Assembly: GCA_017469025.1 (NCBI GenBank)
Contig: JAFUHD010000118.1
Span: 1-50,502, forward strand
DNA: 50,502 nucleotides
Reading direction: 5' to 3'
Source of the DNA: Clostridia bacterium
GTDB taxonomy: Bacteria > Bacillota > Clostridia > Christensenellales > Aristaeellaceae
Program-made: the position numbers and the translations under genes
Notes under the pieces: model-generated
The model's input: the letters and a program-made list of their open reading frames with translations, nothing else
Databases searched by the model: none
Told to the model about the DNA's origin: nothing
Shown here: piece by piece, positions 1 through 50,502 of the stretch
Position numbering within the stretch: position 1 is the first letter of the stretch
How the letters are laid out: each line of letters starts with the position of its first letter

Positions 1-230
1 AACAATGACAACTGCTTATTATACGGTGCCGAGAGCACAACTATGTCATTAAAGGAGATGGCCCAGCACCTTGTGCTGGTTTGTCAAACAATGACAACTG
101 CTTATTATACGGTGCCGAAAGCACAACTATGTCATTAAAGGAGATGGCCCAGCACCTTGTGCTGGTTTGTCAAACAATGACAACTGCTTATTATACGGTG
201 CCGAAAGCACAACTATGTCATTAAAGGAGA
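1..230 (+). repeat. Tandem array of an 86-bp repeat (three copies)
   Basis: Copies run 1-86, 87-172 and 173-230; the third diverges after its AAAGGAGA. The copies are nearly identical (one G/A difference, at GTGCCGAGAGCAC versus GTGCCGAAAGCAC). Each unit holds a CAGCAC-CTT-GTGCTG hairpin, TTGTCA-AACAA-TGACAA, a GTGC-CGAAA-GCAC hairpin and TGTCATTAAAGGAGA, which resembles a ribosome-binding site. Single diverged copies of the same element occur elsewhere in the window. The array may continue left of the window. It points into a rho-independent terminator, so no gene follows it on this strand. Confidence 0.95.
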
Positions 231-238
231 AGATAATG

Positions 239-273
239 AAACCGCAGGTATCAGTTGATATCTGCGGTTTTTC
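239..273 (+). terminator. Rho-independent terminator after the repeat array
   Basis: AAACCGCAG pairs with CTGCGGTTT across a short inner stem (TATC/GATA) and is followed by TTTTTCTC. It would end a plus-strand transcript coming through the repeat array. It could also serve the minus-strand transporter operon that ends at 319, but the T-run on that strand is weak. Confidence 0.75.
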
Positions 274-318
274 TCATTTGTGCGGGAACGATTAAAGATC
301 TGTTAAACAATACGGACT

Positions 319-1092
319 CTAATTTCCACATTCAATGGAGATTTCATTAAACTTTGAAAGCAACGCTTCAACCTTCAGGGACTGTCTTTCGGGACCGGAC
401 AGATCCAGCTCACAATGTCCCTGATGCATCATGAGAAGGCGGTCGCCGTATTCAACAGCATAGCGGAGATTGTGTGTGACCATGATGGTTGTCAGATTTT
501 TCTCCCTGACAAGCCGTCCGGTCAGCTGCATGATGATTTCTGCAGTTTTCGGATCAAGTGCTGCTGTGTGTTCGTCGAGAATGAGAAATTCAATCGGTGT
601 CATGGTTGTCATGACCATGGCCATGGCCTGACGCTGGCCGCCGGACAAATTTCCGACCTTAATGCCCATTTTGTCTTCCAGACCGAGTCCCAGCTCTGCA
701 AGCATGTCGCGATACCTGTCTGCTTTTTTCCGGTTGACGCAGCGATGAAGATCAAAAGGGTTTCCTTTGTTATCCGCCATGGACATATTTTCAAGAATCG
801 TCATGGACGGACACGTTCCTTTCGACGGGTCCTGATAAACACGACCGATGATCCGGTGCCGTTTGTATTCCGGCAGCCGGGTTACGTTTTTACCACTGAT
901 TTTTACAGTGCCGTTTTCGATTGGTATGGAGCCGCAGATGATGTTCAGGAGAGAAGTCTTTCCGGAACCGTTTGAGCCAATGACACAGACAAACTGGTGA
1001 TCCGGAACGGTAAGGGAGAAGTGATCGAACAGGCAGGTTTCATTGACAGTGCCGCCCTGGTAGATCTTTACGATGTTAGACAGCTCAAGCAT
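319..1092 (-). CDS. ABC transporter ATPase, TrpZ-like
   Basis: 257 aa nucleotide-binding subunit of an importer. Visible motifs are Walker A GSNGSGKTS near residue 40, a Q-loop (VYQDP), the signature LSGGQRQAMA, Walker B FLILDEHTAALDP and the switch histidine in MVTHN. It is the last gene of a three-gene minus-strand operon, and its ATG overlaps the end of the permease gene by 8 nt. The partner proteins and the tryptophan T-box upstream suggest it powers tryptophan uptake, as proposed for TrpXYZ systems of Firmicutes. The substrate is inferred from the leader, not from this subunit. Confidence 0.85.
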   Translation of the reverse strand: MLELSNIVKIYQGGTVNETCLFDHFSLTVPDHQFVCVIGSNGSGKTSLLNIICGSIPIENGTVKISGKNVTRLPEYKRHRIIGRVYQDPSKGTCPSMTILENMSMADNKGNPFDLHRCVNRKKADRYRDMLAELGLGLEDKMGIKVGNLSGGQRQAMAMVMTTMTPIEFLILDEHTAALDPKTAEIIMQLTGRLVREKNLTTIMVTHNLRYAVEYGDRLLMMHQGHCELDLSGPERQSLKVEALLSKFNEISIECGN

Positions 1093-1963
1093 GGTATTTC
1101 ACCTTCCTGTTCTTGCCGCCAATCACAATGATGATGAGGAGCAGGGCAGCTGTAATGAGTTTCAGGTCGAATGGGGAAAGACCCATGGACAGGGCAAGTG
1201 CCACACAGCCTTTGTAAAGCACTGAGCCGATGATCACTGCGGAGGTTGCCTTCAGGCGGCGAAGACCGCGCAGAAGCTGCATGCCAAGGATAACCGAAGC
1301 GACGGCCAGGACCAGTGTGCCGGTTCCCATGGAAATATCAAAATAGCGCTGATACTGGCACATGACGGAGCCGGAAAGGGCGACCAGGGCATTTGCGATA
1401 GACAGTCCGAGGATCTTAACCTTGCCGCTGTCCTCGGCAAGAGAGGCAACCAGGGTTGGGTTGTCACCGGTGGCTTTAAGAAGAAAGCCGGAACGGGTGG
1501 AGAGATACAGATCCATGAGAATCTTGCATAGCAGTGCAAGCAGGAACAGGAGTATGACAGGAAAATACGCTTGAGTGCCGGATGGCAGACCGGAGACAAA
1601 CGTATTTTTAAACATTGTGTCAAAGTTGAACAGGGGGACATTTGCCCGACCGGCAATATGCAGGTTAATGGAGTACAGACCGGTCATTACAATGATGCCG
1701 GAAAGCAGGTCGCGTACGTGCAGCTTTACGTGTATGAGACCGGTAATGGCACCGGCAGCAGCACCGCAGATCATGGAAACCGGAAGTGTAAGCCATGGAT
1801 GAAACCCGTTAGAGATCATGATGGCCGTCACAGCAGCACCCAGGGGAAAGGTGGCATCTACAGACATATCCGGAAAATCCAAAATGCGGAATGTAATGTA
1901 AACCCCCAGGGCCAGGATTGCATAGATAAATCCCTGTTCGAGTACACCGATAACCTGAGCCAT
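1085..1963 (-). CDS. ABC transporter permease, TrpY-like (branched-chain type fold)
   Basis: 292 aa, very hydrophobic, with about eight predicted membrane spans; the N-terminus (GFIYAILALGVYITFRILD) matches the permease family that includes LivH and the partners of PF04392 binding proteins. A GGAGG ribosome site lies 9 nt before the ATG. It sits between the binding protein and the ATPase and overlaps the latter. Tryptophan is the likely substrate because the operon leader has a TGG specifier. Confidence 0.82.
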   Translation of the reverse strand: MAQVIGVLEQGFIYAILALGVYITFRILDFPDMSVDATFPLGAAVTAIMISNGFHPWLTLPVSMICGAAAGAITGLIHVKLHVRDLLSGIIVMTGLYSINLHIAGRANVPLFNFDTMFKNTFVSGLPSGTQAYFPVILLFLLALLCKILMDLYLSTRSGFLLKATGDNPTLVASLAEDSGKVKILGLSIANALVALSGSVMCQYQRYFDISMGTGTLVLAVASVILGMQLLRGLRRLKATSAVIIGSVLYKGCVALALSMGLSPFDLKLITAALLLIIIVIGGKNRKVKYHA

Positions 1964-2053
1964 GAGTCAGATCCTCCAACAAGTGATGATAAGCGGATGG
2001 CAGGGGCATTCAAGCCCCTGCCTTAATGATATTCGGGACAAAGAAGGGAGAGG

Positions 2054-3016
2054 TTACTGGATGGCATGTGCACGGACAGCCAGTTCCTCGTTAAGTGTGA
2101 TGCCAAAGCTGGCCAGAACAGCTTCATTTACATACAGACTGGGTTCGGTGATAATTTGATAAGGAATGTCTGCAGCAGATGCTTCACCTTTCAGTACAAG
2201 AGCAGCCATGATACCGCACTGTTTGCCCAGCTGAACGTAGTCAAGTCCTTCTGCGGCGATGCATCCGTTTTTGACCTGCTCTATTTCAGAACCAAAGACA
2301 GGCTTTTTGGCTGTGTTTGCTTTGTCAAGGACCAGGGCTAGTGCCTGTACAACAGTATTATCGGTCAGGTTGGAAAGACAGTCGACCTTTGGAAGCAGTG
2401 CATCCAGCGCGAGCGGAATGTCTGCAGAGGTGGAAATGCCCATTTCTTCTATTTCGAATCCATATTCACCACAAAGAGACTTATAAGTGGCAATTGTGGA
2501 AACAGAGTTTGTTTCGGATGTTGTATAGAGAATGCCGATTCGTTTGGCATCCGGCAGCATCACACGGATGGTGGCGAGCTGGGCAGCAACTGGCAGTGCA
2601 TCTGAAACACCGGTGATCATGCCGGCATTGATGCCGTCTGCATTCACAAATCCGCTGGCAACGGGATCGGAAACGGCATTGAAAATGACCGGAATTTTAC
2701 CGTCAGCAGCATTGTAGCAGGCCTGAGCCATCGGGGTGGCGATACCGACCATCAGGTCAACGTTCTTTGCGGCGAACTGCGAGGCGATCTGCTGTGTGAT
2801 GCCCATATCCGCCTGGGCATTCTCATAAATGACGGTGAGGTTCTGTCCCTCTACAATGCCTTCCTGGGCGAGACCATCAATAAAACCTGTGCGGCAGTTG
2901 TCAAGAGAACCGTGTTCGGCAAACTGACCGATGCCGACCGTATACTGTTCGGCAAGTGCAAAAGTGGCCAAGAGAACGAGAACAAGAGCGACAAACAATG
3001 CGATAGAGCGTTTCAT
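2054..3016 (-). CDS. ABC transporter substrate-binding protein, TrpX-like
   Basis: 320 aa protein of the ABC_sub_bind type (PF04392 family by pattern). A hydrophobic signal peptide (residues 1-22) ends in ALA before EQYTV. There is no lipobox cysteine, which is unusual for a binding protein of a single-membrane Firmicute. The mature part has alternating alpha/beta segments of a two-lobed periplasmic-binding fold (DLMVGIATPMAQ, KIPVIFNAVSDPV, RIGILYTTSE). It is the first gene after the T-box leader and should deliver the ligand, probably tryptophan, to the permease and ATPase downstream. Confidence 0.85.
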   Translation of the reverse strand: MKRSIALFVALVLVLLATFALAEQYTVGIGQFAEHGSLDNCRTGFIDGLAQEGIVEGQNLTVIYENAQADMGITQQIASQFAAKNVDLMVGIATPMAQACYNAADGKIPVIFNAVSDPVASGFVNADGINAGMITGVSDALPVAAQLATIRVMLPDAKRIGILYTTSETNSVSTIATYKSLCGEYGFEIEEMGISTSADIPLALDALLPKVDCLSNLTDNTVVQALALVLDKANTAKKPVFGSEIEQVKNGCIAAEGLDYVQLGKQCGIMAALVLKGEASAADIPYQIITEPSLYVNEAVLASFGITLNEELAVRAHAIQ

Positions 3017-3084
3017 GGGTATACCTCCTGATTAAATAAAAATATAGGATTGGAAGTATACGGGTAAGCGTCTGGACGTGGAAA

Positions 3085-3121
3085 AGAAAAACGCCTCATG
3101 TTTCATCTGAAACATGAGGCG
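3085..3121 (-). terminator. T-box regulated terminator
   Basis: CGCCTCATGTTTCA and TGAAACATGAGGCG form a perfect 14-bp stem with a GA-type small loop, followed on the minus strand by TTTTTCTTTTCC. It lies between the T-box motif and the ribosome site of the binding-protein gene, as expected for transcription attenuation. Confidence 0.9.
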
Positions 3122-3355
3122 GAAAATATCTTTCCGTGGTGCCACTCATATTGGCCGAAGCCCGCTTATCCCGTACTGACATACGGTGCAGCCTGATAAC
3201 GGGTCTGCGTCCCGTCTCTGTCTAATAAGGCCGTACCTGTTGACAGAGCCCTCAGGAAGCCCATTCAACAATGTCCCTGTGCCGCATTCCCAGCGCCGGC
3301 GGCTCTCTTGAACAGGGGAAACATCGTCTACTCCTCTTCCCTCAGCGGTTTGATT
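3085..3355 (-). ncRNA. T-box riboswitch leader, tryptophan specifier
   Basis: Read on the minus strand, the leader has an AGTAGA motif near its start, a candidate specifier TGAA-TGG-GC (TGG at 3261-3263), the T-box sequence GAGTGGCACCACGGAA at 3132-3147 and a terminator hairpin just before the transporter gene. TGG is the tryptophan codon. In T-box RNAs uncharged tRNA pairs with the specifier and with the T-box bulge, and this favours the antiterminator. The operon would therefore be expressed when tryptophan is scarce. The T-box assignment is firm; the specifier comes from alignment by eye. Confidence 0.85.
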
Positions 3356-3361
3356 GAGGAA

Positions 3362-3390
3362 ACTATATCAGTCCGTAAACAAATTGTCAA
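3362..3390 (-). promoter_or_regulatory. Promoter of the T-box/transporter operon
   Basis: TTGACA at 3385-3390 and TATAGT at 3362-3367 are separated by exactly 17 bp on the minus strand, just upstream of the T-box leader. Confidence 0.8.
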
Positions 3391-3446
3391 TAGTCATTTC
3401 CAAAAAAGTTTATCGGACATTTTCCGCACAACGAGCAGACAGGTCC

Positions 3447-4247
3447 TTAAGGACGGCGGGGACCATTATTTGGTCCAAAGCTCCGGCTGGCACCGGTGAC
3501 TGGTGCAGTGTGTTTCCTGGGCGGCTCCTGTGCCCTGCTTCCCAGCCCTGGATTTCGGACGGGTGGATTTGGCACCGGCGGCTTTGGCGCAGGCGACGGC
3601 TGACCGTGAATCACGGGCGCATGCTGTGGTTTTGGCGCTGGCCGGGCTGCCGGTTTCGGAGCTGGTTTTGGCGGGGGCGGCGTGACATTCCTGGTGCCGA
3701 AAATGGAAGACCATGTGGTCTTTGGCGGCGGGGTACGACGCTTTTCCGTGCGGAAAAGGAAAGAAAACGGATTTGGCTGGGACCAGCGGGTGATACTGGT
3801 AACCTGATTCAGTGCACTGAGTGTACCGAGAACTGCAGCGGCATCTGTAAGGAAGGCACCGGAATCGCTGAATATGGAGCGGGCAGCATAGCGGCTGAAA
3901 TCGACATAGGCGTTCTTATTGTCAGAGATTGCTGTGTTCATGCCGTAGTCTGTCAGTACCTGAGAGACATATACAGCCTGATCCCGGGTAAGATTGCGTG
4001 CAATTTCAACCGGCATGGCATCTACAAGAGCACCGGCATTGGTAAGCGTATAACCGATAAGATCGCGCAGAACTTCCTTTGCCAGCGCTTTGGTGCAGTC
4101 CCCTTTATCAACCAGGATGACCCGGTATATTGCATCCGGCATGACGGTATTTACCGGCTGAGTTACAGCGGTCTGCTTTGAACCGCAGTTTGGACAGAAA
4201 TTGGCGTCAGCGGAAACCTGTGTCCCGCAGTTTGGGCAAAAAGGCAT
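3447..4247 (-). CDS. Double zinc-ribbon protein with Pro/Ala-rich tail
   Basis: 266 aa. The N-terminus has two CPNCG knuckles (FCPNCGTQVSADANFCPNCG), a zinc-ribbon found in many Firmicute membrane or regulatory proteins of unknown role. Residues about 35-150 look like a compact, mostly helical domain I do not recognise. From about 165 onward the sequence is low complexity, rich in P, A and K (PAPKPAARPAPKP), probably disordered. No membrane segment or signal peptide is visible. The GAGGAGG ribosome site directly abuts a diverged copy of the window's repeat element. The gene lies just upstream of the transporter promoter and in the same direction. Function unknown. Confidence 0.75.
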   Translation of the reverse strand: MPFCPNCGTQVSADANFCPNCGSKQTAVTQPVNTVMPDAIYRVILVDKGDCTKALAKEVLRDLIGYTLTNAGALVDAMPVEIARNLTRDQAVYVSQVLTDYGMNTAISDNKNAYVDFSRYAARSIFSDSGAFLTDAAAVLGTLSALNQVTSITRWSQPNPFSFLFRTEKRRTPPPKTTWSSIFGTRNVTPPPPKPAPKPAARPAPKPQHAPVIHGQPSPAPKPPVPNPPVRNPGLGSRAQEPPRKHTAPVTGASRSFGPNNGPRRP

Positions 4248-4253
4248 GGAAAA

Positions 4254-4343
4254 CCTCCTCTATGACATAGTTTTGCTTTCGGCATCGTATCAGTAGCAGA
4301 TGCCATTGTTTGGCAGACCAGTACACAGTGATGGGCTATCTCT
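4254..4343 (-). repeat. Diverged copy of the SD-linked repeat
   Basis: On the minus strand this reads GATAGCCCATCAC...CTGCCAAACAATGGCA...ATGCCGAAAGCA...TGTCATAGAGGAGG. It is the most diverged full-length copy. The central inverted repeat TGTCA/TGACA of the other copies has become TGCCA/TGGCA, so both arms changed together. The 3' end forms the ribosome site of the zinc-ribbon gene. Confidence 0.8.
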
Positions 4344-4380
4344 TCGGCATGCTGGACTCTATCTGAACTGGCTGACAAGC

Positions 4381-4422
4381 GGGTGCAGTGCGCAGGCTGC
4401 TCAGCGCCTGAATACTGCACCC
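4381..4422. other. Strong hairpin in the 4248-4491 spacer
   Basis: GGGTGCAGT pairs with ACTGCACCC (9 bp), and inside it CAGGC pairs with GCCTG. No T-run follows on either strand, so it is not a typical terminator. It lies downstream of the flavoprotein gene and upstream of the zinc-ribbon gene. It may stabilise or process a shared transcript. Confidence 0.5.
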
Positions 4423-4491
4423 TGATATTTGCCTGGCTGGTACAATGCACCAGGTCCTTTTGACAGTCAGCAGCAGTCTGCCGGCTTAAAT

Positions 4492-5346
4492 CTATTTCTT
4501 ATCCAGATAGGCAACTGCGGAAAGGGCTGCGATATTCCCCTCACCTGCGGCCTTGATATACTGGAAGGGCTGACCGGTTACATCGCCACAGGCGAAACAG
4601 CCGGGAATATTGGTTGACATTGTACGGTCCACCTTGATGAAGCTGCCGTCCAGCTCAAGTCCTGGAACGAGCTGGCCCGGTGAGATGCTTTCGCGCAGGA
4701 CAAAGACACCGTCAACCGGATAGGCATCTGTCTTTGTCAGGACGCGGCGTTTTCCGTCCTGTTCATCTATGCCTGTAACAGGTTCGCTGATGATGCGTAC
4801 ACTGTCCGGAAGATCGGGCGTATCGCGGTACATGGGGAAATAGAGTACTTCGCTGCAGATTTCAGACAGAAAACGTGCTTCTGCTTCTTCAGTGCGGCTG
4901 TACCCGACGACCGCGGCGGTTTTTCCGCGATACAGCGGTGCGTCACAGGTTGCACAGTAGCTGACACCGCGCCCGAGCAGCGTTTCCTCACCGGGCAAAG
5001 GTTTGCCTGCTACCACACCTGAGCCCAGAATGACCGTGGATGCCTCATAGATCTCTTTTCCGCCCTGAAGTGCAAAATAGTCGCCCATTGCATAAATACT
5101 AGCGATTCTGTCTTCTGTTATCGCAATGTCCATGCTGTCAAGATGCGCTTTAAGGGCGTCCGCCAGAGCCTGGCCGGAGACGCCGGGGAAACCTGGATAA
5201 TTATATATTGCGTGTGCCTTCTGCAGCTTTGAACTGAGAGACGGACTGCCGATCAGAAGAACAGTTTTGTTCCGGATCTTGGATGTGATTGCAGCGGATA
5301 CACCGCCGGGACCTGTGCCGATGATAGCAATATCAAAACGCGCCAT
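4492..5346 (-). CDS. Thioredoxin-reductase-like flavoprotein
   Basis: 284 aa. The N-terminal FAD-binding motif is IIGTGPGGVSAA. A redox-active CATC pair (C131, C134) sits in the position of the thioredoxin reductase CATCDG motif, and the C-terminal FAD motif GCFACGDVTG is intact. The central nucleotide-binding segment reads AAVVGYSRTEEAEA, lacking the usual GxGxxA/G, and the HRRxxxR arginine cluster is absent (YFPMYRD instead). Loss of both NADPH motifs is known from ferredoxin-dependent flavin thioredoxin reductases of clostridia, so the electron donor may not be NADPH. An AGGAGG ribosome site precedes the ATG. No thioredoxin gene is adjacent. Confidence 0.8.
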   Translation of the reverse strand: MARFDIAIIGTGPGGVSAAITSKIRNKTVLLIGSPSLSSKLQKAHAIYNYPGFPGVSGQALADALKAHLDSMDIAITEDRIASIYAMGDYFALQGGKEIYEASTVILGSGVVAGKPLPGEETLLGRGVSYCATCDAPLYRGKTAAVVGYSRTEEAEARFLSEICSEVLYFPMYRDTPDLPDSVRIISEPVTGIDEQDGKRRVLTKTDAYPVDGVFVLRESISPGQLVPGLELDGSFIKVDRTMSTNIPGCFACGDVTGQPFQYIKAAGEGNIAALSAVAYLDKK

Positions 5347-5531
5347 GTGATTCCTCCTGTTTCTGTTTCATAAGAAACGCATTGTTTTACAAATTGTCAA
5401 TCCCCTCATTCTATTTGACATTTTAATGGATTCCGTCCTGCCGGTCAAGTAATGCGGTGACAATCTGCTGGTGAGAGCAGCAATGAGAACAGGCGCTTAT
5501 TTGCGCGAAATAAAGAAGTGCAGATGCATTC

Positions 5532-5620
5532 CATTAATGACATAGTCGTGCTTTCGGCACCGTATCAATCGCAGTTGTCATGATTTGACAAACCAGCATG
5601 AAATGCTGGGCCATCTCCTA
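5532..5620 (-). repeat. Copy of the SD-linked repeat, 3' ribosome site lost
   Basis: A nearly intact copy with hairpins CAGCAT-TTC-ATGCTG, TTGTCA-AATCA-TGACAA and GTGC-CGAAA-GCAC. The 5' end has GGAGATGGCCC, but the 3' end reads TGTCATTAATGGAATG, so the AAGGAGA is missing. It lies about 190 bp upstream of the flavoprotein gene, within its possible leader. Compared with the first-window array, the first hairpin has C-G replaced by T-A. Confidence 0.9.
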
Positions 5621-5674
5621 TGAAGGTGACGATTAAGGTTTTGACTGTGCAGCGGGTACCGCTGTCCGCTTTTT

Positions 5675-5706
5675 GAAAACAGGCACATCGTGCCGCGCCA
5701 TCTCCT
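5675..5706 (-). repeat. Fragment of the SD-linked repeat (left hairpin only)
   Basis: On the minus strand it reads AGGAGATGGCGCGGCACGATGTGCCTG, matching the left 30 bp of the element. The hairpin GGCAC-GAT-GTGCC shows A-T replaced by G-C relative to the other copies. The rest of the element is not recognisable. The remainder of the 5347-5872 spacer holds only this fragment, the full copy at 5532 and the promoter of the TIR gene. Confidence 0.55.
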
Positions 5707-5802
5707 GGGTAAATATCAGGACGGAATACAGTTTCATTTTTTTGTTGTTATTGCATTGAACGGTGAATCGGCTGCAGGGAATGCCATAATGCACAGAAAG
5801 AC

Positions 5803-5831
5803 TTGATTCAATGGGACATTCTTTTTATAAT
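5803..5831 (+). promoter_or_regulatory. Promoter with overlapping inverted repeat, TIR-SEL1 gene
   Basis: TTGATT at 5803-5808, a 17-bp spacer, then a perfect TATAAT at 5826-5831. The inverted repeat GGACATT (5814-5820) / AATGTCC (5829-5835) overlaps the -10 box and could be an operator. No regulator for it is identifiable here. Confidence 0.7.
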
Positions 5832-5872
5832 GTCCGAAAAAACATGTACACTGAACATAAATGGGGTAACCA

Positions 5873-7318
5873 ATGGACTTTGTCTATGATGCATTTATCA
5901 GTTACAGCCACAGGGACCTGAAATGGGGAAGGTGGCTGCAGCACAAGCTGGAGACGTATCCGCTCCCGCAGGAAATCCGGCGGGCACGCGGTGAAAAGGG
6001 AAAGCATCTGCATGTTTTTCGTGACCAGACGGATCTGGCGGGCGTTGAGCTGCAGGAATCGCTTCAGAGGGCGATGGAGTCTGCACGGTGTCTCATTGTC
6101 ATATGCTCTCCGGACAGTGCCAGATCCAAGTGGGTAGGAGCTGAAATTCGTTATTTCAAGAAACTTGGAAGGGAAACAGAGATCATTCCGTTTGTGGTAG
6201 CCGGTGAACCGGAAAGCGACCGATCAGAACTTGAATGCTATCATGAGAAACTGAGAAACCTGCCGGACAAGCATCTGCTGGGTGCGAATGTACAGGAGCT
6301 TGGCAGACAGAAGGCCTTCCTGCGTCTGACAGCCATACTGCTGGATGTCCGTTTTGACCGGCTGGTCAACCGCGCCAGGCAGAGAAGACAGAGGACGCTG
6401 CTGACTGCAGGTGGACTGTCAGCAGCCGTCATAGCTGTTGTAGGCGGACTTTTATGGCATAACTGGCAGATTTCAAGGCAGAATGAGGTGTTGTCATACA
6501 ATCTTTATGGTGCAGCAATTATTGGAACAATCCAGGCGGACCAGCTGGACGGGGAGGATGTTGAGAATCTCAGAATCTCTGCTGAGGCAGGAAACACGCA
6601 GGCTATGATTTATCTGGCTGACTGCTATCGTCATGGCTGGGGAATAGAGCAGGATCTGACAGCAGCATTTGAGTGGTTCCTGCGTGCTGCTGAGAATGGT
6701 GATGCGACTGCCATGGCAGCCGTGGGCAACTGTTATGCGGCAGGGGAAGGCGTTGAGGCAGATGAGGCTCAAATGGCTGAATGGTATCTGAAGTCTGCTG
6801 ATGCAGGAAATCCGGAGGGAATGCTGGATATCGGGATCTGCTATGAAAATGGAACTGGTGTTGAGCAGAATGAAGCACTTGCACTTGAATACTATCTGAA
6901 ATCTGCTGAACAAGGCAGCCTGCTGAGCATGCAGAAAGCGGCAGGATGCTATCTGTTCGGAGTTGGAACTGAAAAAGACCCGTCGCAGGCATTTGCCTGG
7001 ATGCAGAAACTTGCGCAGACAGGCGACCATGATGGCATGTACAATCTTGGAATGATGTATCAGTATGGCTTTGGAACACAGGAGAGTCCGGAGGATGCCT
7101 ATCTCTGGTACAGACGCGCGGCAGAAAACGGAGATCCTCAGGCAATGTATATGACGGGATGGTGTCTTGAACATCAGTACGGGGTTAAAAGTGCCGCGCT
7201 TGACTGGTATACCCGTGCGGCAGAACTCGGCAGTGAGGAAGCCAGGGAACGCCTGAGCGCAGAATCTGACGGCACTGCAGAACAGAACACAGTACCAGAC
7301 GGACAGGGGACAGACTGA
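5873..7318 (+). CDS. TIR domain - membrane segment - SEL1 repeat protein
   Basis: 481 aa. Residues 1-160 are a TIR domain: YDAFISYSHRD start, box-2-like FRDQTDL, and WVGAEI with E91 at the position of the catalytic glutamate of NAD-cleaving TIRs. Residues about 176-196 form one membrane segment (LSAAVIAVVGGLLW). From about 235 to 460 there are six or seven SEL1 repeats of about 36 residues (pattern A..G...AM..LG.CY..G.GV..D...A..WY..AA). The C-terminus is acidic and polar. The likely layout is a cytosolic TIR with SEL1 repeats on the other face of the membrane, or a membrane-anchored scaffold. Whether it hydrolyses NAD is unknown. It has its own promoter and is followed at 89 bp by the export cluster. 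The ribosome site (TGGGGT) is weak. Confidence 0.82.
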   Translation: MDFVYDAFISYSHRDLKWGRWLQHKLETYPLPQEIRRARGEKGKHLHVFRDQTDLAGVELQESLQRAMESARCLIVICSPDSARSKWVGAEIRYFKKLGRETEIIPFVVAGEPESDRSELECYHEKLRNLPDKHLLGANVQELGRQKAFLRLTAILLDVRFDRLVNRARQRRQRTLLTAGGLSAAVIAVVGGLLWHNWQISRQNEVLSYNLYGAAIIGTIQADQLDGEDVENLRISAEAGNTQAMIYLADCYRHGWGIEQDLTAAFEWFLRAAENGDATAMAAVGNCYAAGEGVEADEAQMAEWYLKSADAGNPEGMLDIGICYENGTGVEQNEALALEYYLKSAEQGSLLSMQKAAGCYLFGVGTEKDPSQAFAWMQKLAQTGDHDGMYNLGMMYQYGFGTQESPEDAYLWYRRAAENGDPQAMYMTGWCLEHQYGVKSAALDWYTRAAELGSEEARERLSAESDGTAEQNTVPDGQGTD

Positions 7319-7406
7319 CCCGCGGCAGGTTCTGCTGTTCATTTTTGACGGAATGAATTATAATAGCGTAACTTATCAATTGAGGAACAGTCAGAAAGGA
7401 ACTTTC

Positions 7407-8294
7407 ATGGCAGGGAAAAGAAGAGGCGGCAAAGGCAAATTTGCGCTCCTGATCATTCTCGTGCTGCTGGCAGCAGCAGGGGTATTTATCTACCGGAGTC
7501 AGAACCGTCAGACAGTTGATTATAAGGAAGAGACCGCTGTTGTCGGCAATGTGGATGTGACGTACAGTTTTACCGGTGAAATTACAGCACCGAACTCTGA
7601 AACGATTCATGCCGAAGCGGCGGGTACGATCCGTGATGTATATGTGGAATCCAACCAGTCCGTAAGCAAGGGTGAACGGATGATCCGGATGGAGGACGGC
7701 ACAACATATAAAGCCGATATTGCCGGAGAGATCATAGCGCTGCCTGTTCATAAGGGAGACTATGTTGAAAGTGACCAGGTACTGGCGACGGTTACAGATC
7801 TTGAACGGCTTGAAGTTGAAATTTCCATAGATGAGTATGATGTGGAAGCTGTTTCGATCGGCATGCCGGTCAGCGTCAGCATAACAGCACTCGACAGGGT
7901 TAGCGAAGGGAGCATAACCGGTCTTAACAAGCAGGCGGATACCAGTGGACAAATTGCCTATTACACCGCTACTGTTCAGCTGGAAACCATTCCGGGAATT
8001 CTGCCTGGCATGCAGGTAGAGGCAGTGCTGGTCAAGCAGTCAGCCAAAAATGTGGTAAAGATTCATGCTCAGGCATTGCAGTTTACTGATGCAAATGAGG
8101 CATATGTACTGGTTTCGGATGGACACGGTGGAGAGACGATGCGTCAGGTGGATACAGGTCTGACAGACGGCATCATGGTTGAAATAAAATCTGGTCTCTC
8201 CGCTGGAGATACAGTCTATTATGTAGGCCGTGATACCAGTTTTGAGGATCTGATGCGTGCCTTTGGCGGAAACCGCATGAACAGGGGTCGGTGA
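7407..8294 (+). CDS. Membrane-fusion adaptor (HlyD/MacA-like)
   Basis: 295 aa. The ATG at 7407 is chosen because AAAGGA lies 7-8 nt upstream; an earlier in-frame ATG at 7353 lacks one and overlaps a TATAAT (7359-7364) that may be the promoter. A basic N-terminus (GKRRGGKGK) precedes one membrane anchor (residues 12-29). Then come a biotinyl-lipoyl-like half (TIRDVYVESNQSVSKGE...IALPVHKGDYVESDQ) and a beta-barrel part. It would link the ABC pump encoded next to the cell exterior. It is the first gene of the export cluster. Confidence 0.85.
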   Translation: MAGKRRGGKGKFALLIILVLLAAAGVFIYRSQNRQTVDYKEETAVVGNVDVTYSFTGEITAPNSETIHAEAAGTIRDVYVESNQSVSKGERMIRMEDGTTYKADIAGEIIALPVHKGDYVESDQVLATVTDLERLEVEISIDEYDVEAVSIGMPVSVSITALDRVSEGSITGLNKQADTSGQIAYYTATVQLETIPGILPGMQVEAVLVKQSAKNVVKIHAQALQFTDANEAYVLVSDGHGGETMRQVDTGLTDGIMVEIKSGLSAGDTVYYVGRDTSFEDLMRAFGGNRMNRGR

Positions 8295-8295
8295 G

Positions 8296-8991
8296 ATGAG
8301 CATGGCAACGTATTTTTCAATGCGTGATATTGTCAAGACCTATCATGTCGGTGAGGAAGACCAGGTCGTGCTCAAACACGTCAATCTTGACATTCAGGAA
8401 GGAGAATTTCTGTCGATTCTGGGACCATCCGGTTCCGGAAAATCGACCATGATGAATATCATAGGATGTCTGGATACACCGACCAGCGGAGAGTATATTC
8501 TAAAGGACCGCAGTATCGGACAGCTGGATCAGCATGAACTGGCCCAGATCAGATGTCACGAGATTGGATTCATTTTTCAGCAGTTTCAGCTTCTGCCGAG
8601 ACTGGATGCCATGGAGAATGTGGAACTGCCGCTGATCTATGCGGGCATCAGCCATTCGGAACGGCAGAAGCTTGCACGGAAAATGCTGATCCGTGTCGGT
8701 CTTGGTGACCGAATGCATCATTATCCGAATCAGCTGTCCGGTGGCCAGCAGCAGCGTGTTGCCATTGCGCGTGCACTGGCGACAAATCCGACGCTGCTTC
8801 TTGCGGATGAACCGACTGGCGCGCTGGATCAGGCGACGGGCAAACAGGTAATGGAGCTGTTCCATGAACTCAATGATGAAGGCAGAACTGTAATCATGAT
8901 CACGCATGACCTCTCCATTGCCAGTCATGCAAAGCGTATCGTGAACATTCTGGATGGCGTTCTAAGCGAGGGGGTAAGTGAGTATGATTAA
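8296..8991 (+). CDS. ABC exporter ATPase (MacB/LolD-like)
   Basis: 231 aa ATPase with Walker [11 protein letters not shown]-loop IFQQFQLL, signature [15 protein letters not shown], Walker [13 protein letters not shown] and ITHD. These are hallmarks of the MacB/LolD/FtsE class. It starts one base after the adaptor stop and overlaps the permease gene, so translation of the three genes is coupled. Confidence 0.9.
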
Positions 8992-10198
8992 AGCCCGCCT
9001 CGGGATGTTTCATGAGAATGTCCGGATGTCCGTCACCAATATTCTCAGCAACAAGATGCGGACATTCCTCACAATTCTGGGCATCATCATCGGTGTTGCG
9101 GCAGTTATTGCCATGATCACGACGGTCAGTGGAGTGACAGGCGAAATTACCAGCCAGTTTGCGGCCATGGGAACCGGCAAATTCAGTGTCAGTGCAAATG
9201 GAACAGAACTGCGACCGGGACTGACTTCGGCAGACCTCGAGACGCTTCGTCAGATGGATAATGTGACCGGGATTTCTGTTTCCATGCAGAGCGACGTTGT
9301 GGCACGCCATGGCGGAAACTGGTCTGATGAAGTTACGATGGAAGGCCGCAATACCGTATATTTCAAGCACAATGAAAATATGATTGCCAGAGGCCGCGGT
9401 ATCAGTGTGCTTGATGAGGCACAGTATGCACGCGTCTGTCTGATTTCGGAGGGACTTCAGGAACAGCTGTTTTATGGCCATGATCCGCTGGGGGAAACAC
9501 TCTCACTGGACGGGCATACATTCACGATTATTGGCATTCTCTCTACGGAGAATGACAATGATGTCATGACGCAGGCGATGGGAAACAATGACAATGAAAA
9601 GTGCATTGTGCCTTATACAACGGCTATGCGGATGAGCGGGACTGCTTATATCAAATCCATTGAGATTTATGTGGCAGACACGGAAAAGCAGAGTGATACC
9701 ATAGAACTCACGAAGGAAACGCTGAAGCGCATCTTCAATGGACGGGATGACGATACGTTTACGGTCATCAATATGTCGGTTCTGATGGACTCCCTCAATA
9801 CGATTACCGGGATGATGACAACCATGCTGGCAGGCATAGCCGGTATTTCACTGCTGGTCGGCGGTATCGGCATCATGAATATGATGCTGGTTTCTGTTAC
9901 CGAACGTACAATGGAAATTGGTCTGCGGAAAGCACTTGGTGCTGAACCAAACATGATACAGATGCAGTTCCTTATTGAGGCGTTTATTCTGTCTGTTCTG
10001 GGCGGAACGATCGGTGCTGTGCTTGGTGTCAGTATTTCAATCATGCTCTGCAATGCAATGGATATTACATTTGTGCTTTCATGGAATGCCATTGTCCTGG
10101 GTGTTGGTTTTTCAGCCCTGGTCGGACTGGTGTTTGGATGGGCACCGGCCAGAAAGGCATCCAAACTGAACCCGATAGATGCCCTCAGGGCAGCATAA
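8984..10198 (+). CDS. ABC exporter permease (MacB/FtsX family)
   Basis: 404 aa. One N-terminal membrane segment (TFLTILGIIIGVAAVIAMIT) is followed by a large extracellular domain (about 60-275) and three C-terminal spans (FtsX domain, with GIGIMNMMLVSVTERTMEIG and RKALGAEP). The ATG at 8984 is preferred over a GTG at 8978 because of its spacing to GAGGGGG. The substrate is unknown; MacB-type pumps move peptides, macrolides or lipoproteins. Confidence 0.9.
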   Translation: MIKARLGMFHENVRMSVTNILSNKMRTFLTILGIIIGVAAVIAMITTVSGVTGEITSQFAAMGTGKFSVSANGTELRPGLTSADLETLRQMDNVTGISVSMQSDVVARHGGNWSDEVTMEGRNTVYFKHNENMIARGRGISVLDEAQYARVCLISEGLQEQLFYGHDPLGETLSLDGHTFTIIGILSTENDNDVMTQAMGNNDNEKCIVPYTTAMRMSGTAYIKSIEIYVADTEKQSDTIELTKETLKRIFNGRDDDTFTVINMSVLMDSLNTITGMMTTMLAGIAGISLLVGGIGIMNMMLVSVTERTMEIGLRKALGAEPNMIQMQFLIEAFILSVLGGTIGAVLGVSISIMLCNAMDITFVLSWNAIVLGVGFSALVGLVFGWAPARKASKLNPIDALRAA

Positions 10199-10226
10199 CC
10201 ATAAGAAGGAAACTGTCCGGCCATTC

Positions 10227-10299
10227 ACGCTGGTGTGTCAAAAAAATGACATTTGAGATTGATATGGTGCCGAAAGCACAAATATGTCATAATGGAGGC
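10227..10299 (+). repeat. Diverged copy of the SD-linked repeat
   Basis: TGTCA-AAAAAA-TGACA, GTGC-CGAAA-GCAC and TGTCATAATGGAGG are kept; the left CAGCA hairpin has decayed. The loop of the central hairpin is one base longer than elsewhere, which breaks the short reading frame seen in other copies while keeping the stem. Its 3' end supplies the GGAGG of the second adaptor gene. Confidence 0.8.
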
Positions 10300-10304
10300 T
10301 GACA

Positions 10305-11375
10305 ATGAATCGAAAAGGAATAGCCGTGCTGCTGATGGCGCTGAGCCTGGTATTGCTTTGCAGCAGTGCGTTTGGAGCGCCGGTTTATATGGATGGTACG
10401 GCCAAAGCACTCAGGACAGAGACTGTCCTGGCGCCGATTGGCGGAACCGTTAAGAGCATAGATGTACGGGAAGGCGATACAATTGAAAGCGGTATGACGC
10501 TTCTGACACTGCAGACGACAGTGGTCTATGCAGACCAGCCGGGACGGGTTGCTTTTTATGGGAATCCCGGGGAACGTACGGAAGCTGTCTCAGAACTGTA
10601 TGGTGCTGTAGCTGTCATTGATCCGGACAGCCGGTATATGATATCTACCAGCACGACCCAGGCATATGATGACAACGAGAACAAAATGGTCCGTTCGGGC
10701 ATCATTGTCTATCTGGTTCAGACAGAGGGAAACAAGAAAGAGAGCGGCATCGGACAGGTCTATGATGTCGATGGACGGAACTACAAAGTGCGCGTTCTTC
10801 AGGGAAATTTTGAACTTGGTGATTCCCTGAACATTTATCAGGCAGCTGATCATGACTATACGACGCGTATCGGCCGGGGCAGTCTTAGCCGGACAGATTC
10901 CGTCAAATATACCGGTGAGGGCAGTATTGTTTCGCTTCTGGCGGAAAATGGTGCACATGTTGAAGCGGGAGATCCGTTGTTTGAAACACTTGACGGTACA
11001 TTTAACGGCCTAATTTCCACCGGAAATACCGTTGGCGCAACTACAGATGGTGTCATTTCCAGAATTTCAGTTGAGCAGGGAGACCACATTGACAAGAATC
11101 AGGCAGTGGCTGAAATATGGCCGGAGGATGCCATGCGCGTCGTTGCCAGCATTCAGGAAATGGATCTGGCCGAGGTGAATGCCGGTGATGATGTTGAGAT
11201 AGAGTTTGATGCATTCCCGGATCAGTGGATCAAGGGCACCATTGAGCGGATTGCCTCCCGCGCGATCTCGGATGATGAAAACAGCAAAAATGCTGAGTAT
11301 GAGGTTGTTGTTAATTTTGAAACGAATCTGCCTATAAGATTCGGCATGCATGCCCAGGTAAAAACAGTCAGGTAA
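10305..11375 (+). CDS. Secreted HlyD-like adaptor, second in cluster
   Basis: 356 aa. A signal peptide (residues 1-24, ending AFG before APVYMDG) lacks a lipobox. A split lipoyl-like motif (LAPIGGTVKSIDVREGDTIE) is followed by an inserted domain (about 60-200), then a second lipoyl-like copy (TTDGVISRISVEQGDHIDKN) and a beta-barrel (IEFDAFPDQWIKGTIERI). It resembles the preceding adaptor in fold, not in detail. It follows the permease by about 105 bp, filled by a repeat copy that provides its ribosome site. It may be an extra adaptor or a modulator for the same pump. Confidence 0.75.
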   Translation: MNRKGIAVLLMALSLVLLCSSAFGAPVYMDGTAKALRTETVLAPIGGTVKSIDVREGDTIESGMTLLTLQTTVVYADQPGRVAFYGNPGERTEAVSELYGAVAVIDPDSRYMISTSTTQAYDDNENKMVRSGIIVYLVQTEGNKKESGIGQVYDVDGRNYKVRVLQGNFELGDSLNIYQAADHDYTTRIGRGSLSRTDSVKYTGEGSIVSLLAENGAHVEAGDPLFETLDGTFNGLISTGNTVGATTDGVISRISVEQGDHIDKNQAVAEIWPEDAMRVVASIQEMDLAEVNAGDDVEIEFDAFPDQWIKGTIERIASRAISDDENSKNAEYEVVVNFETNLPIRFGMHAQVKTVR

Positions 11376-11413
11376 ACGTTTCGGAACTTTCTCCGGAACG
11401 GTTTACAATGAAT

Positions 11414-11472
11414 GCGGGAGACAGTCAGCGCAACAGATATGGAACGTTGAAAGTCTCCCGCTTTGTATTTTT
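11414..11472 (+). terminator. Terminator of the export cluster
   Basis: GCGGGAGAC (11414-11422) pairs with GTCTCCCGC (11453-11461) and is followed by TTTGTATTTTT. The loop is long (30 nt), so efficiency is uncertain. Confidence 0.6.
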
Positions 11473-11622
11473 AACCTGTCTTCTGCAGATGCAACCTGAC
11501 ATTGTAAAACAATTCGATAAAAGATGACCGTCTTGGAAAACAACAGGAACGGCATGTTTTGCAGATTGTTTAATAAATGTGCTGTCAGTGTAAAAATGCA
11601 TGCAATTTAATGGATGATAAAA

Positions 11623-11651
11623 TTGACGAAAAATCCCGAAAGTGATAATGT
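11623..11651 (+). promoter_or_regulatory. Probable promoter of the GGDEF gene
   Basis: TTGACG, a 17-bp spacer and TAATGT with an upstream TG (extended -10). It lies 25 bp before the start codon. Confidence 0.45.
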
Positions 11652-11676
11652 TTAGGCATAATGAGGGAGGCTGATG

Positions 11677-13545
11677 ATGAAAAAAGAACGCGGAGTTATC
11701 GCTGTATGTGCATCGTGGGAAGACGAGGAAAACCTGAATATGGTTTTGACCAGTCTGATCCATGAAGCAAGAGACTGGGATTATCTGCCGGTATGCATCA
11801 CTTTCGACAGAAGCATTGTTGTTGCCAGGGGAGATGACGGCCTCAGGGAATTCATGTCACTCTTTGAGATACGGAATCTTTCCGGTGTTATTCTGATGGG
11901 TGAAATGATTCGTGAGGATCATATTAACCGTACGATCATCAGGATGGCACAGACAAAAGGGATTCCGGTATTTATGCTTGAGCGGATATATGAGGGATGC
12001 ATTAATCTCAAGTATGAGTACCGCTCTGGCTTTGAACAGATTGTGCGGCATATGGTGGACTATCATCACTGCCGTGACATTGTCATGGTTGCCTGCATTC
12101 GGGGGAATGCCTATTCGGAAGAACGGATAGAGGTCTGCCGGAATGTCATGAAGGAATATGGCCGGGAACTTACGGACAGCCGGATCATCTATGGAGATTT
12201 TTGGGAAGGTCCGACCAAACGGGCACTGAGGCGGTATTTCGCACGGGGCGGAAAGATGCCGGAGGCTTTTATCTGCGTGAATGATGCCATGGCTGTTGCC
12301 GTGTGCAATTATCTGAATGAACTCGGAGTTGCCGTTCCGGAACAGGTGAAGATCAGTGGCTTTGACGGAATCATGCAGAGTGAGAGACATCTTCCCAATA
12401 TAACAACTGCTAAACCTGATTTCGAGACGGTCATGAAAGACGTCTTCAGGCGGATCGATTCATGGGGGCAAAAGGATGTCGGAAAGACTGAATACTGGCC
12501 TCTGCCGTTTCTGATTGAGAGAAGGCAGTCCTGCGGCTGTCAGCAGCAGGACTACGTCAGCGCATCTTCCATCATAAGCGTGATGACCGTTGAAAACCAG
12601 GACTATGCCCATCATATCCGGGAAATGGGCCACTTTATCCGTAAAACAATGCGGGTAGACGATATGGATGAACTTGTCAGAATTCTTCCCGAAGCGGTCG
12701 TTGAATGGCCGGAGCAGTATTACTGCATTTGCATTCTGGACAAGGATGACAGCAGATATGCACAGACCATTCTTCACGGATCGGAAGGCAGTTATACGTC
12801 CGGTCACAGATTTCCCTGGCGCGGTGCACCAATTCCGGATTTTGAAGCAGTGGTCGAGGACAGGAGCATCAGTATTGTATTGGCACATCTGCTTCAGACG
12901 ACAGATGAAACCATGGGATATATAGTCAGCGGATTCCATCACTTTGGCCTGCGTGAAGAGCAGCGTTTTGAAGAACAGGCTGTGTTTATGTCGTCCGTGC
13001 TCAGTTCTGTGTTCAATAACCGGCGCCTGAATCAGGCAAACACCGCAATCCGCGAACTTGCAGAACATGATTTCCTGACAGGTCTGTATAACCGCCGCGG
13101 ATTCCAGCAGGCACTGGACAACCTGACCAGAATACCGGAACTGCAGGACAGATATCTGGTTCTGGTCTCGATCGATCTGGATTATCTGAAAATGATGAAC
13201 GACCAGTTTGGACATGCTGAGGGAGACTTTGCCATTCAGTGTATTGCCAGGGCACTGCAGCAGGAAGTCGAAGACGCCGGGCACGGTGCCTGTGCCAGAT
13301 ATGGCGGAGATGAATTTGCGCTTGCGGTGTTTATGGAGAGCAAACCGGACAGCATTGAACCGTTCCGTATGAGAATAGAGAAAACAGCAAGGCATTTGGC
13401 TGGAGAAAAACCATACCTGATTTCTGCCAGTATGGGTGCCTGTACACAAAGGGTGAAGGAAAGATCAACGCTTGAGTCGATGATGGCAAGTGCAGATCAG
13501 GCACTCTATGAGGACAAAAAACAAAGAAGGACGAACCGTCAGTGA
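11677..13545 (+). CDS. LacI-like ligand-binding / GGDEF diguanylate cyclase
   Basis: About 622 aa; the second of two adjacent ATGs is chosen because GGGAGG lies 6 nt upstream. Residues 1-285 match the sugar-binding core of LacI/GalR regulators (VAVPEQVKISGFDG is typical), but there is no helix-turn-helix and no signal peptide, so it binds its ligand in the cytosol. A middle region (about 300-450) resembles a GAF-type sensor. The C-terminus (about 455-615) is a GGDEF domain with RYGGDEF at about 540-547 and DHDFLTGLYNRRGF-like entry (EHDFLTGLYNRRGF). No RxxD inhibitory site precedes GGDEF. It should make c-di-GMP in response to a small molecule. No c-di-GMP effector is evident nearby. Confidence 0.85.
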   Translation: MKKERGVIAVCASWEDEENLNMVLTSLIHEARDWDYLPVCITFDRSIVVARGDDGLREFMSLFEIRNLSGVILMGEMIREDHINRTIIRMAQTKGIPVFMLERIYEGCINLKYEYRSGFEQIVRHMVDYHHCRDIVMVACIRGNAYSEERIEVCRNVMKEYGRELTDSRIIYGDFWEGPTKRALRRYFARGGKMPEAFICVNDAMAVAVCNYLNELGVAVPEQVKISGFDGIMQSERHLPNITTAKPDFETVMKDVFRRIDSWGQKDVGKTEYWPLPFLIERRQSCGCQQQDYVSASSIISVMTVENQDYAHHIREMGHFIRKTMRVDDMDELVRILPEAVVEWPEQYYCICILDKDDSRYAQTILHGSEGSYTSGHRFPWRGAPIPDFEAVVEDRSISIVLAHLLQTTDETMGYIVSGFHHFGLREEQRFEEQAVFMSSVLSSVFNNRRLNQANTAIRELAEHDFLTGLYNRRGFQQALDNLTRIPELQDRYLVLVSIDLDYLKMMNDQFGHAEGDFAIQCIARALQQEVEDAGHGACARYGGDEFALAVFMESKPDSIEPFRMRIEKTARHLAGEKPYLISASMGACTQRVKERSTLESMMASADQALYEDKKQRRTNRQ

Positions 13546-13560
13546 CGGTTCGTCCTTTTA
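13526..13560. terminator. Bidirectional terminator between the GGDEF gene and argD
   Basis: GGACGAACCGTC and GACGGTTCGTCC form a perfect 12-bp stem. TTTTA follows on the plus strand, and TTCTTTGTTTTTTG follows on the minus strand. The stop codon of the GGDEF gene lies in the loop, so one hairpin ends both converging transcripts. Confidence 0.9.
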
Positions 13561-13610
13561 TACTGATATGTGAAAATAAGCTGATGAACCATGGCACGGT
13601 CTGCCAGGGT

Positions 13611-14768
13611 TCAGGCAGAAATGCATGCTTTCAGGATAGCGATTGCTTCATCAAGAACATCATCCGGAATGTTAAGCGCAGGCAGAAGACGTACCCTGTC
13701 TTTTGCGGTCAGACAAAGCACCCCTTTTTGCATGGCCATCTTGACAACGTCCGCAGCTGGCTTTTTGCACTTGATGCCGATCATGAGTCCCATTCCGGAG
13801 ACGTCCTCAACACCATCTGTCTGGCAAAGCGCTGCTTTTATTATGCTGCCCTTCTGCTGAACGGACTCAAGGAGAGGCGCGTCAATACGGGACAAAATGG
13901 AGAGTGCTGCTGCGCATGAAACCGGGTTTCCACCGAAGGTGGAACCATGGTCGCCAAATCCAAGCGTGCCACTGACGCGTTCGCTGAGCAGTGTTGCACC
14001 GAGCGGGAGACCACCCGCAAGTCCTTTAGCGGTTGAGACGATATCCGGAGCAAGATTATAGTTCATATAGGCATAGAGCTTGCCGGTACGTCCGTTTCCA
14101 GTCTGAACCTCATCAACAATGAGGAGAATATCATGCTGCTTCGCATAAGCTGTTATCTGACTGACAACATTCTGGTCAAGGGGAATGACGCCGCCCTCGC
14201 CCTGAATACACTCAATCATGATTGCAGCAATCTGCCCGGGATTGGGAAGATTTACAACCTGGTCTGGATCAACGGACATGAAACCGGGCGTAAGAGGCTG
14301 AAACAGCTCATGATAATGTGCCTGACCGGTGGCAGCCAGGGTGGTCAGCGTACGGCCGTGGAAACTGTTGTTCAGGGTAACAATGGTAAAACAGTCACTG
14401 CCTTTGTGTTCCGCCTGGTATTTTCTGGCGACTTTAATGGCGCATTCATTGGCCTCAGCACCGGAATTTGAGAAGAACACTTTATCCATTCCGGTCCGTG
14501 TACACAGCATTTCGGCAAGACGGGCACAGGGCTCAGTGTAATAGAGGTTGGACATGTGCTGGACCTTGCTGATCTGGTCAGTGACGGCTTTCTGCCAGAT
14601 GGGATCCGCAATGCCGAATGAAGTGACGCCGATACCGGAACCCATATCAATGTAGCGTTTTCCGTCAGTATCATACACAACCGAACCGGATCCCTTTACA
14701 ATTTCAACCGGAAAACGGTTATATGTGCCCGCAACATAGGTCTTGTCAACTGTTTGAATATTACTCAT
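13611..14768 (-). CDS. argD: Acetylornithine aminotransferase
   Basis: 385 aa, usual length. It is a class III PLP aminotransferase that converts N-acetylglutamate semialdehyde to N-acetylornithine with glutamate. Visible: YIDMGSGIGV start, HGRTLTTLAATGQ, LLIVDEVQTGNGRTGKLYAY with the PLP-ring aspartate, and the lysine in STAKGLAGGLPLGA. Its ATG overlaps the argB stop (ATGA), and it is the last gene of argCJBD. Confidence 0.93.
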   Translation of the reverse strand: MSNIQTVDKTYVAGTYNRFPVEIVKGSGSVVYDTDGKRYIDMGSGIGVTSFGIADPIWQKAVTDQISKVQHMSNLYYTEPCARLAEMLCTRTGMDKVFFSNSGAEANECAIKVARKYQAEHKGSDCFTIVTLNNSFHGRTLTTLAATGQAHYHELFQPLTPGFMSVDPDQVVNLPNPGQIAAIMIECIQGEGGVIPLDQNVVSQITAYAKQHDILLIVDEVQTGNGRTGKLYAYMNYNLAPDIVSTAKGLAGGLPLGATLLSERVSGTLGFGDHGSTFGGNPVSCAAALSILSRIDAPLLESVQQKGSIIKAALCQTDGVEDVSGMGLMIGIKCKKPAADVVKMAMQKGVLCLTAKDRVRLLPALNIPDDVLDEAIAILKACISA

Positions 14769-15634
14769 GCGTTCCCTCCTGTAACCATGGTACCGGCACC
14801 TTCATCCGTAAGAAGTTCCATAAGAATGGAATGGGGAATGCGCCCGTCCATGATGATCACATTGTGAACACCGGCACGGATTGCCTCCTGACAGCATTCG
14901 ACCTTTGGAATCATGCCGCCGCTGATCACACCTTCTTTTTTCAGTGATTCAATTTCCTCCGGTGTTACCTGCGCAATCAGGGAGGCAGGGTCATTACGGT
15001 CTTTCAGGATGCCCGCAATGTCAGTCATGAGGATCATACGTTCGGCTTTCAGGGCACCGGCAATATAGGCTGCCGCGGTATCGCCGTTGATGTTGTAGGT
15101 ATTTCCATCTTTATCACATCCGAGTGTGGAAATGACAGGAATATATCCTCTGTCGAGAAGATCACGTACCGGAGAGATATTGATCTTGGTAATCTGTCCC
15201 ACATAACCGAGGCGCTCATCTTTAATGGAGGCTTCAATCAGGCGCCCGTCCATGCCGCTGAGACCTATGGCCTGTCCACCTTTCATCTGCAGAAGGTTGA
15301 CCAGCGTTTTGTTGATCTTGCCTGCAAGCACCATCTGGACGATATCCACTGTTTCACGGTCTGTGACACGCAGCCCGTCTACAAAGACGGATTCCTTGCC
15401 GAGCTTTGACATCATCTCGCTGATTTCAGGTCCTCCGCCGTGAACCAGGACCACGTTGACACCAATGAGCCTCAGCAGAACAATGTCTTCCATCACCTGC
15501 TGCTTAAGCGCTTCATTGATCATTGCGTTTCCGCCATACTTTATGACGACGATTTTACCGGTATACTGACGGATATAGGGAAGCGCCTGTGTAAGAACTT
15601 CTGCACGCTCTGCATTTGAAAAAGAAACAGTCAT
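14765..15634 (-). CDS. argB: Acetylglutamate kinase
   Basis: 289 aa amino-acid kinase fold: KIVVIKYGGNAM, the NVVLVHGGGPEIS phosphate loop, and VISTLGCDKDGNTYNINGD. It phosphorylates N-acetylglutamate, the second step of the acetylated arginine route and often the target of arginine feedback. A GAGGTGAT ribosome site lies in the 9-bp gap after argJ. Confidence 0.95.
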   Translation of the reverse strand: MTVSFSNAERAEVLTQALPYIRQYTGKIVVIKYGGNAMINEALKQQVMEDIVLLRLIGVNVVLVHGGGPEISEMMSKLGKESVFVDGLRVTDRETVDIVQMVLAGKINKTLVNLLQMKGGQAIGLSGMDGRLIEASIKDERLGYVGQITKINISPVRDLLDRGYIPVISTLGCDKDGNTYNINGDTAAAYIAGALKAERMILMTDIAGILKDRNDPASLIAQVTPEEIESLKKEGVISGGMIPKVECCQEAIRAGVHNVIIMDGRIPHSILMELLTDEGAGTMVTGGNA

Positions 15635-15643
15635 GATATCACC

Positions 15644-16861
15644 TCAGGTTCTGTAATCGCCGTTGATCTTTACATAATCGTAAGTAAGATCACAGCCCCA
15701 TGCGCAGCTTGCAGCTTCACCGCTGTTCAGGCCGACAAGGATCTCAATGTCGTGCTCCAGCAGTATGGTTTTTGCAAGTTCCTCAGAGAAAGGAACACCA
15801 CTGCCATTCTGGCAGACCAGAATTTCACCGGCGGAGCTTCTGAAGCTGACATCAATTTTTGAGACATCCACATCGGCACCGCTGTAGCCGATCGCACAAA
15901 GCACGCGGCCCCAGTTTGCATCTGCACCAAACATGGCGGCTTTGAGAAGGGAGGAAGTGATGACGGATTTGGCTACTGTTTTTGCAGTTGCCAGATCTTT
16001 GGCACCGCTGACTTTGCATTCAAGCAGTTTGGTGGCGCCTTCGCCGTCTCCGGCAATCATGCGGCACAGTGCTACGGTGACTGTGTTGAGTGCCTGCATG
16101 AAAATGCTGTAATCCTCATTTTCCGTATTGATTTCCGTATTCCCGGCAAGGCCGTTAGCCAGAAGGACGAGCATATCATTGGTGGAGGTGTCTCCATCCA
16201 CGCTGACCATGTTAAACGTATTGGCGACATCGTTTGAAATTGCTTTCTGCAGGAGGGCAGGAGAAACGGCTGCATCGGTTGTCAGGAAGACAAGCATGGT
16301 GGCCATATTTGGATGAATCATGCCGCTGCCCTTTGCGATACCACCGATATGGCAGGTTTTGCCGCCAAGTTCGAAAGAAACAGCGACCTCTTTGCGGACA
16401 GTGTCCGTCGTCATGATTCCTTCTGCAGCATCTGTGCATCCATCCGGGGAAAGTGCTGCAATAAGCGCAGGAATGCCTGCTTTAATGGGTGCAATATCCA
16501 GAGGCTGACCGATGACGCCGGTTGAGGCGATAACGACATCATTTGGGTTCAGATGGAGTTCGTCTGCCAGTAATGTACTCATGGCTTCGGCAATTTCGAT
16601 GCCGTTGGCATTGCAGGTGTTTGCGTTTCCGCTGTTGCACAGGATGGCCTGCGCCCTGCCGTCTGCGAGGTGTGATTTGGTAACGAGCAAGGGCGCGCCT
16701 TTAACAAGGTTGGTTGTATAGACAGCGGCGGCATTTGCCGGGACCTCGCTCAGGATCAGGGAGAGGTCTTTCTTGGTATGGTTTTTCCGAATGCCGCAGT
16801 GGATTCCGGAGGCGGTAAAGCCTTTTGCGGCACAAATGCCGCCGTCAATAAACTGGAACAT
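15644..16861 (-). CDS. argJ: Bifunctional ornithine acetyltransferase / N-acetylglutamate synthase
   Basis: 405 aa, the usual ArgJ length. The self-cleavage site is plain: GSGMIHPNMATMLVFLTTDA, where the threonine of ATML becomes the nucleophile of the beta chain. It moves the acetyl group from acetylornithine to glutamate, so the pathway recycles acetyl groups. Whether it also uses acetyl-CoA cannot be read off. The ribosome site AAAGGAGA is the last part of a repeat element that fills the gap to argC. Confidence 0.95.
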   Translation of the reverse strand: MFQFIDGGICAAKGFTASGIHCGIRKNHTKKDLSLILSEVPANAAAVYTTNLVKGAPLLVTKSHLADGRAQAILCNSGNANTCNANGIEIAEAMSTLLADELHLNPNDVVIASTGVIGQPLDIAPIKAGIPALIAALSPDGCTDAAEGIMTTDTVRKEVAVSFELGGKTCHIGGIAKGSGMIHPNMATMLVFLTTDAAVSPALLQKAISNDVANTFNMVSVDGDTSTNDMLVLLANGLAGNTEINTENEDYSIFMQALNTVTVALCRMIAGDGEGATKLLECKVSGAKDLATAKTVAKSVITSSLLKAAMFGADANWGRVLCAIGYSGADVDVSKIDVSFRSSAGEILVCQNGSGVPFSEELAKTILLEHDIEILVGLNSGEAASCAWGCDLTYDYVKINGDYRT

Positions 16862-16867
16862 GTGTTG

Positions 16868-16961
16868 TCTCCTTTAATGACATAGTCGTGCTTTCGGCAC
16901 CGTATCAATCGCATTTGTCATTATTTGGTAAACCAGCACAAGGTGCTGGGCCATCTCCTTT
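16868..16961 (-). repeat. SD-linked repeat between argC and argJ
   Basis: Full copy with AAAGGAGA at both ends. Hairpins CAGCAC-CTT-GTGCTG and GTGC-CGAAA-GCAC are kept; the central TTGTCA arm has become TTACCA, breaking that stem. The terminal AAAGGAGA lies 7 nt before the argJ ATG. The element occupies most of the 159-bp gap, so it is transcribed within the operon. Confidence 0.93.
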
Positions 16962-17020
16962 AAGTCAGGGAATATCATTTCATGTCCTGTTTCAGGCTGC
17001 GGAAAAACAGCGTTCCTTTT

Positions 17021-17947
17021 TTAAAATTGAAGGGCTGTAGTTTCATCAATGCCCAAAAGCAGGTTCATATTCTGGATGGCAGCGCCGGAGGCGCCTTTGC
17101 CAAGATTGTCAAAACGTGCGATCAGTGTTGCGCGTGCATCATTGCCTTGAACCGTGATCTGCATGTCATCACGTCCGGCAAAGGCACAGGCGGACATGAA
17201 GCCGTTTTCACCTGCCTCCGCTTTAAACCGGATCAGCTGACTGGCTGCGTAGAAACTCTGATAGATTTCAGGCAGCTGGCTGAGCGGAACGGATGACTGG
17301 CCGGCGGTGAGACCGATGATGACTTCCATTCCGGCATAATATGGAGCGACGATGGGACAGAAGACAGGTGCAGATGAAAGTCCGCAGACTTTCTCGATTT
17401 CAGGAAGATGCTTATGGGACTGTGTGAGCCCGTATAGCCTGGGTGCATTCAGCAGGGCACTGCGGTTGTCATCTTCATACTCGGCGATCATCTTTTTGCC
17501 ACCGCCGGAATAGCCGGTCAGTGAAGTGCAGGAAACCGTGATGTCCTTTTGAACAATGCCCGTTGAAACCAGGGGATACAGCAGTGCAATGACACCGCTG
17601 GCATGACAGCCTGGGTTGGCAATCCGTCGGCTTGACCGTATTTTATCCCGCTGTCCGGTCAGTTCAGGAAAACCATAGACCCAGCCGTCGGCAGTACGGT
17701 GTGCCGTGGATGTATCGATGACGGATGTATCAGGGTTTTGAATCAGACCGGCTGCCTCAATGGCAGCGGCATCCGGCAGACAGAAAAAAACGATATCAGC
17801 CTGATTCATAATATCCTGCCGTGCCTGCGGATCCTTCCGCTGTGCCTCAGGCAGTGTGAGGAGGGATACGGCCGGATGATTTTCGAGACGTTCTGTAAGA
17901 CGCAGACCGGTTGTACCGGCACTGCCGTCGATAAATACCTTTGCCAT
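17021..17947 (-). CDS. argC: N-acetyl-gamma-glutamyl-phosphate reductase, short form
   Basis: 308 aa with the ATG at 17947, chosen because AAGGA lies 6 nt upstream (a TTG at 17962 has none). The N-terminus VFIDGSAGTTGLRLTERL and the active-site cysteine in RRIANPGCHASG match the shorter, less common ArgC class (TIGR01851-type). It reduces acetylglutamyl phosphate to the semialdehyde with NADPH. It is first in the argCJBD operon and has paired ARG boxes in front. Confidence 0.92.
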   Translation of the reverse strand: MAKVFIDGSAGTTGLRLTERLENHPAVSLLTLPEAQRKDPQARQDIMNQADIVFFCLPDAAAIEAAGLIQNPDTSVIDTSTAHRTADGWVYGFPELTGQRDKIRSSRRIANPGCHASGVIALLYPLVSTGIVQKDITVSCTSLTGYSGGGKKMIAEYEDDNRSALLNAPRLYGLTQSHKHLPEIEKVCGLSSAPVFCPIVAPYYAGMEVIIGLTAGQSSVPLSQLPEIYQSFYAASQLIRFKAEAGENGFMSACAFAGRDDMQITVQGNDARATLIARFDNLGKGASGAAIQNMNLLLGIDETTALQF

Positions 17948-18008
17948 GACTGATCCTTTCAAAGAAAAAGCAATCTGTTATTTGCAGTTGGTTCCATCGG
18001 GTTGTTTC

Positions 18009-18036
18009 ATTATACGCAAATACGGGTATGTGTCAA
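18009..18036 (-). promoter_or_regulatory. argC promoter
   Basis: On the minus strand TTGACA (18031-18036), a 16-bp spacer and TATAAT (18009-18014). It lies about 60 bp before the argC start codon. Confidence 0.85.
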
Positions 18037-18040
18037 GCAA

Positions 18041-18079
18041 AATGAAAAATTATTCATAGATTGATGAATAAAAATGCAA
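18041..18079 (-). promoter_or_regulatory. Two ARG boxes (ArgR/AhrC operator) for argCJBD
   Basis: AATGAAAAATTATTCATA (18041-18058) and TGATGAATAAAAATGCAA (18062-18079) are two 18-bp ARG-box-like palindromes 3 bp apart. This is the standard spacing for the hexameric arginine repressor. They begin 4 bp from the -35 box. The same arrangement occurs before the importer-argF-carAB operon. Confidence 0.8.
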
Positions 18080-18225
18080 AACTGGGGGGGACTGAAAACG
18101 TCATATCTGCGTCATGGAAAGAAAATTATACAGTCCAGTTCCGACGACTGTGAAAAATGTTTCTGATGGCCGGCGGCGGGAAGGAGACAGTGCTGCAGAC
18201 AAAAATGCCGGCTATGACATGAGCG

Positions 18226-20184
18226 TTACAGTTCAAAGGAGATCATGTCACTCAGCGTGTAATCGCCAAAGATGTCATTGAAGGCGAAGCAGAACAGAAT
18301 TTCCATTGGTTCATCTTCATCCTGCATGTCTTCATAGGTTACCGTCATACCGTCACGCCAGATGATTTTATCGCCTTCAAATTCCGTTTCCTCCAGATCT
18401 TCATCGGAGTCCAGATCACCGTAGAACATTGTGTAAACCGGAATGATGACATCTCCACTGCTGAGTTTATCCATATTGCGGATGGGAAGCCCGTTTTCAT
18501 CATAACCGGCGTTTGCACCGATGATCCGTCCCTCTTTGCTGTTCCCTTCAAAGACAGCAATCAGGTAGGTATATTCTCCGTTGAGCTTGACTGGAATCAG
18601 ACTCCTGCGTCCATATTCTGTGCGGGTCTGATCATAAAGTGGTACAATCTGTCCATCAAGCAGGGGCAGAGTGCCATCAAAGAGGCTGAGCACGCGGCCT
18701 GTCTGCCAGTCGATGCGGTTGTTTTGCGTGACTCCGAAATCTACGTAGAAAAGGCCATCTTCATCACTGATATCCAGCATCAGCATTCCTTCAACATAGT
18801 CAAGATACTGAAGGTCTTCTTTGGAAACAACGGTGGTAAATCCGTATTTTCCGTCAGAGGTTTCAATTTGTTCGCCGCTGGGTTCCGGTGAAGTCTCATA
18901 GGAACCTGAGAGCGCATCCCAACTCAGGACAGGTGTTTCTGCGAGGAGGGATGACAGAAGTCCTGATGTCGGTTGCACCTGCTGTGGTGAGGTACTGGCG
19001 ATGACGTGTGTACCATTTTGCACCTGATGGACATATTCATCCAGGAAAGCGATCCAGTTGGGTAGATAATGTGAAAGATTAAATCCATCCCGGAAATCCA
19101 CATAATCATCGGTTGAATCCTGGGGAATATAGACAGAGAGTCCGCTGCAGTCGCTGAGGTTTTTGGTGTGCAGATTCACGATGACTGACTGCGACAGCAG
19201 GCGGCGGGCAGCAGCGGTTTCTTCAGGAGCCAGTGTGGCATACTGATCGAGCGCTGCACCAAGGTCTACCATATCCCATCCATTTTGATAGGAGCCGAAT
19301 GTGTAGAGTCTGCTGCGGCCGCGGCGGACATCGGCCAGTCTTCCGGAGCGGATTTGTTCAGACAGGCTGGAGGCAAAGCTTTCCATATGTCCGGTAAGTT
19401 CCCGGATCGAATTGAGCCGGACAGCACTGATTGTTGCAAACTCATCCGGATCATTCAGCAGTGTGCTTTTCATGTAGCTTTGCGCGATGGATTTGCAGAG
19501 CTCCTCATTGGAAATTCCGGGATTTTCCAGAATGGCATTCAGCCATGGTGTATAATTCCAGCCCAGGCTCGGTTCGGTTTCTTCGCTGGCTACATAGCAG
19601 TCAATATTGTAGAAAGACAGCATGGCTGCCATTTCATAAGTGGCCATGAGGCATGCATCCGCTCCGAAAATATCAATGTGGAAATCACGCTGCTCAGCGG
19701 AAAGCGTATGCAGAGCGCTGTCTATCTCTGTAAGTGTAAGCCCGTCGCCGTCGTAACTGTCGTCAAAACACAGTCCGCCTTCGGAACCCGCTCCATGATT
19801 CCACAGAATGACGATTGTACGGTCAGATGGATATTCCGTCATTCCATATCGGAGAAATTCCAGCAGACTTTCTTCACTGCCCATGGACTTGCTGCCCCAG
19901 TCTTCCATAAGCTCAAAGTAGCCGTCACGGATTAAAGCGAGATTACGGGTACCACCCTCGAGATCTTCCAGAGGCCACTCATCTACGCCGCCAGCCAGAA
20001 CCAGAAGGTTAATTGTGTCACCTGCTTCTACCTCTGCCATTTCTATGAGGTCATCACATGCATCGTTCGCAAGACCTGAGCCGCACAGGTAGATCATGAC
20101 AGTGGTGACAGGAGAATCAGCGCAGACGGGCAGGAAAAGACAGATACAGACTAGGAGCAGGAAAAGCAGTGCATTTGTTTTCAT
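18226..20184 (-). CDS. Secreted clostripain-family (C11) cysteine protease
   Basis: 652 aa. The signal peptide (residues 1-22) probably ends at VCA before DSPV. The C11 core starts with TTVMIYLCGSGLAND; the catalytic histidine is H130 in ILWNHGAGSEGG and the cysteine is C178 in IFGADACLMATYEMA. Residues after about 400 form an extension with acidic stretches that I cannot place. C11 enzymes are calcium-activated and cut after Arg or Lys. An AGGAGG ribosome site precedes the ATG. It appears to be a single-gene unit. The 18080-18225 spacer holds nothing further that I can name. Confidence 0.85.
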   Translation of the reverse strand: MKTNALLFLLLVCICLFLPVCADSPVTTVMIYLCGSGLANDACDDLIEMAEVEAGDTINLLVLAGGVDEWPLEDLEGGTRNLALIRDGYFELMEDWGSKSMGSEESLLEFLRYGMTEYPSDRTIVILWNHGAGSEGGLCFDDSYDGDGLTLTEIDSALHTLSAEQRDFHIDIFGADACLMATYEMAAMLSFYNIDCYVASEETEPSLGWNYTPWLNAILENPGISNEELCKSIAQSYMKSTLLNDPDEFATISAVRLNSIRELTGHMESFASSLSEQIRSGRLADVRRGRSRLYTFGSYQNGWDMVDLGAALDQYATLAPEETAAARRLLSQSVIVNLHTKNLSDCSGLSVYIPQDSTDDYVDFRDGFNLSHYLPNWIAFLDEYVHQVQNGTHVIASTSPQQVQPTSGLLSSLLAETPVLSWDALSGSYETSPEPSGEQIETSDGKYGFTTVVSKEDLQYLDYVEGMLMLDISDEDGLFYVDFGVTQNNRIDWQTGRVLSLFDGTLPLLDGQIVPLYDQTRTEYGRRSLIPVKLNGEYTYLIAVFEGNSKEGRIIGANAGYDENGLPIRNMDKLSSGDVIIPVYTMFYGDLDSDEDLEETEFEGDKIIWRDGMTVTYEDMQDEDEPMEILFCFAFNDIFGDYTLSDMISFEL

Positions 20185-20450
20185 AGTGGCCTCCTGGGGC
20201 GTGCTGCATGACGCCGGGCTTTTCGGTCTCAGAGGAACTTGTGATAAATGTCGGTCAGATGGCAGCGGTGAGATTTTCCCGCGGACTGACTTCTAAATTC
20301 CATTGATTGCAGTCAGGCGGATTATTATATGGAAGTGGTTAAAATGGATGCCTTACGGATTCGGCATGCACTTTGGAATGGTGTTATACCTGGACGGTAC
20401 ATCGCACGATTCAGCAGGATCTGCAGGACTCCGGATAAAGGCATGCCAAG
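20185..20450. other. Intergenic spacer, no gene seen
   Basis: No reading frame with a ribosome site is visible. On the minus strand there is a TATAAT-like box near 20323-20330 (ATATAATAAT) that may drive the protease gene, but no good -35 accompanies it. Confidence 0.4.
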
Positions 20451-20483
20451 GAAAAAACAGGTCCGGTTTTGCCGGACCTGTTG
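20451..20483 (-). terminator. Terminator of the citrate-synthase operon
   Basis: AACAGGTCCGG and CCGGACCTGTT pair perfectly (11 bp) around CAAAA and are followed on the minus strand by TTTTCC, just past the isocitrate dehydrogenase stop. Confidence 0.9.
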
Positions 20484-20485
20484 AA

Positions 20486-21616
20486 TCAGCGTTTCAGTTC
20501 TTCGAGCAGGGCATCTGAGAAGGCGGCACAGGTTGCGCCGGAACGCGTGCCATCCACGATGATTCCATCTGATTTTACACGGTTTATGGCTGAACGGAGC
20601 TTTTCCGCATGACCTACACAGCCGATATGATCAAGCATCATGGCAGCAGCCTGGAGAATGCTTTCAGGGCTGGCATAATCACCGAGGCCCTCTTCTAACA
20701 TTCGGGGTGCAGAGCCGTGAATGGCTTCAAACATCGCATAACGGCTTCCAGTGTTGGCACTGCCTGCAGTGCCGACGCCGCCCTGAATCTGGGCAGCTTC
20801 GTCGGTCAGAATGTCACCATACAGATTTGGTGCGAGAATGACCTGGAATTTGCTGCGGATCTGCGGATTGACGAGGTTTGCAGACATGATGTCGACAAAG
20901 TACTCCTCTGTTGTGATTTCCGGATATTCCGATGCAACCTCATGACAGATCTTTGAAAACAGGCCATCTGTTTTTTTCATAATGTTGGCTTTTGTGACAA
21001 TGGCAACATGCGTGCGGCCGGTTGCACGGGCAAAATCATACGCAGCTTTTGCAATCCGGCGTGTACCGGCAACGGTAGTGACCTTGAAATCCATGGTCAT
21101 AAGGCCGTCGATTTCAATACCGCTGCTGCCAAGCGTATATTCACCCTCGGTATTCTCACGGAAAAAAGTCCAGTCAATTCCTTCGGATTCAACCCGTACC
21201 GGTCTTACGTTGGAGAACAGGTCCAGTTCCTTGCGCAGGGTGACATTGGCGCTGGTCATGGTACCGCCTGTAGGCGTGGTCGTAGGACCTTTGAGGAGTA
21301 CGGGGCACTGCTTGATCTCGGCAAGCACGTCCGAGGGAATGCTCTCGTTTCTTGCCAGACGGTTTTCGATGGTCAGTCCCTCAATAGGACGCAGCGTAAT
21401 CTCCCCGCTGCTGATTTCCTTTTCGAGCAGTGTGTTCAGGACTGCCTGGGCACTTTTCATGATAATGGGGCCGATGCCGTCCCCGGGAATCAGGCCGATG
21501 GTCAGGGGACGCTGGGTAAAGTCAAAGGGAACGGCCTCGCTGAGACGCTGTGCCCGTTCTGCCTGAGCGTTGAGAAGCTTCTCGAATTGTGAGAGAAGTG
21601 CGGCATGATCTGCCAT
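20486..21616 (-). CDS. Isocitrate dehydrogenase (NAD-type family)
   Basis: 376 aa beta-decarboxylating dehydrogenase: LTIGLIPGDGIGPIIM start, FRENTEGEYTLGSSG, IVTKANIMKKTDGLF, VILAPNLYGDILTDEAAQIQGGVG and FEAIHGSAPRM. Isopropylmalate and homoisocitrate dehydrogenases share this fold, but an Re-citrate synthase in the same operon favours isocitrate as substrate. It would make 2-oxoglutarate for glutamate. An N-terminal extension of about 35 residues precedes the core. AGGAGG lies before the ATG. No aconitase gene is in the window. Confidence 0.75.
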   Translation of the reverse strand: MADHAALLSQFEKLLNAQAERAQRLSEAVPFDFTQRPLTIGLIPGDGIGPIIMKSAQAVLNTLLEKEISSGEITLRPIEGLTIENRLARNESIPSDVLAEIKQCPVLLKGPTTTPTGGTMTSANVTLRKELDLFSNVRPVRVESEGIDWTFFRENTEGEYTLGSSGIEIDGLMTMDFKVTTVAGTRRIAKAAYDFARATGRTHVAIVTKANIMKKTDGLFSKICHEVASEYPEITTEEYFVDIMSANLVNPQIRSKFQVILAPNLYGDILTDEAAQIQGGVGTAGSANTGSRYAMFEAIHGSAPRMLEEGLGDYASPESILQAAAMMLDHIGCVGHAEKLRSAINRVKSDGIIVDGTRSGATCAAFSDALLEELKR

Positions 21617-21715
21617 ATGTTTATCCTCCTAATAATGGCAACAGTTTGTTCTTTGGCAGCACTGAGGCTGCCCGGCCAGCCGATAGGGATTGCCGCCTTC
21701 TGTTGCCCGGATGCA

Positions 21716-22372
21716 TCAGGCGCGGTTCAGAATGCTGTCGCGCGCATGGGCAATGTGAATCAGGGTCAGTTCCTCAGCCTTTGCGGCATCCCGTGCGGCA
21801 ATGGCTTCATAAATAGCCCGGTGCTCCTCAAGAGACTGTGTGGCACGGGCTGGTACGGAAATGGAAACACGCCGGTATTTCATGATTTTCCTGTGCAGGG
21901 GTTCGAGCATATCCATAAAGGTTGTACTTCCACAGTGCTGATAGATAATCTGATGGAAACGGCTGTCCATATTCTTAATGAGGTCCGGTTCTACTTTCTG
22001 TGTGTAGAATTCCTGCAGGTCCAGGGTTTCCTTGAGCAGACGGATGTCATCGTCTGTCATGTTTTGGGCAGCTTTGGCGACGACCATGCCCTCGACACGG
22101 AGACGGATTTCATAGATGTCTTCAATATCCTCAGGCAGAATGCCGATAACCTTTGCGCCACGGGGCGTCATTTCAACCAGATGCTCCATGTTGAGACGCT
22201 TGAGGGCGTCGCGGATGGGAGATCTGGACACATCAAGCTGTTCGCTGAGACGGGATTCAGTCAGTATTTCATTCCGTTCATAGGTACCGCTCAGAATTGC
22301 ATTTTCAAGACGTTCAAAAACCTGATCCGCAAGAGACAGCATCTGATGGGAACGGTTGCCAATCGGTTCCAT
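21716..22372 (-). CDS. GntR-family regulator with FCD domain
   Basis: 218 aa. The N-terminal winged helix (residues about 12-80) contains LSEQLDVSRSPIRDALKRL, followed by an all-helical FCD ligand domain with metal-type residues (DSRFHQIIYQHC, EEHRAIYEAI). It sits between the citrate synthase and isocitrate dehydrogenase genes, 99 bp from the latter. A sensible guess is that it controls this operon in response to a carboxylate. The AAGGAGG ribosome site overlaps the upstream stop codon. Confidence 0.88.
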   Translation of the reverse strand: MEPIGNRSHQMLSLADQVFERLENAILSGTYERNEILTESRLSEQLDVSRSPIRDALKRLNMEHLVEMTPRGAKVIGILPEDIEDIYEIRLRVEGMVVAKAAQNMTDDDIRLLKETLDLQEFYTQKVEPDLIKNMDSRFHQIIYQHCGSTTFMDMLEPLHRKIMKYRRVSISVPARATQSLEEHRAIYEAIAARDAAKAEELTLIHIAHARDSILNRA

Positions 22373-22384
22373 ATTCCGTCCTCC

Positions 22385-23761
22385 TTATACTTTGGCCAGC
22401 CGACCGTCTGTCAGGGCCTCAATTTTAGTTTCAAGTTCCTGGATGCTCATGGAGGCAACACGCCCTGCTGCGTACTGTGCATCAATCCATGCCTTGAGTT
22501 CCACAACCAGCGGATCCTGCTTGGCGACTGCTTCTTCTCCTTCCAGCATGTAGTTGCTGTTGATCCAGTAGGCAATGCCGGCAAGACCGCTGTTCTGTCC
22601 GATCATGACGGTTGCGGGGCGATTCAGAATCTTGCGCGTGTTAAAGATGTTGTAGATTTCCTCGTCTTTCATGAGGCCATCCGCGTGAATGCCGGCGCGG
22701 GTCTGATTGAAGCAGCGTCCGACAAACGGTGTCATGGGCGGAATATCATAGCCGATAACATTCTTGTAGTATTCTGCAATTTCCGTAATGACAGTGGGAT
22801 CCATGCCGTCAAGCGAACCACGCAGGGAAGCATATTCCATGCACATGGCCTCAAGGGGCACATTGCCGGTGCGTTCGCCAATACCCAGGAGCGTGCAGTT
22901 GACGGCACTGGCACCATACAGCCAGGCCGTGCTGGCATTTGAAACAGCTTTATAGAAGTCGTTGTGACCATGCCACTCGAGCAGATTGCTGTCAACATCC
23001 GCATAGTGCTGCAGACCGTAGACGATGCCCGGAACGGAACGCGGAAGGGCTACCTCCGGATAAGGGACACCGTATCCCATGGTATCACAGGCACGAATCC
23101 GGACCGGAATACCTGCATCCCGGCTCATCTTCATCAGTTCACAGACGAATGGAACAACAAAGCCGTAAAAATCAGCACGGGTAATGTCTTCCAGATGACA
23201 GCGGGGCATGACGCCGGATTCAAAAGCGAGAGCGACAGTATCCAGATATTTGCGCATTGCCTCGCTGCGTGTCAGGTGCATCTTCTTGAAGATGTGATAG
23301 TCACTGCAGCTGACGAGGATACCGGTTTCGCGGATGCCAAGGTCCCGGACCAGTTTGAAATCCTCTTTGGAAGCGCGAATCCAGGTTGTTATCTCAGGGA
23401 AGCGCAGGCCCAGATCCTGACAGCGCCGGATAGCTTCCCGGTCTTTTTCGGAATAGGCAAAAAATTCAGTCTGCCTGATGATGCCGTAGGGACCGCCAAG
23501 ACGGTTCATAAATTTGTACAGTTCAACTATCTGGTCGACGGTATACGGATTGATAGCCTGCTGGCCATCCCGGAACGTGGTGTCGGAAATCCAGATTTCC
23601 TCGGGCATGCCCATTGGCACCCGGCGGTGGTTGAACGGAATCTTTGGGACTGTCTCATAGTCGTAAATATCGCGGTACAGGTTCGGCGATTCGACATCCT
23701 GGAGTGAATAACGATAGTTCTTCTGCTCCAGCAGATTGGTTTTGTTCGAAATTTCAAGCAC
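22385..23761 (-). CDS. Re-citrate synthase (2-isopropylmalate synthase-like)
   Basis: 458 aa from a GTG at 23761, set 5-6 nt after AGAGGTGA; more distal starts lie inside the promoter. The DRE-TIM barrel motif is WISDTTFRDGQQ, with LLEWHGHNDFYKAVSNASTA and NCTLLGIGERTGN as metal and substrate segments. The leader ESPNLYRDI...VPKIPFNHRRVPMGMPEEIW is characteristic of clostridial Re-citrate synthases rather than leucine-pathway enzymes. It condenses acetyl-CoA and oxaloacetate. Homocitrate synthase is the main alternative, less likely with isocitrate dehydrogenase beside it. Confidence 0.75.
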   Translation of the reverse strand: MLEISNKTNLLEQKNYRYSLQDVESPNLYRDIYDYETVPKIPFNHRRVPMGMPEEIWISDTTFRDGQQAINPYTVDQIVELYKFMNRLGGPYGIIRQTEFFAYSEKDREAIRRCQDLGLRFPEITTWIRASKEDFKLVRDLGIRETGILVSCSDYHIFKKMHLTRSEAMRKYLDTVALAFESGVMPRCHLEDITRADFYGFVVPFVCELMKMSRDAGIPVRIRACDTMGYGVPYPEVALPRSVPGIVYGLQHYADVDSNLLEWHGHNDFYKAVSNASTAWLYGASAVNCTLLGIGERTGNVPLEAMCMEYASLRGSLDGMDPTVITEIAEYYKNVIGYDIPPMTPFVGRCFNQTRAGIHADGLMKDEEIYNIFNTRKILNRPATVMIGQNSGLAGIAYWINSNYMLEGEEAVAKQDPLVVELKAWIDAQYAAGRVASMSIQELETKIEALTDGRLAKV

Positions 23762-23792
23762 AGGGATCACCTCTGAAAAAAATCTGGGCACA

Positions 23793-23821
23793 AGTATATA
23801 CGCACATTGATTGTTTGTCAA
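23793..23821 (-). promoter_or_regulatory. Promoter of the Re-citrate synthase operon
   Basis: TTGACA (23816-23821), a 17-bp spacer and TATACT (23793-23798) on the minus strand. It lies in the 134-bp gap between this operon and the divergent glycosylase gene. Confidence 0.85.
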
Positions 23822-23895
23822 ATCGAAATACAGAAATACAGAATGATAATGATGCCGATCGCCTTTCGGGCCTGGCATAATGGAAAGGACATCAG

Positions 23896-24732
23896 ATGAT
23901 ACTGAACATTTCAGACGATTTTGACCTCTCCCGGATAGCCGGAAGCGGCCAGTGCTTCAGGTGGCAGCGGCAGTCAGATGAAAGCTACCGCATTATTCAT
24001 GGACAGGAGTGTCTTTATATACGGCAGACAGGGGCGGAGCAGTATGAGCTTGACTGCAGCGAGGATGCATTCAGCCGGATCTGGCATGCTTATTTTGATC
24101 TTGATACCCGGTATGCTCAAATCAGGGCACGTATTGACAGCATGACGGATCCCTATCTGGCAGAGGCTTCGGAGGCGGAAAAGGGAATCAGAATTCTGCG
24201 TCAGGATCCGTGGGAAATGGTAATCAGTTTTATCATTTCTCAAAACCGCAGTATTCCCATGATCTGCCAGTCCATCGAAGCACTGTGCAGGCTGTCAGGG
24301 GATGCCCGACAGGACCAGAGAGGATGTCTTTTTTATACTTTTCCAGTTCCGGCCAGGATTGCGGCTCTCAGTGAAGCAGAACTGACCGGACCATGCCGCC
24401 TTGGATACAGGTGGCGGTATGTACAGTCTGTAAGCAGGATGGCTGCCTCAGGTGAGCTGAATCTTAAAGAGATTGACAGTCAGCCGGATGATGAGGCCCG
24501 CCGGTTGCTCATGTCGCTGTATGGAGTAGGTGAAAAGGTGGCAGACTGTATTCTTCTGTTTGGATTTCACCGCCTCAATACGCTTCCGGTAGATGTCTGG
24601 ATGAAACGTGTTTTTCGAGAGCACTACATATCCGGATATGATGTGACAAAACACAGTCCATATAACGGTGTTTATCAGCAGTACCTGTTTGCACATTCGA
24701 GAAACAGCTCAATACTGCATGGAAAAAGCTGA
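23896..24732 (+). CDS. 8-oxoguanine DNA glycosylase (OGG type)
   Basis: 278 aa. The OGG N-domain (GSGQCFRWQR) is followed by an HhH-GPD domain with the catalytic lysine K214 in GVGEKVADC and aspartate D233 in LPVDVWMKR. It removes 8-oxoguanine opposite C and nicks the strand as a bifunctional lyase. An AAAGGA ribosome site precedes the ATG. Confidence 0.9.
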   Translation: MILNISDDFDLSRIAGSGQCFRWQRQSDESYRIIHGQECLYIRQTGAEQYELDCSEDAFSRIWHAYFDLDTRYAQIRARIDSMTDPYLAEASEAEKGIRILRQDPWEMVISFIISQNRSIPMICQSIEALCRLSGDARQDQRGCLFYTFPVPARIAALSEAELTGPCRLGYRWRYVQSVSRMAASGELNLKEIDSQPDDEARRLLMSLYGVGEKVADCILLFGFHRLNTLPVDVWMKRVFREHYISGYDVTKHSPYNGVYQQYLFAHSRNSSILHGKS

Positions 24733-24822
24733 AAAGGCTGCGGATTTTTAGTTAAAAAGGCTTTCCTTGTTCACGAAGAATATGATATACTGTCATTTAT
24801 CACAGATGTAGGAGCGCAAAGA

Positions 24823-27800
24823 ATGGACGAAAAACGATATGAACCCGACAGAATACATAAAATACTGGATTGGCGGGTTATATTTGAAAAAGAGATATTA
24901 GAAGAAGGAGAAAAACTTTATAATTCCAGTGTAATTCGGGAAATCACAGCCTATTATGGAAATACATTTGAAATAAAAACCGGGAAAATAATATCCAATA
25001 TCAGAATCTACAGAACACCGGCACAGCTGACAAGCAGCTGGAAAGATGCCGGTTTTGAGTGCTCAGCCTGTAAAAGAGGTTATTATAACAGTAATACCGG
25101 TGCGTGCAGGCATGCTGCTGCTGCACTTATTTATTGGGAGAAAAAGAAAGGACCGTGGACGGTCTGGGAAGATGATTATGCTTACAGACTGAGAAAAGAG
25201 AGCGAAGCATTAGAAGCAGAACGTCTGCAAAGAGAGAAACAGCGCCGCCGGATAGGACTTAGCCCGGTGCCGTTGCTAGAAGCTTTCAAATCCCGTGTTC
25301 CAAAGGGAGCTGTTTACTTTGATATGGAGGGCATTCTTGCTCCATATGTAACAACTGCAGCAGCACAGTCATTTCTTCAGTCTGCCAAAGCAGATGCAAT
25401 AGCTTACCGCATGGATTATAAAGTGTATACAAGCCGTGAGGGAGAAAAGTGGATAAGGTTCGAGCAGGGGTTTGAAGGTAAGTTTGAATATGTCGTGGTT
25501 TGGGGAACTGTTGCAAACGGACAACTGAAACTCTATCACGCTTTAAAACAGAAAAAAGGCAGATATTCTGTTCACATTTCTTCTGAGGAACTTGAAGATG
25601 TTCCGCCGAAGAGTGTGTCAGATCCATTTGATGAATATGACCTTTATACGCTTGCAAATGTATGGGATATTGCTGACAAAGAGAGCGCAAAAAGCATAAC
25701 AGATGAAGGCGCGGAAAAATTCTTCAAGAGCATTCAGGCTATGCGCGAAGAAAATGCCCGCAGGGAAACCAGGAGCGCCGAACCAAAGGTCACAAAAAAG
25801 CCGGTTATAGAGATACTGCCCCGTATTGTTCTTGACTTTGGTTCTCCGGTACTGTCCTTTAAAATAGGTGTTACCGGCGGCAGAAAATATATCGTCAAGG
25901 ACTGTTACAGTCTGTTTAATGCTGTTACAAATGAAGAAGATTTTGTCCTTGGCAAAAAGGAAACACTGCATTTTGCGGAACAGGAATTTACACAAGAGGC
26001 AGCTGTTTTGTATGATTTCATACAGCGCAACAGGGCGGACTCCTTCAATGGTATTTATCAGGTAAACCTTGAGGGAAGCCGGCTTGATAATTTCTATGAC
26101 ATGTATTCCGGCGAGTGCGAGCTTCTTGATAAAACAAACAATATCAAGGATGAACTGGTCAAAGTCGGTCATATGAACATCCGTTTCAAGCTGACAGCTG
26201 ACCGGCTGGCGGATGCCAGAAATAATTTCATGGGTGTCACGGTATCCGGATTTGTTCCGGTCCTGATTTCTGGTAATTCTTATAAATATGTCATCGACAC
26301 AAAGGGACTTTCGCGTATTTCACAGGAAGAAAAACAGGTGCTCGAGCCTTTTATTGCAGTTGCCGATGCTGCATGCTATTTCCGTTTCCAGGTTGGCAAG
26401 GACCGTCTGCAGGAATTTTATTACCGGGTACTGCCGGGACTGCTCGAAAATCCGTTTGTGGAATTTGTCGACAACTGTGTTGATGAGGCATCCGGTTATC
26501 TGCCGCCCGAACCGGTATTCAATTTCCTGTTGGATCTGGATGATTATAATAATCTGCAGATACGAGGAATTGTCAGGTATGACCAGCTTGAATACAAGCT
26601 GCTTCCGAAGGAAAACGCGTCCTCCGGTTATCATGATGAGGAACAGGAGGAACGGGCCATTGCCTGTATCAAAAAGTGGGCACCTGAATTCCAAGAGGAA
26701 TCCGGCACCTTTGGGAAAAAACTGACTGACGATGAACTGTACGATTTTCTGACAATCGGTATGTCTGAACTTGAATACTATGGACGTGTCAAAGGAAGCA
26801 GCAATTTTCTGTCCAAACGCGTCATTTCAAGTCCAAATGTATCTGTCGGCATTTCAGTGGATGCAGGCGGTCTTCTGAACATTTCAGTGACATCGAAAGA
26901 GCTTTCCAATAGGGAACTGGTGGATGTCTATAACAGCTACATTCAGAAAAAACGCTATTATCGTCTGAAGAGCGGTGATTTTATTGATCTCACGCAGGAT
27001 GAAGAACTCGGGGAACTAAATGCATTCCTGAATCAGATGGATATGCTGCCCAAGGATGTCATTAACAAAAAGGTACAGGTACCGATGTACCGGGCGCTGT
27101 ATCTTGATAAAATGCTCGAGGAGCATGACAAGCTGGCTACAACCCGTGACCGGACATACCGTGCGATGATCCGAAACTTTAAGACAGTCCGTGATGCTGA
27201 ATTTGAAGTGCCGGAACCCATGGAAGAGACCATGCGGCCGTATCAGGTGTTTGGCTTTAAATGGCTCAAGACCATTCAGATGTCCGGATTCGGCGGAATT
27301 CTGGCGGATTAGATGGGTCTTGGCAAAACACTGCAGATGATAGCGCTCTTCAAAGCGGATAAAGAAGCTGCACAGCAAAGTGGTAAAAGGGGCAGGAAGA
27401 CAGAGCCTGAGCCAACCAAGCCGTCTCTTGTGATCTGTCCTGCTTCACTTATCTATAACTGGCAGGAGGAAATAGAAAAATTTGCACCTGATCTGAAGGT
27501 AACAGTATTGTCCGGGACTCAGGGAGTCCGGAAGAAAGCACTTGCGGATGCAGACGGCGTAGATGTCTATGTGACATCCTATGACCTGCTGAAACGCGAT
27601 ATTGCATTGTATGAGGGTGTATCCTTTGACAACTGTGTTCTTGATGAGGCACAGTATATCAAAAACGCGAAAGCTGCAGTTTCCAAATCTGTCAAGCTGA
27701 TTCAGTCGGACCACCGCTTTGCGCTGACTGGTACCCCGATTGAAAACCGGCTGTCTGAACTCTGGAGTATCTTTGATTTCCTGATGCCGGGTTTCCTGTA

Positions 27801-28650
27801 TTCACAGCTTAAGTTTGAAAAAGATTTTGAAATTCCGATTGCAAAATACAAGGATGAGGACATGACGGAGAAGCTCAAGAACATGACGTCCCCGTTTATC
27901 CTCCGCAGAAAGAAAATGGATGTGCTCAAAGATCTGCCTGCGAAGCTTGAAGAGGTCCGTTATGCGCGTCTTGAAGGCGAACAGCAGACCATTTACGATG
28001 CGCAGGTGGTGCGGATGAAGGAGATGCTCGCCGGCGGCGAACTGGCTGGTGAGGAGAAGATTAAGATCTTTGCCGAACTGATGCGTATCCGGCAGATCTG
28101 CTGCGATCCGTCCCTGCTCTTTGAAAATTACAAGGGTGAGAGTGCAAAGCGTGAGGCCTGTCTTGAACTGGTCAAGAGTGCCATTGAGGGCGGCCACCGA
28201 ATGCTGATTTTCTCCCAGTTTGTTTCCATGCTGAACCTCCTTGAGGAAGATTTTGCCAGGGAGGGCATTGAGACATACAAGATCATAGGCTCCACACCCA
28301 AAGAAAAGCGCATCTCCATGGTGCGTCAGTTCAATGACAACGATGTGCCCGTTTTCCTGATTTCCCTTAAAGCCGGCGGCACCGGTCTCAATCTGACAGG
28401 TGCAGACGTCGTTATTCATTATGATCCATGGTGGAACCTGGCAGCACAAAATCAGGCAACAGACCGTGCACACCGTATTGGGCAGACGCGTCAGGTGACA
28501 GTCTTCAAGCTGATCCTCAAGGGAACCATTGAGGAACGCATCATGGCGCTGCAGGATGCCAAAAAGGATCTGGCAGAGGCCATTCTTGAGGGCAGCAACG
28601 AATCTATTATGTCTCTTTCCGCGGAAGAACTTATGTCTCTTCTGGGATAA
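24823..28650 (+). pseudogene. SNF2-family helicase interrupted by an amber codon in Walker A
   Basis: Two abutting open frames in the same phase: 829 aa, then TAG at 27310-27312, then 445 aa. Together they make one SWI2/SNF2 protein of about 1275 aa. The first part has a SWIM-type zinc finger (C..C..., CRHAAAALIYWE; residues about 78-105), a long family-specific region and the Q-motif (RPYQVFGFKWL), ending GGILAD. The second begins MGLGKT, so TAG replaces the usual acidic residue of DEMGLGKT. The second part carries LDEAQYIKN, SLKAGGTGLNLTGAD and DRAHRIGQ, all intact. TAG is a normal stop elsewhere in the window (carA, uvrA paralogue). It could be a fresh nonsense mutation, a base-call error, or two polypeptides by re-initiation at the ATG just after TAG. 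AGGAG lies 9 nt before the first ATG. Confidence 0.88.
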
Positions 28651-28664
28651 CGTTTTTTCAAATC

Positions 28665-28690
28665 AAGTCCGGATATTTCCGGACTTTTTC
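28665..28690 (+). terminator. Terminator after the SNF2 gene
   Basis: AGTCCGGA and TCCGGACT pair around TATT and are followed by TTTTC. Confidence 0.88.
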
Positions 28691-28705
28691 TGTGACGTGA
28701 TGCAA

Positions 28706-28740
28706 CAGCCTGTGAAACAGTATTCTGTTTCACAGGGCTG
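28706..28740 (+). other. Long hairpin upstream of the UvrA paralogue
   Basis: CAGCCTGTGAAACAG pairs with CTGTTTCACAGGGCTG (15 bp, one bulge) around TATT. A second small palindrome, GGAATC-TGCG-GATTCC, follows directly. No T-run, so it is not a simple terminator. The pair may form the leader of the next gene. Confidence 0.5.
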
Positions 28741-28776
28741 CTTTGGAATCTGCGGATTCCGCGGGCAGTGCACAGC

Positions 28777-31332
28777 ATGATTATCGACGTGAAAAGTGAA
28801 GGCGCCGCAGGGGAACATGCGGCGGATACAGACATGGCAAAAACAGATAAAGCACCGGATGTGATCAGGGTATACGGTGCCCGGGTTCACAACCTCAAAA
28901 ACATAAATGTGGATATTCCGCTTCGGAAAATTGTCGGCATAGCCGGTGTATCCGGATCAGGGAAATCTTCTTTGGCGCTGGGCGTTCTCTACGCGGAGGG
29001 CTCCAGACGGTATCTTGAATCGCTGTCTACCTATCCGAGAAGACGCATGACGCAGGCAGCAAAGGCAGATGTGGATGAGGTGCTTTATGTTCCTGCAGCA
29101 CTCGCACTTCATCAGCGGCCGGGTGTCCCTGGCATCCGTTCAACATTTGGCACCGGGACGGAACTGCTTAACAGCCTGCGGCTGATGTTTTCCCGTCTTG
29201 CGGAACACCGCTGTCCGAATGGGCATTATGTGCCGTCCTCTCTTTCAGTAGCTGCTGGTCAGGATATTGTCTGCCCGACATGCGGCGTGCACTTTTACGG
29301 GCCAGGCGCCGAAGAGCTGGCGTTTAATTCCCAGGGAGCCTGCCGCTGCTGCGGTGGAACCGGTACAGTAAGAACGGTAGATGAGGCGACTTTGGTACCG
29401 GATGCATCGCTTACCATTGATGAGGGAGCGGTTGCACCCTGGAACAGTCTGATGTGGTCCCTGATGACGGATGTCTGCCGGGCTATGGGTGTGCGGACCG
29501 ATGTACCGTTCCGCGAACTGACAGACGAAGAAAAGCAGATTGTCTATGACGGCCCAATGGTGAAAAAGCATATCTTTTACCGGCCAAAGAACAAGGAAAG
29601 CGTCAGTGCCGGAGAGATGGATTTTACTTATTACAGTGCAAGGGCGACCGTCCTGAATGCGCTGAATAAAGTGAAAGACGAAACCGGCATGAAACGGGTT
29701 GAGAAGTTTCTCAAGGAAGAAATCTGCCCGGAGTGTGGTGGAACAAGGCTTTCAGATGCAGCGCGTGCACCGCATCTGTGCGGCATTTCACTGGATCAGG
29801 TGTGCCGGATGCCGCTGAAGTCAGTCATTGAATGGGTAAATGGCGTGCCTGAATCACTGCCGGAAGTCATGAGACCGATGGCTGCATCCATCTGTGAAGC
29901 GTTTCAGGATGTTGCAAAGCGACTTATGGAACTGGGACTCGGTTATCTGACACTTGACCGGGCGGCATCAACGCTTTCCACCGGAGAACGGCAGCGGATG
30001 CAGCTTGCCAGAGCGGTGCGAAACAGGACAACAGGTGTATTGTATGTGCTGGACGAACCGTCCATCGGCCTTCATCCGGCTAACATTGCAGGTCTGAATG
30101 GCGTGATGCATGACCTGATTGCAGATGGCAATTCCGTTATTCTTGTGGATCATGATACTCAGATTCTGAAAGAGGCGGACTGGCTGATTGAAATGGGACC
30201 GGAGGCCGGTGCAGATGGCGGAAACGTTCTGGCTGAAGGAACGATACAAAATATTGAGACCAATTCGGTATCAAAGATTGGTCCGTTTCTCCGGGGAACA
30301 GCTGCTGTCAGCCGTTTACGCACCAGGCAGGATGAATTGTTCAGCCTGGGAACCATTCACCTTGAAACGGACAGTATTCATACGGTCAAGCCGCTCACAG
30401 TTGATATTCCGAAAGGCAGACTGACTGTAATAACCGGTGTTTCCGGATCGGGGAAAACGACGCTGATTCTGGAAAGTCTGGTACCGGGACTTGAGGCGCT
30501 GACAGCAGGGAAAACACTCCCGGCGCATGTCCGGTCCATCGATGCACCCGGCATTGCACATGTAAATCTGATTGATGCTACTCCAATTGGAATCAATGTC
30601 CGCTCAACGGTTGCCACTTATGCAGGTGTTCATGATGAACTGCGCAAACTCTATGCCAGAACATCCGATGCAAAAGCACTGGGGTTCAAAGCGGGTGACT
30701 TCTCTTACAATACAGGCAGCCTTCGCTGTAAAACCTGTGATGGAACAGGGTCAATCAGTCTGGATGTACAATTTCTGCCGGATGTGGATATCCCCTGTCC
30801 TGCCTGCCGTGGTTCGCGCTATGACCGGACAGCAAACCAGGTCCGGTATGCTTCGAAGAATGGAGAAAAACGTTCTCTTCCGGAGCTTATGGATATGGAT
30901 GTTTCCTCTGCCCGCCGATTCTGCAGAGAAATCCGTTCTGTTGAACCGCATCTGGATGTTCTCGAAAAGCTTGGACTCGGCTATCTGACATTGGGTGAGG
31001 AGACGCCGAGTCTGTCCGGCGGAGAGGCACAGCGCCTCAAACTGGCAAGTGAAATTGGCCGACTTCAGACAGATTCTGTCTTTGTTTTTGATGAACCAAC
31101 GATCGGACTTCATCCACAGGATGTGCAGAGTCTGCTGGCTGTCTTTGACACGCTGATTGACAATGGCGCAACAGTCGTTGTCATTGAGCACGATCTTGAT
31201 CTGATACGTTCGGCAGATTATGTCATCGACATGGGGCCAGGAGGCGGCGAGGATGGCGGGTACATCGTCGGATGTGGTACTGTTGACGAAATCCGGCACA
31301 ATCCGGAGAGCATAACAGGCAGATATCTGTAG
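28777..31332 (+). CDS. UvrA paralogue lacking the UvrB-binding domain
   Basis: About 851 aa, shorter than the usual UvrA of about 940. Two ABC halves are visible: Walker A GVSGSGKSS (near residue 60) and GVSGSGKTT, signatures LSTGERQRMQLA and LSGGEAQRLKLA, and zinc-finger cysteines CRCCGGTG and CKTCDGTG...CPACRGSRY. After FSRLAEHRCPNGHY the sequence runs almost at once to the first finger region, so the segment that binds UvrB in classical UvrA is missing. This is typical of class II UvrA (UvrA2), linked in some bacteria to drug or damage tolerance. The start is uncertain: no clear ribosome site precedes the ATG at 28777, the GTG at 28768 or the ATG at 28834. Confidence 0.82.
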   Translation: MIIDVKSEGAAGEHAADTDMAKTDKAPDVIRVYGARVHNLKNINVDIPLRKIVGIAGVSGSGKSSLALGVLYAEGSRRYLESLSTYPRRRMTQAAKADVDEVLYVPAALALHQRPGVPGIRSTFGTGTELLNSLRLMFSRLAEHRCPNGHYVPSSLSVAAGQDIVCPTCGVHFYGPGAEELAFNSQGACRCCGGTGTVRTVDEATLVPDASLTIDEGAVAPWNSLMWSLMTDVCRAMGVRTDVPFRELTDEEKQIVYDGPMVKKHIFYRPKNKESVSAGEMDFTYYSARATVLNALNKVKDETGMKRVEKFLKEEICPECGGTRLSDAARAPHLCGISLDQVCRMPLKSVIEWVNGVPESLPEVMRPMAASICEAFQDVAKRLMELGLGYLTLDRAASTLSTGERQRMQLARAVRNRTTGVLYVLDEPSIGLHPANIAGLNGVMHDLIADGNSVILVDHDTQILKEADWLIEMGPEAGADGGNVLAEGTIQNIETNSVSKIGPFLRGTAAVSRLRTRQDELFSLGTIHLETDSIHTVKPLTVDIPKGRLTVITGVSGSGKTTLILESLVPGLEALTAGKTLPAHVRSIDAPGIAHVNLIDATPIGINVRSTVATYAGVHDELRKLYARTSDAKALGFKAGDFSYNTGSLRCKTCDGTGSISLDVQFLPDVDIPCPACRGSRYDRTANQVRYASKNGEKRSLPELMDMDVSSARRFCREIRSVEPHLDVLEKLGLGYLTLGEETPSLSGGEAQRLKLASEIGRLQTDSVFVFDEPTIGLHPQDVQSLLAVFDTLIDNGATVVVIEHDLDLIRSADYVIDMGPGGGEDGGYIVGCGTVDEIRHNPESITGRYL

Positions 31333-31486
31333 ATTTACGGAAAAAACAGTAATCTCTGTTTGAAGCCTGCACAGCTTCACAGCATGAGGGCAATGTACGG
31401 TGAGCTCTTAATACATGGTTTTGAGTTTCGTCTCAGAGCAGTACTCATGATGGGCGGGTCCACCAAAGGAAAGATGAGAAAAAACA

Positions 31487-31533
31487 AAAAACAGTCCATC
31501 TTCCTGAATCAGGTGAGATGGACTGTTTTTTAA
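31487..31533. terminator. Bidirectional terminator between the UvrA paralogue and the STAS methyltransferase
   Basis: AAAAACAGTCCATCT pairs with AGATGGACTGTTTTTT around a 14-nt loop. A/T tracts on both sides make it work for the two converging genes. Confidence 0.9.
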
Positions 31534-31560
31534 CACGGGCAGCGAAGCACTGCCAGCAAA

Positions 31561-32832
31561 TCAGTGAAAAATGGAATCAAAACCGGTCTGCTCCAGTATT
31601 TCCGTTACGACTTCATTTTGATTGTGAAGCGAAACACCGCCATTACATGCCTTATGCATGATCAACAGGACGCGCAGACCGGCGGAGGAGATGTATTCGA
31701 GGCGGCTGCAATCCACCTCTACGGCTTCCATCGGCTGCTCTGCTTTTGCCTTTTCAAAGAAAGACAGCAGGGTTGGTGCGGTGATTGTATCGAGCCGTCC
31801 GGTCAGCGCAAGGGACAGGATGCCATCCTGAATGGAAGCGTCGGTATGAAATCCCTTCGTTTCTGTGGAAGGAAGCTCCGTGACTTTTCCGCTGGGCGTG
31901 ATTTTCCAGAAAGCAGAATGTTTCATGCCCTCAAGTACTGCCGTGGCCTGCATAGCGCTGACCCTGTCCAGGGAATCAAGCTTTGGCATGTTTTCGCCGA
32001 TGTTGACACGTTCGGCTTTCAAACCGTGCTTTGCAAGAAAAGCCATGGCGTTTTTGGTGCTGCCTGCCATATCCGCAGGAGAGGTGATCAGCGCGTTTTT
32101 GCCGATTTCAACGTCGGACTTGTCCTTCGTCTGCTGTTTTGCATTCTTCATGATCTCCATGAAGCGATCCCCCACCAGGGCGCGCATGACAATGATATAC
32201 TGCAGGGAGCATTCCACATCAGCTGTGTACCAGCAGCCGCCCTTCTTTTCGAGGATACGGCGGATATTGTCGCAAAGTGCTCCGGCCTCAGAATCGGTAA
32301 AGTACATCAGCAGGCCTTCTGTGTTGATGCAGACAGGACCGTAAACGTCCTCCAGTGCCTTTTCCAGCGAGGCATAGTTGGTTGCGTCCACTTCCCGGAA
32401 GTGGGCAAATGCTCTTTTCTCCGGCGGAATCAGAGCACTGATTTTCTCAGATGCTTCCTGAATGACTACCGGAAGATCAAGGCCGTAATAGGGTAAGCCT
32501 TTCTTTGCAAATTCAATCGCGCGGGGTGTATAGCCGCAGGGCATGTCTACCAGTGTATAGCCGGATTTCTCGGCCAGATGCGCCATCGTGCGGTAGCGGG
32601 TTTCCAGCATGATCGTACCGCCCAGTATCTGCTCCGGTGAAGCCTTTGTGCTTGCACTGTCCTGCGTTGCCTCCATCGTAAGGCCCATGCTTTTTGCCAG
32701 TGCTGCTGCGTCCCTGTCGCCGTTTGCAGCCAGCTGAAACAGTGTCATCTTGGCTGTATTGAACACGGGATTTACTTTTTCGAGAAGCGTATAATCAACA
32801 GCGGTGTTGTCCATATTCCATGTGTTGTCCAA
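31561..32832 (-). CDS. SAM methyltransferase (LCM-like) fused to a STAS domain
   Basis: 423 aa from a TTG at 32832, 8 nt after the GGAG of a repeat element; the frame is open further upstream only because it runs through the repeat. Residues about 65-320 are a leucine-carboxyl-methyltransferase-like Rossmann domain (YTLVDMPCGYTPRAIEF, YYGLDLPVVI, TEGLLMYFT). Residues about 335-423 are a STAS domain with YISSAGLRVLL, where the serine is the usual phosphorylation site of anti-anti-sigma factors. The product could methylate a small acid or protein under partner-switch control. Two related methyltransferases lie 2-4 kb away. The transcript starts at a promoter near 32994, so the repeat lies in its leader. 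Confidence 0.8.
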   Translation of the reverse strand: MDNTWNMDNTAVDYTLLEKVNPVFNTAKMTLFQLAANGDRDAAALAKSMGLTMEATQDSASTKASPEQILGGTIMLETRYRTMAHLAEKSGYTLVDMPCGYTPRAIEFAKKGLPYYGLDLPVVIQEASEKISALIPPEKRAFAHFREVDATNYASLEKALEDVYGPVCINTEGLLMYFTDSEAGALCDNIRRILEKKGGCWYTADVECSLQYIIVMRALVGDRFMEIMKNAKQQTKDKSDVEIGKNALITSPADMAGSTKNAMAFLAKHGLKAERVNIGENMPKLDSLDRVSAMQATAVLEGMKHSAFWKITPSGKVTELPSTETKGFHTDASIQDGILSLALTGRLDTITAPTLLSFFEKAKAEQPMEAVEVDCSRLEYISSAGLRVLLIMHKACNGGVSLHNQNEVVTEILEQTGFDSIFH

Positions 32833-32837
32833 TGGTA

Positions 32838-32932
32838 TCTCTCCTTTAATGACATAGTCGTGCTTTCGGCACCGTATCAATTGCAGTTGTCATGATTTGA
32901 CAAACCAGCATGAAATGCTGGGCCATCTCCTT
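32838..32932 (-). repeat. SD-linked repeat in the leader of the STAS methyltransferase gene
   Basis: Full copy: AAGGAGATGGCCC at the left, hairpins CAGCAT-TTC-ATGCTG, TTGTCA-AATCA-TGACAA and GTGC-CGAAA-GCAC, and TGTCATTAAAGGAGAG at the right, which is the ribosome site of the gene. A 26-codon frame begins at the left ATG (MAQHFMLVCQ...) and ends (…KARLCH) in the TAA that overlaps the right AAAGGAG. Confidence 0.95.
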
Positions 32933-32993
32933 ATAGTGTGGATTGAACAGATAGTAGTCTCCGCCGAAGCAGTATGCTTCCGCGCTTTACAGC

Positions 32994-33022
32994 ATCATAA
33001 GCTATAATGTATCATGTGTCAA
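32994..33022 (-). promoter_or_regulatory. Promoter of the STAS methyltransferase gene
   Basis: TTGACA (33017-33022), 17 bp, TATGAT (32994-32999) on the minus strand. Between it and the repeat lies a small hairpin (GAAGCA-TAC-TGCTTC). Confidence 0.75.
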
Positions 33023-33483
33023 TGATGTGAAGGCATTGAAGCAATATTTGTCTTTTCCCTGACCACCACTTTCATATGGTTTCCGTCTGGTTTAGCAGTT
33101 ATGTACCGGCACAAAGTTGCTCTTTCTGTATTCAGACTCTGGGCATTTCCTCTCCTCATCTTATTTCAGGTGTTATGAACATCAGTGTCCCTGATCAGCC
33201 CTGACTTCATGACAGCACAGGCAGCCTGTCAGTTCGATTCGTTTGTCAATGCAGGACAGCGCCGAAATCTGTCTGTCGGCGGGGAGGCACTTGTCCAGGT
33301 GTGACAAAGGAAAGGAACTTCAAGCCATTCCGGGCAATCAGTCTGTAAATACGCAAAGCAAGTGGAGCAGGTTATAACAGAGTTGAAATTCAGCGCGAAT
33401 GCTATATTTGTACTGTCTGATTGTCACAATGAAGATTCTGATTCATAATCTGGAATGAAGAAATGGATTAAAACGGGATAGCG
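33023..33483. other. Intergenic spacer, nothing recognised
   Basis: About 460 bp between divergent genes. I see no gene, terminator, repeat copy or convincing plus-strand promoter for the desulfurase gene. Confidence 0.5.
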
Positions 33484-34617
33484 ATGAATGCGATAGTTTA
33501 TGCAGATCATGCGGCAACAGCACCGCTTTGTACGTCAGCTTATCAGGCCATGCTGCCCTGGCTTCAGGATGAATATGGAAATCCGTCGACAGCGTATGTA
33601 CTTGGACGGAATCCGCGCAAGGCGATTGCATCTGCAAGAGAGGACATTGCGGGGGCAATCGGTGCCTCTGCAAAAGAGATCTTTTTTACCTCCGGTGGAA
33701 CGGAAGCGGATAATCTGGCCATTAAAGGAACGGCTTTTTGCTATCCTGCGAGGAGACGGCATCTGATTACCTCCGCGATCGAACATCATGCGGTACTAAA
33801 TACTTTTGCATTCCTGGAACGGCTGGGATACGATGTAACATATCTGCCGGTTGACCGGTTTGGAAATGTATCACACGAAATTCTCAGGACTGCAATTCGC
33901 CCGGAAACCATCCTGATTTCCATTATGACGGCAAACAATGAAATGGGGACAGTAGAACCTGTATCAGAGCTTGCACGAATAGCAAAAGAGGAAGGGATTC
34001 CTTTTCATACGGATGCGGTTCAGGCAGTTGGTCACATGCCCATTCAGGTGGATGAACTTGGTGTACAGATGCTGTCAGCATCGGCGCACAAGTTCGGCGG
34101 TCCGAAGGGAACTGGTTTTTTGTATGTGCGAAAAGGGACACGGCTGGAGCCGCTGATACATGGCGGTGGACAGGAAAATGGTCTTCGGTCCGGCACAGAG
34201 AATGTTGCGGGTATAGTTGGCATGGCTGCTGCCTTAAAAGAACAGATCAGCATGATGCAGAAAAACTGTTCCTATCTGGAAAATCTGAGAGAGCGACTGC
34301 TGGCTCACCTCTTAAATATGGGTGCGGATTATCTGGTTAACGGATCAGACAGACATATTCCTGGAAGCGTATCCATTTCATTCCGGAATACAGACGCTGA
34401 GATGATGATGTACTGTCTGGATCAGATGGGCATTGAGGTGGCAACAGGATCGGCATGTAACTCCCGGGAAACGGTTGTCTCGCATGTTGTCGAGGCAGTA
34501 GGGATTCCGGAGGAGTATGCCCGCGGAACGGTCAGAATTACATTGGGGCCGGAGAATACACCGGAGCAGATAGACTATATGGCAACTGGCATTCAAAAAG
34601 TACTGTTTCGTGGATGA
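33484..34617 (+). CDS. Cysteine desulfurase (NifS/IscS family)
   Basis: 377 aa class V PLP enzyme: YADHAATAPL start, FTSGGTEADNLAIKG, EHHAVLNT, HTDAVQAVGH, the PLP lysine in SASAHKFGGPKGTGFLY and the active cysteine in TGSACNSRETVVSHV. It releases sulfur from cysteine for Fe-S clusters or thio-modification. No iscU, mnmA or thiI gene is next to it. The ribosome site is weak (GGGAT). Confidence 0.88.
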   Translation: MNAIVYADHAATAPLCTSAYQAMLPWLQDEYGNPSTAYVLGRNPRKAIASAREDIAGAIGASAKEIFFTSGGTEADNLAIKGTAFCYPARRRHLITSAIEHHAVLNTFAFLERLGYDVTYLPVDRFGNVSHEILRTAIRPETILISIMTANNEMGTVEPVSELARIAKEEGIPFHTDAVQAVGHMPIQVDELGVQMLSASAHKFGGPKGTGFLYVRKGTRLEPLIHGGGQENGLRSGTENVAGIVGMAAALKEQISMMQKNCSYLENLRERLLAHLLNMGADYLVNGSDRHIPGSVSISFRNTDAEMMMYCLDQMGIEVATGSACNSRETVVSHVVEAVGIPEEYARGTVRITLGPENTPEQIDYMATGIQKVLFRG

Positions 34618-34636
34618 GACGATCTCAATTGCCGAC

Positions 34637-34680
34637 CATGACAGAATGAGAGAATTTATGGGATTTCTCATTCTGTCATG
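34637..34680. other. Perfect 15-bp inverted repeat downstream of the desulfurase gene
   Basis: CATGACAGAATGAGA and TCTCATTCTGTCATG are exact complements around a 14-nt loop. No T-run follows, so it is a weak terminator candidate at best. Confidence 0.7.
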
Positions 34681-34785
34681 AGATGCGGGTGACAAGACTT
34701 CCGTTTTTGACAGGGATTTCTTACAATATGGCGGTCCCCGGCAACACTGAATGTGGCAGAGCTGGGAACAGTTTTATGTACAATA

Positions 34786-34805
34786 TAGTTAGGCACAACT
34801 AACTA
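34786..34805. promoter_or_regulatory. Operator-like palindrome before the paired methyltransferase genes
   Basis: TAGTTAG-GCACAA-CTAACTA is a 20-bp dyad overlapping a TATAGT/TACAAT region that may hold the promoter of the next gene. Its form resembles MarR- or DtxR-type operators. No such regulator is in the window. Confidence 0.5.
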
Positions 34806-34904
34806 ATTTCTGAAAACGCTTCAGATTATAGAGAGAAAGCCGGACTTTGGATCCTTTTGAGGAAAGAATCTTTCGGTGAATAGACAGGAAGGGTCAGGAG
34901 AAGC

Positions 34905-35732
34905 ATGCCAGAACTTAAACAGAACAGTGTGGAGAGGACGCTTTGTATCCCGCTGTGGAGCAGAGCAATTGCGGTAAAAAAGCTGCCGCAGATACTGCCA
35001 GATGAGGATGCAGTCCGTATTCTTCGTGAAATGGGGGAAAGGCGGCCGCCTTCTGTTTTCTACCATCTTCAGTGTGCGGCACTGGCAGGCGCCATACGTC
35101 AGTACGACTTTGCCTGTGAGATAAAAGACTATCTTGAGATACATCCGAATGCCACGGTTGTTGAACTTGGAGCCGGTCTTTCCTGTCTCAGACGGCAGAT
35201 GAAAATTGATACGAATCCATGGATCAATGTGGACTTCCCGGATGTGATCGCGTGCAGGGAAAAGTATATTCCCTGCGGGAAGAACGAGAAAAATGTGATT
35301 TCAGACATAACGGATCACCGCTGGTTCAACAGCGTGCCATTTAAGGCGGATAACGGTATTGTTTTTCTGGCTGCCGGTGTATTGCATTACCTGACAAAAG
35401 AATCTGTGATGGAGCTGACAGATGCCATGGCGGACCGTTTCCCCGGAGGTCTGTTTGTATTTGATTTTGTCAGTGCAAGGGGAGCAGAAGCCGGAAACCA
35501 TCAGATCAAAACGACGAAGAATGATACGAAAATAACTTTTTCAATGGAAAATGCGGAAACAGAACTGCCGGGATACAGCAGACGTCTTTGCCGGGTGGTA
35601 CAGCGCAGTTATCTGGAAGGATATCCGGTGGAAGGTGTCCGTTACAGTCCGATCACCCGTGCTTATATCAGATCGAAACGGAATAAATACTTTGTTGTGC
35701 ATGCCGAATTTCATAAGGAGTCAGAGCAATGA
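34905..35732 (+). CDS. SAM methyltransferase, LCM/TcmP-like
   Basis: 275 aa. The SAM-binding motif is ATVVELGAGLSCLRRQM, followed by WINVDFPDVI and NGIVFLAAGVLHYL, as in leucine-carboxyl-methyltransferase/TcmP-like enzymes. The C-terminus ends RNKYFVVHAEF, the last beta-strand of the fold. The substrate is unknown. GGAG lies 4 nt before the ATG. The stop overlaps the start of the next, related gene (ATGA). Confidence 0.75.
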   Translation: MPELKQNSVERTLCIPLWSRAIAVKKLPQILPDEDAVRILREMGERRPPSVFYHLQCAALAGAIRQYDFACEIKDYLEIHPNATVVELGAGLSCLRRQMKIDTNPWINVDFPDVIACREKYIPCGKNEKNVISDITDHRWFNSVPFKADNGIVFLAAGVLHYLTKESVMELTDAMADRFPGGLFVFDFVSARGAEAGNHQIKTTKNDTKITFSMENAETELPGYSRRLCRVVQRSYLEGYPVEGVRYSPITRAYIRSKRNKYFVVHAEFHKESEQ

Positions 35733-36553
35733 ACCGTTTTAGTGGTGTTCCGGACACGTTATATATTCCGTTGACTGCAAGAATCTATGTCTCAAAGCAT
35801 TTCCCGGATTATTTTATGGATGAAAAAGCGCTGTCCCTGGAACCGGAGATGCCGTATGAAACCATTGCGGCAAAATCCACGGAATATTTTCAGATGGCTG
35901 GGGCATGCCGGTTTTATTGTACGGATCAGATGATCCGCAGTTTTATCCACAAACACGGAAAATGCAATGTGATCAACCTCGGTTGTGGACTGGAGACCGC
36001 ATATTTCAGGCTTTTGTCTCACACCGGAGAGGCAGTATTTTACGAAGTGGATCTGCCGTCAGTCATAGAAATGAGGCGCAGAATTCTTGGAGAGAGCGAA
36101 CGTGAAATCCTGATTGCAGGGGATATGTTTGATTTTGAATGGACAAAGGGAATCGATACCCAAAGGCCGACGATACTGACTGCAATCGGTGTCTTTCAGT
36201 ACTTTGAATCAGCAAGTGTGACAGTTTTTCTGAAAGAGATTCAGAAACATTTCACGGATGCAGAAGTGATTTTTGATGCCATGACAGGAAAAGCCGTAAA
36301 ATACGCAAACGATTATATAAGAAAAACAGGAAATAAGAATGCAGAGCTCCATTTCAGTACTGACAGCGGTGCTGCAGTCGCAGGAATGTGTGGGATGCAG
36401 CTTGCAGCAGAATGACCTTTTTTCACAGAAGCACGACAGATACTACGCAGACGTTTGAAATTGTATACGCGAATTGCAATGAAACTTGTTGATGAAGGCA
36501 GCAGAAGGGGATTCATTGTTCACCTGATTGGGCAGCAGCATCTGCCAGCCTGA
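35729..36553 (+). pseudogene. LCM-like methyltransferase with a premature TGA
   Basis: The open part codes for 228 aa, ending at TGA 36413-36415. The same frame stays open for another 45 codons to TGA at 36553, reading PFFTEARQILRRRLK...RGFIVHLIG. That segment resembles the C-terminal strand of the upstream paralogue (KYFVVHAEF) and brings the length to about 274 aa, equal to its neighbour. The N-terminal part keeps CNVINLGCGLETAYFRL and EVDLPSVIEMRRRI. A single nonsense change, for example from TGG or CGA, explains the truncation. The shortened protein would lack the last strands of the Rossmann fold and may be inactive. Confidence 0.75.
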
Positions 36554-36595
36554 GAAGCGACTGATACGCAAATAAAAATACAGCATCTTATGGAA

Positions 36596-36634
36596 AATGA
36601 ATAAATATTCAAAGAAAATGAATATTTATTCATT
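36596..36634 (+). promoter_or_regulatory. Two ARG boxes (ArgR/AhrC operator) for the importer-argF-carAB operon
   Basis: TGAATAAATATTCA (36598-36611) and TGAATATTTATTCA (36619-36632) are near-perfect ARG-box cores; as 18-bp boxes they are 3 bp apart. They end 7 bp before the -35 hexamer, the same design as the argC operator. Confidence 0.9.
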
Positions 36635-36641
36635 TTCTTAC

Positions 36642-36670
36642 TTGACAGGATGAATAAAAGGAGGTAATCT
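36642..36670 (+). promoter_or_regulatory. Promoter of the importer-argF-carAB operon
   Basis: TTGACA (36642-36647), a 17-bp spacer and TAATCT (36665-36670). The -35 is perfect and the -10 is weak. The distance to the ARG boxes matches the argC promoter. Confidence 0.6.
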
Positions 36671-36745
36671 ATGCACACCTTCGCAGGAGGGGACGCAGCC
36701 GAACCGGATGCGGAATTGTAAGCGTATTATTAAGGAGGCTTTCTC

Positions 36746-37537
36746 ATGAAGAAGTTTATTGGTTTTATGCTTTGTGCAATGATGATTCTGACTGCGGCAT
36801 TTGCCATGGCAGACGTTGCCACACTGTCATCTGTAAAAGACAAGGGTGAACTGGTGATTGCGTCCAGCCCGGATTTTCCGCCGTTCGAGTCCCTGCAGGG
36901 TGATGGTTCTGTAACAGGCATAGAAATCGATATTATGGAGACCGTTGCAGAAAAGCTTGGTGTAAAGCTGACCATTGAACAGGTCAATTTTGACTCCATT
37001 CTGCTTGGTGTCATGAATGGTTCTTATGATATGGGTGTTTCCGGTTTTTCTGTGACGGAAGAACGGAAAAAGAATGTTCTCTTTACAGACCCATATTGTC
37101 TCGCAGCACAGGCAATTGTTGTGGTCGAGGGCAGCAATATTGCTTCGAAGGCTGATCTTGACGGAAAAATGATTTCTGTGCAGAGCGGCACAACTGCTGA
37201 ACTCTTCTGCCTGCAGAACGGATATACCATTGATACTTATACCGCTAACGTAGATGCTGAATTGGCAGTACTGAACGGAACTGTGGATGCATGGGTTATA
37301 GATGACCTGACAGCTGCTGAAATGGTGGCTTCAAACAATGCCGGAAATGGAAAGAAACTTGTGATCCTTTCTGAAGCCATGACCACTGAACCATATGCCT
37401 TCGCTTTCGCAAAAGGCAGTGATGATCTGGTCGGTGCAATTAATTATATCGTCAATGAGATGGTTACTGACGGAACAATTGCCGCTCTGTTTGAAAAATA
37501 CAATGCACCGTATACTTCACCTGCCGCAGCGAACTGA
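36746..37537 (+). CDS. Polar amino-acid ABC transporter, binding protein
   Basis: 263 aa of the SBP_bac_3 type: GELVIASSPDFPPFESLQGDG, VTGIEIDIMETVAEKLG and the arginine/aspartate-site-like YDMGVSGFSVTEERKKNVLF. The signal peptide (residues 1-22) ends AMA before DVATL and lacks a lipobox, as in the tryptophan-type binding protein in this window. ARG boxes upstream and argF-carAB downstream point to arginine or a related cation as ligand. AAGGAGG precedes the ATG. Confidence 0.88.
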   Translation: MKKFIGFMLCAMMILTAAFAMADVATLSSVKDKGELVIASSPDFPPFESLQGDGSVTGIEIDIMETVAEKLGVKLTIEQVNFDSILLGVMNGSYDMGVSGFSVTEERKKNVLFTDPYCLAAQAIVVVEGSNIASKADLDGKMISVQSGTTAELFCLQNGYTIDTYTANVDAELAVLNGTVDAWVIDDLTAAEMVASNNAGNGKKLVILSEAMTTEPYAFAFAKGSDDLVGAINYIVNEMVTDGTIAALFEKYNAPYTSPAAAN

Positions 37538-37561
37538 GCATTCCTGAAAAAGTGTACATTG

Positions 37562-37590
37562 CAGAAGATGCGACTTTGTCGCATCTTCTG
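37562..37590 (+). other. Intercistronic hairpin between binding protein and permease
   Basis: CAGAAGATGCGAC and GTCGCATCTTCTG form a perfect 13-bp stem with a TTT loop. Only a weak T-run follows (TCATGTTTATT). It probably stabilises the upstream mRNA, giving more binding protein than permease. Confidence 0.75.
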
Positions 37591-37694
37591 TCATGTTTAT
37601 TAAGAGTGTAAAACGGTGTAAGGCTGACAGATATCGGGCAGCATGGAGCCGAGAAACGAAGACAGTTGCCTGTAAAATGAGAGGAGCGATCGGA

Positions 37695-38381
37695 TTGAGT
37701 GCATGGCTGACAACACTGCACCAGACATTTATAGAAACCGGATACTGGCGGCAGATGCTGCTGGGATTGCAGAATACCATAATGATTACGCTTGGTGCAC
37801 TGTGTATTGGTGTAGCTTTCGGAGCAATTCTGGCTATCTGCAAGTATTTTTCGGAGGGAAACAGAGCACTGAGACCACTGGAAATACTGTGCGATACGTA
37901 TACAACGGTTATTCGCGGCATTCCCATGATGGTGCTTTTGCTGGTTTTCTTTTTCGTGGTATTCTCGGGTACCCGGAACAAGCTGGGCGTCTGTATTCTT
38001 GCATTCGGTCTTAATTCGGCGGCATATGTTGCAGAAATTGTCCGGAGCGGTATCAATGCAGTCGACCGGGGCCAAATGGAGGCAGGTCGCAGCCTCGGCA
38101 TGTCGAAGCTTCAGGCAATGCGCAAGGTGATTATGCCGCAGGCTATCCGGAATATTCTGCCGGCAATCGGCAATGAAATGATTGCGCTGGTCAAGGAAAC
38201 TTCTGTTGCCGGATATGTAGGCGTTATGGACCTTACCAAGATGGGAGAACGGGCAAAATCCATCACCTTTGACGCAGTCAATCCGCTGCTTGTGGTTGCG
38301 GTTACATACCTGATCATTGTGCTGGGGCTGACACGCCTCCTGGGAACTGTTGAAAGGAGACTGAACCGTGATAAACGTTAA
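37695..38381 (+). CDS. Polar amino-acid ABC transporter, permease
   Basis: 228 aa from a TTG at 37695, 8 nt after GAGGAG; an open frame from 37593 has no ribosome site and would cover the hairpin region. HisM/GlnP-type family with five or so spans, the [14 protein letters not shown] segment and the EAA loop ([24 protein letters not shown]). It overlaps the ATPase gene by 14 nt. Confidence 0.88.
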
Positions 38382-39090
38382 GCAGCTGACAAAGCGCTTT
38401 GGAGATCTGGTGGTCCTTGACCGGATTGATGTTGAAATTGACAAGGGTGATGTGATCTGTGTCATTGGACCCAGCGGTGCGGGAAAGTCCACTTTTCTGC
38501 GCTGTCTGAATATGCTTGAGACGCCTTCCTCCGGTCAAATCATATTTGAGGGAAATGACCTGACAGATCCAAAGGTGAATCTGAACCTGCATCGCCAGCG
38601 GATGGGAATGGTGTTCCAGCAGTTCAATCTGTTTCCACACATGACGGTTATGGACAATCTGACATGCGCGCCGATCATGCTCAAGAAGGAGCCGAAGGAG
38701 AAGGCGGAAGCAAGGGCACGCGAACTGCTGCGCCGCGTTGGACTGGAAGACAGGGCAGATGCGTGGCCGTCACAGTTGTCCGGCGGACAGAAACAGCGCG
38801 TGGCAATTGTGCGTGCGCTGTGTATGGAACCGGATGTCATGCTGTTTGATGAACCGACTTCCGCGCTGGATCCTGAGATGGTCGGAGAAGTTCTTGAGGT
38901 TATGAAGAATCTGGCAAAGGCCGGCATGACCATGGTTGTGGTAACACATGAGATGGGATTTGCCCGTGAGGTTGCAAACCGCATCCTGTTCCTGTCGGAC
39001 GGTGCCATTATGGAGGAAGGAACGCCTCAGGCAATCTTCCAGAATCCGCAGTGTGACCGGCTTAAGGGATTTCTTGCCAAGGTTCTGTGA
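38368..39090 (+). CDS. Polar amino-acid ABC transporter, ATPase
   Basis: 240 aa GlnQ/ArtP-type: Walker [21 protein letters not shown], signature [11 protein letters not shown], Walker [16 protein letters not shown] and [11 protein letters not shown]. The start is GTG, with AAGGAG 8 nt upstream inside the permease gene. Confidence 0.92.
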
Positions 39091-39169
39091 TTCCGATAAA
39101 ATATGATCAGATGCAAGCGTGCATGAATCATTTGTCAATAAAAAAAGAATCTGGAAAGGACGACCGAAT

Positions 39170-40051
39170 ATGAAAAAAATAGGATTTATCGGGCTTGGCC
39201 GAATGGGCTTTCCCATGGCAGAGAATCTGCTCAAAATGGCTGGAAATCTGACCGTATGCCGCCGTCCGGCAGCCAAAAGCGCTGCTCTTGAGGAAAAAGG
39301 CGCTGTCATAGCATGTTCCAATCGTGAACTGGCAGAAAAATGTGAGATTATCGGGCTGTCGCTGCCGGGACCGGCAGAGGTGGGCAGTGTTGTGCCGGAG
39401 CTCATAGAGTCTGCAGCAGAAGGGACCGTTTTGCTGGATTTCAGCACGGTTTCACCGAAACTCAGCCGGGAAATGGCAGATCAGGCGGCAGCCAAGGGTG
39501 TTGTGTATATTGATATTCCTGTATCAGGCGGACCTGCGGGTGCTGCAGGCGGCAAGCTGTCCCTTATGATCGGTGCATCAGAGGCGGAGTTTACGAATCT
39601 TGGCCTGAAACCGTACACGGATACCATAGGTGACAAGTACTTTTTTATGGACGGCCGCGGGAATGGCAGCGCAATTAAGATCATAAACAACTATATGGCA
39701 TTTGCAGCGCAGGCGATCAATGGTGAAGCCCTGGCCATGGCTGATGCGCTAGGCATTTCAACGGAAGCCTTTTATGAGGTAACAACCAAGTCCTCTGGAA
39801 ACAATATGATTCTGAACGCCAAGATGGCCAAGATCAAAACGGGAAATTATGAGCCCGGTTTTGCTCTGGATCTGGTCGTCAAAGATCTGGAACTTGGACG
39901 CCAGCTTTGTCAGGATGAGCAGATTCCGAACTTTACGCTGAATACGGCACTTCAGCTGTATCGTGTGGCACAGAGTCAGGGATGTGGAAAAGAAGACTCA
40001 TCTGCGGTGATCCGGGTGATCCGTGAGATGGAAAAAGGAAACAGAGCATAA
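39170..40051 (+). CDS. Beta-hydroxyacid dehydrogenase (HIBADH/GarR family)
   Basis: 293 aa from the ATG at 39170 (AAGGA upstream). NAD(P) motif [17 protein letters not shown], substrate loop [19 protein letters not shown] and the catalytic lysine in [13 protein letters not shown] are all present. Members oxidise 3-hydroxyisobutyrate, tartronate semialdehyde, L-serine or similar acids. The substrate cannot be told here. Its place between an amino-acid importer and argF is odd and suggests a role in nitrogen metabolism, but this is only context. Confidence 0.85.
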
Positions 40052-40071
40052 ACAAACAGGAGAAAAGATAT

Positions 40072-41070
40072 ATGGCAGCATCACTGAAAGGAAGAAGTTT
40101 CCTTACATTATTTGAATATACACCGGCTGAAATCGAACACCTTCTCGATTTTGCAGCAAAGCTGAAAGCGATGAAAAAGGCCGGAGAGAAGCATCATTAC
40201 TGCAAGGACAAGAATATTGCTCTGATCTTTGAAAAGACCAGTACCAGAACGCGCTGCGCATTTGAGGTGGCTGCGGCAGATCTTGGCATGCACAGTACTT
40301 ATCTTGATCCGAAGGCCTCCCAGATCGGGAAAAAGGAATCCATACGGGATACTGCCAGAGTTCTTGGCAGCATGTATGATGGCATTGAGTATCGCGGCTT
40401 TGAGCAGGAAATTGTGGAGGAACTGGCTGCATATGCCGGTGTTCCTGTCTGGAACGGGCTTACCAACGAGTTCCATCCGACGCAGGTGCTGGCGGATCTG
40501 CTGACGATTCGTGAACACTTTGGTTCACTTAAGGACCGGCATCTGGTATTTCTCGGTGATGCCCGGTACAACATGGCGAATTCCCTGATGGTCGGATGTG
40601 CCAAGATGGGCATGCATTTTACCGCATGTGCGCCCGAGGCATATTTTCCGAACGAAGAGCTTGTTGAGCGTTGTCAGAATATCGCGAAACGGACCGGAGC
40701 AATTCTGGAATTTAAGACGAATCCTATGGAAGCCGTCAAGAATGCGGACGTGCTGTATACGGATGTGTGGGTATCCATGGGTGAACCGGATGAAGTATGG
40801 GCTGAGCGGATCCGGGATCTTTCTCCATACCGCGTGACAACAGCGCTCATGGAAGAAGCGGACGTGGACACGGTCTTTATGCACTGTCTGCCTGCCTTCC
40901 ATGATCTTGGAACAGAAATTGGACGGCAGATTCACGAAAAGTTCGGAATCGACTGCATGGAAGTGGAAGATGCGGTTTTTGAAAGCAAAGCATCCATTGT
41001 CTTCCAGGAAGCAGAAAACCGGATGCATACCATTAAGGCGGTTATGGCCGCAACACTCGGAGGCAAGTAA
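40072..41070 (+). CDS. argF: Ornithine carbamoyltransferase
   Basis: 332 aa. The carbamoyl-phosphate loop is [14 protein letters not shown], with the ornithine-binding HCLPAFHD and [17 protein letters not shown]. It makes citrulline from ornithine and carbamoyl phosphate. A catabolic role (as in the deiminase pathway) is less likely because carAB follows and ArgR sites precede. AGGAG precedes the ATG, and the stop overlaps the carA start by 1 nt. Confidence 0.93.
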
Positions 41071-42128
41071 TGGCTTATCTGGTACTGGGAAACGGGTCGG
41101 TCTTTGAAGGCGCACGAATTGGATGGCATGCGCCTGAAACGATTGGTGAGCTGGTTTTTACCACCGGTATGGTGGGGTATCTGGAAACCCTGACAGACCC
41201 CAGTTATGCGGGACAGATTGTGGTTCAGACATTTCCGCTCATTGGCAATTACGGTGTGATTCCTGAAGACTTTGAAGGAAAAAGCGCGCTGTCAGGATAT
41301 GTGGTGCGCGAAATGTGTGATACACCTTCGAATTTCCGCTCGGAGGGAACGCTGGATGAATGGCTGACCCGGAATCACATTCCAGGGATCTGCGGTGTGG
41401 ATACGCGTGAGATTACACGCCAGATCAGGGAACAGGGCGTCATGAATGCCATGATTTGTGATGAAGTGCCTGCGGACCGTACAGCAATTGATGCATATCT
41501 GGTCCATGATGTGCTGCGGCAGGTAACCTGTGCGCAGCCGGCAGTTTACCCGGCGGATGGCACAAAGCGGTTTGCCGTAACCCTGATCGACTATGGTGCA
41601 AAGCGGAACATCATCCACAGTCTGCAGATGCGGGGCTGCGAAGTAACGGTTGTCCCGGCGTTTACCAGTGCCGAAACCATTCTTGCGGGCAGTCCGGATG
41701 GCGTTATGCTGTCGAACGGGCCAGGAGATCCGGCAGAAAACATATGCTGCATAGAAGAGATTGGGAAACTGATCGGCCAGGTGCCTGTATTCGGTATATG
41801 TCTGGGGCATCAGATGGCGGCACTGGCTATGGGCGGCAGGACAATCAAGCTCAAGTACGGCCACCGGGGTGGAAATCAGCCGGTGACGGAAAAAGAAACG
41901 GGACGGACATACATGACCAGCCAGAATCACGGATATGCGGTTGTGGCGGGGAGCCTTGGAGAAGCCGGCATCGAAACATTTGTCAATGCAAATGACGGCA
42001 GCTGTGAGGGAATGCGTTATCCTGGGAAACGGTGTTTTACCGTTCAGTTTCATCCGGAAGCGCATGCTGGTCCACAGGATACATCATTCCTGTTTGACCG
42101 GTTTATCGGTATGATGGGAGGGGAGTAG
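41070..42128 (+). CDS. carA: Carbamoyl-phosphate synthase small subunit
   Basis: 352 aa. The N-terminal CPSase domain (YLVLGNGSVFEGARIG, TGMVGYLETLTDPSY) precedes a class I glutamine amidotransferase with the nucleophile in VFGICLGHQMAALA and FHPEAHAGPQD. It supplies ammonia from glutamine to CarB. It ends in TAG, one base before the carB ATG. Confidence 0.95.
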   Translation: MAYLVLGNGSVFEGARIGWHAPETIGELVFTTGMVGYLETLTDPSYAGQIVVQTFPLIGNYGVIPEDFEGKSALSGYVVREMCDTPSNFRSEGTLDEWLTRNHIPGICGVDTREITRQIREQGVMNAMICDEVPADRTAIDAYLVHDVLRQVTCAQPAVYPADGTKRFAVTLIDYGAKRNIIHSLQMRGCEVTVVPAFTSAETILAGSPDGVMLSNGPGDPAENICCIEEIGKLIGQVPVFGICLGHQMAALAMGGRTIKLKYGHRGGNQPVTEKETGRTYMTSQNHGYAVVAGSLGEAGIETFVNANDGSCEGMRYPGKRCFTVQFHPEAHAGPQDTSFLFDRFIGMMGGE

Positions 42129-42129
42129 C

Positions 42130-45100
42130 ATGGGACGGGATCAGACAATCCGGAAAGTACTGGTCATCGGTTCCGGACCGATCGTTATCGGTCAGGCCGC
42201 CGAGTTCGATTATGCAGGCGCACAGGCATGCCGGGTACTCCGGGAGGAAGGTGTCAATGTAGTTCTTGTTAACTCCAATCCGGCTACCATCATGACGGAC
42301 AAGCATCTGGCGGATGAAATTTATCTGGAGCCGCTCAACGAAACTACGCTGCGCCGGATTATCGAAAAAGAGCGGCCGGACGGCCTGCTGGCTGGTCTGG
42401 GCGGACAGACAGCACTGACGCTGGCCATGCAGCTGAGCCGGGATGGTACACTGACCAAATATGGAGTGCGTCTCCTTGGTTCGGACATTGAAGCAATCGA
42501 ACGCGCGGAGGACAGGGAACGGTTCCGGGAAACCATGCAGTCGATTGGCCAGCCGATCGTTGCCTCGCAGATCGCGGTGACGCTTGAGGAAGCGCTGGCA
42601 GCAGCTGAAAGCATCGGTTATCCGGTCATTGTTCGCCCTGCCTATACGCTGGCAGGTACAGGTGGCGGCATCGCTGAGGATGAGGCTGCGCTGCGGCAGA
42701 TTGCGGCAAATGGTCTGGATCTGTCCCCGATCCATCAGGTTCTTATTGAACGGTGCATTTCAGGCTGGAAAGAGATCGAGTTTGAAACCATGCGTGACGC
42801 GGCAGGCAATGTTATCGCTGTCTGTTCGATGGAAAATGTGGATCCGGTTGGTATTCATACGGGAGATTCCATTGTTGTTGCGCCTGCGCTGACGCTCTCG
42901 GACCGTGAGTATCAGATGCTGCGGTCAGCATCACTTGATATGATTTCGGCGATTGGCATTGTCGGCGGATGCAACTGTCAGTTTGCGCTGAATCCGGACA
43001 GTTTTGAATATGCCGTTATTGAGGTCAATCCGCGCGTATCGCGTTCATCTGCGCTCGCGTCAAAGGCGACCGGTTATCCGATTGCCAAGATGACAACACG
43101 GATTGCACTTGGATATACATTGCCGGAAATTATCAATGAGGTAACCGGCAGAACATGTGCCTGCTTTGAACCAACGCTGGACTACGTCGTAGTGAAATTC
43201 CCCAAATGGCCGTTTGACAAGTTCGCCGGAAGCAGCCGGATTCTTGGAACACAGATGAAGGCAACCGGCGAGGTAATGGCTATTGCGCAGAGTTTTGAAG
43301 CCGCCCTGATGAAAGCGGTCCGTGGTGCAGAGATATCACTGGATACGCTGAACGCACCGCCGCTGACGGAGGCGTCTGTCAGGGAACGCCTTGGAGAAGC
43401 AAATGACAGAAGGCTCTTTACGGTATTTGAAGCACTGAAAGCCGGTATTTCAGTAGATGAAATCCATGACATTACAAAGATTGACCGGTGGTTTCTGAAC
43501 AGGCTGGCTGGTCTGGCGGCTTTTGAAATGCAGATTGCTGCCTCAGGTCTTACGGATGAAGAATACCGGCGTGGGAAGCGCCTCGGATATCCGGATACTG
43601 CCCTCACGCGTTTGAGCGGGCGGCAGATACTGCCGGATTTCACCATGAGCTACAAAATGGTGGATACCTGCGGTGCGGAATTTGACGCGGCGACGCCGTA
43701 TTTCTACTCGACATGTGATCAGGTATGTGAATCCAGACAGCTTAAGCGCAGCGGAAAACCGGTGATTGCCGTTCTCGGTTCCGGTCCAATCCGCATTGGA
43801 CAGGGCATTGAGTTTGACTACAGTTCGGTGCACTGCGTGTGGATGCTGCGGGAGCTGGGGTATGATGTCGTTATCATCAATAACAATCCGGAAACCGTAT
43901 CGACGGATTATGATACGGCAGACAGGCTGTATTTTGAACCTTTGTTTGGTGAGGACGTTGAGCAGATCCTGAAGGCAGAGCAGCCTGTCGGGGTTGTCGT
44001 TGCCTTTGGCGGTCAGACAGCCATCAAGCTGACAAAATATCTGGACAGCCGCGGCGTACAGATTCTCGGGACATCCGCGGATGGCATCGATCTTGCCGAA
44101 GACCGGATCCGTTTTGATGCCCTTCTTGAGCAGTTCGGCATCAAGCGGCCAAAGGGTCTGTCCGCTCTGACAATGGAGGAAGCACTGACGGCAGCCAATA
44201 CGCTCGGTTATCCGGTCCTTTTGCGTCCGTCTTACGTGATTGGCGGACAGAATATGACAATTGCCCGTTCAGATGATGCAGTCCGGACCTATATGGCGCG
44301 GATTCTGGAACATGAGATTGAAAATCCGGTCCTGATTGATCAGTATCTGCCAGGCACGGAGCTTGAGGTGGATGTTGTATCGGACGGGCAGGATGTCCTG
44401 ATTCCTGGCGTCATGGAACATGTCGAGCGTGCAGGCGTGCACAGCGGCGATTCGATTGCCGTTTATCCGCCGTATAATCTGAGTGACCGGATGCTGGAGG
44501 TTATCTGTGACTGTTCCACCAAACTGGCGCTAGCGCTGGGAACACGGGGCCTGGTCAATATCCAGTATCTGATTCATGAAGGGGAACTGTATGTCATTGA
44601 GGTGAATCCAAGAGCTTCACGTACGGTTCCATACATCAGTAAGGTTACCGGTGTTCCCATGGTAGACGTAGCGACCCGGGTTATGCTGGGAGAACGCCTT
44701 GCAAATATCGGCTGTGGAACAGGACTGTACCGGACACCGCCGTATGTGGCGGTTAAGGTACCGGTGTTCTCATTTGAAAAGCTCAGTGATGCCAATTCCA
44801 TCCTGGGACCGGAAATGAAGTCAACCGGAGAAGTGCTGGGGATTGGAAAGACGCGTGCAGAGGCACTGTTTAAAGGTCTGACGGCTGCCGGCTTCCATCT
44901 GCCCGGCCGGCATGAGCATGCCGGCATCCTGATATCTGTTGAGGAGAATGACTATCAGGAGATTATATCTCTGGCCAAACGGTTTTATGATCTTGGACTT
45001 GCCCTGTATGCTACGAGCGGTACGGCAGATGCCATCCGGCAGCTGGGCATCCCGGTGACCTCTGTTCCGAATGCCACAGAGAGCGATACGCTCATGCAGC

Positions 45101-46155
45101 TGCTGGAACACAGGCAGATCACTTACGTGGTTTATACCGGTGCGGTGCGGGATACGACGGTTGGAGATTATAATCTGCTGCACCGCCGTGCCATGCAGCT
45201 GGGAATTCCGTGTCTGACCAGTACGGATACGGCAGGCGCGCTGGCGGAGATTATAGAGAGCCGGTTTACAGCAGAAAACACGGAACTGGTGGATATTAAC
45301 CACATGCGTCCATGGCGTCAGAAGGTCCGGTTTGCCAAAATGCAGTCCTGCGGGAATGATTATATTTTCATTGAAAACTTTGACGGAACGGTTTCCTGTC
45401 CCGAATCACTGTGTATTTCCCTGTGTACGCCGCACTATGGTATAGGCGGCGACGGACTGGTTCTGATCGAACGCTCTCAGACAGCAGATGCAAAAATGCG
45501 GACCTTCAACCGGGATGGCAGTGAGGGACGTATGGCCGGGAACAATATAAGATCCGTGGCCAAATACCTCTATGACAAGGGATATATACACAGTACATCC
45601 ATGACCATAGAGACACTGAGCGGCATTCACCGTGTCCATCTTTATCTGAGAGATGGAAAAGTCAGTTCAGTTTCTGTGGATATGGGCAGTCCTGTCTTTG
45701 AACCTGCAAGGATCCCTGCTGTCAGTTCGCTTAAGGAAATTATCAATGAACCGATTGAAGCTGCCGGTGAAACCTGGAAGATGACCTGTGTGTCTGTTGG
45801 AAATCCACACTGTGTGCTGTTTCTGGATGCAATAGATGGTTTGAATCTGGAGTCGATTGGTCCATGCTTTGAGGAGCATCCGCTTTTTCCGGAAAGGGTC
45901 AATACGGAGTTTGTTCGGGTAGTGAACAGGACAACGCTTCGTGTACGTGTCTGGGAGCGCGGCAATGGCGAAACACTTTCATGTGGTACCGGTGCCTGTG
46001 CAGCAGTTGCTGCGGCAGTACGCAATGGTTACTGTGATGCAAATACCGATATCACCGTTAAGCTTCTTGGCGGTGATATGACGGTTAACTGTGGTGAGAA
46101 GATCTACCTGTCCGGTGCAACGACACTTGTTTTTGAAGGCGAATTTGAAATGTAA
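42130..46155 (+). CDS. carB: CarB - DapF fusion: carbamoyl-phosphate synthase large subunit with C-terminal diaminopimelate-epimerase-like domain
   Basis: 1341 aa in one open frame. Residues 1 to about 1062 are a complete CarB: two ATP-grasp halves ([40 protein letters not shown]) and the MGS-like allosteric domain ending VDINHMR. Residues about 1066-1341 are a full-length DapF fold starting [15 protein letters not shown]. The second catalytic cysteine is present (C1285, [12 protein letters not shown]). The first is not: the usual DGSEAEMCGNGIRC reads [14 protein letters not shown], with alanine at 1136 (codon 45535-45537). No stop, start or ribosome site lies at the junction. CarB should make carbamoyl phosphate for ArgF and pyrimidines. 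The DapF-like part may be inactive as an epimerase or have another role. Confidence 0.93.
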   Translation: [1341 protein letters not shown]

Positions 46156-46157
46156 AA

Positions 46158-46198
46158 GAATGCTGCTGTTCCTTTCTGGAACAGCGGCATTCTTATTA
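46158..46198 (+). terminator. Terminator of the arginine importer-carB operon
   Basis: GAATGCTGCTGTTCC pairs with GGAACAGCGGCATTC (one mismatch) around TTTCT and is followed by TTATTATA. The 46199-46531 spacer beyond it holds no gene or repeat that I can recognise. Confidence 0.88.
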
Positions 46199-46531
46199 TA
46201 CAAAAATATGCGTGGACAGGTCTGCCTGTCTTCATGATTTTTTACCGTTATCCTGTGAGAACCCCGGCTTAAAGTGTGCCATGCATTTCGGCATTGTCCG
46301 GGAATGGTCACAACTTTCCTGCTTCGGATTAATGCGAGGTTTACAACTTCACTGTATCTGGGACTCACACGAATGAAAGGTTCTCAATGCTGATTTCATC
46401 CTCTATGTTGTGATTCTGTCTGTCACAGGCGGGGCTTAAACATCTGTCGTTCCGTAACTGTACAATTTGTTCCGGCAGCAAAACGGGCTGCTGAATGCGC
46501 TTAAATTGGACTGCACACAGGCCGTTGAATA

Positions 46532-46560
46532 TGGACAAATCCGAGGGAATCAGATATACT
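46532..46560 (+). promoter_or_regulatory. Promoter of the hybrid histidine kinase gene
   Basis: TGGACA (46532-46537), a 17-bp spacer and TATACT (46555-46560), about 95 bp before the start codon. Confidence 0.65.
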
Positions 46561-46655
46561 AAAACTGGGCTGAGAATGGAAAAACAGGCAAAGTGTGCAG
46601 AGCAAAGACAGCAGACTGACTGGGTTCCAGGACAGTGAGCATACCCTGAACATAT

Positions 46656-49211
46656 ATGATTTGGAGCGGGAAAGATGAAAAAAGCTGGATTATTGTTGTA
46701 AACGTAGCAATAATGCTCGTTATCATGGCTTTTGTGATTCTTTACTCAAATTTTGAAAGACAGGATGCTTATAAACGCCAGGTAGAAAACTTTGTTAACA
46801 TGACCATTACGATGGAGCATGTGACGGAGAATTATCTGGAAGGCGAACAGGGCATCTGTGATGTATGGGCGCATCATATCAATGGCAGCCGGCTTACGCT
46901 TGAGGAGGCGACGGAATTCATTCGGTCCTCTCATGTCAATCCTGAAGCATCTGCGCATCTGATCTATCTGGATACGAGAGCAGGACTGTCAACCAGGCCG
47001 AATCTTGTAAACCCGGACAGTTATGATGTTTCGTATCAGCGGATTGAGATCTTTGGCAATCTGGAATGGATTTCAGAGGTTGGCAAATCGGTTAATGTGA
47101 CGCGTGCCTATACCAATCCTGTAAACGGCGAGCAGAGCCTGGCTTTCTGCAACCGGATCCGGCTGGAAGATCCCGCATCCAATACCAGAAGAGATGCGTT
47201 GCTGCTTCGCGTTATTCCAATCGCAGAGCTGGAAAAGAAATGGGTATTTCCGCAGGAGGAGTTCAAGGAGGCAGAGCTCTCCATGATCGATGTGGAAGGC
47301 AATTATATCATTAAGGGTTCTTCGTTTAAAAACGCTAATTTCTTTGAATTCTACAAATCCTACAATGAAGGAGATGCCGCCGCACAGAAGCAGATTTTTG
47401 ACGATGTTGCTGTTAATACGGGATCGATTTTCATGAAGGATTCCCGCGGACGGAACAGTATTGTTTCACATACTCCGATTCTTTCCACGGATGGCTGGAT
47501 ACTGCTCAGTTATATGCCAGAGGCTGTCCTCAGCGTTGATACGGAAGACTGGATGCTGATCGGTGTGGTGACGGCAGGTCTTTTAATCCTGTTCGTATTT
47601 GACATCATCTATATGCAGAAGTTCAACCGGAAACTCAAGGCAATGGCTGAGAAGGCGGAGTCGGCCAACCGTGCAAAGACAGATTTCCTTTCAACAATGT
47701 CGCATGATATCCGTACGCCCATGAATGCCATTATTGGTCTGACAACAATTGCGGAAAAGAACATCGCTGACACGGAATCTGTTGGAGAGAACCTGCGCAA
47801 AATCAGTATGGCCAGTAATCATCTGCTGACACTGATCAATGATATTCTGGATATTTCCAAAGTTGAAAGCGGCAAGCTGAATTTGAGCCCTGTGACGTTC
47901 TCTATTGTTGAGACTGTGGAAAATCTTGTCAATCTTTCCCAGCCGATGATCAAAGAGAAGAACATTGATTTCTGTTTCCGCATTAACCATATGGAGAAGG
48001 AATACCTCTACACGGATCAATTGCGTCTTAACCAGATTTACATCAATATTCTTTCCAATGCAATCAAGTATACGGAGCCCGGCGGCAGAGTCTGTGTGGA
48101 TATGCGCGAGGATGCCAGTGCAGTGCCCGGCAGCATCAGACTGACTTATGTTGTGGCGGATACGGGCATGGGCATGAGTCCGGAATTTATGGAGAAGATG
48201 TATCAGCCGTTCTCCAGACAGACGGACAGCCGTGTGAACAGCATTCAGGGAACAGGTCTCGGTCTGGCCATCACGAAGCAGATGGTTGATCTTATGAAAG
48301 GCACGATTGACTGTCAGAGTGAACTCGGCAAGGGTACAACGTTCACAATCGTACTTGATATTCCGGTAGCGGACCGGCAGATTGAGGATATGCGTCTTGA
48401 TCCGATAGACGTTCTGATCGTGGATGATGACCAGGTCCTGCTGGAGACAGCCGTGGATACACTTGAGTCTCTGGGGGTCAATGCAGACAGAGCCGAAAGC
48501 GGCATGGAAGCACTGGGGATGATCAAACATCGTCAGGTGGAGGGACGGAATTACAGCGTCGTCATCCTGGACTGGAAGATGCCGGACATGGATGGAATTG
48601 AAACGGTACGGAGAATCAGGGCAGAGGTAGATGCCAGTGTTCCGATTCTGCTCATTTCTGCTTATGACTGGTCAGATATAGAGGATGTGGCAAAGGAAGC
48701 CGGCGCAAACGGATTTATAAGCAAACCCCTGTTCAAATCTACGCTGTATGAGAAAATCAGCAATCTGCTTGGCGTTGAAGCAACGGCGATTGAACCGGAG
48801 GACGACTACTCAGATCTGACCGGCATGAATATTCTGGTTGCCGAGGATAACGATATTAACTGGGAAATTATCTCAGCTATGCTGGGCATGTTCGGTATAA
48901 CGTCAGAGCGTGCCGTTAATGGCCGTATCTGTGTCGATATGATGAAGAATGCTGCTGAGGGAAGCTATGCTCTGATCTTTATGGACATCCAGATGCCGGA
49001 AATGAACGGCCTTGATGCGACGAGAAACATCCGGAAGCTGGACAATGCATGGGCGTCTTCAATTCCAATTGTTGCCATGACGGCGGATGCATTCTCGGAG
49101 AACGTGACAGAGTGTCTTGAGGCAGGAATGAACGGGCATATCGCAAAACCTGTGGATATTAAGCTTGTGATTAAGGAGATCCGGAGAATACGGGAGGACG
49201 GCAGGCGCTGA
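46656..49211 (+). CDS. Hybrid histidine kinase with two receiver domains
   Basis: 851 aa membrane sensor. Membrane segment 1 (residues about 11-30) and 2 (about 300-320) flank a 270-residue extracellular domain, probably of the Cache type. Then come a HisKA domain with H350 in MSHDIRTPMNAI, a HATPase with N-box NILSNAIKY and GTGLGLAI, receiver 1 (VDDDQ, phospho-acceptor D639 in ILDWKMPDMDG, K690) and receiver 2 (AEDNDIN, D777 in FMDIQMPEMNG). No output domain or HPt is present, so a separate partner is needed. It is a single-gene unit. The ribosome site before the ATG is poor, so the exact start is uncertain. Confidence 0.9.
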   Translation: MIWSGKDEKSWIIVVNVAIMLVIMAFVILYSNFERQDAYKRQVENFVNMTITMEHVTENYLEGEQGICDVWAHHINGSRLTLEEATEFIRSSHVNPEASAHLIYLDTRAGLSTRPNLVNPDSYDVSYQRIEIFGNLEWISEVGKSVNVTRAYTNPVNGEQSLAFCNRIRLEDPASNTRRDALLLRVIPIAELEKKWVFPQEEFKEAELSMIDVEGNYIIKGSSFKNANFFEFYKSYNEGDAAAQKQIFDDVAVNTGSIFMKDSRGRNSIVSHTPILSTDGWILLSYMPEAVLSVDTEDWMLIGVVTAGLLILFVFDIIYMQKFNRKLKAMAEKAESANRAKTDFLSTMSHDIRTPMNAIIGLTTIAEKNIADTESVGENLRKISMASNHLLTLINDILDISKVESGKLNLSPVTFSIVETVENLVNLSQPMIKEKNIDFCFRINHMEKEYLYTDQLRLNQIYINILSNAIKYTEPGGRVCVDMREDASAVPGSIRLTYVVADTGMGMSPEFMEKMYQPFSRQTDSRVNSIQGTGLGLAITKQMVDLMKGTIDCQSELGKGTTFTIVLDIPVADRQIEDMRLDPIDVLIVDDDQVLLETAVDTLESLGVNADRAESGMEALGMIKHRQVEGRNYSVVILDWKMPDMDGIETVRRIRAEVDASVPILLISAYDWSDIEDVAKEAGANGFISKPLFKSTLYEKISNLLGVEATAIEPEDDYSDLTGMNILVAEDNDINWEIISAMLGMFGITSERAVNGRICVDMMKNAAEGSYALIFMDIQMPEMNGLDATRNIRKLDNAWASSIPIVAMTADAFSENVTECLEAGMNGHIAKPVDIKLVIKEIRRIREDGRR

Positions 49212-49332
49212 ATCGTCTTCTGTATTTAATGCCGCAGGCGATAGGGTGCGTCAGTATTGTCAAATAATGCTGGTGAACGACCGGAATTGATAAAGGATGC
49301 ATGCGTTTCCTGACTGAGGCGGACTGATACAT

Positions 49333-49375
49333 CGGTTCAGATTAGACGGGGCCGGTGAAGCCGGCAACGGAACCG
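49333..49375 (+). other. Possible structured RNA upstream of the MATE gene
   Basis: CGGTTC (49333-49338) pairs with GAACCG (49370-49375), enclosing an inner stem GCCGG/CCGGC with a short loop and an asymmetric internal loop. I cannot match it to a known riboswitch class. It lies in the 49212-49598 spacer, in which I see no gene. Confidence 0.3.
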
Positions 49376-49506
49376 TTCTCTGGCAGCGTGTATGCGGCTA
49401 TTATCAGTGCTCGCTGGATATGACTGGACTATGGACAATCCGGCAATTCAACTGTGCAGTTATCATGCGGCTGATATATGGGTCAATCAGTCTCTGATCA
49501 GAATAC

Positions 49507-49532
49507 AATGCCCGCTTTAAGGCGGGCATTTA
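49507..49532 (+). terminator. Hairpin, probable terminator before the MATE gene
   Basis: AATGCCCGC and GCGGGCATT pair perfectly around TTTAAG and are followed by TTAAG. The short T-run leaves open whether it ends the kinase transcript or regulates the MATE gene. Confidence 0.55.
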
Positions 49533-49598
49533 AGCATGCGGAGAAAGCGCATGTGCGGGAGACGTGTATGGGCCGATGGAAAATGAATTGAGGCACAT

Positions 49599-50502
49599 AT
49601 GAAAAAACAAAAAGAACTGATACATGACCTGACAACGGGCAGCGTTCCGGGGACATTGCTCCGCTTTGCAATGCCGCTCTTTCTGTCCGGCTTTCTGCAG
49701 ATGGTCTACAACATGGTGGATATGATCATCGTCGGCCGGTTTGTCGGGACGGAAGGACTTTCAGCGGTATCAATCGGCGGTGAAATGCTGCAATTGATGA
49801 CTTTCGTGGCGATGGGACTTTCCAATGCGGGCCAGATTCAGATCTCACGCTATGTAGGTGAAGAGCGGAGGGATAAAGTCGGCGAAATGGTCGGCACCAT
49901 GTTTACGCTGATGATGAGCCTTGCGGTGCTGCTGATGATCGGATTTCTGATGTCCTACCGGGGGATCATCAACTGGCTGAATACACCGGATGATATCTGG
50001 GAGTATACATGTCAGTACAGTGTTACCTGTGTTTACGGCCTTGTCTTCATTTATGGCTATAACCTGGTTTCAGCGATTCTGCGCGGAATGGGTGATTCAA
50101 AGCATCCGTTTGAGTTCATCGCCATCGCCACAGTGATCAATATCGTGCTGGATCTGCTGTTTGTAGGCCCACTTCACATGGGACCAATGGGAGCTGCACT
50201 GGCAACGGTTATAGGACAGGCGGTCAGCTTTCTCTGTGCAATCCGGCTGCTTTACCGCAACAGGGTGGAGATTGGTTTTGACTTTAAGCCTGCACATTTC
50301 CGCATTTACCGGCAGGTGATCGGGGATCTTGTGTCGCTGGGCATTCCCATGATGATACAGTCAGCAGCGATTACGTTCTCCATGCTTTTCGTCAATTCTT
50401 ATGTAAACACTTATGGAACGACTGCTGTCGCGGTTACCGGCGTTGCACGAAAACTTGAGAACTTGCGGGGCCTTATTACACAGGCCATGTCCTCAGCAGG
50501 CG
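49599..50502 (+). CDS. MATE family efflux transporter (5' part; runs off the window)
   Basis: The frame from ATG 49599 stays open for 301 codons to the window edge. It starts MKKQKELIHDLTTGSVPGTLL and continues with LRFAMPLFLSGFLQMVYNMVD and VGRFVGTEGLSAVSIGG, the usual MATE beginning, then about eight spans including ILRGMGDSKHPF and GAALATVIGQ. MATE proteins export cationic drugs or metabolites using Na+ or H+. GAGG lies 6 nt before the ATG. About 150 residues are missing at the C-terminus because of the window edge. Confidence 0.9.
   Translation, partial: MKKQKELIHDLTTGSVPGTLLRFAMPLFLSGFLQMVYNMVDMIIVGRFVGTEGLSAVSIGGEMLQLMTFVAMGLSNAGQIQISRYVGEERRDKVGEMVGTMFTLMMSLAVLLMIGFLMSYRGIINWLNTPDDIWEYTCQYSVTCVYGLVFIYGYNLVSAILRGMGDSKHPFEFIAIATVINIVLDLLFVGPLHMGPMGAALATVIGQAVSFLCAIRLLYRNRVEIGFDFKPAHFRIYRQVIGDLVSLGIPMMIQSAAITFSMLFVNSYVNTYGTTAVAVTGVARKLENLRGLITQAMSSAG

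What the first reader, a model, noticed from the sequence alone, without database searches (positions are those of the whole stretch)
4254..32932. A family of about 90-bp structured repeats that end in the ribosome-binding site of the next gene
Copies occur at 1-230 (three in tandem), 4254-4343, 5532-5620, 5675-5706 (fragment), 10227-10299, 16868-16961 and 32838-32932. Four single copies (4254, 10227, 16868, 32838) stop at the Shine-Dalgarno sequence of a following gene: the zinc-ribbon protein, the second adaptor, argJ and the STAS methyltransferase. These genes are unrelated. The element folds as P1 CAGCAN...NTGCTG, P2 TTGTCA-n5-TGACAA and P3 GTGC-CGAAA-GCAC, followed by TGTCATTAAAGGAGA. Paired changes keep the stems: C-G to T-A in P1 (1-230 versus 5532), A-T to G-C in P1 (5675), and TGTCA/TGACA to TGCCA/TGGCA in P2 (4254). 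The P2 right arm (AATGACA) can also pair with the downstream TGTCATT next to the ribosome site, which offers two alternative folds. Either it is a mobile element that inserts at, or duplicates, AAGGAGA, or it is a dispersed cis-regulatory RNA acting on translation.
Basis: partly seen in the sequence, partly recalled or inferred. Interest (0 to 1): 0.82.

Follow-up and report, generated by a model that had tools for sequence, protein, structure and literature searches.

The report
Mobile repeat that inserts into ribosome-binding sites
An uncultured gut bacterium carries well over a hundred copies of an 86-letter repeat that looks mobile, inserts right behind the ribosome-binding motif in front of genes and brings a fresh copy of that motif at its own end, so the invaded gene can probably still be translated.

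Summary
The unit is 86 nt, ATGGCC[hairpin]GGTTTGTCAAA…ATGACA…GGTGCCGAAAGCAC…TGTCATTAAAGGAG. I read 131 distinct sites holding 237 copies; 73 of 111 readable sites have a start codon 3-14 nt after the terminal motif, against 24 of 93 for other AAGGAG motifs. Three related species carry subfamilies of their own with similar ends and placement.

Best reading: a mobile element that inserts directly 3' of a host (A)AAGGAG, often the gene's Shine-Dalgarno (SD). The host motif stays on its 5' side; its own 3' end is a fixed AAAGGAG that takes the SD's place. No target-site duplication: of 46 sites whose 5' heptamer is not AAAGGAG, 1 has the same heptamer 3'. 23 of 25 orthologous genes lack it.

Neighbouring copies are no more alike than random ones, so arrays grew mainly by separate insertions. 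The anatomy resembles IS200/IS605-type (PATE/REP) elements, but no mobilising enzyme was identified. Six searches of an open-access library returned no SD-targeting, SD-restoring repeat.

The parts
1..57 (+). 3' part of a first unit; the contig begins inside the array
58..143 (+). complete 86-nt unit, array copy 2
144..229 (+). complete 86-nt unit, array copy 3, identical to copy 2; ATG at 236 opens only a 19-codon ORF over a terminator-like hairpin (by eye)
4254..4342 (-). single diverged unit (model coordinates); supplies GAGGAGG, GGAG 7 nt before the ATG of the zinc-ribbon gene 3447-4247
5529..5617 (-). unit with host ATAGGAG 5'; its terminal motif decayed to AATGGAA; not directly before an ORF
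   Evidence: 10.3 bits, E 0.84; read by eye
10209..10298 (+). diverged unit; supplies TGGAGG, GGAG 7 nt before the ATG of the HlyD-type adaptor gene 10305-11375
16869..16957 (-). unit in the argC-argJ gap; host CTTAAAGGAG on its 5' side, element TTAAAGGAG with GGAG 7 nt before the argJ ATG
32841..32929 (-). unit of the commonest sequence type (19 identical copies read); GGAG 8 nt before the TTG of the STAS-domain gene 31561-32880
16955..16958 (-). host target GGAG at the 5' side of the argC-argJ unit

Best explanation
It is a short non-autonomous mobile element that uses the Shine-Dalgarno motif as landing site and regenerates it. What the sequences show: a unit stands immediately 3' of GGAG in a host (A)AAGGAG; the host motif is kept on the 5' side; the unit's own last bases are the same motif, so a gene whose SD was hit gets a new SD at a workable distance (6-10 nt in 67 of the 71 sites counted). 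There is no target-site duplication; specificity lies only 5' of the joint; orientation follows the target; and because each unit ends in the target it is itself a target, so head-to-tail arrays can grow by separate insertions. The conserved fold is one hairpin (P1), a constant TTTGTCA linker, and a long-range stem (ATGNNN/NNNCAT in three species) around a hairpin with a GAAA loop. Inferred: that insertion is by transposition, since no site was seen both filled and empty within one species. Inferred: mobility by a HUH-type single-strand transposase acting in trans on the folded strand (the IS200/IS605, PATE, REP way). Inferred from base retention: the element's SD is used by the host gene. My confidence is about 0.9 for the mobile, SD-targeting, SD-restoring part and about 0.45 for the HUH route.
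For: Copy number and three further species with own subfamilies. Boundaries: 5' flank AAA 0.75-1.12 bits and GGAG 1.35-1.73 bits (103 flanks); 3' TCATTAAAGGAG 1.56-2.0 bits, then at most 0.11 bit at each of the next 14 positions (113 ends). No TSD: 1 of 46. Target is the sequence, not the function: 5' GGAG at 34 of 50 SD-positioned and 25 of 31 other sites; in L053 the empty site is a 13-bp terminator-like stem split after GGAG. Orthologues: 23 of 25 (of 13 genes) give no element hit within 250 nt upstream, and 19 of 25 have GGAG within 22 nt of the start. Separate insertions: adjacent copies 84.5% identical, random pairs 85.4%, 1 of 73 adjacent pairs identical. SD kept in 68 of 71 gene-proximal copies before an ORF, 27 of 37 last copies elsewhere, Fisher p 0.001. 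Covariation.
Against: No mobilising enzyme found. Y1 transposase (PF01797) occurs in 4 of 6 element-bearing and 12 of 23 element-free genomes of the genus, and no Y1 locus that I inspected has the element's ends as its own; copies do lie within about 1.5 kb of Y1 matches in 6 of 15 loci scanned (E up to 0.003), which I did not test for enrichment. Guide tetranucleotides of the IS200/IS605 kind are not evident. No conspecific strain was available; orthologues are about 67-82% identical. 38 of 111 sites are not before an ORF by my rule, random positions pass it 12.6% of the time, and against the closest control (AAAGGAG, 8 of 24) the excess is smaller, p 0.005. The two complete units in the window's own array are identical, which fits duplication as well as insertion. 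In G015 the long-range stem pairs poorly beyond three or four pairs. In argJ and the 10227 gene the relatives may hold decayed older copies (by eye).
Confidence: 0.66

Rival explanations
1. Dispersed cis-regulatory RNA (riboswitch- or thermometer-like) kept because it controls the downstream genes; two exclusive folds switch the SD.
For: Conserved fold with covariation, same-strand placement before starts, SD apparently under selection, gene-proximal copies closer to consensus in arrays before ORFs (20 against 4).
Against: Downstream genes look unrelated; present at AAGGAG outside SDs, including a terminator-like hairpin; no hit before 23 of 25 orthologues; P2, one arm of the proposed switch, is not conserved across species; single copies before ORFs are no closer to consensus than others (93.5% and 93.8%).
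Confidence: 0.1
2. Retro-mobility: the RNA, ending in AAAGGAG, primes on nicked target CTCCTTT and is reverse transcribed into the SD by a group II intron-like or other reverse transcriptase.
For: The 3' end equals the target; the element would be part of mRNA leaders; conserved structure with a GAAA loop.
Against: No direct evidence: 5' truncation and reverse-transcriptase genes were not analysed; exact 5' joints fit DNA cutting as well.
Confidence: 0.15
3. Double-stranded circle integrated by a site-specific recombinase (IS110/IS1111 with guide RNA, serine or tyrosine recombinase) with GGAG as shared core.
For: The core is present on both sides and the array joint equals a circle joint.
Against: Target conservation is one-sided: at most 0.11 bit at each of the 14 positions 3' of the joint; such recombinases usually read both half-sites (recalled). 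Their genes were not searched.
Confidence: 0.13
4. Local tandem duplication and homologous recombination of a leader module, no transposition.
For: Head-to-tail arrays at 72 of 131 sites; the two complete units of the window's array are identical.
Against: Adjacent copies are no more alike than random pairs, 1 of 73 identical; over a hundred dispersed sites with exact ends.
Confidence: 0.02

Closest known systems
PATEs (palindrome-associated transposable elements, ends-only IS200/IS605 derivatives)
   Same: No terminal inverted repeats, no target-site duplication, insertion 3' of a short fixed motif, hairpins on one strand (family properties from passages of PMC7290912, and PMC6006769)
   Different: No parent IS with the same ends found; target is an SD motif; the element ends in a copy of its target; self-targeting arrays
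REP/BIME repeats and TnpA-REP (RAYT)
   Same: Many short extragenic palindromic copies, species-specific families, proposed trans mobilisation (passages of PMC8266576; PMC6006769)
   Different: 86 nt with a long-range stem; no GTAG/GTGG foot; no associated tnpA found; insertion tied to AAGGAG
Bacterial MITEs (BOX, RUP, SPRITE, ERIC, YPAL)
   Same: Short interspersed non-coding repeats, some of which alter the mRNAs they enter (passages of PMC2229807; PMC3049150)
   Different: Most MITEs have terminal inverted repeats and target-site duplications; this has neither, and its placement is tied to the SD motif
IStrons and group I introns
   Same: Mobile element that makes its own insertion harmless (abstract starts of PMC4227781 and PMC3984707 in the listing)
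   Different: They splice out of RNA; this one rebuilds the SD instead

Membership tests
IS200/IS605-derived PATE | no terminal inverted repeats | tested here: met
   ends are ATGGCC... and ...TTAAAGGAG
IS200/IS605-derived PATE | no target-site duplication | tested here: met
   1 of 46 informative sites with equal heptamers
IS200/IS605-derived PATE | insertion 3' of a fixed tetra- or pentanucleotide, specificity on the 5' side only | tested here: met
   information content at 103 and 113 ends
IS200/IS605-derived PATE | subterminal hairpins at both ends on the same strand | tested here: inconclusive
   P1 well supported; the 3' GAAA hairpin is present but its partner bases shift between subfamilies (by eye)
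IS200/IS605-derived PATE | tetranucleotide guides 5' of the hairpins matching the cut sites | tested here: inconclusive
   read by eye only; no clear complement of GGAG at the hairpin feet
IS200/IS605-derived PATE | a parent IS or TnpA with the same ends | tested here: inconclusive
   not found: 15 Y1 loci scanned with element models and some of their sequences inspected; the further Y1 loci not inspected; assemblies are incomplete
REP/BIME | GTAG or GTGG at the hairpin foot | tested here: not met
   foot is mostly TGGC or GGGC
REP/BIME | tnpA-REP gene flanked by the repeat | tested here: inconclusive
   G015:C348 Y1 gene has one weak decayed copy upstream only (19.3 bits); see also for copies near other Y1 fragments
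MITE | terminal inverted repeats and TSD | tested here: not met
Known RNA family (Rfam) | match to a curated model | tested here: not met
   none at gathering in the window; only chance-level hits in five loci with the evalue setting, E 1.6 or worse
Riboswitch or leader regulator | coherent set of regulated genes | tested here: not met
   46 downstream genes listed with unlike N-termini; the 4 window genes fall in unrelated Pfam families; no systematic annotation of all sites was made

The most novel reading that the evidence does not exclude
A class of selfish element whose niche is the Shine-Dalgarno: it is targeted by sequence to AAGGAG on the strand that becomes mRNA, restores that motif by carrying it at its 3' end, and so can spread over many genes of a genome without silencing them, converting their native leaders into a standard structured leader and stacking into arrays that push the native SD ever further upstream.
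Probability: 0.6. Interest if true: 0.86.

Novelty: new variant of a known kind. Interest (0 to 1): 0.77.

Why it matters
Many insertion elements damage what they hit. This one appears to have solved the problem at the level of translation: it lands on a very common regulatory motif of bacterial genes and supplies a replacement. If true, it explains how a bacterium tolerates well over a hundred insertions, many directly in front of genes, gives a new target class for transposition, and offers a natural, SD-directed, self-repairing insertion system whose enzyme can be sought. It would also show how mRNA leaders of unrelated genes can be overwritten by one mobile module, and why assemblies of such genomes break at these arrays.

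Tried and rejected
In the genus, model R1 gave one weak match in G021 (E 9e-4) that R2 did not repeat. The commonest identical type is not enriched at array ends, so the better preservation of gene-proximal copies may be selection and not age.

Rows dropped before counts: 20 sites at contig or locus edges; one of 33 aligned sequences; copies whose arms could not be parsed (43 of 52, 31 of 36 and 6 of 9 used) and 12 of 21 printed G002 copies chosen by hand; one of these 12 (a deletion) left out of the P1 count; two partial non-orthologous rows (L374, L377); L001 and L002, and some overlapping loci, as duplicates. Of the 167 matches about 150 were listed, and only fetched stretches entered.

Papers: passages only of PMC6006769, PMC8266576, PMC2229807, PMC3049150, PMC7290912; PMC4227781 and PMC3984707 as abstract starts in a listing. 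'Not in print' rests on six searches of an open-access library only.
Full report
What was checked. A 90-nt query found 84 matches in the window's own genome (4.25 Mb, 373 contigs; 40 of 329 candidates scored). A covariance model from 30 copies found 167 at E up to 0.01 (150 of 2,365 candidates scored, so a lower bound). From the fetched stretches I resolved 131 distinct sites with 237 copies: 59 single, 41 double, 28 triple, 3 quadruple. By eye from the rows, at least 25 contigs begin within 300 nt of a copy, so the element probably also breaks the assembly.

Placement. 73 of 111 sites with enough downstream sequence have ATG, GTG or TTG 3-14 nt after the terminal motif with at least 50 open codons. 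In one search, which places the 3' end slightly differently, 71 sites passed and 67 of these had a spacer of 6-10 nt. Controls in the same loci: random positions 1,539 of 12,200, GGAG 262 of 1,342, AGGAG 88 of 342, AAGGAG 24 of 93, AAAGGAG 8 of 24. Fisher p is 1e-8 against AAGGAG and 0.005 against AAAGGAG, so part of the enrichment is simply that such motifs are often SDs, which is what insertion by sequence predicts. In relatives: G015 26 of 36 and G004 5 of 8, G002 13 of 18; these are the best-scoring loci, not all.

Boundaries and target. Information content shows that the last base of the element is the G of AAAGGAG, after which each of 14 positions has at most 0.11 bit, and that the element begins with ATGGCC directly after a host GGAG preceded by A-rich bases. 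The 5' motif varies (AAAGGAG, TAAGGAG, AGAGGAG, ACAGGAG and others) while the 3' motif is nearly constant. Of 46 sites whose 5' heptamer differs from AAAGGAG, 1 has the same heptamer 3'. This speaks against a target-site duplication and says that the 5' motif is host and the 3' motif is element. GGAG on the 5' side is as common at sites not before an ORF (25 of 31) as at SD sites (34 of 50), so the target is the sequence. Site L053 shows it well: the reconstructed empty site is a 13-bp terminator-like stem AAAAAGGAGCTGC/GCAGCTCCTTTTT, split after GGAG.

Empty sites. In the argC-argJ gap of G004, G015 and G003 no copy like that of the window is present and argJ has one SD or SD-like motif (decayed older copies in G004 and G015 cannot be excluded by eye). 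The zinc-ribbon gene of G002 has ATAAAGGAGG and no element. For 18 further own-genome genes I searched G002, G004 and G015: 13 of 18 gave orthologues, 25 in all; an element hit within 250 nt upstream was found in 2 of 25 (33.8 and 10.8 bits), and 19 of 25 have GGAG within 22 nt of the start. Example: gene L250 reads ...AGAGGAG | two units | GAACGTTTATGG; its G004 orthologue reads ...AAAGGAGGAACAGAAATGG, that is, the host sequence continues across the insertion. These are comparisons between species, not strains.

Structure. P1 was counted on 32 copies of G000, G015 and G004: 93.8% of 224 cells paired, 38 cells with changes on both sides; 0 of 500 shuffles as high for cells paired, double-change cells and covariation score, 7 of 500 for pairs with a double change, 483 of 500 for number of pair types; slid controls 20-45%. 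In G002 a fourth helix, CTGTTTGC/GCAAACAG, pairs in 85 of 88 cells of 11 copies. The long-range stem ATGACA/TGTCAT: 82% in the three species, with double changes at the three inner positions (8, 11 and 7 cells), against 27% and 39% when slid. Over 92 copies of four species 425 of 552 cells pair, shuffle mean 341, maximum 370 of 2,000. It is weak in G015, where the sixth pair forms in 3 of 31 and the fifth in 15 of 31. In G002 the outer part varies: left ACGAGC in 5 of 12 and right GCTCGT in 6 of 12. Largely constant unpaired parts are TTTGTCA and GGTGCCGAAAG; in G002 the GGTG of the latter is mostly ACG.

How arrays grow. Adjacent copies share 84.5% identity and random pairs 85.4%; 1 of 73 adjacent pairs is identical. 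Arrays are therefore made mainly by separate insertions, which the model predicts because each unit ends in the target. The window's own array is an exception: its two complete units are identical. In arrays before an ORF the gene-proximal copy is closer to consensus in 20 against 4, one tie (p 8e-4); in other arrays 6 against 5. The terminal GGAG survives in 68 of 71 gene-proximal copies before ORFs, 27 of 37 last copies elsewhere and 67 of 84 upstream copies. This is what one expects if the element's SD is the one in use.

Distribution. 6 of 29 genomes of the genus carry it (G000, G004, G015 and G002 in numbers; G016 with 7 and G023 with 5 matches), 1 of 297 drawn from the order (strict filters), none in viral contigs by one exact pattern.

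Mechanism. One-sided target motif, no duplication, no inverted repeats, one-strand hairpins and joints equal to a circle joint are the marks of HUH single-strand transposition (family facts). I did not find the enzyme: PF01797 matches are present in 4 of 6 element-bearing and 12 of 23 other genomes. Among 15 Y1 loci scanned, 6 hold an element match within about 1.5 kb, and where I read the sequences these are separate copies, one interrupted by an IS200. The HUH route is therefore inferred, not shown. Retro-mobility and recombinase routes stay open; their genes were not searched.

Verdict. The mobile, SD-targeting and SD-restoring reading is well supported in the own genome and repeated in related species; the enzyme and the effect on expression are open. 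Six searches of the open-access library returned no such element.

Noticed in passing
window 5873-7318 (+): Protein with an N-terminal TIR domain (also hits ThsB_TIR) followed by Sel1 repeats; possibly a defence or signalling protein.
   Followed up: no
L034 (G000:C14 5164-6770), 1343-1607: An element copy is interrupted after about its first 40 nt by an IS200-type insertion with its own end hairpin and the start of a Y1 transposase; the contig ends there.
   Followed up: partly
L032, L034, L308, L316 (clear), L310, L312 (weak): Element copies lie within about 1.5 kb of Y1 transposase matches in 6 of 15 loci scanned; whether this is more than chance was not tested.
   Followed up: no
L062/L065 (G015:C43) and L019 (G000:C162): A two-unit array with the same downstream flank in two assemblies of different species: cross-contamination or recent transfer.
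   Followed up: no
L195 (G004:C38 38800-39800): The orthologue of the 10227 gene in G004 seems to have a decayed G004-type unit at the same place, so this insertion may be older than the split, or the site was hit twice (by eye).
   Followed up: partly
window 230-290 (+): The array at 1-229 is followed by ATG and a 19-codon ORF that overlaps a terminator-like hairpin, not by a gene (by eye).
   Followed up: no
genus members: The four genomes rich in the element are among the largest of the genus (3.7-5.0 Mb against mostly 2.2-3.4 Mb), though some of these assemblies are 5-8% contaminated.
   Followed up: no
window 3060-3360 (- strand): Leader with a terminator-like hairpin and a GTGGCACCACGG stretch before the gene 2054-3016 looks T-box-like (recalled motif); Rfam gave no match at gathering.
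   Followed up: no
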